Below are positions 1-64,000 of a stretch of DNA of 64,000 nt, piece by piece. A model generated the notes under the pieces. The model ran no database searches. It was not told the DNA's origin and was given only the letters and a program-made list of their open reading frames with translations. Source of the DNA: Procambarus clarkii (Eukaryota; Arthropoda; Malacostraca; Decapoda; Cambaridae); assembly GCF_040958095.1 (NCBI RefSeq), contig NC_091165.1:27054479-27118478 (forward strand), written 5' to 3'. Position 1 is the stretch's first letter, and every line of letters begins with the position of its first letter. A program made the position numbers and the translations under genes.

Positions 1-330
1 GTTTTCAAACCCATCCAGGGGTTGTTTTTTTGTGTAGCTTCGATCAGCCATACCTTTTGGGCTCACACTTTAACGCCTTCTAAGCTTCAAGTCAATACGA
101 CGGAGAATTTGAGATACTGACCGGAAACATTGAAAAATTAAAAAAAATTATGACAATCTACCTTACAAGTCTTATGTAACAAAAATATAAATAAACAGAA
201 CGCTTTCACCGACAAATCAAGTCAGGGCTCACCGGTGGTGCGAAGCTCACAACTACAATATTGGTGAGCACGACAAAAGCTCTTCCTACACTCGAGGGAG
301 GCAAGGAAATGCGTCCAAACTTTATTACGG
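1..330. other. No feature recognised
   Basis: I see no gene, RNA or recognisable repeat in this first stretch. Confidence 0.4.
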
Positions 331-430
331 CGTTGGACGCTGCTGCACGCAATCTGGCCTAGCACTCACCGCCCCGCTGATCAGGTACTCCTTGAAGGTG
401 TTTATCAAGTTCCTTCTAAGTTGTCGAAGA
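331..430 (-). mobile_element. Decayed LINE 3' end (family A)
   Basis: Read on the minus strand, this resembles the 3' end of the element at 41519-41850. Both have the 'GATCAGGTA..CCTT..AGGTG.TTATC' block and the 'TTGGACGC.GCTGC.CGCA' block in the same order. It corresponds to the end of the reverse transcriptase ORF and the start of the 3' UTR. It is short and diverged, with no coding capacity. Confidence 0.5.
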
Positions 431-3400
431 TCAACTAAGTGTGCATGGTACCTCACGGCTACCCCCCCACCCCCACACACACACACACTTTCAAAGCGTT
501 ATATGACAAAGAGTGCTGGGAAGACGGGACACCACGAGCGTAGCTCTCATCCTGTAACTACACTTAGGTAATTACACACACACACACAATGGCAGGAAAA
601 TCAAGCCACCAGCACACTGGGTAGGTCTCTGCGACAGGAATGACAAAATAAGTTTTATCACCATATACAGTCAGAGGGGCCTCGCCGCCAACAGAGAAGC
701 CCGCCGTCTACCACCCCTGGCAACTGGATCCCTTCCAGGGAAGACCTTTAAAATCTATCATAATACCATGTAAACAATCATCGCCACTCCAAAATATAAC
801 TTCAACGTCGCGTAGACAGTGTTGAGAGAGACGTGGAGCCAATGGGATTATACTACAGCTACACAACCAATAGCTTTTCTTACAAAGCTGAGAAAATTAT
901 AATCACCAATCACGTGTTACTGGCATCAGTCAAACCAACTACCATGTGATGCCTTATCACGATTAAATAAAAGATTTAGCATAACCAGCGTTTTGGTGAT
1001 GTAGGGGGGAAGGGGGGGGGGGGGGAGAGGTCCGTCCCAACATTGCCAAAACCAAAAAAAACAAAAGCCACGCGCGTCTAGTAAGGGCAGTATCAAGACT
1101 GTCACCTTGCTCTCTTCTAACGCTGATGGCTGAATGAAATGTAGTGACAACACAGATATCTGATTGGTAGTGAGTTCCGCAATAATCATGAGTTATTTTT
1201 GAAGCAGCTAATTCCCATATTTGCGCTCTTGCACGATCTGGCTCAATATCTTGCAAGGAAGAAAGAATGGAGAACAATCATAGATAGGTAAGAGGACGCA
1301 GATACTGGTGACAGTAGGTAAGGAGGGTTTGGGATATGGAGGGGAGGGAGGGGGAGGGGGAGGGGGTAAGGGGCGTGGCAGCGACAGCCTTGATGTGGTT
1401 TAAATGACCCAAGGGAAATGGGTTAGGTGGTGAGGGGAGGCGGCACCATCACCACCCCTGTGACAACCATCCATTACCACAGGTTCTCACCACTCTCTAA
1501 TGTCTCGCAAAAACCAACATACGTACCCGAAAAAAAAATTGAGTTGAGAAAACACGGTAAAATCCAAATTCTGTATTCACACAGATTTCGGGAGTTTTAT
1601 TCACTATAACAGTGAAAACATACCAGAATACTGTACAATCTTTCCAGATGTGACAAACACTGTATCGAGCTGCTAAACACTACAACGATATGGTGAAGTA
1701 GCCACAAGATTCCTTCACCGTTAAGCCTTCTCTGGTGATTATCTGCTCTGTAAGGCTGGTTGTCTTTGAAACCCAAGTTAATCAAGTTCCCTCCTGGAAG
1801 TTCCAGAAACATGTATTGTGTCCTATTTGAATAGTCTGCCTCCGATGTTCTAATTGTTCTTATGGACCCCAGACATGATACTACTGGGACTCGGGAATAC
1901 CCAAAAGCCCTCAAAATGCACGCCATTTAGCACCGGTAAGAAAGAACCGGGTTCCACAGAAACGAGACAGGGAGCCACAAGTGTGACCTGACAATTATAC
2001 GCCCAGGAACAATGAAGCAGTGATTGGGGTATACATGCGAACACCCAAGTACGGTGGCCAGAGTTAACACAACCTCTTGGCACTGAATTTTCCAGGGATA
2101 AGGTGAAAACAAAAATACAAACTGTGACGACCATAACTTTAGCTTTAGTCTTGGCGAGACTGCAGCTAACAACATTACACCCCTAGTTAAATACTGGCAC
2201 TGTTGTCTGGGACTAGCTGTGTTGAGGAAGAAGAAAAAAGCAGAATATCATCTTAGAACTGGCACCCCATCGCACAGAGAAACTTCACCGCAATGCAGCA
2301 CAGTAAATGCACTCAAACAGGCACTTTTTCTATATTTTCAGAATAGAGTTAGAATACTAGCCGTCTGTGGCATGAAGCTACAACACAACACCTTAAGATG
2401 TTGCAGCTTGCAATATAGTATTTCAAATACGTAACTAAGATAATCACAATTAGCATCCCCCATGCTCTTAAATCTTAACAAATGGTATTCAGGTTCTTGC
2501 GAGGTAGGATGCACCCGCGGACAGGAAGGCAAGTAAAGGTCCGTCTACTGTACAGTGTGGGGGATGGGACGGAGCGGGCTTTCCCCCCAGGAGCCCGAAA
2601 ATAGCTGCCCTGCCTCGTCTTACTTTCTGCGACCAGAATATGTAATGTACAGGCGCCACCAACCTTCAGGTATCAGCATGTAGCTTAGCTACGTCAATTA
2701 TCATTACAAGCGCCCTCACCCACTAACCAACCTGCATAATATTTCCACACACCAACGGTATCAATCACTAGTCAATACGCTAATTACTAGCAAGTCACAA
2801 TTTAAATTCGTGTCAAAAAATTAAACTCATAAAACTCGCTTTGCCAAGGCAACCATGCGACGTGTTGGTAGCAAGGTTGGGGGCAGAGCTCCAAACTCCA
2901 CTAGTCCCACTTTTCCTTCGTGCATTAAAGGTGAACAGCCGACTGGTGTGCGAGGAAGTACTGCAGCGGCTTCTCACGCCGCCTCTCCCCCTCCGTCCGA
3001 GTATGTGCTTCACTGTGAATAGCTGTTTGTGTCCGTCCGTTCGCCAGTGAACCGATATTGCCGAGTTGGCGCCCTTACTGTTTAATAATTTATTTGGTCA
3101 TGACACCTGGAAAGCGCACACTATAGCACCTCTCCACCATACACCCTTTGCAACGATATCATAGTAGCCAAAGGGCCACCCTCTGGGTAGCGGGGGAGGT
3201 CGCGGGATCTTCAGACACGCTCTCCCCCAAGTGAAAACCAGCGTGACGGCTTCAACCGTTAGGGACAATCATCTTAAGAACCTTGCTCTGCAACGTTCAC
3301 AGCTGCCGCGCTTTCAAGCTCTCTCCACACACATGCTAAACATACAATTACAATGACGGCAACTCTACACACAAGCTGCACACATACACTAGTGCCTGAT

Positions 3401-4129
3401 GCAAGAGTCGACTCTACTAATGCCTCAGCCGAAGATAAACAAGATGTCCTCAATAAGCATTGAGAAGAGCATTAGGCGGGAGTGAGTTGTGTGCTTGGCA
3501 TTTCCTGTGAGCTTGGAGGGAGAGGGCGGGAACCCTTGATGCAGCCAGGCAGGGAAGGAGTGGCACGGGACCTGATGACCACAAGTGGGAGAACTGGGCA
3601 GCAGGTAATGCCCACTGGCCACACCACCACAGGAATTTGAGGGAAAGAAAGTAAATTGGGATGGGAAAGGATACAGGAAACGCCGCAAGATGTAAGATTA
3701 TTTAAAGCCTAGATAACTTTGTCTGCCCTGAAGGTTATCACCTGAAGCAAGCTCTTTCAATCTCCATCATCCTCAGTAATATGAAATGGCTTCGTTCCGT
3801 CATGTCATCCTCGCCAAGTTTCGACCTCAAAACCCTTATAAAGACAACTCAATAGCACCTGGTAAACAACAGACTTACAAAAATAGACTCGTCTAATAAT
3901 TATAAATGGGAACATTCCATTTTAGTCTCTAGGAAACCTGCCAATAAAAACGACCTTGTTAACTTTTACTCATACCATAATAGTACTACATTAGGCAGCG
4001 ATTATATTTTTTTTCTTACGGCTTTCAAAACTTTTAGTCGGCACAGCCTTAACAAGAATGACAATACAACACTCGTGCCTTAATAAAATCATATGTACCT
4101 TGTTGTGGAATGCTGTGTGACTACCTGCT
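431..4129. other. Gene-free stretch with simple repeats
   Basis: No exon with recognisable protein content was found. It holds C/CA-rich low complexity at about 463-488, a short CA run near 576-589, a poly-G run near 1012-1026 and a G-rich polypurine tract at about 1319-1375. A CpG-richer patch lies at about 2840-3050 where both strands are open over 60 codons, but no family is recognisable. Confidence 0.45.
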
Positions 4130-4730
4130 TGATACTTTATTGAAGGGGTTACGGGAGTAGTTCTACTCCCCATCCCCGGCCCGAGGCCAGGCTTGACTTG
4201 CGAGAGTTTGGTCCAACAGGCTGTTTTTTTCGCAGCCCGCAGGCCCACATATCCACCACAGCCCGGTTGGTCCGGCACTTAAAAGTGAAAAGTAGATAAT
4301 TTTTCTTTATGTCCACAGTTGTTCCGGCAATATTTTTTTTATATTAGCTGGGAGAATGTTAAACAACCTTGGACCTCTGATGTTCCTACAGTGTTCCCTG
4401 ATTGTGCCTATGGCACCCCTGCTCTAATTGCATTCTGCATTTTCTTCCATATCGTTCACTTCAGTATGTCATGTAACTGTGTAGATTTGGGACCTGGCCC
4501 TCCAGTATTTTCCACGTATATGTTATTTGATCTCTTTCTCGTCTCCTTTCTAGTGAGTACATTTGGAGAGTTTTGAGACGATGCCAATAATTTAGGTGCT
4601 TTATCGCGTCTATGAACGCCGTATATGTTCTCTGTTCAAACAAGGAACGTCGTGACAAAACAACCAAAGACAATTCGTTCTCCCGATACAGCAGACAGCA
4701 ACTATATCTGACAATGACGTTAATAACCAA
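4130..4730 (-). mobile_element. LINE fragment, reverse transcriptase C-terminus and 3' end (family A)
   Basis: On the minus strand, about 4625-4461 encodes a typical end of a non-LTR reverse transcriptase: NYWHRLKTLQMYSLERRRER followed by TWKILEGQVPN. A further ORF piece reading as 'RGPRLFN.LP' in decayed form lies near 4390-4330. The block at about 4275-4140 encodes GCGGYVGLRAA and is shared with 7755-7905 and 13735-13860. Several frameshifts and stops make this a dead 5'-truncated copy. The exact LINE clade cannot be fixed from this end alone. Confidence 0.7.
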
Positions 4731-4744
4731 CTGACGATTATGAG

Positions 4745-4935
4745 TTCCAGGGTACTTTTAATCTCGCGGCCAACCTTCCCTGGCGATTACCTGGTCTGTG
4801 AGGGGGTCTTCGTAGCCGAAAAGCCCACATATTATTCAAGCCGATCCAGTAGCTCCAGCACAAACTTGTCCAGTTCTCTTAAAACTTTCCACTATTATTC
4901 CAGCGGTATTTCTTATATCTGTTGGCAGGAGACTA
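4745..4935 (-). mobile_element. LINE 3' fragment (family A relative)
   Basis: The minus strand reads LPTDIRNTAGIIVESFKR, which matches the conserved end of the reverse transcriptase ORF seen at 41519-41850 (RGPRLFNTLP, then FKRELDKHL). It is followed by a GLFGYEDPL-like 3' segment. It lies head-to-tail with the fragment at 4130-4730 and could be a separate insertion. Confidence 0.6.
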
Positions 4936-5076
4936 TCACAGTTTCTAAGATGCTTAATATTCTCTAAATATGCTTCAATTTCAATTTTGTTTCAACCCTG
5001 ACTTCAATTTTACACTTACTACCCCCTGTATGTTATTTTATTGTGCCGATTTGTATTCTGCCCTTCCAGTAAGCAG

Positions 5077-5187
5077 GAGATGAGTCACAATAACGTGGCT
5101 AAAGTATGTTGACCAGACCACACACTAGAAGGTGAAGGGACGACGACGTTTCGGTCCGTCCTGGACCATTCTCAAATCGATTGTCCA
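5077..5187. mobile_element. Short interspersed repeat, same family as the TSD-flanked insert at 42361-42476
   Basis: About 105 bp align with 42365-42470 with few differences, including GATGAGTCACAATAACGTGG and TTTCGGTCCGTCCTGGACC. The other copy is bounded by a 12-bp target-site duplication, so this family is mobile. No coding capacity. I did not find a clear duplication around this copy. Confidence 0.7.
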
Positions 5188-6489
5188 GTAATTTATATGT
5201 ATTTGTGGTATCACGAGTGGTTCATCTGACGCTAGTACACTGACCCCAGACTGGACTACTGAATTATAAACAACTATCTGAACCAGCCATTGGAACGCTG
5301 AAGTAGAACATGTAAACAAAGTCATATCTTCGACTGATCCTCTCATCACAGGTACAAGTGGTTCCCGGCCACCACAAACCTGTTTATGAATCAACTTCAC
5401 CCTCTCCCCCCACCCCAAACCTCCCACACAACTAGCAATCGCTGGATGCCCAGCCCGTCCTCCCAAGCGGTCACATCATTACTGAACTAACATACTAAAT
5501 TGCCTGAACCTAACCTCACCGAAGACCCACGAATAGAACACGAAACATCACATCAATTTTAATGAGTCGCCTCAGTTCTTTTAATTCGTCTTTGCAAGAG
5601 ATATTCTTGATGCTAGCGATTGGCATTTGCATGTTTAAGAACATTTATTTTTTTCTTTAATTTGCTTAAGTTTATCAACATTTATGTAGGAACCCTAAAC
5701 TATACGAAAGGTTACAGATGTTAAGGTCAAGAGCAGAGTGTGAACCCAAGATCCTCAATCTTACAAGATGATTTTTTACAGAGGCATCAAATTTGTTAGC
5801 CACCACTAGCAAACTTTAGATAGATTATGATATCTTAATGAACACTATAATAGATCAAGTAACTGTACTCTTCTAGATATAACGGCAAGTGTGAATAACT
5901 GGGTATTAGTAGTCATACTAGTAATAGTTTGACTACTATTGTGTGACCCCAGTTCCCTTTCAGAGCGTACACAGTGCTGACTATTGAGAGACTTGCTGCA
6001 TGAAATACCCGGCCACGTGTATAATAGATGGGTCAATCCTATTCTGGCATTATAACACTGTCTTGTGAACGTCTTATGGTGTGGATACCTTGAGTCCTTT
6101 TGTCCAGTAAAGTGTTGAAACACTGGTGCAAGCTTTGTTTGTAGACGAGGAAGCTTTGGCATTGGTAAGCTATCAGAAAGTTGCGCTGTGCCAGTCCCAA
6201 CTGGACTCATAAGTGGACTGGAGGAGCTACTCCCTGTTTCCGATTAAAACTGGTAGTGGTGGTACTGACAGGAATAGTCTGATAGGTCATTATAGACCCC
6301 CCAACCCCGCCAAGTTATTAATTCCTGCAGTTGTCTTCACCTTATGGTGGAGATCCCTTCCGGCCTCTTAAAACCATCCACCATCCTCCATTCCTTACAC
6401 AAGTTGGGATTGAATACTTAATAACATTTGGGCCCAACAAATGGCTAACAGCAATCTGTACAAAATATACAATGGTTATGTTAGAGGGC
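5188..6489. other. No feature recognised
   Basis: Unique-looking sequence with only chance ORFs. I see no homology, splice-site pairs with coding content, or tandem repeats. Confidence 0.4.
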
Positions 6490-6675
6490 GGGAAGTATCA
6501 GGAAAAAGCGCCAAGCCATTACGACTATATAGCACTTGGAAGGGGTCAGGATAAGAATTTGGGATGGGACGGTGGGGAAGGAATGGTGCCCAACCACTTG
6601 GACGGCCGGGGATTGAACGCCGACCTGCATGACGAGACCATCGCTCTACCGTCCACCCTAAGTGGTTGGACTGGC
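6490..6675 (-). mobile_element. tRNA-derived SINE
   Basis: On the minus strand a tRNA-like head starts near 6660 (GGACGGTAGAGCGATGG, containing a box A-like segment). A box B-like GCGTTCAATCCCC follows about 40 bases downstream, closed by CCGTCC that can pair with the initial GGACGG. A tRNA-unrelated G/C-poor body follows to about 6490. A 123-codon open frame on the plus strand (6331-6702) runs across it and is not a gene. Confidence 0.7.
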
Positions 6676-6705
6676 TATGCTAAGAGCTATTATGATTTAT
6701 AATTT

Positions 6706-6895
6706 GAACACTATTATTATTATTAACATCTTTATTGACAAAATTTAATTACAATTTTGTCTAATCTGAGGATTTCAATTAAATTTTATTAAAGTGAGGA
6801 TAATGCTGGTACTGTCACACAGAACAGAGGGGCCATACACACGACAATAGGTCTAAACTGTAGGCTAAACCACACACATATATCATGGTCACAAT
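6706..6895 (-). mobile_element. Retroposon 3' end with AATAAA and TAA-repeat tail
   Basis: Read on the minus strand, this aligns over about 175 bases with 15243-15416: CAGTTTAGACCTATTGTC, CCAGCATTATCCTCACTTTTAA-like and GTCAATAAAGATGTTAATAA blocks in the same order. It ends in a short (TAA/TTA)n run. Two unlinked copies in opposite orientation, with the same terminus and a simple-repeat tail, indicate target-primed retroposition. Confidence 0.75.
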
Positions 6896-7689
6896 CAATC
6901 TTTTAATGTATGAATATGTAAAATAACAGCATACATTTTACAAGACTACTAAGTGCGCTTATTTTCTACTTGCCTTTCTAGATATAATTTATAAATACAA
7001 TATTTATTTAGCTTCTAGCAAGGCACAGAAAAATTACCATGCAATCCACAACCAACATTACCGCGCCATTTATTACAAACATTACTATATCATTCACAAC
7101 CAATATTCCCATGACATTCACAGACCAGTGACTATTACAGTTGGAGTGGACACCTTACGCTGTGACAGGACATGACGGGTCTCAATCCTCAACACGCCAG
7201 GTTTAGGATTGAGCTCCGAGCATGAACTTGGTCATGATCTCCCACACTACTGTATGCCTAATCATTAGACCTTTTACCTAGAGCTTTGCATTTACTTTAT
7301 TCACTCCTATGTTGTTGAGGATACTCTCATAATACAACTAAATTTGACAGTAGAGGCTACAGATTACATTCTCCGTATGACTAACCCTCCTACGACATGA
7401 CTATTTTAAGTATCACACAGTTGGCATTTGACAATGTAACCGTTCATATAGTTATTTCCACAAGCATTTCTGCCGCTATGTTTAAACAATTCACACTCCC
7501 GACCACGTATGCACCAGCTGTGGCACCAGCTGTGGCACCAGCGCGGCGGGGAGGAGTGTAGTGTGTCGTGTTGTGTCCAGCGAGCTCGGGGAACCCATGA
7601 AGTCATCCCCATTTCCTGGGTCGGGCCGCACCCTCGCATCATCATCATCGTATATACATCAACTCGCCCACCCCCCACCAACTCACTCT
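6896..7689. other. No feature recognised
   Basis: AT-rich unique sequence. A short GCACCAGCTGTG duplication occurs near 7510-7535. No supported gene. Confidence 0.4.
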
Positions 7690-8175
7690 CCACCTCTCTG
7701 TGAGGTGGTCTTCGTAGCCCACAGGTCAACTTGCTTATCACAGCCTGGCTGACCCGGTAACTACACTTACCTGGTTGATACCTGGTTGATGGGGTTCTGG
7801 GAGGAGTTCTATTCCCCAAGCCCGGCCTTGACTTGTGAGAGTTTGGTCCACCAGGCTGGTGCTTGGAGCGGCCCGCAGGCCCACATACCCACCACAGCCC
7901 GGTTCGTAAATACGGATTATGCCCGTGCCACCTCTTGGCTGGTTTAACTTCATCAATCATTCGGTAACTACAGCAGGAGGCTAGTGAAGTATGTTGTAGT
8001 TGTAGTGTGCAGGCTTGGAAACGGACCTTGCTGTATTTTCCATATGAACATTATGATCCCTAATTTTCGTTCCAGGTAGTATTGTTCAAGTGCTTTAAGT
8101 CGGTCCCAGTAGTTTATGAGCTTCGCTGATTCTGCGTGGGCTGTAAAGAATTTATGTACATTTTCTACCATGCCC
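7690..8175 (-). mobile_element. LINE fragment (family A), interrupted by a SINE piece
   Basis: Minus strand: about 8115-8020 encodes INYWDRLKALEQYYLERK, then FIWKIQQGPFPSL, the same reverse transcriptase end as at 4625-4461. About 7905-7755 encodes GCGGYVGLRAAPSTSLVDQ, the family A 3' segment, ending in a duplicated ACCAGGTATCA motif. Between them (7915-7965) lies a piece of an unrelated SINE. Inactive. Confidence 0.7.
7915..7965 (-). mobile_element. Fragment of the GATTGATGAAG-type repeat
   Basis: Minus strand reads ATTGATTGATGAAG-like sequence, then AGGTGGCACGGGCAT. This matches 9694-9740, where the fuller copy of this family lies. It sits inside the LINE fragment at 7690-8175. Confidence 0.65.
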
Positions 8176-8671
8176 ATCACCTGTCTAGAAAAGAGACCCA
8201 ATAGGTCGGAAACATTCCATACAAGTACTTAGTAGAGTACGATTACTGGGGTGACAACCCCTCCCCCCTCCCAAATACCCAGACTGGTAGTTTCAGGACG
8301 TGGCCGCAAGATGGCGTAGCGTGCCAGCCCTGGTGAAGATCGTATTGCACTTAAAACATCAACGTCAGGCAAGGGCAGGTGATGGCGTGCGTGATACTGG
8401 GCCACCTGGGGCCCGCCGTCAGTGGCCGCACTGTGTGATGACGGAGCACAGCACACTCCCCAAACTTAACCCATCACACGGATAGTTTGGAACGCTAGCA
8501 GCAACACTAAAGTATTAAAGGTCACATTGGAGAAGTGAGCTTGGTCAAGAACGCCTGTCACTGAGACAGCCTAGTAACAAGTGTATCTGACTGACCCAAA
8601 CTTTACTCGCCCTCCTACGTGCATGCACCAAACATCTATTGGCTCCTGTGCACAACACACAACTTGTACTT

Positions 8672-8700
8672 GTTGTACTCACCAATTAGGTGAGTACAAC
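8672..8700. repeat. Inverted repeat, 12-bp perfect stem
   Basis: GTTGTACTCACC (8672-8683) and GGTGAGTACAAC (8689-8700) are perfect reverse complements around a 5-base AATTA loop. Confidence 0.85.
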
Positions 8701-8911
8701 TGTGATGCGTCCGTCAGTCAATGACATTTTATTTGACCGGCGAACAAATAACTATTGTCAACAAGTTATAAATTTGAAGAAAAAAAACTGGATATAAACC
8801 CATGTTGAAATACACGTGATTGTTAAGCCAAAAATACACAAGTAAAGTGTTCTCACATACATATTTTATTTTTCCTAACCCATGTAGAACGAAATTTAGT
8901 CATATTCATTA

Positions 8912-8924
8912 AAAGATGGCGGCG
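8912..8924 (+). promoter_or_regulatory. YY1-like initiator motif (candidate)
   Basis: AAAGATGGCGGCG matches the YY1 element often found just downstream of transcription starts of housekeeping genes. It is in a local CpG-rich stretch. No downstream coding exon could be tied to it before the duplicated block begins. Confidence 0.25.
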
Positions 8925-9187
8925 CGTGGGTTGGTGCTCTTACAACCGTCGGTGGGGTGTGGCGGCCTCTTACCTTCCTGCTCCCGCCCGCACCACCCTC
9001 CCACACCAAGCTTCCCAGTTGGCAACTGCACTTAACATTTACTTATATTTATAGTGGTGGGCGCAGCCTACACCATCAGTGCGCGGGTCATCCTCCTCCT
9101 TCCCCATACCCACCTCTGGAGGTCTCCTCTCCGCCCCATAAATACGCTGCTCTATTGCTATTTCTACACGGCACCGCTCCTGTGCCA

Positions 9188-9260
9188 GGTAAGTTCACTA
9201 CGGGCTCACCATAGCCCGTGCTACTTGGAACTTGTTCAGAGTAGCTGAATCTATAACATG
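9188..9260 (-). mobile_element. SINE-like fragment with ACGGGCT/AGCCCGT hairpin
   Basis: The minus strand reads AGCACGGGCTATGGTGAGCC then CGTAGTG, similar to GGCACGGGCATGAATAGCCC then GTAAGTG at 9730-9755. Both have an ACGGGC...GCCCGT stem. The family assignment is by this alignment and by memory of a common decapod repeat. Its terminal CCAG|GTAAGT on the plus strand mimics a splice donor. Confidence 0.5.
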
Positions 9261-9525
9261 CTATTTCTACCTTACTGGCGGTGATATTACCAACCCTGCT
9301 CGCTTGGCAGGTTGGAAGTCACAAGACGGAGCCCCCTCGCTCGCGGAGCTCATCTTAGGAATATCATTTGGCTAAACATGCCTTAAGAGTCACTGTCGCA
9401 TAAGAAAGTAAACATTAAACATTGTAATTCATCTCTAGAATTAATTGCAAATGTTAAAATCAGAAGTGAAAAACGACACAATGGAATAAAGACGTTCGGT
9501 GAAGTTCGGGGACACCTTTACTGCT

Positions 9526-9578
9526 CGTGTCGAGGAGGTCACCGACTCTCGAGAAAGTCGGTGACCCCCGACGACACG
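9526..9578. repeat. Two-part hairpin
   Basis: Inner stem GTCACCGACT (9538-9547) pairs perfectly with AGTCGGTGAC (9556-9565) over an 8-base loop. Outer arms CGTGTCG (9526-9532) and CGACACG (9572-9578) also pair. Identical in copy B at 46347-46399. Confidence 0.85.
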
Positions 9579-9689
9579 CCCAACAAGAGTGTGCTTACCT
9601 AACAATATATGTGGTTACTTAGGTTTAGATCTATATTTAGTCCTCTGCTCTATTAACTATCCGACTAAGTACCTGTAACGTGTCGTCCG

Positions 9690-9860
9690 AGTTGATTGAT
9701 TGATGAAGATTAAGCCACCCAAAAGGTGGCACGGGCATGAATAGCCCGTAAGTGGTGGCCCTTTTGAGCCATTACCAGTATCAATAGCCGATACTGGAGA
9801 TCTGCGGAGGTGCGACTGCACCCTGCGTGACGGGAGATGTCTCCGTGAGTGAGTTAAGAC
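9690..9860 (+). mobile_element. SINE-like repeat (GATTGATGAAGATTAAGCC family)
   Basis: Begins GATTGATTGATGAAG, then GGTGGCACGGGCATGAATAG, and continues to a GGAGGTGCGACTGCACC palindromic segment. The first 50 bases recur at 7915-7965 on the other strand. No internal coding capacity. The 3' boundary is uncertain. Confidence 0.6.
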
Positions 9861-9898
9861 ACTAGACTTCTGGAATGGAGGAGTTCCTGCTGTTGTAT

Positions 9899-9962
9899 AT
9901 TATGGTACAGGTTATGGTACCCTATTATGGTACAGGTTATGGTACCCTATTATGGTACAGGT
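9899..9962 (+). repeat. 25-bp tandem repeat, about 2.5 copies
   Basis: Unit ATTATGGTACAGG + TTATGGTACCCT, copies at 9899 and 9924 plus a partial third. Itself a dimer of a 12-13-bp TATGGTAC motif. Confidence 0.85.
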
Positions 9963-10212
9963 AGCTGTTGGTACAGGTCAGACACCAAGTTGTCCAGACA
10001 CTTAGTTTTAAACACGGCTCTTATATTTGTCAGCTACGCATCTGCTGCCACTTTTGTTCGTGTAAAGCTGTTGGTGTTAAGTGCTGTAAGTAGTCTCTCT
10101 CTCTCTCTTTCCGCTTCCTGTAGTTGGCTTTCACTTGTAGTGCAGATTCTCTCCGGTCTCTTGTCGCTTTTGCCATGTCATCTTTTGCTTTTTGCCATCG
10201 TCAAGTGGTCCA

Positions 10213-10368
10213 TTGGTCTGTGTCCAGGAAGAACAGTGCCCGGTGGACTTGTTGGTCTGTGTCCAGGAAGAACAGTGCCCGGTGGACTTGTTGGTCTGTG
10301 TCCAGGAAGAACAGTGCCCGGTGGACTTGTTGGTCTGTGTCCAGGAAGAACAGTGCCCGGTGGACTTG
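10213..10368 (+). repeat. 39-bp tandem repeat, 4 exact copies
   Basis: Four identical 39-bp units beginning TTGGTCTGTGTCCAGG and ending CGGTGGACTTG. Because 39 is a multiple of three, each open frame stays open as a 13-residue repeat on both strands. This explains five overlapping open frames of 63-149 codons here; none resembles a protein family. Confidence 0.95.
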
Positions 10369-10786
10369 TATCTTAATGTAATTACAATACAACCCATTGA
10401 TAAAGGTTCATTATGCACACAATTCATCAATTACTACAGAAAAAGCGCTGTATTTTTTGCGATATGCTCAGTTTTGTAATGATGTGCGGAACAGCATAAC
10501 TGATAAATATAACTGGAAGTTTGAACAACTAGGATATAAACGTCAAAAACATTTAGATACAAATAGGACACAAATAGACAAAGTTCTGAACTTGCTAGTC
10601 AGACGAAAACAGAACAGTGTGAAGCTTTATGTCTTGAGAGATAAGTAGACAGATAACGGGCGACACAAGCAGGCTGTGAGGGTGTACTGTTAACCCTATA
10701 CAGGTAGTTCAGATTATTCAATCATTGGAGGGGGAAACCACATACGGTATCTGGAGTAACACAAACATAATGTGGCGTACATTCTG

Positions 10787-11002
10787 CGATCCTGTGGTCC
10801 TGGGTTCGATCCCAGGCGCCGGCGAGAAACACTGGGCAGAGTTTCTTTCACCCTATGCCCCTGTTACCGAGCAGTAAAATAGGTACCTTGGTGTTAGTCA
10901 GCTGTCACGGGCTGCTTCCTGAGGGTGGAGGCCTGGTCGAGGACCGGGCCGCGGGGGACACTAAAAAGCCCCGAAATCATCTCAAGATAACCTCAAGAAG
11001 AT
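10787..11002 (+). mobile_element. tRNA-derived SINE with LINE-like 3' end, 5'-truncated
   Basis: Contains a box B GGTTCGATCCC near 10803-10813, then the SINE body (GCAGAGTTTCTTTCACCC, GTTACCGAGCAGTAAAATAG). The tail is GGCCTGGTCGAGGACC, GGACACTAAA and CTCAAGATAACCTCAAG. It matches the fuller copy at 16655-16899 (minus) except that the box A part of the head is missing or degraded. Confidence 0.85.
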
Positions 11003-11196
11003 ACATCTTTACTATTCCTGGTCAGGATAAACAATACTACCAGAAACGCTGACGATCAAAACATTAATGTCTTACATGGATCAGAGGGAGACAGAAGTGA
11101 GAATACTTGTGCACACCTGAAAGGAAATCAATGCCGATGTACACTATGACAGACGGGGGAGGAGGGGGGGGGGGTGAATAAATATTTGCTGACGGG

Positions 11197-11292
11197 CAGT
11201 GTACTCCCCCTCTATCACAACACTTCACCAGTGTACTCCCCCTCTATCACAACACTTCACCAGTGTACTCCCCCTCTATCACAACACTTCAC
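11197..11292 (+). repeat. 32-bp tandem repeat, 3 exact copies
   Basis: Units start CAGTGTACTCCCCCTC at 11197, 11229 and 11261. Also at 48014-48109. Confidence 0.95.
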
Positions 11293-11894
11293 CAGTCTAC
11301 AGCCACTCCACTAAACCACACTACAGTATGGTTTAGTCATCATACAGCCACCCCCCCCCCCCCATACAACAGCTTCACTCACCCATCACATGCCATGAGT
11401 TTTCCGTCAAGTGCAGTGTCAGAGTACTGGGTCAGGGGCGCAACAAGGAGTGCTATCATCGATTTCCTCCCTCCCTTACCCCTTACCCCCCCCCCTTTCG
11501 CGATGGCGCCCCCTCTCAACCACCACCCCCTTACTCGACTCCCCGCTTGCCTTCTCTCCCCTCACACGCAAACATGCACCAGGCGATACTTTCACACATC
11601 TCTTATATTCACCACAGTACCGTTGATATTCACAATTCTCTCACTTTTACAAAGGTCAAGTGGACCTTTATGTTGACACATCACCAGGACACTGACGACC
11701 AGGCTCAACGCGTCCGCGACACTGATAAACAATGGGAAAATAATTCATTATGACAATCTTTATTTGCCAAAAATTACTACCAGTACCGCCCAGAAGGCAT
11801 TGGTACACAGGTTTACGAGTAATATGTTACACTTGTATCATCGGCTTATGCCAAGTTAGCCAGCATAGGAACAGCCTTCAGACTAGCACTAATC

Positions 11895-11921
11895 ATTTCG
11901 ATCCCGGGTTGGGATCGAAAT
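11895..11921. repeat. Perfect 11-bp hairpin
   Basis: ATTTCGATCCC (11895-11905) pairs with GGGATCGAAAT (11911-11921) over loop GGGTT. Conserved at 48708-48734. Confidence 0.85.
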
Positions 11922-12454
11922 ATTGTACACACACTACGTTTCCTCGTGCTTTCAAAATAGCGGGTTCTTATTTTCATTCAGTATATAATTAAAAATAATA
12001 ATAAATGATTCTGAATGATCACTGCTACATTCTAAAAGCCGTTCCTATGTTGGCTTCCCTATCATACGCCGCTGATAAGTAACATATTACATGTTAAACC
12101 AGTGATAAATGTAACATATACGTCAGACCATTCCTGACATATGTGGCGCCTGCGTGGAGTGGTGTCTTCTTCAACACAAAGTATAGTTGGTGAAGGACCA
12201 GAAGTATGCCACCACACTGCTCCCAGAACACAGGTAAAAAGTTACGAGGAAAGACTAATGGAATTAAACCTCGCGTTACAATGGAGAGAGTTGGTCTAAG
12301 GGAGCCATGATTATCACACACAATTTCTCGGTGAAATTTATAGGACAGACAAAGGCAAATTACACTAAAAAATTTGTTTTTATTTGTTCCTAACACACAA
12401 GTGCTATTTTCTGATAGTTCATGCCTTAAAAGTCTAAGAAACGGCTGTTATTCC

Positions 12455-12590
12455 CTTCAAATTTTGCTTTGACCTTTGGCTAAGGCAGCTAAGGTATCTT
12501 CTTGAAGATACCTGAAGGCTGCCGACTTATGAAACCGTGTCTCCCAGCTCTAAATAACGATTCAGAAACCTTCGTGTACCTTCAAGGCGA
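12455..12590. repeat. Dispersed repeat with internal hairpin
   Basis: Shares CTTCAAA.TTTGCTT and flanking words with 14405-14530. Contains a hairpin AGGTATCTT-CTTG-AAGATACCT (12492-12513; copy B 49304-49325). Bases 12501-12524 match 14501-14524 in inverted orientation at 23 of 24 positions. Confidence 0.55.
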
Positions 12591-12900
12591 CGTATTAAAG
12601 TTGTCTTAGGCAGATGTCAAATAAAATTTTGAGGGGGGAAAAATAACTATTTTCTATACTTTTGAAGGCATACGCAATGAAAAAATAATACTTATACCCA
12701 GGAACACAAATTTTACATTATATTTGTATGGCAAATACATATACCGGCATGACCCCCGTGCTTGTATCAATGTTATGGCTTGGCCGTGGCACCTGAACAA
12801 GCACATTGATCATCTGCGGCTCTTCATGATGGTGAAGTCTTCAGAGGAGGAGGAGGATGTTTGGGAAATGTGAAACTAGGTAACGTTTGCAGACTAGTGA

Positions 12901-13019
12901 GGGAGAGAAGGGTGGTGGGGGTGGGGTAGAGAAGGGTGGGGTAGAGAAGGGTGGGGGAGAGAAGGGGGGGGGGGGAGAGAAGGGGGGGGAGAGAAGGGTG
13001 GGTGGGGGGGGAGTGAGGG
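12901..13019. repeat. G-rich polypurine tract
   Basis: About 120 bases of almost pure G/A on the plus strand, built of GAGAAGGGTGGGG-like units with runs of up to about 12 G. It has many potential G-quadruplex runs. Length differs by about 1-2 bases in copy B, as expected for homopolymer calls. Confidence 0.85.
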
Positions 13020-13512
13020 GGTTGCACGTACCCTCCCCGCCCACTTTATTAAATAAATTTAAGCAAGAGAAATTTTTCTTTCATCTGGTTTAATATTCCA
13101 CTGCAATGTAAGTTGTATACAATTTCGCCTCCAGTTAAAGCGCGGGGGTCACTTAGCAAATTAGAAACATGAACCGAAACTGGGCAAAAGGTGAGGCGAG
13201 CTGGGTGGGGAGCCATCTCAAAGTCACTTCCACAAGGCACTCACCTTCCATGCACTTGCTTGTTTAACTCAGAATTTTGTAACATTAATGACAGCTCTGC
13301 ATTCCTCCTAACAGTACTTCTCTTACTCCTCCACAATAATGCTCCAAGAAGAATCCGTTTTTTCTCTTGTTTTCATTTTTGGTATATATATTTCAAAACT
13401 CCAATTCACTGAGGAAAATCTTAACTTCTAACATGCAATTTTGATTAGAGCTCAAGCGAGAAAACCATGTTGAAGACGGGTCCGGCTCATCCCCCCCCTC
13501 TCCCCTTTCGTG

Positions 13513-13587
<75 letters not shown>
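13513..13587. repeat. (CA)n microsatellite
   Basis: About 75 bp of CA dinucleotides. The copy-B counterpart is 83 bp (50321-50403). Open frames of valine-cysteine repeats across it are artefacts. Confidence 0.97.
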
Positions 13588-13588
<1 letters not shown>

Positions 13589-13734
13589 AACCCCATCGGT
13601 AATTGTACAAACAGTTTCGTCAGAGATCTTAAAACATCTCAAGTGAGCACGGTTAATCCTACCCACAGAGCATGATGTACGTAGTGGCTTTGCTGCAGTG
13701 ACACCATTTCTAGTCTCGACTCTTAGCATGGAGC

Positions 13735-13985
13735 ATACCTGGAGAGGGTTTCGCGAGTTGTTCTGCTTCCCGAGAGCGGCCTGGGGCCAGGCTTGACTTG
13801 TGATAACATGACCCAACAGGCTGTTGCTTGGAGCGGCCCGCAGACCCCCACATCCACTACAACCTGGTTGGTACGACACTTCTTGCAAGAACTGATCTAA
13901 ATGCTTCTTCAAAGACTTCCACCTTTAGTTCTAGAAACATTTACAATGTTTGTTGGGAGAGCATTAAATAGCCGCGGCCTTCAGA
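13735..13985 (-). mobile_element. LINE fragment (family A)
   Basis: The minus strand encodes a decayed RLFNALPTNI, then LKKHLDQFLQ, then YQPGCSG and GGLRAAPSNSLLG. This is the end of the reverse transcriptase ORF and the family A 3' segment, ending in a CCAGGTATG tail. Copy B at 50551-50801. Confidence 0.7.
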
Positions 13986-14756
13986 AGTAGCCTAAGTCAC
14001 TCTGCACAATAATATAATGTTAATAAGAGAATGGCATATAAATTTGTCAAACTATTTGGTCTGGTTACCTAAGTACAGTACTCGCATAATTGTCGTTATC
14101 TAATTGTGCTTGCGAGTAATTGAGCTTTGGCTTTTGGGCCCTGTCTCTCAACCTTCAATTAACTGAGCTGGCATACAGGCTTCCGATCCTATAGGGTTCT
14201 ATCATAGCAACATTTGAAACGAGGTACTCTTCCTCCACAAATTCACTTTGTGTATTCCATTTCTTGACTACTAGGAAACTGAACAAGTTCTATTCATGTC
14301 TGTGACTTATTTCGTTACTCAATTTCAGTATGTACCTTTCCTTGTTCGTGTACCACCAATCTTAAATAATGCAATGTAAAAGTATAGAAAATGGCAATTA
14401 TTTCCTTCAAACTTTGCTTAAGATAGCTTAGGTAAGACGTCTCTCAGGTGCCTGAATGCTCCAGACTCCTTATCTAGAGCCATGCCATCGTTTCGTTAAC
14501 CGGCAGCCTTCAGGTACCTTCAAGACTCCTTCCCTGTTGCCATGTTGACACTACAATGTCAGTTGTAGTGTTAACGCAAGACACTACATACAATGAGTTG
14601 AGCACACCAACAGCAAATTTAATGTCAACTATTGATGGTTTACAGTTATAATGGTAAATGAATGATAATGTACACAAATATTGGTGAAACACGGTTTAGA
14701 ATATCCCTAACAAACACCAAGGTGAAGGTGAGGAAGAAGGGGGCGCAGCATGAAAT

Positions 14757-14880
14757 TGAAATAAGTTTATTGAGGTAAAATACACACAAAGGGATGAGGT
14801 AGCTCAAGCTATTCTCACCCCGTTCAGTACATCGTGTTAATACATACATAGGGGCGCAGCATGGGGATGGTAAACTAGCA
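14757..14880 (-). mobile_element. Retroposon 3' end (TTTTACCTSAATAAAC family)
   Basis: The minus strand ends TGTATTTTACCTCAATAAAC, sharing TTTTACCT.AATAAAC with the element at 28349-28490. It includes an AATAAA signal. I recall this as a frequent decapod repeat. The upstream boundary is uncertain. Confidence 0.5.
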
Positions 14881-15242
14881 GTGCCTTCACCCTCCCCCGG
14901 CACCAGTCTGAACCCCGACCTTTACTTTCCACCTCACAACACCCGTATTATATGTTACAACCTTACACCCCCCATCACTATACTGTGCTATCGGGTCTCC
15001 CATGTTATCCTGAACTGATCTCTTACTCCCTGTATAAACACATGCTCTTGCTCTCCCTCTCGTTATCAGGCACGAATCCACCCCAGGTTATAAGGGACTG
15101 GTGTAGCGAGCAACAGCCTAGAGCGGTCACCATGGAAACCCGAGGCTCGGGTCGAGGTGGCAAAGTAGACTGGTGAAGCTCTGCCACATCACAAACCTCT
15201 GAGCTAGTTCTCTCAAGTGAAGCAGCAGCAGGAGCTCTGTCG

Positions 15243-15416
15243 TCGATATATGTGCTTCAGCCTACAGTTTAGACCTATTGTCTTATGTGTGACCCTCTGT
15301 CCTGCGTGACAGTGAATACCAGCATTATCCTCACTTTTAATAAGACTATCAAAATCCTCACATTAGGCAAAATTGTAATTAATTTTGTCAATAAAGATGT
15401 TAATAATAATAATAAG
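15243..15416 (+). mobile_element. Retroposon 3' end with AATAAA and TAA-repeat tail
   Basis: Plus-strand counterpart of 6706-6895. Ends GTCAATAAAGATGTTAATAA followed by AATAATAATAAG. The AATAAA signal and trinucleotide tail are typical of non-LTR elements that end in TAA repeats, such as I-type elements. Copy B at 52059-52232. Confidence 0.75.
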
Positions 15417-15880
15417 TCGCAGCCAAGGCATTCCCACCACCCTGCACCCACCACCACCAACTCACTTGGGTTTGCTCAGTGAAACGTAGTCAGTGACTCG
15501 AGTTTCCATCGAGTAAAATGTCTAATTTCCAGTCCAAAGTTCCAAGATTTGGTCACGCTCTCATTCAGGATTCTACGCGCGTAATCCTCGGAGATGACCC
15601 GACACAGCACTAACGTAAATACAAACCAGTTTTGAGCTTGCATCAAGGAACCGGTTCTGTTTTGTCACCAACTGGAAGCAGGTGTGGCGGCGATGCAGCA
15701 AAATTGTACACCCGGCACTGTGCTGACCTACATACTCACTCACGTTTCCGGTCACCTTACGTTGCTAGGGCTTATAAAATACTATTCCATGACAATTACT
15801 ACAATAATCTAAAGTAGATGAAGCTCCCGACCCACAACTACCGTTAATTAACGGATGAGAATTATCCACTAATACTAAGG

Positions 15881-16654
15881 CTCGTACTTATCAAAGAGGC
15901 TCGTACTCGTCAAAGAGGCTCGTACTCGTCAAAGAGGCTCGTACTCGTCAAAGAGGCTCGTACTCGTCAAAGAGGCTCGTACTCGTCAAAGAGGCTCGTA
16001 CTCGTCAAAGAGGCTCGTACTCGTCAAAGAGGCTCGTACTCGTCAAAGAGGCTCGTACTCGTCTAATACGCTCGTACTCGTCTAATACGCTCGTACTCGT
16101 CTAATACGCTCGTACTCGTCTAATACGCTCGTACTCGTCTAATACGCTCGTACTCGTCTAATACGCTCGTACTCGTCTAATACGCTCGTACTCGTCTAAT
16201 ACGCTCGTACTCGTCTAATACGCTCGTACTCGTCTAATACGCTCGTACTCGTCTAATACGCTCGTACTCGTCTAATACGCTCGTACTCGTCTAATACGCT
16301 CGTACTCGTCTAATACGCTCGTACTCGTCTAATACGCTCGTACTCGTCTAATACGCTCGTACTCGTCTAATACGCTCGTACTCGTCTAATACGCTCGTAC
16401 TCGTCTAATACGCTCGTACTCGTCTAATACGCTCGTACTCGTCTAATACGCTCGTACTCGTCTAATACGCTCGTACTCGTCTAATACGCTCGTACTCGTC
16501 TAATACGCTCGAACTCGTCTAATACGCTCGAACTCATCTAATACGCTCGTACTCATCTAATACGCTCGTACTCATCTAATACGCTCGTACTCATCTAATA
16601 CGCTCGAACTTATCTAATACGCTCGAGCTTATCTAATACGCTCGAGCTTATCTA
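15881..16654 (+). repeat. 19-bp minisatellite, 41 units
   Basis: Units begin CTCGTACT every 19 bases from 15881. Units 1-9 carry AAAGAGG at the end, units 10-33 carry TAATACG and are nearly identical. Units 34-41 show accumulating changes (CTCGAACT, CTCATC, CTCGAGCTTATC). Same length in copy B (52697-53470). Confidence 0.97.
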
Positions 16655-16899
16655 TCTTGAGGTTATCTTGAGATGATTTAGGGGTTTTAGTGTCCCCGCG
16701 GCCCGGTCCTCGACCAGGCCTCCACCCCCAGGAAGCAGCCCGTGACAGCTGACTAACACCCAGGTACCTATTTTACTGCTAGGTAACAGGGGCATAGGGT
16801 GAAAGAAACTCTGCCCATTGTTTCTCGCCGGCGCCTGGAATCGAACCCAGGACCACAGGATCACAAGTCCAGCGTGCTGTCCGCTCGGCCGACCGGCTA
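16655..16899 (-). mobile_element. Full-length tRNA-derived SINE
   Basis: On the minus strand the head GCCGGTCGGCCGAGCGGAC holds a box A (16879-16890). A box B GGTTCGATTCC lies at 16837-16847, and GCCGG at the start can pair with CCGGC after it. The box A wording (GGCCGAGCGG) suggests a class II (Ser/Leu) tRNA ancestor. The body is as in 10787-11002, and the tail has GACCGGGCCGCGGGGACAC then CTCAAGATAACCTCAAGATA. Inserted into the 19-bp minisatellite. Not a functional tRNA gene. Confidence 0.9.
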
Positions 16900-17155
16900 C
16901 AATACGCTAGTATTATCTAATACGCTCGTACTTATCTAATTCGCTAGTATTATATAATACGCTAGTATTATATAATACGCTCGTACTTATCTAATTCGCT
17001 AGTATTATATAATACACTAGTATTATATAATACGCTAGTATTATATAATACGCTAGTATTATCTAATACGCTCGTACTTATCTAATTCGCTAGCATTATC
17101 TAATTCGCTAGTATTATCTAATACGCTCGTACTTATCTAATATGCAAGTATTATG
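16900..17155 (+). repeat. Diverged continuation of the 19-bp minisatellite
   Basis: Units such as ATACGCTAGTATTATCTA and TTCGCTAGTATTATATA, 17-19 bp with many substitutions, continue the array on the far side of the SINE. They fade out near 17155. Copy B at 53713-53968. Confidence 0.85.
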
Positions 17156-20100
17156 ATAACTTGTCAAGACTCGCACGGTATACATGAACCCTGGTGCACC
17201 ACCCCCGTGAGGCGTGTAGAAAGCCAAACTGGTATAGATGAACCCCGGCAAACATTACACAAGCACCTTCACCGTGCACAAAAACTTGCATATTCAAGAC
17301 TGTTACGACACTGACGATACTCGGCACCGACGGCAGCAAACACACTGTAGGCTCAAGAGACCCGAAATTCATGGAATTGTAAGAGACGGCTGGGGAAACG
17401 CCCCATAAATAATGTCAACTCGACTCCCACAAAATATCAACCCTTAGGCAACCATATGAGCCAGACGAGAGGCCTCACATATATGATGAGACACATGCTT
17501 AACCGTGCAAAAGAATTAATAATCTACTTCCAAGGGACTTTACTCAAGAGAAACCCAAGCTAAACTCTTGTCTCTATAACGCTTTGGAACCGTCCAGCGG
17601 GTCAATAACCCCGCACCGGTTCCTGTCTAGAAAATAATAATTATAACAAACAGCTGACGCACAGTTTTTCCTCTTATGTGGTGTCTAAGGTAACTTAAAA
17701 TACTAAATATTCTAGCTGGATCTTACCCAAGTGTCTAAGACTGACTATGCGAGCGTGCGTGTTGTGGGGACAGGGGGTAACAACCTACACACGGGAGTGT
17801 AGGACGAGATGAGAACTGAACGAGAGTGCAAGTGGGCGAATAAGTGGAGGGAGGCGACTTTGCAGAGGAGCTTGGCGGCACGTGAGGCGGGTGTGGGGTG
17901 ACCGGCCCCTCATGGGTCACTAGCCACCCACCACCCCCCTCCCTTCACCCCAACCGTGCAAAACCCCACCTCGTGAAGCAACTCCCCTCCCCTCCCATCC
18001 CCCACTAAGCTGTCCCTAGTCCCCCCTTGTGGCTCTGGCCAGCCGGCTTCCACAACTGCCCTCCAGCGACACTACAGGTTGGTACGATCAGAGCGCCTCT
18101 GTTGTCGCCTTTCACTCCGCTTCACACACCACCTGTTTGCCCCACACCAGCTGAAACGAGCCCCAAGTATAATACATTCTTCAGTTCCTTATCATCGAGT
18201 TACCTAGAGATGATTCCAGAGTTCTTCTACGCCAAGCCCGCTCTGGGAGCACGCTTATCTAATCAGTTCGCTTTGAATCACCTGTCTGCCCTCCTGGCTG
18301 AAACTTGTGTGGTCTCTGGAGGAAGGTGGCAAGGGCTTGCTACCACATTTACAGTTTCAGGGGCAGGCACCACCTTATCTGCTGCATCACTCCTCACTTC
18401 AAAAGCCTCTCCCGTTTCATGGTGGGAGCCAAATAGTGCCTTCTAACTAAACTTCACGATCATAGAAAAGTTGAGTACAGACAGATTCCCATGTTACTAA
18501 CCGTAATACTGCCCACACTTCTCACCCCCTTCCCTCTCATCCCAGCCCGTGTTTACCAAGCATCCCCTCACCCCACGTCACACCTGTATCACCTGTATAC
18601 CGGCTACGCCCTCCCCCCCTCACATGTGTACTACCCTAACCCCCCATCCCACCCCTCGCCTGTATACCAACGAACCTTCTCCCCACCTAGCCTGTGTATC
18701 GACTAATCCCATCCACGCTCCTCTGTGTATCGACTAACCCTCTCCCATCCCCCCCACCTGTGTACTGATGCCCTCCCATCTTGTATACCTGCCATCTTAA
18801 CCGTACAAGCGTATCCATTCCATCCCATTGTCTCCCGAGTTTCATCCATTATTTAAGACGACCTTCCCGTCTACTCCTCCTTGACAGTTTCCCCTCCCAC
18901 CCACACTTGCTTCACAACCCATAATATTAAGATGGTACTTATTCATTTTGTTTACGTAATTATCACTACGAAGATGTAAAATATGTTAACTAGGGCCATT
19001 AGTGTTGTTACTAAAGGCTGGAGGTGTGCACGAATGACTCAAAGGCGGATGCACAGAGCAGGGTTCAGTCACACGGCCCACTCATCACCACTTCAAAATT
19101 CCACTTGACCCAGAAAGACTCTGGAGAACTAGCGGGCGTCTGCTCCAGTGACAAACATTTCATCGACTAAAGCCCACACTTGCTACACAATATTAGCATT
19201 AACTATACCTGTTAAAAGCTACCTAACCTAACCACAAGTGATTACATGGTAAAATACTCTAGTCCTAAGTCAGTTCCAACAACCAAAGATCTGACTTGGT
19301 TATAACTAACGGTATAATATCCCTGCAAGCGACGGCGAACACCCTTTTGTCTTGCTCACCAAACGGGACACAAGCGGCGGCGGGAGTTGGGTCTGGTGTA
19401 TCCGGTGATCTTCACATCCGGCGACGGGGTTCTGGCTGCAGCACCGGCGTCGCCTCAGGCAACCGCAAGAACATCACTTTATGGAAAGGCAACAGAAGGT
19501 AGCACGTAACCAGCCCGCCTCCGAGCAACGCTCCACAGCCCGCCTACCAGCAAGCATCATAAGACCCTTTCTGATCTTTTGTTCAATAAGAATATGCCTA
19601 GGCTGAGTGCCACTTGGTGCCGCAGTCTCCAGCACCCTATCGTGATTTTTCAATTAAGCTTTACACAGCCTGCCTCTTAACCAGTTTGAAAATGACCTAC
19701 ACCTTTGTTCATTCATTTATATCTTGGTACATATCTTTAGCTCAAATGATCTTACAGAGCCTAGGGACGGTGTTCATACCACTCGTGATCCAGTCTCTGC
19801 TAACTGAACCTACACACACGCTAGTTTATTAAGAGTTGGGAGGCGGCGGCGGCACCGTGGCTCATCCCCCGTAAACACAAATTGGTAAGTCTTACACACA
19901 GAAACATCACCGTCAGAGAGAACCACCTCCGAATCCGACGCCGTGTACTCAATACTCAGAAATCATAGTGTGTTACTGAGAAAGTCCCAGTCAACCACTC
20001 TGCCTCGGGGTTTACAACATGAGTGTGTCCCCGTAAGTCACCCTCCGGGGAGCTATATCATCACGCCAACCCGAGCGCACTCCAACTTTAGTGCCAACTC

Positions 20101-20717
20101 ATGAGGTCAAAGGTTAAAACATATGCACACCCGAAGCAATCACAATGTCGCCCTGCACTATAAATGATTGCTGGAACAGTTAACTATAATACGAGATTAG
20201 GAGTAAAAAAAAATACGTTAAGAACGGAAACCTTTAAAAACTAATCAAAGGAAATAAAGGCTGCACAGATTGATAAGAGAAGAGAGGGGGGGAAGTGGGA
20301 AAGCGATGGAAGGGGGGAGAGAGATGGGAGGAAGTAGTGAGGTGAGCGAGCAGAGTTGCCAGCACTCGCCCAGCCCCACCACAACCATGACTCATGCGCA
20401 CTCACAAACCTGCCACTACCACACTTGCTCCCACAAACTCTCCATATACGAGAGACTATCACTGCGCAAAAAATAACTATTCTTGTTAAACTACACATCG
20501 ACGTTAGGTCTACTTCCAGTAGCAAAATAAACACAGGCCACTTGATGCGTTGCCCGGCGACATTAACCATAAAAGAAGCCATTTTCCCCTATATTTTTTT
20601 AATATATCACGTTATTGTGATTTTTATTGTGCATTACGTCCCTTGTGGGACTCCCCGAGTAACGCTAAGCACTAAATTATATACAAATCACAGTCGCTTG
20701 TTATATATAGTCTAACA
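17156..20717. other. Gene-free stretch of the duplicated block
   Basis: No supported gene. The longest open frame (18027-18446, 139 codons) is not like any family I know. In copy B an extra C breaks its 5' part. 18490-18790 is a pyrimidine-rich stretch with degenerate CCTGTGTAYCGACTAAYCCC-like units of uneven length. Confidence 0.45.
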
Positions 20718-20759
20718 AAAATTGTCAGTCAGGTTTTTGCCGCCTCGTCTGACAATTTT
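20718..20759. repeat. Inverted repeat, 11-bp stem
   Basis: AAAATTGTCAG (20718-20728) pairs with CTGACAATTTT (20749-20759) over a 20-base loop containing a T-run. Counterpart at about 57529-57570. Confidence 0.8.
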
Positions 20760-23510
20760 CTCAATGAGGCAGGGAGGGAGGGGTGAGCGGTACGGCTCAC
20801 CTGAGACCCGGGAGGGCTGTACATGAAAGGCTGTCTCGCCCACGGCCACGGCTCAATCCGCTTTCTCTACCACCAAACCTATACTCCTCGCTAGCTTCAC
20901 GCATTATTTCCAAATACTGTACACTAATACTAAGTGTGAAACGCGCGAAAACATTTTTTTTTAACTTACATTTTTTTTAATACATAATTGAATAGTTTTT
21001 ATCAGCATTCTAAACCATTTTTTAAAATACAAAACGGCACTTTAGATCTAAAATATAACTAATTTATCTAAATTTACTAAACTTTTTAAATTTATAATAT
21101 TCAAAATTGCACCATATTAATCAAAATGGTACATGTGTCCATGTATCCTACATCTTCACTAAAGTTACAAACATTAGGGACAATAAACCATTTGCTGGTA
21201 TGTAGTGCATAAGCTCAAGCAACAGATTTGCGCCGAAGAAAACACACTGATAACTTTACAGAATAATACTGCCACTAGAAAACCATACAGATAAGAGACA
21301 AAAAAAATCGTGCTCAGCAATGAACTGGACATCCTGTGAATGGAATTTTGTTGTCCAATGACCATGATGAGCCACATGCTGAACTAGCAAGCAAGGCAGT
21401 CAGGAAACCTACAGCACTGAGGTTTTTACCTACTTGACAGCAGTGGTAGCAAAACTTTAAACTCGTATGAAGTACAAGTTGGCTTGCTTCTTTAGTATGC
21501 ACCGCTCTCTCTGACTTCTACAGGATTGGCAGTACATCAAAGCCTCAAGCACTGGAGACATGTCGGTTGCCTTAATGAATGCACAAGACTAATGTACTTA
21601 AAGATTCTCATCTTGGCCCAGCTTCATGCAAAACCAGAAGACGGCAACTACAACACAAGGCCCTCAGCCAACTGTAGTCTCAAACTGTCTTATCATTCTT
21701 AACAACGCTCCCTCTGATCATTCATTCTTCGACTGATTCACATTTCCAACACGTCTTCTGGACCGTACTGTTGATTAGAAATTAAGGCCATTTGAAATAA
21801 AACCGGCATTCATTTAGCTCCAGCGTCATACTATACACTCATTCTGTATTAGTGCAATAACATCAAATAAAGTTTAGGCAATACTTGACAAATCAAATTA
21901 TGCTCATTCAACAAAAAAATTATTTTTACGGTCAGGCTTCCAGTATTAATTTAGGATAATTTTTAAACCTTTTAATGATATTTTGTTACTACACGTTACT
22001 ACAATGACCACCTTTTTTATTAATGTGATCATAACTTTCAAAAGCTGTCAGAGACGATCAATACAAAATGCCATCAATACCTCTCGCTAACCAGGGATCA
22101 TGACGAGCCACAGGAGGATGGAGTAGCTTATGGTTATGGCGATGACACCAACAACGGCATTAATGACGGAAAATGGGGGCGGAGGAGAAGAGGGGTGGAG
22201 GGGTGCAAACAGCAACCCGTCTCCTGTTTACTCTTCACCACCCCGCCCTCTAGTGCTATAATTAGTAGTGTCTCGCTGCCTGGCCAGCCACACCTCTCTC
22301 TTCCCTTCAACATGTACACCCAGATCCTGACCACGCCTTGCTCTTTTCCGCTCTCACTAACAACTCTTCTCTACTTCATCTCGCTTACTCCCCAAGCCAA
22401 TGTGGACACAGGTGTGTCGTGACGAGTCCTCTGAGAACCCCACACCTGCTGCAAAACCATAAATACACAGCTACAACGTGGCGAACTGCATGCATCCTTA
22501 CAGTTCCACTGGCAACTAATCTCGCCCACACATGACACTTTACTTGTGGAAGTGGTTTCAGTCCATGAGCCAATTTGTGTGTAACCTTTCTTCACTACAA
22601 ATCCCAGGATGGGTAAACAGTGCAAAGTAAACTAAAACGCTGGAATCTGAAATGCCGTTTACATAGAAGTATTTAATTACTTTGTTGGATATCATTAGTT
22701 TCCAGTAAAGTTGTGTTAAATCTTGCAGGAATATTTATATCTAACTACAATAAACAATTATAGTACAGTATCACAATTGATCATAAAGGCCATCTCTCTG
22801 TCACAGATTCGAGGTATAACATTTTAAGGCAAGAGAACATGCATAGGCCGAAGTTAATATCACCTGTAACTGCTTGAAACTAGGGCTAATGCTATGTATG
22901 TGGTTGTTTACGAAATAAACTTTTATCCTGCAACGGCTAATTGAACAAAACAATTCCGAAACTTTAAAAAAAATCACATCATTAAAGAAAAGGGCATTTT
23001 CGATACAAAATTTGTATGGTGCATCATCCCTATTATTCTAATTGCAGTAATCCAACATGCCTATTATACTTAAGCAAATACTGTCTACTAATGCATCTTG
23101 ACGGGTTGAGGACACACCAGACTTGTCCTTGACTAGTGCTTCAACAACTAGTCAGTGGGTCCCCCTCAACGTGCATGAACCTGCACTTAACCTTCCCTAG
23201 AGAAGAACAATAAATAATATCAATTATACCGTTAACAAATCAATACCGTCCAAGAGCGAGTGCTGCGACAGCAATATGCAATAATACTGTATACGAGTCG
23301 AAGTCCTATGCACTGTGTATATGTAGCGGGAGAGTACAGGTAAAGTTGGTGTTCAGGCGATTATACTTAGTATAGTATAGCGAGTGTAAGCGTGACCAAC
23401 TAAAAGGGTGTTGACCTTAAGTAAGACTTAACAGCTAAATTAAATGGCGGACTCCAGCACTATGGGTACCATATACCAGCGCCCACCACTAGCAAAACAC
23501 TAACCATAGT
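20760..23510. other. AT-rich gene-free stretch
   Basis: No supported gene. Around 21330-21410 the plus strand reads DHDEPHAELASKAVRKP, faintly reminiscent of the end of a retroelement RNase H, with stops nearby. Too weak to call. Confidence 0.35.
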
Positions 23511-23542
23511 ATTAAATTCCGCCAGATCTGGCGGAATTTAAT
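23511..23542. repeat. 32-bp perfect palindrome without loop
   Basis: ATTAAATTCCGCCAGA is followed immediately by its exact reverse complement, centred on AGATCT. In copy B (60322-60351) the same site has lost one C and one G, so the symmetry is broken. No gene adjoins it. Confidence 0.95.
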
Positions 23543-24929
23543 AGCGTACCCTGCCGACGACGCTATGGTACCTCTTCTCCTTAAGCTCTTCCTAATAGAC
23601 TTATGTCAATAACCTTTTAAAGCCAACTGACCTTTGCCGGTACGCTATATAAATTAACAAATTTCAATTTTTTTCCACAAGTGGGTAGAGAATATACGAC
23701 TGCCAATTCGTCTCAGCAGGCAGAATTCGGCACATTCTGGATCAACAGGAACCCGAAATGGTAAATATTAACATCAAGTAATTATCAAAAGGCGGCACCA
23801 AGCCGGGAAGGCTATGTAGCTAACGTCTCCAAGTGTCTAGCTATTTCTGTAGCCTGCAAATGGATTCATATCTCCATAATTTTCATAGAAGTATTCGCAT
23901 TCAGACATCAGTATTTGCGTGTGAAATGCTGTATATCCACATTTTGGATTGGTTTGTGACGATACATGCACCTTAATAGGTACTATATGCCTGCAAAATA
24001 TCTTCCATTAACACAAATATCAAATACTTAGTTTGGTTATCCAGTGGTGCCTCTTTAAGACTTACAATACTAAAATATGAGGGGTGGGCGCCGTTCTCAA
24101 TATAAATCTATAAAGACTGGGCTACACACCATTCACTTACAGTATTTTGAAACAGTAACTAATAATACTATATCGTGGCGACAAGAAGAAAACAAATTGG
24201 ATTGGTGAACGTGTCATTTTCCAACCGACCACGCCCACATACCCGGCCCCGCCACGATATGTCGCCGGTGGTGCGACATCAACCCACTTCGCCCATCACA
24301 GCTCGCAGTAACTTGGCCAATATTTCCCAGATTTAATTGGTGGCACTCACTCCTGTCACAGCAACCTCAATTTCATTTTATTCGTTGACCTGGCTACCAC
24401 CAACCTGGCTACACGAATTCGCCTTGTCAGACGAATTTCATTTAAAATATATAACGTTCAATATTACATTATATTAAACTATTAACACACTATTGAAGTT
24501 TACATATGCACATCATAAAGATAAGAGGGATGAGGGTTATGTCTGACGTCTTATTGAGTGTTGACCGACTTCTCCAGCAATGTAACTTTATAACATGTTT
24601 ACGTAGGCTATATATTTGATGATGTGACAATATGTACAGTCATGAAACAGACTGGTAATGTATGTGGTACAAAAAATTAAACAAAATATAATTAAAAACT
24701 TGGCAATATTGATCTGAAAAGCCCCTCAACACGGCCTGGCGAGAGGCGAGCATTCAACAACCTTTGAATTGAATGCAAAGAACAAGACCCTTAAACATTT
24801 AGACAATTTTCATTGATATAAAGTGAACCTTCAATACTTAATAATTATAATAATTCATTGTGTCGAGGGTCAAGAAGCCAGGTTATATATAATGTTAGGC
24901 TTGTAACAAGGTCCCTCCCTCCAGCGTTG
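23543..24929. other. AT-rich gene-free stretch
   Basis: No supported gene, tandem repeat or recognised retroposon. Two GGCTACCACCAACCTGGCTA-like half repeats sit near 24390-24415. Confidence 0.4.
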
Positions 24930-25080
24930 AATTACTGACCCCGCCCAGGATGCAACCCCACAAGTTAACTCCTAGGTACTTACTTTACTGCTAGGTTGAC
25001 AGAAGCATGAGGTGAAAGGAAACGTGCCCTACCATTTCTGTGTCGCTCGAGATTCCAACCCGGAATTCTCGATTGGGAGT
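24930..25080 (-). mobile_element. Diverged copy of the tRNA-derived SINE
   Basis: Words CTAGGTACTTACTTTACTGC, TAGGT, AGAAGCATGAGGTGAAAGGA and a box B-like GGTTGGAATC (minus) keep the order seen in 16655-16899 at much lower similarity. An older insertion of the same family or a related one. Copy B about 61739-61889. Confidence 0.5.
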
Positions 25081-27382
25081 TGAGAATGAACCCGACTGTA
25101 CTTCAGGGAATTTTATGCTTATCCTAGTTATATCTCCGTAAATTAACGTAAGAAACATGTTTCCAAGTATTGAGTATGTGAAGCAATATAGAATCAAGAT
25201 CTGGAAAGGCTCAAAGAACGAGAGGTTTAAACGTCAATGGATTCAGATTGACAGTACTATATTATGAAAATTGACAGGTTCAAGATTCTCAAGTTTGCAA
25301 CATCTCGATACTACGAACACAATTTTTGAATATTAGAACTTACATAAATATTCATAAACATTCAGATTTTAAATGAGTATTACTATCATTAAATTTATTC
25401 TGTACCTAACGATTGGATTAAAGAGTAATCTTTACCTTCACTGCAAGGCCCACAACAACAACAAAAACACGAGAACACCGTCTAATTAAGTAGTCATTAG
25501 TCTAATTGATGTATTTACTAGTGACACCAACAAGCCAATACCTCAGTGGGCCTTGGTTTGGGGCGACAGACACGCATTTATTGATTTTTACCGATTTGTT
25601 TGGGTGGTGTTGGCCCTCACGAGGACTGGGCCTGGCCTTGGGTGCCAGGTAGCTCACCCTTCTCCTCCTCAACTCTTACTTCAATGTCAAATCGCTACTT
25701 GTGTGTTGTCGAGTGACACTCGACTGTCTTGCCAACATTAACATAAACTTAATAACTAATACGTTACCTGAAATTCGAGTATATGGTATCTAGGCACTAT
25801 TCATGTGTATCCTGAATATGCCTCTCCTAATTAAGATGATCAAATATTATTTGGTAATGGTGTAAAGGCGTGTGAACACTTTTCCCTAGTGTTTGTTAAA
25901 GATATGTTATAGGTGACCCCCATTCCGTATATTAAATAATATAAGACGGAGAGTAATATTACCCTTCAAATCGAACATTGACCCCAACCTTTATCCTTTG
26001 ATCACACTGTACTCTATTGTGCTCTTGAGAACTGAACTACTCAACCAGGGAACACACACACTGGGTGGCTGGGGGTACAGAGGAACATGCTGTAATCTAT
26101 ACATCACTCCTAATCTATACATCTTTATTAAAAGGGTCACACGACGTCATACCAAAAGCCAGCTACAGCAAGAACCACGCCTCCTTCTCCGCAATGTTTC
26201 CTCGTAGATTATCGCACCAGCTCGAGACACAGAGGTGTACATGAGGCCAAGTGGCGTATAGAACAACGCGGTAATATTTTAAACCCGGTGTAGAGAGGAG
26301 AGTTGGTGCCAGAGGTGGTGGGTGGTGGGAGGGAGTGTCTCTCACCACCGGCACCACCCCCCGCTCATAACACCTCCCTTACCAAGACATTCACACTCAA
26401 ATCTTGCCCTTACCTTGTGGCCCGGGGTAAATCCACCCGATATATCGATCAGTGACAAGAGTGTGTAGTGAGTGTTCTACATATATTTCACACTAGGCCC
26501 ACCACAACGCTACCGCAACACTGACACAGGCCAAGCTACTCCACTCTCACCGCTGGCCAGCCTCGCCACTCTCCACCGCGGAACACAAACTAGTTCCTCC
26601 AAAACTATGTCACACTCCACTCTCTCAATATAACAGCTTTAACATTTTGTATATATGGTACTTGCAGTGTACGTGTCTAATGTTCGAGGCTTCAGGTTAG
26701 CTTATACATTCTTAAATGTGGAATTCCTGAATTGATATCTATCCACGCCTAGCAATTGTGCCAATTCTACGAAAATAATGCAGTAGAATTCTGTTTTGAC
26801 TTGAACTTGTGTTTTAAAAGTAATAAATCAGACTTTAAAATATTACACCAGTTTAACATTGCCCTAAAATCAAGCATTTGTATTAATACAGACGAATATC
26901 TTCAGCCAATTAAATCCCTTTAACACGGACAAATTATATATAAATATAAGCTACAAAATTAAATATCCCGATCATATTATCAAGAAAGAAAAGAATGCGC
27001 CAATGCTGTTTAGTTGAGAGGAAATAAAAGCTTAAAGAACACAGAGATATAACAGATAGTAGTATCCGCTCCAGCTAAAAGTGCCGCTTCCCGCCATAAG
27101 GGTGCAGACGTGGCACCGCCGCAACAGTCTCCTCATTTGAGAATGATGTCATTGACGCCTTTGACTATACTTGCACGTGCTCAACGACTCAGCCTTTGCC
27201 CTTTCTCAGAATTAAATCTAAATTAGGGACAGTGGCCGCACGAAATGGCTGTTTTGCTGATGGGGGCGAAGGTAGACCATGCGAGCAAATGTGACTGGAA
27301 GAATGGAGAGCTGCGGGTAGAAGTATAGGGGGGCGTGGCATGTCCGTGAGTCATGCCGTGAGAATGCTTAACCTCCGTATCC
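25081..27382. other. Gene-free stretch; copy A ends at 27196
   Basis: No supported gene. The window's second copy ends at the base matching 27196 because the window ends, so the true end of the duplicated block is unknown. Confidence 0.4.
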
Positions 27383-27724
27383 CTCGACACTATCATGATC
27401 ACACACTGGGAAGACTCGCCACTGTCATGATCACACACTGGGAAGACTCGACACTGTCATGATCACACACTGGGAAGACTCGCCACTGTCATGATCACAC
27501 ACTGGGAAGACTCGACACTGTCATGATCACACACTGGGAAGACTCGCCACTGTCATGATCACTCACTGGGAAGACTCGACACTGTCATGATTACACACTG
27601 GGAAGACTCGACACTGTCATGATCACACACTGGGAAGACTCGACACTGTCATGATCACTCACTGGGAAGACTCGACACTCATGATCACACACTGGGAAGA
27701 CTCGGCACTGTCATGATCACTCAC
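27383..27724 (+). repeat. 32-bp minisatellite, 11 units
   Basis: Units start CTCG every 32 bases from 27383, with ATCATGATCACACACTGGG-like cores containing the TGATCA palindrome. The unit starting at 27671 is 30 bp. The first six units alternate CTCGACACT and CTCGCCACT, a 64-bp higher-order repeat. A partial unit follows. Confidence 0.95.
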
Positions 27725-28348
27725 CCTCGTAACAAAGGCTACTCACTGTCAGAGTTTAGTTTAGGTCAGAGCCGTCACCTCTAACAATGCCAGGAACTGT
27801 GAGACAAACACTGATTGCATGCAAAATTAGAAGATGATTGAAGAGAATACCAAGAAGATTTAAACATTTTCAAATCACCGCCTTATAAATGTGAATATTC
27901 CCTATAGCTACAGCGATGAGGGTATTTTCATAGTATTTTCACAGAATATATTCCAAATTGTGACGAATTCGCAATTAATGAACGAATTGCATTCACTCTG
28001 AATAAATACAATTAGACTACAACAGGAATGAAAAATGAATAATTTGAAGACAAGTCACTGCATGTATGCTTCGTCTTTATACTATGCAGTCATTCGTCTA
28101 TTATTAAATAAATACTTTAAGAGAAAAGTAACGATCAGTGGGACAGTGCTCACGTACATGTGCTCTCAGCGCTAGACATTTACTTTCATTATTTCACTGC
28201 CTATAAGAATCTCGTATGTCGTGGTCATGTCACCTTTTATCTTTCTATTTTCAGCATTGTGTGGTCTAGTTTTCTTGGCCCTTTTCTCGTAGCTCAGTCT
28301 TTTAAGTTCAGTCACCAGTCTTGTGGTAACTCTCATGGAACTTCTATA
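27725..28348. other. Start of an AT-rich, CpG-poor domain; no gene
   Basis: From about here to 41.2 kb the sequence is clearly more AT-rich and CpG-poor by eye than 9-27 kb. No exon recognised. Confidence 0.4.
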
Positions 28349-28364
28349 TGTTAATACATAATAA

Positions 28365-28417
<53 letters not shown>

Positions 28418-28490
28418 TTTATTCAGGTAAAAGTACATACCTGTACATTAAAAATGAGTTACAAACAATGTTGGATTTCTTGTTAGAGCC
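28349..28490 (-). mobile_element. Retroposon 3' end with (ATT)n tail
   Basis: An (AAT)n run at 28358-28415 abuts GTTTATTCAGGTAAAAGTAC. On the minus strand this is TTTTACCTGAATAAAC followed by an (ATT)n tail, the same terminus as 14757-14880. Aspartate/asparagine/tyrosine-repeat open frames here are artefacts. Confidence 0.65.
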
Positions 28491-28599
28491 AGTACATACT
28501 ATGCCTAAACCCACTAATACGCACAGCATTTCATGCAAATTTATAGACTGTGCAAAGTTAATGTAAAGGGGTAATATCGGAAGAGGACTTCAACCTACT

Positions 28600-28920
28600 C
28601 TAGAGGAATTAAAAACAAACCATAGGATTAGGCAGACAAAATGGATACAAGAATTCAGTACCAACAAATGCAAAGTAATGAGAGTTAGAGTGAGTCAGGG
28701 AATGAGATGGACCAGGACGAGGATACCACACTATAACACCAGAAATGCAAGTAACAGAATAACCTGCAGCACTGCAAAACTTGCAAACAATATGAGGGAC
28801 CTTGAGAAACCTTAACGGAATCATTCACAACACTACAGTCACGTCAGACCAGTCTTAGAGATCACATCACCAGTATAGAACCTCCACCTTGTGAAGCATG
28901 AGTAAGTCGAGAATATTCTG
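28600..28920 (+). mobile_element. LINE reverse transcriptase fragment
   Basis: In one plus-strand frame, 28642-28686 encodes WIQEFSTNKCKVMRV, and 28843 onward encodes VRPVLEITSPV-stop-NLHLVKHE. These match the conserved 'W...FN..KC.VM' and 'RP.LEY..PVW.PHL.K' motifs of non-LTR reverse transcriptases. Internal stops show it is dead. Sequence up to about 29100 may be the same element in decayed form. Confidence 0.65.
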
Positions 28921-31900
28921 AGATGACTACAATACTCATGTTGAAACTAAGGAAGCTTATATAGTTATGAAGACAGGATAAGAGAGACTAATCAAGCAAT
29001 ACCAGAGGAGATATAATCACAGCATACAAAATATGAGGGATCACAAAACGAGTTGGAAAATGGAAACACATTTACCCTAGGGCCACCATTCCTATATAAT
29101 GGCCTCAACAGGGACAACATGCTTGGTCTTTGTCAAAAGTCCTCCCCCCCCCCATTATTCCTGAGGAGTTTTTCCAGCTGAATATTAAACTGAAGTTATG
29201 GCTTCGGTGGGTAGAACTTATAGGTTACATGGGTTTATCTGTCTATAAAATAGAATGTCAGTCTTTCCCTCTCCAAAGCAGGAGGGACAGATGCTTGGGG
29301 CGAGCTTCTCCTAACTTTCCAACATGAAACACTGGGAGCATGTGAATGTCATACAATACTTTACACCTAAAACAAAAAAGCTCAGCGATTACCATCACAG
29401 AAGTACCATTACTGCTCTCAGTAACATTCATATGCATACTGAAAGTTGGGTACACTGTCCTCTACACTTTGACGAGAGGAGGGGCTTCATACAGGACACT
29501 CAACTGCCCTTCAGATTAGCAGAATATTCAATTAGGCCCCCTCGTCATGGCAAGGCAGTAGTACTCATTAGCTGGAATATATAGTACTGCATACATTAAA
29601 CCATTCCCATTGTAACTTTTATAAATACTGAAAATTATCGTTCTGTACCTATACCATACATACTTTTCTTTCATTTTATTTCTGGCTTCTAACTTTAGGG
29701 GTACTACATCCCAGTTATTTACATAAATAAATAAATACTGGTCTTGTCAATCAATCTAAACTTTCCTAAATAATTTTTTTTCCATCAATTTTCTTGAGAT
29801 AATATATAAAGCATTAATATGGTCATTCAAACTGAATTAACCCCTCAATGTTGAATTGAATTGAATGCTAGAATTCAGCCAGAAGCCAAGCACTGAGACT
29901 TGTCATCATTCAGCACTGAAGCTTGGTCACAAGAAGTGTACAAGGTATGTTTATAGTGACGAGTCTCTACTCGTTCTTCTCCCAAGCCTTGTTATCATAA
30001 CTAACGTTTCAATTTCTTGTACCACAATCCCACCTGATGAAGGCACAGCAAAGCACAGCATTTCATACTACAGGAAAAATATTTAGTAATATATGAAAAG
30101 CAATTTTATTCCAAATATCAATATAAAAAAAGAATTAATCACAGGTTATTGTTCAATAGTGCAATGCAATTTACAATATCCAAAATTTTTCTCACGACCT
30201 ATGTGACTTAGTTCAGCAACAAAATTGTAAGGGTAAATGTACAATGCTAAATGAAACTGCATATTATAGGGATTAATATTATAGCTAAGAACATTCAATT
30301 ACTGTAGTTCATATTACAGTACTTGTAATATATATTGAGATATATATATATAAGAAGAGGTAGCAGGTATAGTGCTCAAATTGTTCAACATATAATATCT
30401 GGTTTGCAGTCTTGATACAGGTAATATATACAAGTAATTTTGGATGTTTAAATGAAAATTTCTTGAATATTTTCTTTTTCTGGCATTTAACTTGCATTTA
30501 CTCTACTACCAAACTAATCATTTATTAATATAACTTTGCTAGTATTTGATTAACTAATTAAAAAAAATGTACACATGTAATAATCACTTGCATTACAGTA
30601 TAACCATGCACACACAAACACACACAAATGCGCACACAGCAAACTGCACATCACACAAACAAAAGTACAGTACTCTATTTTGAAAAATACAGTAAAACAA
30701 TTGCTGGAATTTTTTTGTAGCATTTATCATTAATAAATTATATTTTTTATCATTATTTATCAACAAGGGGAAGCAATTATACTGTAATTAATTTGTTTAA
30801 ACTTATGTAATGTGTACATGTACCGTAAGAGGCTTTGCCATGGGTCATAAACGCTGTGGAAGGTCCTAAAAATTCAGACCCCAAAGATCTGGGAGGACCC
30901 CAGGGAATCACGTGCAGTAAAGATGAAGCACAGTAAGGATCGTATATATGGTAGCAAAGATTGCACGTATTGAAGCTCATGTGAAGTTAGAAGCATGTGT
31001 AGTGAATGAAAACGTAGCCTGTTGGTGACTGTGTGTTATGAGGCAACTCGCAAAATAAAATCTATGGAGGACTGCAGAGAGCGTGGGAAGATAAGCCCTG
31101 TTTTGAATTCAGCAATGCTAGTTATTCCTGCTAGTATTTTGCATATACCATATTTAGTGAAAGAATTAATTATTAACATAACTAGAATCCTGTACATATG
31201 GTAGTTATATTAGATGGTAAAACCCTTTCGAAAACTATTTGTAGACAAGTATCTTCCATTAAATCTTTGTTACCAAGTCAAATATCTTATCAAGATAATA
31301 TGATGTCTAAGGATTATAGTCCACAGAGTTAACTTAGAACTTTATATTTACCAATCTTTCACTTTAATTTAAAACACACACACTTGCATATCAGCATATA
31401 TTTACACACACACCTAAAAATACACACACACACACACACACATGCATTCATACAAACAACATATGTATGCACACATGCAAGCCTGACAGTCTATAGGCAT
31501 GCCATTATACTGGTCCCTGAAATAAATTATCTAAACTACTAGAACAGATTGAAAGAATCAATTCTAACATCTGTGAAGAAATTACAGCATAGAAAGGGAA
31601 TGATTATGATATACAAGATTAATTACATACAATATCCTGCTTCCTATTTATGAGGTGGGGAGGCATTAGCCCAGAGAAAAAAAATATGATTATAGGTATT
31701 AAATACTGTACTAACAATTTAAATATTACTCATCCAATCATTATTTCACTCTGCAGATGAATATATCATTCACAAGATACAAGTATCACCATTAACAAGA
31801 CAAACACAACCAAGCTCTTCCTAAGGGGTGGGACCAGATCAATGAGACAAATGGAAAATGAAACCGTGAATAAGCCAAAGAAATATAAGAAATTTCTTCA

Positions 31901-34096
31901 GCATACAGGTAGTGAAGGAGTAAAATTCCCTGGGAGAAGTAGTGGAAGAAAATTTACATGGATTAAAAATGTAAAAGACAGAATGCATGGAGCTTAAGGA
32001 ATGAAGCACACCAATTGGTTAATAGCTAAAACATGATACCCAAGAGTTGCAACTCATTTCCTATAAACAAGCACTCTTACTGAGTACAAAAGACAAATAT
32101 ATACACACACACATAAGAAGCAAAAATCAGACAGAAAATGTAAGAAATCTAATAGTTTTGGATAAAAGTATGAAGATATAAACATTTTATGCAGTATTGA
32201 CTTAGGTTTTTTGTTTATTTTAATGTCTATGAAGCACAAGTTCCCATCTACTGACTTATCAACAGTTTGATTTTGGAAAGTGCAGTGTGCTACTTTGTCC
32301 AGAAGCATTTTGAAGACATTCATATGCAGTACATAAAGTGGAATATATTACTGCATTTTAAGAATTAAAAAGAGAAGTGCAATCCTAAGCTACTGTATAT
32401 AGGTAGGTTACTCACTTCATAACAAATGGTTATCAACACAACAATGATACAAATAAAAAAAGGAGCTAAGCACTACTGAAGCTAGAATTACCCTTTTTCT
32501 CTTGCATTAATGTTATGGTTTATTTAAACTGATGAAAGTAACACACAGCCATTTTGTTGTAGTTAAAACATTCTTATAAATCATCAATTGTCATTTATTT
32601 ACACAATAATGAACAGCTTCAAACTACAAAGCCATATATATACTGTATATCCTAATAAACTATACAAAATATATATAAAACAGTTATTCTTTCAAACCTT
32701 GCAACATTAATCTTCATGGTTCGACCTTAAATCATATATGCTTTCAATAATTTTTTTACTGTTACATAAACAGTAGCATTATAGGTAGCTAACAGTCATC
32801 ACCGAGTTCAGTCTCATACGGTACATACTTTGGCATGAACATGCCAAAAGAATATAAGCAACTGATCAACCTTCCTTTCCTATTGATGAGTTTCAATACA
32901 CTGTACTGTAGTGTACTGTCAAAGATAAGCAAAAATCAACATACAAAACATATAGTGAAAAGATAGCCAGAGATTTAGAAAGACCTCATCTCATTTTCTG
33001 ATTTATAGGAAGCACAATGAATTTCTATCAAAATAATTTAGTTTAATATTTAATAGCCTAGACTCTACAAAATACCTAATTTACTACTCTATACAATTGT
33101 AAACAAAATAGATATACTGTACTGTAGTGTATACATTATATTTCTTTTATCCTAAGTGCTAGTAAATTGCAAATGTGCATAATTCAGCTATGCTTCAGAT
33201 CAGGTTATTATTACTCTATATGTATGAGAAAAAATACAATAAACAATATTTCCTATAGTACCAAAAGTAAATACTTTCTGATGAAGAGCTGAACATTATG
33301 ATTACCGGCATATTAACCCACAGTAATTCAGTACTGTAAATAGCAACCTTCTGAACCAACACAGAGTAAGAATCTTTGCCCCATACACCAGGAATCGTCT
33401 ATAACAAATCTGTATGACTCACCACTATTCATTTTTGTTCACAAGTTAAACAAATTTTAATTGCCTTATATTTTAAGGCTGTTAAGTTTGGGAAGTCTGA
33501 CAACAAAGTTCTTAGATTTAGAACATCTGAGGCTCGTCTAAAGGGGAAATCTTTTGTTCTAAAATACTGCATCATTTCAATCAATATTAATTAGGATGAA
33601 GCTATGCTTATTAGTTATTTATACAGTATATCACTCAAGGTATCCCTCTCCCACAATAGGAACTTTCCTTGCACCACCATAAGCCCTAAAAGTTTCGAGA
33701 TGATACAGTACATAGTAATCAGACCAGATACATTAATGCACAGACACTGCAAACTTTCTCCAAAGGTAACTGACAAATCCATAAGGTATCTTTACCTGCT
33801 ATGTTAGATTACAGTCTGCATCCCACTTTCTGATCTTTGCCCACTGAAATCGTACACCTATTCATTCTCGATTTGACCCAGAAAGGTACTGTAATGTTAA
33901 CAAAACCATGAACAATAAAGTTAATCTGTATGAAGTATGGAGCATGTGCATGGGATATGGCCAAACATCTGACCTTGAAGTATGGGCTAGAACAAACTTT
34001 GGCCCACATGTAGTAACTTTCCTCCAGAGGGTGACATAGGCATTGAGGGTTTTGTGCAAGTAATTAATGAAAGAAGGCACAAAGCTGGGACTGGGA
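28921..34096. other. AT-rich intergenic stretch rich in TACTGTA/TACAGTA words
   Basis: No exon recognised on either strand. It holds short CA-rich patches (about 30605-30660, 31375-31442 and 32098-32112). The words TACTGT and ACAGTA recur far more often than expected by composition. The stretch lies 3' of FAM174, so part could be retroposon debris or an extended transcription unit. Confidence 0.4.
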
Positions 34097-34128
34097 CAAC
34101 ACAGACTATGTAGCATAAGTCTGTGTTG
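34097..34128. repeat. Inverted repeat, 11-bp stem
   Basis: CAACACAGACT (34097-34107) pairs with AGTCTGTGTTG (34118-34128) over a 10-base loop. Confidence 0.85.
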
Positions 34129-34129
34129 C

Positions 34130-35900
34130 TAGATAGTCAAAAGGCATTAAGTATCACTCAAGATCCCAATAGATTAGAAGGTTACCAATTAGAACAGAAG
34201 GACACAAGACAAATGATACCATAGGAATGGATTTAACAAGGATTTATCGAGGGTCAACGAACTCCCTAGGGACATTAGGAAAGCAAATCATACGATCATC
34301 CCAAAAATCAAGGCGTTCTACAAGAAGGTGCACGACTAAGTGGAACAATGCAGTTTGGACAAAAGGGAGCAGGATATTGTTCCATTAAGTGACCATGAGT
34401 TATGCAAGTGTGACTGATCCACGATGTAGCCAAACCCATTTCCCATCTCCTATTATGGTGGTAAGAGGAAGGCCAAGGAGAAAGGTCACTTTTAAGAGCA
34501 TGTAGTTTCTTATCCATAATGCCAGCCCAGTGACCCTGCCAACAGTCACACAATACAAAATGAGTGACCAGGTAGAAATCGAAATAAGGAATCTCTTTCC
34601 AGAAAATATTACAAGCATGAATGGCCTCCTTAGTGTCAGCGCCTGCAAATTCATTCAAAGTAACTTCAATGTGGTTGGGAACTAAGTAAAACTTGACTTT
34701 TATATCTGCCAGAGATTAGAAACAGCCAGTACTGTATTGAATTTTAACCACCACAGGATGTAAAGGGGTTAAAAGCCTCAAGAGCCATGAGGGCACAGCA
34801 ATAATCCACCCAATGAAAAAGAAACATTGATGCAGAAAAAGCAGCTGATGAAGTGCATACAAAGTTGCCTAAAATTCCGCCATGAAGATGCTCGTCTTCA
34901 TGGGGTAGGTAGCACACGTCGGTCAGATCAGAAAAAACAATGGAGTAGCCAACGCGGTTGGTAGACTTAGACCCATCATTGAACACGGCAATGGAGTAAG
35001 AATAGGAATAAATGTAATAAATGTTAAAGGAACAGGATTATCAAATTAGTAGAGAGAGTACAAACCTTCACCATGTGGGTAAGTTCTTGCAAAATTTCAT
35101 ACATATAAACTCTTGGCAGGGGATGAATGAAAGGCATCAGAGTCAAGGTATAACCCAGTATGATGCAAAGCATCAAGATGACAAAAGGTTGAGGCTGAAG
35201 CTAAGGAATATGCAGGGCAGCCATTATCGAGTTTAGACAGAGCAAGAGAGGAGTGAAAATAGAAGAGTGTGCAGCTATCAGCCCCCCAGGTAATATGGAA
35301 CAAGATTAAGTAAGGTAAGGGCCTTTGATTATTCAACTTGGAGGGTGAGAAACATGGGGTGACCAAGACAGACATATGTCCAAGATCAACCCAAGAGTTT
35401 GGCAGTATCCTTATACATAATGGGATTATCATAGAATGAAAACAGGACACAAGGGATGATATGTCTCCAAATAAGTCATAGAACAAAGTCTTAGTCATAG
35501 AGAACTTGAAACCATGATTGGTAGCTCAAGATAACACTTTATCAATCATGAGATGAGGAGTTGATATTGTTGAGTGCTGAGAAAATGCCAGAGGGGGGGG
35601 GGAGGGTGGACTTGAGACCATTCAGTGCAACCCGAAAAAGAAAAAAAAAAAGAGTAGTGCTCAGAACACTATCTTGGGAACCTTCATACTGTTCAAAGGT
35701 TGTGGTATAAATAAAGTCAGTCGTAGAAAAAGAGACAAGGAACTCCTCGACTAAGTTAAGGAAATAATATTCACAGAATTCAAAAGTTGGTAATGGACGA
35801 GGAAGAGGGCCACAATAAGAAAAACATGAAGGAAGTTGACACATATTTTGAAACAATTTTAATGTTCATGGAGAAAAGGCCAATTGATACTTGGAGTACA
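34130..35900 (-). mobile_element. Decayed non-LTR retrotransposon: RT, RNase H and C-terminal Cys/His motif
   Basis: Read on the minus strand, it shows the 3' half of a LINE ORF2. A decayed palm segment with VLSTTLF lies near 35670-35650. The end of the RT domain (LSKLDNGCPAYSLASAS, then SSPAKSLYV) lies at about 35270-35100. RNase H-like FNDGSKSTNRVGYS is at about 34980-34940, with DYCCALMALEAFNPF near 34770. The C-terminal region is KLHALKSDLSPWPSSYH, then HTCITHGHLM and FCPNCIVPLS (about 34510-34330). Frameshifts and stops break it. RNase H after RT fits I-group or related clades. Same strand as FAM174 and 3' of it, but unrelated to that gene. Confidence 0.75.
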
Positions 35901-38273
35901 ATAAATTTTTACTGTGTCAACAGAGATTTTCCGAGAATTAAAAAAAAGGTTTAAAACAACTGATACACATTTATGAGAGGGCTGCCAAGAGACCTCAAAC
36001 TGAAGCCTTTTGTGTTCCATCTATGTGTAACCCTGAACTCTAAGCAGCTCAGCATTAAGCCTCAACTTTTACCTTGATCCTCAATTGCCACAACATAGTC
36101 ACCTGGACAACATTCCAAGAGCTTACAGCATGTGGACTAAAAACTTAGACCCTTTGCAAGTACACAAGTACTGTATCTTTATAGTATTTAATGTATTACT
36201 AAACATTTATTTCATTTTATACTATGTACTATACCAATACAATATTGTATTGTGATGTCTTTAGCTTACTGTATTTAATAAACCTATATTATGATGTGTT
36301 TTCAGGAAAAATTTATATGATGTGGGGACAGAAGGGTACACAAAAATATAAATAACTAAAGTGTTTCGACCTAGTTCAGTCTCAAGCTGGTTGGAGTGTG
36401 GGATGGCGACTGTACAGTATAATAATAATAGTACATGATCCATGCCTGATAAATTTAATAAAAAAAGGCATGAACTGCACTTGCCAAATAAACATACTGT
36501 ATTACTTATTCAAGTACATAGTTGTTTAGAAAATATCATCAGGTGACTACAGTAAAAATTTTGTTAAAAATAAAAATGCATGAAGGAAGTATCAATGAAG
36601 CTCTATTAAAGAACTTAATTATTAATTTAAAAGCTATATACTGTATTTAAGAAAATACTGAAATTTCAAGCCAATTCTTCTTTTATTCATGTATTTTGAG
36701 AAGAAACTGAAAGGTGATGGAAGACAGAATGGATAATGGTTTATATACCAACAGTTCAAAAACTATAAGGTCAAGTCCTCAGTAATTGGCTAGCTTCAGT
36801 AATGGACACTCCCAGCAAAACATGAAAACTATTACCAAATGTGTTTCATAAAACGAGAGCAGAAAACCAAAAACCAATAAATCAGAAAATCTTGAAATAC
36901 AGGTATATTAGTTTTGTACAGAATATACAAACAGGGAAGATATGCTAACTGAAAATATAAGTTTATTATTTTTAACATTTCAGGTCAGAAAATATGGTTA
37001 GTTCCAGCTTCTCATTGAAGCTAATTGTGAGGGAGTAAGGTAGGATCTAATATGTGTACCCTTGGAAACCTCAAGACACAGAAAATGGATAGTTCCTGGT
37101 CATCATTATTCCACCTTAGTGATTTATACAATATTATGTGCTTGAGATTTTTAGCAATACATCTTTAAAGGTGTCTTAATATACACCTGTAGTATAGTAT
37201 GTCAGTGTTAGCAGGTGACCTGACATCTGGTTTGTCTCAAGGAGTTTACGAGATGATTCCAACGCCAAGTGACCAAAACCAATGCCAACACTTGATAATA
37301 TACTTTAGTGTAGACTAATATTTTAACCTACGTAATATATATTACAAAGGTGGTTGCAATATAAATATAATACAGTATACACATTTTTAAACTGGCTATA
37401 CTGTACTCATTTAAAAAAGGGTGATATACTGTACTGGGTTGCACACCAATGAACCAGGCTAAAACTTTGGCCACTACAATACAGTATCTTTGGTAATATC
37501 TCAATAGATTTTGCATTACAACCTTGATGGTGATGTTATTTTGTAAATAAACATCTCCTCTTTCAATTTGCAAAATTTTGTATTCCACTCATTCAAAATA
37601 GCAATTTAATTGGCAGAGGAATAGCAACCTTACCCTAGGTAGTAAAAAAATGATGCTAAGCTTTTTCAAAGTTAAACTTTTTATGTTAACAATGAAATGT
37701 AATCAGCATTATTTGTCTAAGATTGTCAACAAAGATAAACCCATAAAAGTTAATGTAAAATTTTAAACCAGCTAATTTCCATGATGCCTTTCAACTGGTA
37801 CTTAACATTCAGTCCTACAGCAGATCTTCCTACAGATCAGCAGCCGGTATATGGGCACAATCCTAAATTATCTACTCGCATGTATAAAATGGCTCCATTA
37901 CACACATCCATGCATATCCGGTAACTATAGTAACTCTCAAGCTCTTTGCTCAAAAACAATTTCACAAGCAAACCTAAAACTAACTATGCACCTCTCACAC
38001 ACTGTAATTTATTTTACATAATGCCCAATTTTAACAAATACTACTATACTGTATGCTCTTTTATGATTCATACTATATTACATACACTGCAGCTAATCAA
38101 CATTTCTTAACTACCAGTATACCAGTTTTCTACATTCATCTTCATTCAGTTTTGTGTATGAGAATAATACAAATAATAATTACATCTAACTCAAACCAGG
38201 TACAAATGCTCCCTTGTATGAAATCAAATTCCCTGCAGTTTATGGAAACTGAACACAATATTTGCATAATTTT
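35901..38273. other. Region 3' of FAM174, possible 3' UTR plus intergenic
   Basis: AT-rich, no coding exon. On the minus strand it follows the FAM174 stop codon directly. Several AATAAA signals are present, the nearest plausible one at 38008-38013, so at least the first 260 bases may be 3' UTR. Confidence 0.4.
38008..38013 (-). terminator. Candidate poly(A) signal of FAM174
   Basis: AATAAA on the minus strand, about 260 bases after the stop codon. Other signals lie further down, so the used site is unknown. Confidence 0.35.
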
Positions 38274-40220
38274 TTACTTTAGTGTCTGATGATCTGCAGC
38301 ATTGTATATTTCTTCATCATCTCCATCATCTGCAGCCAGGGGAAACATCTCCTGGTCATCACCATGCGACAATACCCTGTACTTTCTTGTTGCACGTCGA
38401 CGTCGAAGCCTGAAAAATAGAAATCATGACAATCGAAGTTCTCTGCTATCATATTAAAATTTTGATTCAGGAGATCTTATAAATTTTGGTAATCCTAGTA
38501 CATAGCCCAATGGCAGTGTGAATTAATATATTATATAGTATTGTAAAGTTATCTTGCCAAGTAAAAGATATTATTCATCCTGCTAGCAAATGGCTGAGTG
38601 ACAAAGATAAACTGAGGGAAATTTACTAGTCATAAAAACAAAGTCATTGGCACTAGAAAAACTAAGGTTGACCATTGTTTATACGAGTATGCACTCAACC
38701 ATAAACTATATTGCCATAATGCCTCAGAACCAATTATTATAATTGGCCCTTGAGGCATTAAGGCAAGTAATGAGGCATTGGTTCTTAATAATACAGTATT
38801 ATGAAAGCATAATCCAGATAATGGTAAGCTGATCTATACCAGAATCGATTAAAAAGTTGAACACTGCAAATCTATAAGAATTTTTCTGACAAAATACAAA
38901 TTTATTTTCTTACCTTAAGAGTTTGACAATAATGTACATAAGCACAATGGAACCCACTCCAACAAACACATAGAAGCCGCGCAAAACTGCTTCCGAAGAT
39001 ATTCCTTTTAGGCCTCGCATAGGTTGATGTTCATCTATGGACTCTTCACCTAAAATAAGTTAAATTTCAAATTACAGTACTGTATAATTTGTTTTGCACA
39101 TATATATTCTTTACATACCCCAGAATGCAACTAGATATTTTTCAATTGCAGCTGATAAGGAAAGGCATCACCAGTCCCTTATCCCAGACATATTTTACAA
39201 TACAAAATATTATTTAGTGTTCTTAAAAATACAAATATTGTCCATCTCAACTATGTATTGTACTGTATTGTATAGCCATATACAGTTGTGGACAATCTAA
39301 AAAATGCACAATAAATAAGTGTAAGTAGGCTGTTAATGGGTGGCAGGTACATAGGTGGGCAGTTGTAGGTGTTTATTGGGTGGATAAATGGGTAGGAAGT
39401 TTGTGGGCCACAAGCCTACAAATAAAGCCATCCATGAAATAACATTCAGGTGAAGCTTCTTAGTCATACTGGCCTGTAGTTTAGCTGTATTTGTTTTTTA
39501 CCTTTTTATATTGGCACCACATTAAACATTTTCTAACAGCCTGGTAGCTGTTCTTTTCTAATGTGGAGTTTAATACATTGGGAAAGGATCTTCATAGCAA
39601 TTTAAATAGAAAATTAAATTATTTTCATTTTCCATATACTTAGCATAAGAAATACATCTGTACCATCAAATTTAACAGTAAAATATGGTTAAATTTTTTT
39701 TAAATATCTCCCTAATATAGAGAGATTTACCAAGTAAATGAAAAAAACATGCTAAACTGAGTGACATGAACTATATCCATAATTAAAATAAGCAATCGTG
39801 CGACCAACCTGCATCATTTGTGGGAGCCGTGCCAGGGTTGTCACTCTCAGCCTTAACATGCCCTGTCTGCCCTACTGGGCTCTTAGTTGTCACATTTGAT
39901 TCAGACTTTTTGTCCTCGGGCGTTGCAACAGGTGTTTCTGAAGGTACTTTGTCAGGCTTGGATGGCGGCGAGTCTCCAGTCTTCCCTGACACGTCACGCC
40001 TGACTACTGACACGTGGCTACCTGCTCCAGTCTTCAAGCTTCCCGGCCCTTCTGCCCCTTCAACGCCTGAGAATATTAAGAAAACAACAACACCCACAAA
40101 AATCTTGAACAAGAATGGCTCAGAGATGTTCCTGGCGAGGAAGGTACAGCATCTCGTCGGTGGTAGAACATCCTTCTCAGTGCTGTTCTTCCGGTGTATG
40201 GCTGTCTCACACTCACCCAT
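38274..40220 (-). CDS. FAM174: FAM174 family single-pass membrane protein, 3 exons
   Basis: CDS complement(join(38274..38409,38914..39049,39809..40220)), 227 aa. Donors (GCAG|gttggt, TTAAG|gtaaga) and acceptors (tttag|GTGAAG, ttcag|GCTTCG) join in frame through split Gly138 and Arg183 codons. The protein has a hydrophobic N-terminal segment (about residues 35-52, probable signal peptide after a long n-region). A Ser/Thr/Pro/Lys-rich linker with sequon NVT (109-111) follows. Next come LKGISSEAVLRGFYVF and a transmembrane helix (about 160-182). The tail starts LRRRRATRKYRVL and ends in an acidic DDGDDEE stretch. The helix, basic stop-transfer, (R/K)Y.VL and acidic tail order matches my memory of vertebrate FAM174A/B; those proteins are poorly characterised, with Golgi or plasma-membrane locations reported. 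Start chosen as the first ATG after an in-frame stop near 40272. A shorter N-terminus is not available because no later Met precedes the hydrophobic segment. Confidence 0.88.
38410..38913 (-). other. FAM174 intron 2
   Basis: 504-bp phase-2 intron with gtaaga donor and polypyrimidine-cag acceptor. Contains rearranged direct and inverted copies of GAGGCATT and GGTTCT words (about 38718-38785). Confidence 0.85.
39050..39808 (-). other. FAM174 intron 1
   Basis: 759-bp phase-1 intron, AT-rich, donor gttggt (a weaker match to the consensus than intron 2) and acceptor ttattttag. Confidence 0.85.
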
Positions 40221-40261
40221 ACTGCTAAATAAAAGGCCCTTAAGCGGTAAATTCTTGTTAA

Positions 40262-40300
40262 CTAAGCGTTATAGGCGAGTGGTGTTAAGAAGGCCACCAT
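40262..40300 (-). promoter_or_regulatory. uORF upstream of FAM174
   Basis: ATGGTGGCC...TAG, 12 codons (MVAFLTPLAYNA), ends 41 bases before the FAM174 ATG and is in another frame. It has G at +4. If the transcript starts upstream of 40300, this could lower FAM174 translation. Inference only. Confidence 0.5.
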
Positions 40301-40365
40301 GACGGAGTGCCAACAAGACGTCTCACAGCCGCCGCAGACGTCACCCACAGGAACGTCAGTCGCCT
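40301..40365 (-). promoter_or_regulatory. FAM174 promoter-proximal region with three ACGT elements
   Basis: ACGT-core sites lie at 40317-40322 (GACGTC), 40337-40344 (GTGACGTC on the minus strand) and 40353-40358 (TGACGT), spaced about 18 bases apart. These resemble CREB/ATF or bZIP sites. The transcription start was not determined. Confidence 0.4.
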
Positions 40366-41236
40366 CTGTTGTCATCACAGTCTTCAGGAATTATATCTCT
40401 TTCATAACTAAATATCTTCCTAATTCATGTAATTTCTAATTCATATTTATTATTTCAAAGTAAATTATTTTAGTAACTCTACACAGAGAGTTGGGTGAGA
40501 ATGTAAAATGTAATTTTATTTTTAATGTAGATATGACAGAGCTAGCTATCATCCTCCACTTTTTATACTATATTTTGATTACATATTTTATTATAATGAC
40601 CTTAACCAGGATGAAACCCATAAGAATTGATTTCCTCTTGGGTAGCTATTTAATTTGATTTCTGCAAATGAAATTTATCTGAGGGGTCACTGACATATAT
40701 TGGTCTCGACGAAAGAAAGGATTAGTAGAAATTCTAAAAGAGAATCAAATAGTTTCCGACTTTCATATTATTTCACCTGTCAGCTAATGATATTAGGTGA
40801 ACATGCTTGTGCTTTAATTTTATTTAGTAGCCCCTCATATATAATATGGTATTAGTAGTAGAAGTAGTACATTGTACTACCTAAGCTTTTAATCAAAACA
40901 AAATGCATAAATTCACTACACAATTGAGGTTCTTATTTGCGTCTTATTTCATTGTAAAAGGAGTTAATTTCCAAACAGGGTTGTATAAATAAATCTTATC
41001 TTATCTTTGCATTCAATTTTGTACGGTAATTTTTCAAACTTAAAATGTAAATAGCTATATATATATACCCCCTCTAAATGAAAAATGGCCTAATTTAACA
41101 TATGTGCTAAAAATATTAACATAAATAATTCGTTTGTTAGATAACAAGATATTCATAGCAATAAGGTTTCTTGGAATGGCCTATAATGCACGCAAATACT
41201 AGTTTACGCACTTTTCGGGTAGTACGCCTGGAATTT
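40366..41236. other. AT-rich spacer between FAM174 and a possible divergent promoter
   Basis: No coding content. Includes a short TA run near 41057-41066. Confidence 0.4.
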
Positions 41237-41351
41237 CAAAATGGCGTTCAAACGGCGGTTGGTCGTTGAAAGCTCAGCCGGTCAGTAGTGTCGCTGCCGC
41301 CAACGCGACAACATGTACTGCTGATTTCCGACATCAGCAACATTGCTCCAG
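41237..41351 (+). promoter_or_regulatory. Candidate first non-coding exon of a divergent gene
   Basis: CpG-rich island in an AT-rich background. It begins with YY1-like CAAAATGGCG (41237-41246) and ends in a strong donor CTCCAG|GTAAGAG after 41351. The only ATG-started frame (41241) stops after 15 codons, so the exon would be 5' UTR. No downstream coding exon is visible before the repeats and the gap. Confidence 0.35.
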
Positions 41352-41518
41352 GTAAGAGTGATAATTCTTTTTGACATATTTATATCTTATATATACACAG
41401 TATATAGAATTATATAATATAATGGGGTTTGGCGTATGGAGTTTGCTTCGAACAATGACTATCAATGTTAGTTTAGTTCGTTTATTATGCACCCCATACC
41501 CATCTTGTGTGCTTCCAG

Positions 41519-41850
41519 GGCTTAGTGTCCCCGCGGCCCGGTCGTCGACCAGGCCTCCTGGTTGCTGGACTGATCAACCAGGCTGTTGGACGCGGCTGCT
41601 CGCAGCCTGACGTATGCGTCACAGCCTGGTTGATCAGGTATCCTTTGGAGGTGCTTATCCAGTTCTCTCTTGAACACTGTGAGGGGTCGGCCAGTTATGC
41701 CCCTTATGTGTAGTGGAAGCGTGTTGAACAGTCTCGGGCCTCTGATGTTGATAGTTCTCTCTGAGTACCTGTTGTACCTCTGCTGGGCGGTAGTGGAAAG
41801 GGTTACAGAGGCACATAATGGGCTCAGGGACTGAACCCCACAATTCATTT
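41519..41850 (-). mobile_element. LINE 3' end (family A), best-preserved copy
   Basis: The minus strand encodes about 108 residues: RYNRYSERTINIRGPRLFNT, LPLHIRGITG, FKRELDKHLQRIPDQP. This is the C-terminal end of a non-LTR reverse transcriptase ORF. The DAYVRLRAAASNSLVDQ segment follows. The 3' terminus carries GGCCTGGTCGACGACC, then CGCGGGGACACTAAG, nearly identical to the tail of the SINE at 16655-16899. Truncated at the 5' end. Confidence 0.8.
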
Positions 41851-42151
41851 AGCTAAGCAAGTTACAATCTTGATGAGCTAGTTACAAAATTGAATATAAG
41901 TCGTCACATATCAACAATGGGTTCGAGATCGACCTCAAGTACAGGTTCTAAATTAAGCACCTGATATATGTGGAGAGCTAGTGTCACAATTTATGTTTGT
42001 CCTGCACACCGCCCCCATCCAGTGGGCAGCGGTGGATAGGTTACAATCACTCGGTTACTACCTACAGTTAGCAGACTGGGGATATTTGGCTAAAATTTCT
42101 GGTAGCAGATCAGGTCCCCCATTTGTTCCGATTTTTTTTTCAAATTGGATT
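41851..42151. other. Spacer between two LINE fragments
   Basis: No recognised content; may be 3' UTR of one of the neighbouring LINEs. Confidence 0.3.
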
Positions 42152-42615
42152 TTACAATTCAAGTGTTAGGTTATTTACTGCTTTAGCAGATAGGCGGTTC
42201 CATGGGTTTATAACCCTGTGGGTGAAAATATAGCTTATGTTTTCAGTCCTACACTGCGGCTTGTTGGACTTGAAACCGTTGTTCCTTGTTTGTGTTCCAT
42301 CTGACCTTTTGAAGTTGTTCTCTGGATCCATATCTTCGAAACTGTTCAATATTTTAATAGGCAGGCGATGAGTCACAATAACGTGGCTGAAGTATGTTGA
42401 CCAGACCACACACTAGAAGTTGAAGGGACGACGAGTTTCGGTCCGTCCTGGACCATTCTCAAGTCGATTCAAGTCGATATTTTAATAGTTTCGGTGAGAT
42501 CCATCCTGGCATGCCTAGTTTGCAGTGTTGTTAGCCCTGTGACCCTCAACCGTTCATGGTATGAAACTAGACCTCATTCTGCAATTATTTTTGTCGCCTG
42601 GTGTTCAATTTTCTT
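42152..42615 (-). mobile_element. LINE reverse transcriptase C-terminus (family B)
   Basis: The minus strand reads FMKKIEHQATKIIAE-stop-GLVSYHERL, then RVTGLTTLQTRHARMDL, KILNSFEDMDPENNF, CRTENISYIFTHRVINPWNR and LS. This is the thumb and C-terminus of a CR1/jockey-like non-LTR RT. The frame is interrupted by a 116-bp insertion plus 12-bp target duplication (42361-42488). The 5' side ends at the start of the 23-bp minisatellite. Confidence 0.8.
42361..42476. mobile_element. Short retroposon with 12-bp target-site duplication
   Basis: A 116-bp insert lies between two perfect copies of ATATTTTAATAG (42349-42360 and 42477-42488). Removing insert and one duplicate restores the LINE reading frame around it. 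One end carries a duplicated AAGTCGATTC-type word. Same family as 5077-5187. Confidence 0.9.
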
Positions 42616-42637
42616 CATGAAAGGTTGGGCGCGGGGT

Positions 42638-43258
42638 GGGTTCTCTGTCGGCCTCCAAGTGGGTTCTCTGTCGGGCTCCAAGTGGGTTCTCTGTCGGGCT
42701 CCAAGTGGGTTCTCTGTCGGGCTCCAAGTGGGTTCTCTGTCGGGCTCCAAGTGGGTTCTCTGTCGGGCTCCAAGTGGGTTCTCTGTCGGGCTCCAAGTGG
42801 GTTCTCTGTCGGGCTCCAAGTGGGTTCTCTGTCGGGCTCCAAGTGGGTTCTCTGTCGGGCCCCAAGTGGGTTCTCTGTCGGGCCCCAAGTGGGTTCTCTG
42901 TCGGGCCCCAAGTGGGTTCTCTGTCGGGCCCCAAGTGGGTTCTCTGTCGGGCCCCAAGTGGGTTCTCTGTCGGGCCCCAAGTGGGTTCTCTGTCGGGCCC
43001 CAAGTGGGTTCTCTGTCGGGCCCCAAGTGGGTTCTCTGTCGGGCCCCAAGTGGGTTCTCTGTCGGGCCCCAAGTGGGTTCTCTGTCGGGCCCCAAGTGGG
43101 TTCTCTGTCGGGCCCCAAGTGGGTTCTCTGTCGGGCCCCAAGTGGGTTCTCTGTCGGGCCCCAAGTGGGTTCTCTGTCGGGCCCCAAGTGGGTTCTCTGT
43201 CGGGCCCCAAGTGGGTTCTCTGTCGGGCCCCAAGTGGGTTCTCTGTCGGGCCCCAAGT
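42638..43258 (+). repeat. 23-bp minisatellite, 27 units
   Basis: Units GGGTTCTCTGTCGGGC + YCCAAGT at exact 23-base spacing. Units 1-9 have CTCC (unit 1 GCCTCC), units 10-27 have CCCC, with one sharp switch. Since 23 is not a multiple of three, all three frames on both strands stay open for over 200 codons. None is a real protein. Confidence 0.98.
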
Positions 43259-43270
43259 GGGTTCTCTGTC

Positions 43271-44373
43271 GGGGCTCCGGGGCGGGTTAATTGTCGGTCG
43301 GGGCTCCGGGGCGGGTTAATTGTCGGTCGGGGCTCCGGGGCGGGTTAATTGTCGGTCGGGGCTCCGGGGCGGGTTAATTGTCGGTCGGGGCTCCGGGGCG
43401 GGTTAATTGTCGGTCGGGGCTCCGGGGCGGGTTAATTGTCGGTCGGGGCTCCGGGGCGGGTTAATTGTCGGTCGGGGCTCCGGGGCGGGTTAATTGTCGG
43501 TCGGGGCTCCGGGGCGGGTTAATTGTCGGTCGGGGCTCCGGGGCGGGTTAATTGTCGGTCGGGGCTCCGGGGCGGGTTAATTGTCGGTCGGGGCTCCGGG
43601 GCGGGTTAATTGTCGGTCGGGGCTCCGGGGCGGGTTAATTGTCGGTCGGGGCTCCGGGGCGGGTTAATTGTCGGTCGGGGCTCCGGGGCGGGTTAATTGT
43701 CGGTCGGGGCTCCGGGGCGGGTTAATTGTCGGTCGGGGCTCCGGGGCGGGTTAATTGTCGGTCGGGGCTCCGGGGCGGGTTAATTGTCGGTCGGGGCTCC
43801 GGGGCGGGTTAATTGTCGGTCGGGGCTCCGGGGCGGGTTAATTGTCGGTCGGGGCTCCGGGGCGGGTTAATTGTCGGTCGGGGCTCCGGGGCGGGTTAAT
43901 TGTCGGTCGGGGCTCCGGGGCGGGTTAATTGTCGGTCGGGGCTCCGGGGCGGGTTAATTGTCGGTCGGGGCTCCGGGGCGGGTTAATTGTCGGTCGGGGC
44001 TCCGGGGCGGGTTAATTGTCGGTCGGGGCTCCGGGGCGGGTTAATTGTCGGTCGGGGCTCCGGGGCGGGTTAATTGTCGGTCGGGGCTCCGGGGCGGGTT
44101 AATTGTCGGTCGGGGCTCCGGGGCGGGTTAATTGTCGGTCGGGGCTCCGGGGCGGGTTAATTGTCGGTCGGGGCTCCGGGGCGGGTTAATTGTCGGTCGG
44201 GGCTCCGGGGCGGGTTAATTGTCGGTCGGGGCTCCGGGGCGGGTTAATTGTCGGTCGGGGCTCCGGGGCGGGTTAATTGTCGGTCGGGGCTCCGGGGCGG
44301 GTTAATTGTCGGTCGGGGGCTCCGGGGCGGGTTAATTGTCGGTCGGGGCTCCGGGGCGGGTTAATTGTCGGTC
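43271..44373 (+). repeat. 29-bp minisatellite, about 38 units
   Basis: Unit GGGGCTCCGGGGCGGG + TTAATTGTCGGTC repeated with almost no variation; one unit near 44315 has an extra G. It starts directly from a partial 23-bp unit and shares its GTCGGG.CTCC core. Confidence 0.98.
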
Positions 44374-45607
44374 GGGGCTCCGGGGCGGGTTGTCGGTCGG
44401 GGCTCCGGGGTGGGTTGTCGGTCAGGGCTCCGGGCAGGCTTTAAGTACTCAACTGGCGGGCTCTGGGTGGGTGACTGTTCGGGCTCCAGGTGGGTGTCTG
44501 TCCGGCTTCGGGTGGGTTCTTGGTAGGGCTTGGGGGGTGTGGGTACTTGGTAGGGCTTGGGGGGGGTGTAGGTTCTTGGTAGGGCTTGGGGGGGTGGGTT
44601 CTTGGTAGGGCTTGGGGGGGGTGTGGTTCTTGGTAGGGCTTGGGGGGGTGTGGGTTCTTGGTAGGGCTCGGGGGGGGTGTGGGTTCTTGGTAGGGCTCGG
44701 GGGGGTGTGGGTTCTTGGTAGGGCTCGGGGAGGTGTGGGTTCTTGGTAGGGCTCGGGGGGGTGTGGGTTCTTGGTAGGGCTCAGGGGGTTTGGGTTCTTG
44801 GTAGGGCTCGGGGGGGGTGTGGGTTCTTGGTAGGGCTCGGGGGGGTGTGGGTTCTTGGTAGGGCTCGGGGAGGTTGGGTTCTCTGTAGGGCTCGGGGTGG
44901 GTTCTTGGTAGGGCTCAGGGTGGGTTCTCGGTAGGGCTCGGGGCGGGCTCCAGGTACTCAACTGACGGGTTCCAGTTCACTCAACTGGCGGGCTCCGGTT
45001 CACTCAACTGGCGGGCTCCGGTTTACTAAACTGGCGGGCTCCGGGTGTTTGACTGGTCGGGCTCCGGGTGGGTGACTGTTCGGGCTCCAGGTGGGTGTCT
45101 GTCCAGCTTCGGGTGGGTTCTTGGTAGGGCTTGGGGTGGGCTCTTGGTAGGGCTTGGGGGTGGGTTTTGGTAGGGCTTGGGTTCTCGGTAGGGCTTGGGG
45201 GGTGGGTTCTCGGTAGGGCTTGGGGGGTGGGTTCTCGGTTGGGTTTGGGGGGTGGGTTCTCGGTAGGGCTCGGGGTGGGCTCTTTCGGGATCGGGATAGG
45301 CTCTCGGGCTTGGGGAACCTCTGTAGGGCTCGGGGTAGGTTCTTGGTCGGGCTCAGGGTGGGTTCTCGGTAGGGCTCGGGGCGGGCTCCAGGTACTCAAC
45401 TGACGGGTTCCAGTTCACTCAACTGGCGGGCTCCGGTTCACTCAACTGGCGGGCTCCGGTTTACTAAACTGGCGGGCTCCGGGTGTTTGACTGGTCGGGC
45501 TCCGGGTGGGTGACTGTTCGGGCTCCAGGTGGGTGTCTGTCCAGCTTCGGGTGGGTTCTTGGTAGGGCTTGGGGTGGGTTCTTGGTAGGTATTAGGGCAG
45601 GGTTCTT
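44374..45607 (+). repeat. G-rich degenerate minisatellite up to the gap
   Basis: After shortened 25-bp units come about 16 units of GGTTCTTGGTAGGGCT + YGGGGGG of about 26 bp. Then comes a segment of roughly 180 bases (from about 44940) that recurs from about 45385, giving a higher-order unit near 440 bp. The array runs into the N gap, so its true length is unknown. Confidence 0.93.
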
Positions 45608-46107
45608 NNNNNNNNNNNNNNNNNNNNNNNNNNNNNNNNNNNNNNNNNNNNNNNNNNNNNNNNNNNNNNNNNNNNNNNNNNNNNNNNNNNNNNNNNNNNN
45701 NNNNNNNNNNNNNNNNNNNNNNNNNNNNNNNNNNNNNNNNNNNNNNNNNNNNNNNNNNNNNNNNNNNNNNNNNNNNNNNNNNNNNNNNNNNNNNNNNNNN
45801 NNNNNNNNNNNNNNNNNNNNNNNNNNNNNNNNNNNNNNNNNNNNNNNNNNNNNNNNNNNNNNNNNNNNNNNNNNNNNNNNNNNNNNNNNNNNNNNNNNNN
45901 NNNNNNNNNNNNNNNNNNNNNNNNNNNNNNNNNNNNNNNNNNNNNNNNNNNNNNNNNNNNNNNNNNNNNNNNNNNNNNNNNNNNNNNNNNNNNNNNNNNN
46001 NNNNNNNNNNNNNNNNNNNNNNNNNNNNNNNNNNNNNNNNNNNNNNNNNNNNNNNNNNNNNNNNNNNNNNNNNNNNNNNNNNNNNNNNNNNNNNNNNNNN
46101 NNNNNNN
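45608..46107. other. Assembly gap, exactly 500 N
   Basis: A run of exactly 500 N, the kind of fixed placeholder that scaffolding tools insert. It does not measure a real distance. It joins a repeat-ended contig to a contig that duplicates earlier sequence. Confidence 0.98.
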
Positions 46108-46346
46108 ATTACCAACCCTGCTCGCTTGGCAGGTTGGAAGTCACAAGACGGAGCCCCCTCGCTCGCGGAGCTCATCTTAGGAATTCATTTGGCTAAACAT
46201 GCCTTAAGAGTCACTGTCGCATAAGAAAGTAAACATTAAACATTGTAATTCATCTCTAGAATTAATTGCAAATGTTAAAATCAGAAGTGAAAAACGACAC
46301 AATGGAATAAAGACGTTCGGTGAAGTTCGGGGACACCTTTACTGCT

Positions 46347-46399
46347 CGTGTCGAGGAGGTCACCGACTCTCGAGAAAGTCGGTGACCCCCGACGACACG
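46347..46399. repeat. Two-part hairpin, copy B
   Basis: Identical to 9526-9578. Confidence 0.85.
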
Positions 46400-46510
46400 C
46401 CCAACAAGAGTGTGCTTACCTAACAATATATGTGGTTACTTAGGTTTAGATCTATATTTAGTCCTCTGCTCTATTAACTATCCGACTAAGTACCTGTAAC
46501 GTGTCGTCCG

Positions 46511-46681
46511 AGTTGATTGATTGATGAAGATTAAGCCACCCAAAAGGTGGCACGGGCATGAATAGCCCGTAAGTGGTGGCCCTTTTGAGCCATTACCAGT
46601 ATCAATAGCCGATACTGGAGATCTGCGGAGGTGCGACTGCACCCTGCGTGACGGGAGATGTCTCCGTGAGTGAGTTAAGAC
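46511..46681 (+). mobile_element. SINE-like repeat, copy B
   Basis: Counterpart of 9690-9860. Confidence 0.6.
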
Positions 46682-46719
46682 ACTAGACTTCTGGAATGGA
46701 GGAGTTCCTGCTGTTGTAT

Positions 46720-46783
46720 ATTATGGTACAGGTTATGGTACCCTATTATGGTACAGGTTATGGTACCCTATTATGGTACAGGT
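46720..46783 (+). repeat. 25-bp tandem repeat, copy B
   Basis: Counterpart of 9899-9962. Confidence 0.85.
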
Positions 46784-47033
46784 AGCTGTTGGTACAGGTC
46801 AGACACCAAGTTGTCCAGACACTTAGTTTTAAACACGGCTCTTATATTTGTCAGCTACGCATCTGCTGCCACTTTTGTTCGTGTAAAGCTGTTGGTGTTA
46901 AGTGCTGTAAGTAGTCTCTCTCTCTCTCTTTCCGCTTCCTGTAGTTGGCTTTCACTTGTAGTGCAGATTCTCTCCGGTCTCTTGTCGCTTTTGCCATGTC
47001 ATCTTTTGCTTTTTGCCATCGTCAAGTGGTCCA

Positions 47034-47189
47034 TTGGTCTGTGTCCAGGAAGAACAGTGCCCGGTGGACTTGTTGGTCTGTGTCCAGGAAGAACAGTGCC
47101 CGGTGGACTTGTTGGTCTGTGTCCAGGAAGAACAGTGCCCGGTGGACTTGTTGGTCTGTGTCCAGGAAGAACAGTGCCCGGTGGACTTG
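47034..47189 (+). repeat. 39-bp tandem repeat, copy B
   Basis: Four units, identical to 10213-10368. Confidence 0.95.
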
Positions 47190-47607
47190 TATCTTAATGT
47201 AATTACAATACAACCCATTGATAAAGGTTCATTATGCACACAATTCATCAATTACTACAGAAAAAGCGCTGTATTTTTTGCGATATGCTCAGTTTTGTAA
47301 TGATGTGCGGAACAGCATAACTGATAAATATAACTGGAAGTTTGAACAACTAGGATATAAACGTCAAAAACATTTAGATACAAATAGGACACAAATAGAC
47401 AAAGTTCTGAACTTGCTAGTCAGACGAAAACAGAACAGTGTGAAGCTTTATGTCTTGAGAGATAAGTAGACAGATAACGGGCGACACAAGCAGGCTGTGA
47501 GGGTGTACTGTTAACCCTATACAGGTAGTTCAGATTATTCAATCATTGGAGGGGGAAACCACATACGGTATCTGGAGTAACACAAACATAATGTGGCGTA
47601 CATTCTG

Positions 47608-47822
47608 CGATCCTGTGGTCCTGGGTTCGATCCCAGGCGCCGGCGAGAAACACTGGGCAGAGTTTCTTTCACCCTATGCCCCTGTTACCGAGCAGTAAAA
47701 TAGGTACCTTGGTGTTAGTCAGCTGTCACGGGCTGCTTCCTGAGGGTGGAGGCCTGGTCGAGGACCGGGCCGCGGGGGACACTAAAAGCCCCGAAATCAT
47801 CTCAAGATAACCTCAAGAAGAT
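47608..47822 (+). mobile_element. tRNA-derived SINE, 5'-truncated, copy B
   Basis: Counterpart of 10787-11002, one A shorter in the ACTAAAA run. Confidence 0.85.
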
Positions 47823-48013
47823 ACATCTTTACTATTCCTGGTCAGGATAAACAATACTACCAGAAACGCTGACGATCAAAACATTAATGTCTTACATGGA
47901 TCAGAGGGAGACAGAAGTGAGAATACTTGTGCACACCTGAAAGGAAATCAATGCCGATGTACACTATGACAGACGGGGGAGGGGGGGGGGGTGAATAAAT
48001 ATTTGCTGACGGG

Positions 48014-48109
48014 CAGTGTACTCCCCCTCTATCACAACACTTCACCAGTGTACTCCCCCTCTATCACAACACTTCACCAGTGTACTCCCCCTCTATCACA
48101 ACACTTCAC
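48014..48109 (+). repeat. 32-bp tandem repeat, copy B
   Basis: Three units, as 11197-11292. Confidence 0.95.
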
Positions 48110-48707
48110 CAGTCTACAGCCACTCCACTAAACCACACTACAGTATGGTTTAGTCATCATACAGCCACCCCCCCCCCATACAACAGCTTCACTCACCCAT
48201 CACATGCCATGAGTTTTCCGTCAAGTGCAGTGTCAGAGTACTGGGTCAGGGCGCAACAAGGAGTGCTATCATCGATTTCCTCCCTCCCTTACCCCTTACC
48301 CCCCCCCCTTTCGCGATGGCGCCCCCTCTCAACCACCACCCCCTTACTCGACTCCCCGCTTGCCTTCTCTCCCCTCACACGCAAACATGCACCAGGCGAT
48401 ACTTTCACACATCTCTTATATTCACCACAGTACCGTTGATATTCACAATTCTCTCACTTTTACAAAGGTCAAGTGGACCTTTATGTTGACACATCACCAG
48501 GACACTGACGACCAGGCTCAACGCGTCCGCGACACTGATAAACAATGGGAAAATAATTCATTATGACAATCTTTATTTGCCAAAAATTACTACCAGTACC
48601 GCCCAGAAGGCATTGGTACACAGGTTTACGAGTAATATGTTACACTTGTATCATCGGCTTATGCCAAGTTAGCCAGCATAGGAACAGCCTTCAGACTAGC
48701 ACTAATC

Positions 48708-48734
48708 ATTTCGATCCCGGGTTGGGATCGAAAT
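48708..48734. repeat. Perfect 11-bp hairpin, copy B
   Basis: Identical to 11895-11921. Confidence 0.85.
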
Positions 48735-49711
48735 ATTGTACACACACTACGTTTCCTCGTGCTTTCAAAATAGCGGGTTCTTATTTTCATTCAGTATATA
48801 ATTAAAAATAATAATAAATGATTCTGAATGATCACTGCTACATTCTAAAAGCCGTTCCTATGTTGGCTTCCCTATCATACGCCGCTGATAAGTAACATAT
48901 TACATGTTAAACCAGTGATAAATGTAACATATACGTCAGACCATTCCTGACATATGTGGCGCCTGCGTGGAGTGGTGTCTTCTTCAACACAAAGTATAGT
49001 TGGTGAAGGACCAGAAGTATGCCACCACACTGCTCCCAGAACACAGGTAAAAAGTTACGAGGAAAGACTAATGGAATTAAACCTCGCGTTACAATGGAGA
49101 GAGTTGGTCTAAGGGAGCCATGATTATCACACACAATTTCTCGGTGAAATTTATAGGACAGACAAAGGCAAATTACACAAAAAATTTGTTTTTATTTGTT
49201 CCTAACACACAAGTGCTATTTTCTGATAGTTCATGCCTTAAAAGTCTAAGAAACGGCTGTTATTCCCTTCAAATTTTGCTTTGACCTTTGGCTAAGGCAG
49301 CTAAGGTATCTTCTTGAAGATACCTGAAGGCTGCCGACTTATGAAACCGTGTCTCCCAGCTCTAAATAACGATTCAGAAACCTTCGTGTACCTTCAAGGC
49401 GACGTATTAAAGTTGTCTTAGGCAGATGTCAAATAAAATTTTGAGGGGGGAAAAATAACTATTTTCTATACTTTTGAAGGCATACGCAATGAAAAATAAT
49501 ACTTATACCCAGGAACACAAATTTTACATTATATTTGTATGGCAAATACATATACCGGCATGACCCCCGTGCTTGTATCAATGTTATGGCTTGGCCGTGG
49601 CACCTGAACAAGCACATTGATCATCTGCGGCTCTTCATGATGGTGAAGTCTTCAGAGGAGGAGGAGGATGTTTGGGAAATGTGAAACTAGGTAACGTTTG
49701 CAGACTAGTGA

Positions 49712-49829
49712 GGGAGAGAAGGGTGGTGGGGGTGGGGTAGAGAAGGGTGGGGTAGAGAAGGGTGGGGGAGAGAAGGGGGGGGGGGAGAGAAGGGGGGGGA
49801 GAGAAGGGTGGGTGGGGGGGGAGTGAGGG
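49712..49829. repeat. G-rich polypurine tract, copy B
   Basis: Counterpart of 12901-13019 with small G-run length differences. Confidence 0.85.
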
Positions 49830-50320
49830 GGTTGCACGTACCCTCCCCGCCCACTTTATTAAATAAATTTAAGCAAGAGAAATTTTTCTTTCATCTGGTT
49901 TAATATTCCACTGCAATGTAAGTTGTATACAATTTCGCCTCCAGTTAAAGCGCGGGGGTCACTTAGCAAATTAGAAACATGAACCGAAACTGGGCAAAAG
50001 GTGAGGCGAGCTGGGTGGGGAGCCATCTCAAAGTCACTTCCACAAGGCACTCACCTTCCATGCACTTGCTTGTTTAACTCAGAATTTTGTAACATTAATG
50101 ACAGCTCTGCATTCCTCCTAACAGTACTTCTCTTACTCCTCCACAATAATGCTCCAAGAAGAATCCGTTTTTTCTCTTGTTTTCATTTTTGGTATATATT
50201 TCAAAACTCCAATTCACTGAGGAAAATCTTAACTTCTAACATGCAATTTTGATTAGAGCTCAAGCGAGAAAACCATGTTGAAGACGGGTCCGGCTCATCC
50301 CCCCCCTCTCCCCTTTCGTG

Positions 50321-50403
<83 letters not shown>
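50321..50403. repeat. (CA)n microsatellite, copy B
   Basis: 83 bp, four CA units longer than copy A. Confidence 0.97.
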
Positions 50404-50404
<1 letters not shown>

Positions 50405-50550
50405 AACCCCATCGGTAATTGTACAAACAGTTTCGTCAGAGATCTTAAAACATCTCAAGTGAGCACGGTTAATCCTACCCACAGAGCATGATGTACGTAG
50501 TGGCTTTGCTGCAGTGACACCATTTCTAGTCTCGACTCTTAGCATGGAGC

Positions 50551-50801
50551 ATACCTGGAGAGGGTTTCGCGAGTTGTTCTGCTTCCCGAGAGCGGCCTGG
50601 GGCCAGGCTTGACTTGTGATAACATGACCCAACAGGCTGTTGCTTGGAGCGGCCCGCAGACCCCCACATCCACTACAACCTGGTTGGTACGACACTTCTT
50701 GCAAGAACTGATCTAAATGCTTCTTCAAAGACTTCCACCTTTAGTTCTAGAAACATTTACAATGTTTGTTGGGAGAGCATTAAATAGCCGCGGCCTTCAG
50801 A
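50551..50801 (-). mobile_element. LINE fragment (family A), copy B
   Basis: Counterpart of 13735-13985. Confidence 0.7.
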
Positions 50802-51572
50802 AGTAGCCTAAGTCACTCTGCACAATAATATAATGTTAATAAGAGAATGGCATATAAATTTGTCAAACTATTTGGTCTGGTTACCTAAGTACAGTACTCG
50901 CATAATTGTCGTTATCTAATTGTGCTTGCGAGTAATTGAGCTTTGGCTTTTGGGCCCTGTCTCTCAACCTTCAATTAACTGAGCTGGCATACAGGCTTCC
51001 GATCCTATAGGGTTCTATCATAGCAACATTTGAAACGAGGTACTCTTCCTCCACAAATTCACTTTGTGTATTCCATTTCTTGACTACTAGGAAACTGAAC
51101 AAGTTCTATTCATGTCTGTGACTTATTTCGTTACTCAATTTCAGTATGTACCTTTCCTTGTTCGTGTACCACCAATCTTAAATAATGCAATGTAAAAGTA
51201 TAGAAAATGGCAATTATTTCCTTCAAACTTTGCTTAAGATAGCTTAGGTAAGACGTCTCTCAGGTGCCTGAATGCTCCAGACTCCTTATCTAGAGCCATG
51301 CCATCGTTTCGTTAACCGGCAGCCTTCAGGTACCTTCAAGACTCCTTCCCTGTTGCCATGTTGACACTACAATGTCAGTTGTAGTGTTAACGCAAGACAC
51401 TACATACAATGAGTTGAGCACACCAACAGCAAATTTAATGTCAACTATTGATGGTTTACAGTTATAATGGTAAATGAATGATAATGTACACAAATATTGG
51501 TGAAACACGGTTTAGAATATCCCTAACAAACACCAAGGTGAAGGTGAGGAAGAAGGGGGCGCAGCATGAAAT

Positions 51573-51696
51573 TGAAATAAGTTTATTGAGGTAAAATACA
51601 CACAAAGGGATGAGGTAGCTCAAGCTATTCTCACCCCGTTCAGTACATCGTGTTAATACATACATAGGGGCGCAGCATGGGGATGGTAAACTAGCA
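51573..51696 (-). mobile_element. Retroposon 3' end, copy B
   Basis: Counterpart of 14757-14880. Confidence 0.5.
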
Positions 51697-52058
51697 GTGC
51701 CTTCACCCTCCCCCGGCACCAGTCTGAACCCCGACCTTTACTTTCCACCTCACAACACCCGTATTATATGTTACAACCTTACACCCCCCATCACTATACT
51801 GTGCTATCGGGTCTCCCATGTTATCCTGAACTGATCTCTTACTCCCTGTATAAACACATGCTCTTGCTCTCCCTCTCGTTATCAGGCACGAATCCACCCC
51901 AGGTTATAAGGGACTGGTGTAGCGAGCAACAGCCTAGAGCGGTCACCATGGAAACCCGAGGCTCGGGTCGAGGTGGCAAAGTAGACTGGTGAAGCTCTGC
52001 CACATCACAAACCTCTGAGCTAGTTCTCTCAAGTGAAGCAGCAGCAGGAGCTCTGTCG

Positions 52059-52232
52059 TCGATATATGTGCTTCAGCCTACAGTTTAGACCTATTGTCTT
52101 ATGTGTGACCCTCTGTCCTGCGTGACAGTGAATACCAGCATTATCCTCACTTTTAATAAGACTATCAAAATCCTCACATTAGGCAAAATTGTAATTAATT
52201 TTGTCAATAAAGATGTTAATAATAATAATAAG
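52059..52232 (+). mobile_element. Retroposon 3' end with TAA-repeat tail, copy B
   Basis: Counterpart of 15243-15416. Confidence 0.75.
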
Positions 52233-52696
52233 TCGCAGCCAAGGCATTCCCACCACCCTGCACCCACCACCACCAACTCACTTGGGTTTGCTCAGTGAAA
52301 CGTAGTCAGTGACTCGAGTTTCCATCGAGTAAAATGTCTAATTTCCAGTCCAAAGTTCCAAGATTTGGTCACGCTCTCATTCAGGATTCTACGCGCGTAA
52401 TCCTCGGAGATGACCCGACACAGCACTAACGTAAATACAAACCAGTTTTGAGCTTGCATCAAGGAACCGGTTCTGTTTTGTCACCAACTGGAAGCAGGTG
52501 TGGCGGCGATGCAGCAAAATTGTACACCCGGCACTGTGCTGACCTACATACTCACTCACGTTTCCGGTCACCTTACGTTGCTAGGGCTTATAAAATACTA
52601 TTCCATGACAATTACTACAATAATCTAAAGTAGATGAAGCTCCCGACCCACAACTACCGTTAATTAACGGATGAGAATTATCCACTAATACTAAGG

Positions 52697-53470
52697 CTCG
52701 TACTTATCAAAGAGGCTCGTACTCGTCAAAGAGGCTCGTACTCGTCAAAGAGGCTCGTACTCGTCAAAGAGGCTCGTACTCGTCAAAGAGGCTCGTACTC
52801 GTCAAAGAGGCTCGTACTCGTCAAAGAGGCTCGTACTCGTCAAAGAGGCTCGTACTCGTCAAAGAGGCTCGTACTCGTCTAATACGCTCGTACTCGTCTA
52901 ATACGCTCGTACTCGTCTAATACGCTCGTACTCGTCTAATACGCTCGTACTCGTCTAATACGCTCGTACTCGTCTAATACGCTCGTACTCGTCTAATACG
53001 CTCGTACTCGTCTAATACGCTCGTACTCGTCTAATACGCTCGTACTCGTCTAATACGCTCGTACTCGTCTAATACGCTCGTACTCGTCTAATACGCTCGT
53101 ACTCGTCTAATACGCTCGTACTCGTCTAATACGCTCGTACTCGTCTAATACGCTCGTACTCGTCTAATACGCTCGTACTCGTCTAATACGCTCGTACTCG
53201 TCTAATACGCTCGTACTCGTCTAATACGCTCGTACTCGTCTAATACGCTCGTACTCGTCTAATACGCTCGTACTCGTCTAATACGCTCGTACTCGTCTAA
53301 TACGCTCGTACTCGTCTAATACGCTCGAACTCGTCTAATACGCTCGAACTCATCTAATACGCTCGTACTCATCTAATACGCTCGTACTCATCTAATACGC
53401 TCGTACTCATCTAATACGCTCGAACTTATCTAATACGCTCGAGCTTATCTAATACGCTCGAGCTTATCTA
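52697..53470 (+). repeat. 19-bp minisatellite, 41 units, copy B
   Basis: Same unit count and same variant order as 15881-16654; offset is 36816 at both ends. Confidence 0.97.
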
Positions 53471-53712
53471 TCTTGAGGTTATCTTGAGATGATTTAGGGG
53501 TTTTAGTGTCCCCGCGGCCCGGTCCTCGACCAGGACCACCCCAGGAAGCAGCCCGTGACAGCTGACTAACACCCAGGTACCTATTTTACTGCTAGGTAAC
53601 AGGGGCATAGGGTGAAAGAAACTCTGCCCATTGTTTCTCGCCGGCGCCTGGAATCGAACCCAGGACCACAGGATCACAAGTCCAGCGTGCTGTCCGCTCG
53701 GCCGACCGGCTA
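53471..53712 (-). mobile_element. Full-length tRNA-derived SINE, copy B
   Basis: Counterpart of 16655-16899, 3 bases shorter: AGGACCACCCC replaces AGGCCTCCACCCCC near 53535. Confidence 0.9.
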
Positions 53713-53968
53713 CAATACGCTAGTATTATCTAATACGCTCGTACTTATCTAATTCGCTAGTATTATATAATACGCTAGTATTATATAATACGCTCGTACT
53801 TATCTAATTCGCTAGTATTATATAATACACTAGTATTATATAATACGCTAGTATTATATAATACGCTAGTATTATCTAATACGCTCGTACTTATCTAATT
53901 CGCTAGCATTATCTAATTCGCTAGTATTATCTAATACGCTCGTACTTATCTAATATGCAAGTATTATG
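53713..53968 (+). repeat. Diverged 19-bp minisatellite, copy B
   Basis: Counterpart of 16900-17155. Confidence 0.85.
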
Positions 53969-56900
53969 ATAACTTGTCAAGACTCGCACGGTATACATGA
54001 ACCCTGGTGCACCACCCCCGTGAGGCGTGTAGAAAGCCAAACTGGTATAGATGAACCCCGGCAAACATTACACAAGCACCTTCACCGTGCACAAAAACTT
54101 GCATATTCAAGACTGTTACGACACTGACGATACTCGGCACCGACGGCAGCAAACACACTGTAGGCTCAAGAGACCCGAAATTCATGGAATTGTAAGAGAC
54201 GGCTGGGGAAACGCCCCATAAATAATGTCAACTCGACTCCCACAAAATATCAACCCTTAGGCAACCATATGAGCCAGACGAGAGGCCTCACATATATGAT
54301 GAGACACATGCTTAACCGTGCAAAAGAATTAATAATCTACTTCCAAGGGACTTTACTCAAGAGAAACCCAAGCTAAACTCTTGTCTCTATAACGCTTTGG
54401 AACCGTCCAGCGGGTCAATAACCCCGCACCGGTTCCTGTCTAGAAAATAATAATTATAACAAACAGCTGACGCACAGTTTTTCCTCTTATGTGGTGTCTA
54501 AGGTAACTTAAAATACTAAATATTCTAGCTGGATCTTACCCAAGTGTCTAAGACTGACTATGCGAGCGTGCGTGTTGTGGGGACAGGGGGTAACAACCTA
54601 CACACGGGAGTGTAGGACGAGATGAGAACTGAACGAGAGTGCAAGTGGGCGAATAAGTGGAGGGAGGCGACTTTGCAGAGGAGCTTGGCGGCACGTGAGG
54701 CGGGTGTGGGGTGACCGGCCCCTCATGGGTCACTAGCCACCCACCACCCCCCTCCCTTCACCCCAACCGTGCAAAACCCCACCTCGTGAAGCAACTCCCC
54801 TCCCCTCCCATCCCCCACTAAGCTGTCCCTAGTCCCCCCTTGTGGCTCTGGCCAGCCGGCTTCCACAACTGCCCTCCAGCGACACTACAGGTTGGTACGA
54901 TCAGAGCGCCTCTGTTGTCGCCTTTCACCTCCGCTTCACACACCACCTGTTTGCCCCACACCAGCTGAAACGAGCCCCAAGTATAATACATTCTTCAGTT
55001 CCTTATCATCGAGTTACCTAGAGATGATTCCAGAGTTCTTCTACGCCAAGCCCGCTCTGGGAGCACGCTTATCTAATCAGTTCGCTTTGAATCACCTGTC
55101 TGCCCTCCTGGCTGAAACTTGTGTGGTCTCTGGAGGAAGGTGGCAAGGGCTTGCTACCACATTTACAGTTTCAGGGGCAGGCACCACCTTATCTGCTGCA
55201 TCACTCCTCACTTCAAAAGCCTCTCCCGTTTCATGGTGGGAGCCAAATAGTGCCTTCTAACTAAACTTCACGATCATAGAAAAGTTGAGTACAGACAGAT
55301 TCCCATGTTACTAACCGTAATACTGCCCACACTTCTCACCCCCTTCCCTCTCATCCCAGCCCGTGTTTACCAAGCATCCCCTCACCCCACGTCACACCTG
55401 TATCACCTGTATACCGGCTACGCCCTCCCCCCCTCACATGTGTACTACCCTAACCCCCCATCCCACCCCTCGCCTGTATACCAACGAACCTTCTCCCCAC
55501 CTAGCCTGTGTATCGACTAATCCCATCCACGCTCCTCTGTGTATCGACTAACCCTCTCCCATCCCCCCCACCTGTGTACTGATGCCCTCCCATCTTGTAT
55601 ACCTGCCATCTTAACCGTACAAGCGTATCCATTCCATCCCATTGTCTCCCGAGTTTCATCCATTATTTAAGACGACCTTCCCGTCTACTCCTCCTTGACA
55701 GTTTCCCCTCCCACCCACACTTGCTTCACAACCCATAATATTAAGATGGTACTTATTCATTTTGTTTACGTAATTATCACTACGAAGATGTAAAATATGT
55801 TAACTAGGGCCATTAGTGTTGTTACTAAAGGCTGGAGGTGTGCACGAATGACTCAAAGGCGGATGCACAGAGCAGGGTTCAGTCACACGGCCCACTCATC
55901 ACCACTTCAAAATTCCACTTGACCCAGAAAGACTCTGGAGAACTAGCGGGCGTCTGCTCCAGTTGACAAACATTTCATCGACTAAAGCCCACACTTGCTA
56001 CACAATATTAGCATTAACTATACCTGTTAAAAGCTACCTAACCTAACCACAAGTGATACCATGGTAAAATACTCTAGTCCTAAGTCAGTTCCAACAACCA
56101 AAGATCTTGACTGGTTATAACTAACGGTATAATATCCCTGCAAGCGACGGCGAACACCCTTTTGTCTTGCTCACCAAACGGGACACAAGCGGCGGCGGGA
56201 GTTGGGTCTGGTGTATCCGGTGATCTTCACATCCGGCGACGGGGTTCTGGCTGCAGCACCGGCGTCGCCTCAGGCAACCGCAAGAACATCACTTTATGGA
56301 AAGGCAACAGAAGGTAGCACGTAACCAGCCCGCCTCCGAGCAACGCTCCACAGCCCGCCTACCAGCAAGCATCATAAGACCTTTCTGATCTTTTGTTCAA
56401 TAAGAATATGCCTAGGCTGAGTGCCACTTGGTGCCGCAGTCTCCAGCACCCTATCGTGATTTTTCAATTAAGCTTTACACAGCCTGCCTCTTAACCAGTT
56501 TGAAAATGACCTACACCTTTGTTCATTCATTTATATCTTGGTACATATCTTTAGCTCAAATGATCTTACAGAGCCTAGGGACGGTGTTCATACCACTCGT
56601 GATCCAGTCTCTGCTAACTGAACCTACACACACGCTAGTTTATTAAGAGTTGGGAGGCGGCGGCGGCACCGTGGCTCATCCCCCGTAAACACAAATTGGT
56701 AAGTCTTACACACAGAAACATCACCGTCAGAGAGAACCACCTCCGAATCCGACGCCGTGTACTCAATACTCAGAAATCATAGTGTGTTACTGAGAAAGTC
56801 CCAGTCAACCACTCTGCCTCGGGGTTTACAACATGAGTGTGTCCCCGTAAGTCACCCTCCGGGGAGCTATATCATCACGCCAACCCGAGCGCACTCCAAC

Positions 56901-57528
56901 TTTAGTGCCAACTCATGAGGTCAAAGGTTAAACATATGCACACCCGAAGCAATCACAATGTCGCCCTGCACTATAAATGATTGCTGGAACAGTTAACTAT
57001 AATACGAGATTAGGAGTAAAAAAAAATACGTTAAGAACGGAAACCTTTAAAAACTAATCAAAGGAAATAAAGGCTGCACAGATTGATAAGAGAAGAGAGG
57101 GGGGGAAGTGGGAAAGCGATGGAAGGGGGGAGAGAGATGGGAGGAAGTAGTGAGGTGAGCGAGCAGAGTTGCCAGCACTCGCCCACCCCACCACAACCAT
57201 GACTCATGCGCACTCACAAACCTGCCACTACCACACTTGCTCCCACAAACTCTCCATATACGAGAGACTATCACTGCGCAAAAAATAACTATTCTTGTTA
57301 AACTACACATCGACGTTAGGTCTACTTCCAGTAGCAAAATAAACACAGGCCACTTGATGCGTTGCCCGGCGACATTAACCATAAAAGAAGCCATTTTCCC
57401 CTATATTTTTTTAATATATCACGTTATTGTGATTTTATTGTGCATTACGTCCCTTGTGGGACTCCCCGAGTAACGCTAAGCACTAAATTATATACAAATC
57501 ACAGTCGCTTGTTATATATAGTCTAACA

Positions 57529-57570
57529 AAAATTGTCAGTCAGGTTTTTGCCGCCTCGTCTGACAATTTT
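57529..57570. repeat. Inverted repeat, 11-bp stem, copy B
   Basis: Counterpart of 20718-20759. Confidence 0.8.
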
Positions 57571-60321
57571 CTCAATGAGGCAGGGAGGGAGGGGTGAGCG
57601 GTACGGCTCACCTGAGACCCGGGAGGGTGTACATGAAGGCTGTCTCGCCCACGGCCACGGCTCAATCCGCTTTCTCTACCACCAACCTATACTCCTCGCT
57701 AGCTTCACGCATTATTTCCAAATACTGTACACTAATACTAAGTGTGAAACGCGCGAAAACATTTTTTTTTAACTTACATTTTTTTTAATACATAATTGAA
57801 TAGTTTTATCAGCATTCTAAACCATTTTTTAAAATACAAAACGGCACTTTAGATCTAAAATATAACTAATTTATCTAAATTTACTAAACTTTTTAAATTT
57901 TATAATATTCAAAATTGCACCATATTAATCAAAATGGTACATGTGTCCATGTATCCTATACATCTTCACTAAAGTTACAAACATTAGGGACAATAAACCA
58001 TTTGCTGGTATGTAGTGCATAAGCTCAAGCAACAGATTTGCGCCGAAGAAAACACACTGATAACTTTACAGAATAATACTGCCACTAGAAAACCATACAG
58101 ATAAGAGACAAAAAAAATCGTGCTCAGCAATGAACTGGACATCCTGTGAATGGAATTTTGTTGTCCAATGACCATGATGAGCCACATGCTGAACTAGCAA
58201 GCAAGGCAGTCAGGAAACCTACAGCACTGAGGTTTTTACCTACTTGACAGCAGTGGTAGCAAAACTTTAAACTCGTATGAAGTACAAGTTGGCTTGCTTC
58301 TTTAGTATGCACCGCTCTCTCTGACTTCTACAGGATTGGCAGTACATCAAAGCCTCAAGCACTGGAGACATGTCGGTTGCCTTAATGAATGCACAAGACT
58401 AATGTACTTAAAGATTCTCATCTTGGCCCAGCTTCATGCAAAACCAGAAGACGGCAACTACAACACAAGGCCCTCAGCCAACTGTAGTCTCAAACTGTCT
58501 TATCATTCTTAACAACGCTCCCTCTGATCATTCATTCTTCGACTGATTCACATTTCCAACACGTCTTCTGGACCGTACTGTTGATTAGAAATTAAGGCCA
58601 TTTGAAATAAAACCGGCATTCATTTAGCTCCAGCGTCATACTATACACTCATTCTGTATTAGTGCAATAACATCAAATAAAGTTTAGGCAATACTTGACA
58701 AATCAAATTATGCTCATTCAACAAAAAAATTATTTTTACGGTCAGGCTTCCAGTATTAATTTAGGATAATTTTTAAACCTTTTAATGATATTTTGTTACT
58801 ACACGTTACTACAATGACCACCTTTTTTATTAATGTGATCATAACTTTCAAAAGCTGTCAGAGACGATCAATACAAAATGCCATCAATACCTCTCGCTAA
58901 CCAGGGATCATGACGAGCCACAGGAGGATGGAGTAGCTTATGGTTATGGCGATGACACCAACAACGGCATTAATGACGGAAAATGGGGCGGAGGAGAAGA
59001 GGGGTGGAGGGGTGCAAACAGCAACCCGTCTCCTGTTTACTCTTCACCACCCCGCCCTCTAGTGCTATAATTAGTAGTGTCTCGCTGCCTGGCCAGCCAC
59101 ACCTCTCTCTTCCCTTCAACATGTACACCCAGATCCTGACCACGCCTTGCTCTTTTCCGCTCTCACTAACAACTCTTCTCTACTTCATCTCGCTTACTCC
59201 CCAAGCCAATGTGGACACAGGTGTGTCGTGACGAGTCCTCTGAGAACCCCACACCTGCTGCAAAACCATAAATACACAGCTACAACGTGGCGAACTGCAT
59301 GCATCCTTACAGTTCCACTGGCAACTAATCTCGCCCACACATGACACTTTACTTGTGGAAGTGGTTTCAGTCCATGAGCCAATTTGTGTGTAACCTTTCT
59401 TCACTACAAATCCCAGGATGGGTAAACAGTGCAAAGTAAACTAAAACGCTGGAATCTGAAATGCCGTTTACATAGAAGTATTTAATTACTTTGTTGGATA
59501 TCATTAGTTTCCAGTAAAGTTGTGTTAAATCTTGCAGGAATATTTATATCTAACTACAATAAACAATTATAGTACAGTATCACAATTGATCATAAAGGCC
59601 ATCTCTCTGTCACAGATTCGAGGTATAACATTTTAAGGCAAGAGAACATGCATAGGCCGAAGTTAATATCACCTGTAACTGCTTGAACTAGGGCTAATGC
59701 TATGTATGTGGTTGTTTACGAAATAAACTTTTATCCTGCAACGGCTAATTGAACAAAACAATTCCGAAACTTTAAAAAAAATCACATCATTAAAGAAAAG
59801 GGCATTTTCGATACAAAATTTGTATGGTGCATCATCCCTATTATTCTAATTGCAGTAATCCAACATGCCTATTATACTTAAGCAAATACTGTCTACTAAT
59901 GCATCTTGACGGGTTGAGGACACACCAGACTTGTCCTTGACTAGTGCTTCAACAACTAGTCAGTGGGTCCCCCTCAACGTGCATGAACCTGCACTTAACC
60001 TTCCCTAGAGAAGAACAATAAATAATATCAATTATACCGTTAACAAATCAATACCGTCCAAGAGCGAGTGCTGCGACAGCAATATGCAATAATACTGTAT
60101 ACGAGTCGAAGTCCTATGCACTGTGTATATGTAGCGGGAGAGTACAGGTAAAGGTTGGTGTTCAGGCGATTATACTTAGTATAGTATAGCGAGTGTAAGC
60201 GTGACCAACTAAAAGGGTGTTGACCTTAAGTAAGACTTAACAGCTAAATTAAATGGCGGACTCCAGCACTATGGGTACCATATACCAGCGCCCACCACTA
60301 GCAAAACACACTAACCATAGT

Positions 60322-60351
60322 ATTAAATTCGCCAGATCTGCGGAATTTAAT
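60322..60351. repeat. Broken palindrome, copy B
   Basis: Counterpart of the 32-bp palindrome at 23511-23542, with one C and one G missing, one in each arm. Confidence 0.9.
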
Positions 60352-61738
60352 AGCGTACCCTGCCGACGACGCTATGGTACCTCTTCTCCTTAAGCTCTTC
60401 CTAATAGACTTATGTCAATAACCTTTTAAAGCCAACTGACCTTTGCCGGTACGCTATATAAATTAACAAATTTCAATTTTTTTCCACAAGTGGGTAGAGA
60501 ATATACGACTGCCAATTCGTCTCAGCAGGCAGAATTCGGCACATTCTGGATCAACAGGAACCCGAAATGGTAAATATTAACATCAAGTAATTATCAAAAG
60601 GCGGCACCAAGCCGGGAAGGCTATGTAGCTAACGTCTCCAAGTGTCTAGCTATTTCTGTAGCCTGCAAATGGATCATATCTCCATAATTTTCATAGAAGT
60701 ATTCGCATTCAGACATCAGTATTTGCGTGTGAAATGCTGTATATCCACATTTTGGATTGGTTTGTGACGATACATGCACCTTAATAGGTACTATATGCCT
60801 GCAAAATATCTTCCATTAACACAAATATCAAATACTTTAGTTTGGTTATCCAGTGGTGCCTCTTTAAGACTTACAATACTAAAATATGAGGGGGTGGCGC
60901 CGTTCTCAATATAAATCTATAAAGACTGGGCTACACACCATTCACTTACAGTATTTTGAAACAGTAACTAATAATACTATATCGTGGCGACAAGAAGAAA
61001 ACAAATTGGATTGGTGAACGTGTCATTTTCCAACCGACCACGCCCACATACCCGGCCCCGCCACGATATGTCGCCGGTGGTGCGACATCAACCCACTTCG
61101 CCCATCACAGCTCGCAGTAACTTGGCCAATATTTCCCAGATTTAATTGGTGGCACTCACTCCTGTCACAGCAACCTCAATTTCATTTTATTCGTTGACCT
61201 GGCTACCACCAACCTGGCTACACGAATTCGCCTTGTCAGACGAATTTCATTTAAAATATATAAACGTTCAATATTACATTATATTAAACTATTAACACAC
61301 TATTGAAGTTTACATATGCACATCATAAAGATAAGAGGGATGAGGGTTATGTCTGACGTCTTATTGAGTGTTGACCGACTTCTCCAGCAATGTAACTTTA
61401 TAACATGTTTACGTAGGCTATATATTTGATGATGTGACAATATGTACAGTCATGAAACAGACTGGTAATGTATGTGGTACAAAAAATTAAACAAAATATA
61501 ATTAAAAACTTGGCAATATTGATCTGAAAAGCCCCTCAACACGGCCTGGCGAGAGGCGAGCATTCAACAACCTTTGAATTGAATGCAAAGAACAAGACCC
61601 TTAAACATTTAGACAATTTCATTGATATAAAGTGAACCTTCAATACTTAATAATTATAATAATTCATTGTGTCGAGGGTCAAGAAGCCAGGTTATATATA
61701 ATGTTAGGCTTGTAACAAGGTCCCTCCCTCCAGCGTTG

Positions 61739-61889
61739 AATTACTGACCCCGCCCAGGATGCAACCCCACAAGTTAACTCCTAGGTACTTACTTTACTGC
61801 TAGGTTGACAGAAGCATGAGGTGAAAGGAAACGTGCCCTACCATTTCTGTGTCGCTCGAGATTCCAACCCGGAATTCTCGATTGGGAGT
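61739..61889 (-). mobile_element. Diverged SINE, copy B
   Basis: Counterpart of 24930-25080. Confidence 0.5.
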
Positions 61890-64000
61890 TGAGAATGAAC
61901 CCGACTGTACTTCAGGGAATTTTATGCTTATCCTAGTTATATCTCCGTAAATTAACGTAAGAAACATGTTTCCAAGTATTGAGTATGTGAAGCAATATAG
62001 AATCAAGATCTGGAAAGGCTCAAAGAACGAGAGGTTTAAACGTCAATGGATTCAGATTGACAGTACTATATTATGAAAATTGACAGGTTCAAGATTCTCA
62101 AGTTTGCAACATCTCGATACTACGAACACAATTTTTGAATATTAGAACTTACATAAATATTCATAAACATTCAGATTTTAAATGAGTATTACTATCATTA
62201 AATTTATTCTGTACCTAACGATTGGATTAAAGAGTAATCTTTACCTTCACTGCAAGGCCCACAACAACAACAAAAACACGAGAACACCGTCTAATTAAGT
62301 AGTCATTAGTCTAATTGATGTATTTACTAGTGACACCAACAAGCCAATACCTCAGTGGGCCTTGGTTTGGGGCGACAGACACGCATTTATTGATTTTTAC
62401 CGATTTGTTTGGGTGGTGTTGGCCCTCACGAGGACTGGGCCTGGCCTTGGGTGCCAGGTAGCTCACCCTTCTCCTCCTCAACTCTTACTTCAATGTCAAA
62501 TCGCTACTTGTGTGTTGTCGAGTGACACTCGACTGTCTTGCCAACATTAACATAAACTTAATAACTAATACGTTACCTGAAATTCGAGTATATGGTATCT
62601 AGGCACTATTCATGTGTATCCTGAATATGCCTCTCCTAATTAAGATGATCAAATATTATTTGGTAATGGTGTAAAGGCGTGTGAACACTTTTCCCTAGTG
62701 TTTGTTAAAGATATGTTATAGGTGACCCCCATTCCGTATATTAAATAATATAAGACGGAGAGTAATATTACCCTTCAAATCGAACATTGACCCCAACCTT
62801 TATCCTTTGATCACACTGTACTCTATTGTGCTCTTGAGAACTGAACTACTCAACCAGGGAACACACACACTGGGTGGCTGGGGGTACAGAGGAACATGCT
62901 GTAATCTATACATCACTCCTAATCTATACATCTTTATTAAAAGGGTCACACGACGTCATACCAAAAGCCAGCTACAGCAAGAACCACGCCTCCTTCTCCG
63001 CAATGTTTCCTCGTAGATTATCGCACCAGCTCGAGACACAGAGGTGTACATGAGGCCAAGTGGCGTATAGAACAACGCGGTAATATTTTAAACCCGGTGT
63101 AGAGAGGAGAGTTGGTGCCAGAGGGGTGGTGGGAGGGAGTGTCTCTCACCACCGGCACCACCCCCCGCTCATAACACCTCCCTTACCAAGACATTCACAC
63201 TCAAATCTTGCCCTTACCTTGTGGCCCGGGGTAAATCCACCCGATATATCGATCAGTGACAAGAGTGTGTAGTGAGTGTTCTACATATATTTCACACTAG
63301 GCCCACCACAACGCTACCGCAACACTGACACAGGCCAAGCTACTCCACTCTCACCGCTGGCCAGCCTCGCCACTCTCCACCGCGGAACACAAACTAGTTC
63401 CTCCAAAACTATGTCACACTCCACTCTCTCAATATAACAGCTTTAACATTTTGTATATATGGTACTTGCAGTGTACGTGTCTAATGTTCGAGGCTTCAGG
63501 TTAGCTTATACATTCTTAAATGTGGAATTCCTGAATTGATATCTATCCACGCCTAGCAATTGTGCCAATTCTACGAAAATAATGCAGTAGAATTCTGTTT
63601 TGACTTGAACTTGTGTTTTAAAAGTAATAAATCAGACTTTAAAATATTACACCAGTTTAACATTGCCCTAAAATCAAGCATTTGTATTAATACAGACGAA
63701 TATCTTCAGCCAATTAAATCCCTTTAACACGGACAAATTATATATAAATATAAGCTACAAAATTAAATATCCCGATCATATTATCAAGAAAGAAAAGAAT
63801 GCGCCAATGCTGTTTAGTTGAGAGGAAATAAAAGCTTAAAGAACACAGAGATATAACAGATAGTAGTATCCGCTCCAGCTAAAAGTGCCGCTTCCCGCCA
63901 TAAGGGTGCAGACGTGGCACCGCCGCAACAGTCTCCTCATTTGAGAATGATGTCATTGACGCCTTTGACTATACTTGCACGTGCTCAACGACTCAGCCTT

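Follow-up and report, generated by a model that had tools for sequence, protein, structure and literature searches.

The window analyzed here is a stretch of 64,000 nucleotides of the Procambarus clarkii assembly (C16:27054479-27118478 of a 4,027,284,227-base genome in 2308 contigs), to which 100 kb of flanking sequence was added on each side, giving 264 kb that is referred to throughout in window numbering. It is interrupted by one gap, and the sequence that ends on the left of this gap (contig 1) and the sequence that begins on its right (contig 2) are nearly the same. The features at the locus are as follows.

9286..45607, forward strand: copy A, the 3' end of contig 1, overlapping contig 2; matches 46108-82413 at 99.728% identity.
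13517..13587, no strand: CA microsatellite, longer by 8 bases in copy B.
15880..16644 (in copy B, 52696-53460), no strand: 19-bp minisatellite of 40.3 units, identical between A and B.
16719..16725 in copy A (in copy B, 53535-53539), no strand: complex lesion in a very abundant dispersed repeat, copy A being 3 bases longer.
42636..45607 (in contig 2, 79436 to about 91219), no strand: GC-rich nested minisatellite of 23-bp, 29-bp, and mixed 22-28-bp units, inside which contig 1 breaks.
45608..46107, no strand: scaffold gap of exactly 500 N, the sole N run in the 264 kb.
46108..64000, and onward to 82413 beyond the window, forward strand: copy B, the 5' start of contig 2, as defined by alignment.

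A first-pass annotation of the window had described a block of 17.9 kb that occurs twice, the second time after the 500-N gap. Alignment bears this out, with 9286-27196 matching 46108-64000 in direct orientation at 99.66% identity as far as the right-hand edge of the window, and with the flanks included, the true extent of the repeat is 36,322 bp (9286-45607 against 46108-82413; 36,360 alignment columns with 7 mismatches, 70 gap openings, and 92 gap bases). A match of such length excludes chance. The boundaries of the repeat are the last base of contig 1 and the first base of contig 2, the latter agreeing with the earlier remark that copy B starts at a contig edge, and the end of contig 1 forms a dovetail with the start of contig 2, the arrangement by which homotype false duplications are recognized. 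Apart from repeats internal to the minisatellite, this overlap is the sole match of at least 1 kb among the megablast matches listed for the 264 kb, and no duplication breakpoint or junction between the end of one unit and the start of the next was seen in these 264 kb of assembled sequence, the gap itself being unreadable. The unit length of about 36.8 kb that had been given for an alternative tandem duplication is simply the offset between the copies (46108 minus 9286, or 36,822), the sum of the overlap of 36,322 and the gap of 500.

Each of two 3-kb pieces of the overlap has two near-identical full-length places in the genome, all of them on C16, when the best candidates are scored; scored in the same way, a piece taken immediately to the left of 9286 and another from the distal end of the right flank each have a single full-length place. 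For none of these four pieces (two from the overlap and two from the flanks) was a third or allelic full-length place found among the matches listed.

The minisatellite in which contig 1 ends is built, counting from 42636, of 27.7 copies of the 23-bp unit and 40.5 copies of the 29-bp unit, followed by the mixed 22-28-bp units. Contig 1 stops about 3 kb into this 12-kb array, and contig 2 spans it as far as about 91219, past which GC content is ordinary. Within the contig 2 array, the 22-28-bp units compose higher-order units of about 417-441 bp. These longer repeats carry a recurring GTGGGTTCT...GGTAGGGCT motif. Over the minisatellite stretch that the copies share, the lengths of A and B are within 6 bases of 3,058.

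With regard to coding content, Pfam gave no match at E values up to 0.1 for 20 of the 115 listed open frames (18 of the 20 lying in the overlap), so that the correct copy cannot be chosen from its reading frames. A search of the window for tRNAs yielded none, and all Rfam families stayed below their gathering scores there. An open frame of 161 amino acids (39783-40268, reverse strand), which recurs without change at 76584 in contig 2 and likewise has no Pfam match at E values up to 0.1, shows a hydrophobic, signal- or membrane-like stretch by eye and could be an exon. The dispersed repeat at 16700-16745 is very abundant and uniform, a single 35-base string having 41,433 exact copies in 4.03 Gb. 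Elsewhere in the assembly, contig C2308 begins close to COX1, and three further whole-profile copies of COX1, in which TGA codons are the only stops, are present in C47, C68, and C78; these may be either mitochondrial DNA that has been copied into the nucleus or mitochondrial reads put in the wrong place by the assembly. A 21-base reverse primer printed for P. clarkii (PMC12842422) has one exact match in this genome, its reversed control having none; the match lies on C23 at 31.1 Mb and not on Chr38 at 6.0 Mb, as the numbering of that paper would have it, and the forward primer of the pair is absent from the 3,021 bases around the match.

Differences between the copies were counted as events over the overlap up to A 42599, the array (A 42600-45607, 3,008 of the 36,322 bases) being counted apart and aligned with a stiffer gap cost because its 29-bp units are identical. 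The 33,344 columns of the first part hold 82 gap bases and 5 mismatched columns, which resolve into 68 events: 63 indels and 5 nominal substitutions. Most of the indels are homopolymer length changes (52), with the remainder comprising 5 changes of tandem units, 5 losses of one or two bases that were not classed as homopolymer changes, and 1 other. The mismatch pairs at A 19243-19244 and A 24085-24086 turn identical upon homopolymer compression, and since they vanish in this way, four of the five nominal substitutions are paired homopolymer indels. The fifth sits in the complex lesion at A 16719-16725, which is also the source of two of the 63 indels. In the array, 12 columns differ, and 2 of these differences are substitution-like (A 43319 and A 45405). 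The whole overlap retains three substitution-like differences: two fall in the minisatellite, and the other belongs to the complex lesion.

The count of substitutions against indels that the first-pass annotation had proposed to make by aligning the copies is thus 5 to 63 (array excluded), and its statement that there is hardly any substitution holds, four of the five being homopolymer pairs. Its description of the differences as nearly all indels of 1-2 bases, mostly in homopolymers, is right for the greater part (homopolymers account for 52 of 63, and the majority of indels span 1-2 bases) but overlooks indels of 3 and 5 bases, the 8-base change in the CA repeat, and the complex lesion.

The composition of these events is far from that of variation within the species. 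Among 89 Procambarus clarkii, 14,046,984 SNPs and 2,160,652 indels are given in the source consulted (PMC12842422), which corresponds to a proportion of 0.867 for SNPs; at that proportion, the probability of 5 or fewer substitutions in 68 events is 3.8e-49. If none of the substitutions seen is real, the 95% upper bound on the real substitution rate is 9e-5 per site. The events are patchy, with 0-14 per 2-kb bin (chi-square of 73, 16 degrees of freedom, p = 3e-9, a value that is approximate because of a few adjacent event pairs and a short last bin), and copy B is on the side of the loss in 42 of the 63 indels (p = 0.011).

Copies of the dispersed repeat elsewhere in the genome provide a control for deciding which form of a difference is the aberrant one. 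The 35-mer of copy A at the complex lesion has its 41,433 exact occurrences distributed over 20,751 forward and 20,682 reverse, and the corresponding 32-mer of copy B occurs exactly once, which is copy B itself. Because the A form is found genome-wide and the B form only once, it is, on these string counts, copy B that holds the aberrant form at the A 16719 lesion. A loose 10-base form of the lesion string of copy B has seven matches in nine loci, the matches all falling elsewhere in this repeat rather than on the lesion. At A 10963, where copy A has five A residues and copy B has four, the genome contains 87 exact copies of the A string and 42 of the B string, and the nine loci show the A form five times and the B form once, six of the nine having been picked for their likeness to copy A; as sequence counts, these do not discriminate between the copies.

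False duplications of this kind belong to known classes. Rhie et al. 2021 describe homotype false duplication, the first type of which is a dovetailing overlap at contig boundaries, converted by scaffolding into tandem copies that flank a gap; the class is characterized there by low read depth and by k-mers whose number in the assembly exceeds their support in reads, and the overlap is usually about the size of one read, although this is not strictly required (PMC8081667). A second source identifies such duplicates by gaps between the copies, by depth at the haploid level, and by a lack of heterozygous k-mers (PMC9516828). The crayfish pair resembles the homotype class as set out in PMC8081667 in that what would be the same locus dovetails between a contig end and a contig start and stands in tandem after scaffolding with a gap between, and in that the copies show no sign of haplotype variants, none being specific to a haplotype in the assembly sequence (63 indels and 5 nominal substitutions); it differs in that an overlap of 36 kb perhaps exceeds the usual read-length size. 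Judged from the assembled sequence, those features of the homotype class, other than size, that can be checked in an assembly are present. With heterotype false duplication, as described in PMC8081667 and PMC9516828, the pair shares its placement on one scaffold with a gap between the copies, but the allelic SNPs that would be expected of that class are essentially absent.

We consider the 36-kb repeat to be, with a probability of roughly 0.94, a false duplication formed by two unmerged contig ends of a single locus, and hence probably an assembly error rather than biology. This is the reading that the first-pass annotation had preferred, and it is favored by the edge-to-edge geometry, the few substitutions, the equal lengths of the minisatellites, and the lesion form that is found in copy B only. 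Old paralogs and allelic contigs were both rejected on the near absence of substitutions. The allelic case, in which a single locus would be represented by both of its parental alleles, one in each contig and set next to each other, has in its favor that false duplications in the assemblies of PMC9516828 were chiefly heterotype and that the related crayfish Cherax quadricarinatus has a heterozygosity of 0.86% (PMC10106460); at an assumed heterozygosity of 0.1-0.9%, however, some 30-300 SNPs are expected in 33 kb, and three substitution-like differences remain. A run of homozygosity would evade this SNP test, but the contigs would then be indistinguishable from those of one haplotype, and we regard two alleles as the least probable source of the pair.

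Scarcely more credible is a real tandem duplication of very recent date, its unit measuring at least 36.3 kb. The junction would then lie in unassembled sequence of the gap, and the indels would again be consensus errors, here superimposed on two genuine copies. The copies are adjacent and direct, their near-complete identity once homopolymers are discounted is as in very young copies, and a junction within an unsized gap would likewise put the ends of the match at contig edges. Minisatellites invite unequal exchange, and the GC-rich nested one here might have triggered such an event. Neither contig, however, shows a junction or breakpoint, and the gap must happen to conceal both where unit 1 ends and where unit 2 begins. 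A duplication also demands almost no substitutions (within the bound of 9e-5 per site at 95% if none is real) and a minisatellite stretch that has stayed equal within 6 bases of 3.06 kb. An almost substitution-free tandem duplication of at least 36 kb, perhaps set off by the minisatellite and with its junction in the gap, therefore seems very improbable to us.

Under the preferred reading, that of an unmerged contig overlap, a single genomic locus would have ended up at the edges of two contigs. Running rightwards, contig 1 breaks about 3 kb into the GC-rich nested minisatellite, and contig 2 carries the path through the array; the left end of contig 2 would reach back 36.3 kb into the same sequence. 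A path broken in the array and resumed by another contig may be the plain cause of the failure to merge: the assembler would have left the dovetail as it stood, and the scaffolder would have ordered and oriented the contigs and separated them by 500 N, producing an apparent direct duplication. The differences between the copies would have arisen as errors in the consensus, for the most part as homopolymer indels, that cluster in a portion of the overlap, with a read type to match. Spacers of 500 N are those that the Hi-C scaffolder 3D-DNA inserts. The Cherax quadricarinatus assembly was scaffolded with 3D-DNA, and our own arithmetic on its published table gives about 496 gap bases per join (PMC10106460); by analogy, the present genome may have been scaffolded with the same program.

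For overlaps of this kind, a cheap check that requires no reads is available, in that the abundant copies of a dispersed repeat elsewhere in the genome can reveal which contig has the aberrant base string. Anyone working with this assembly would count 36.3 kb of C16 twice and would find the mapping of reads there ambiguous. Any exon inside the overlap would pass for a tandem paralog.
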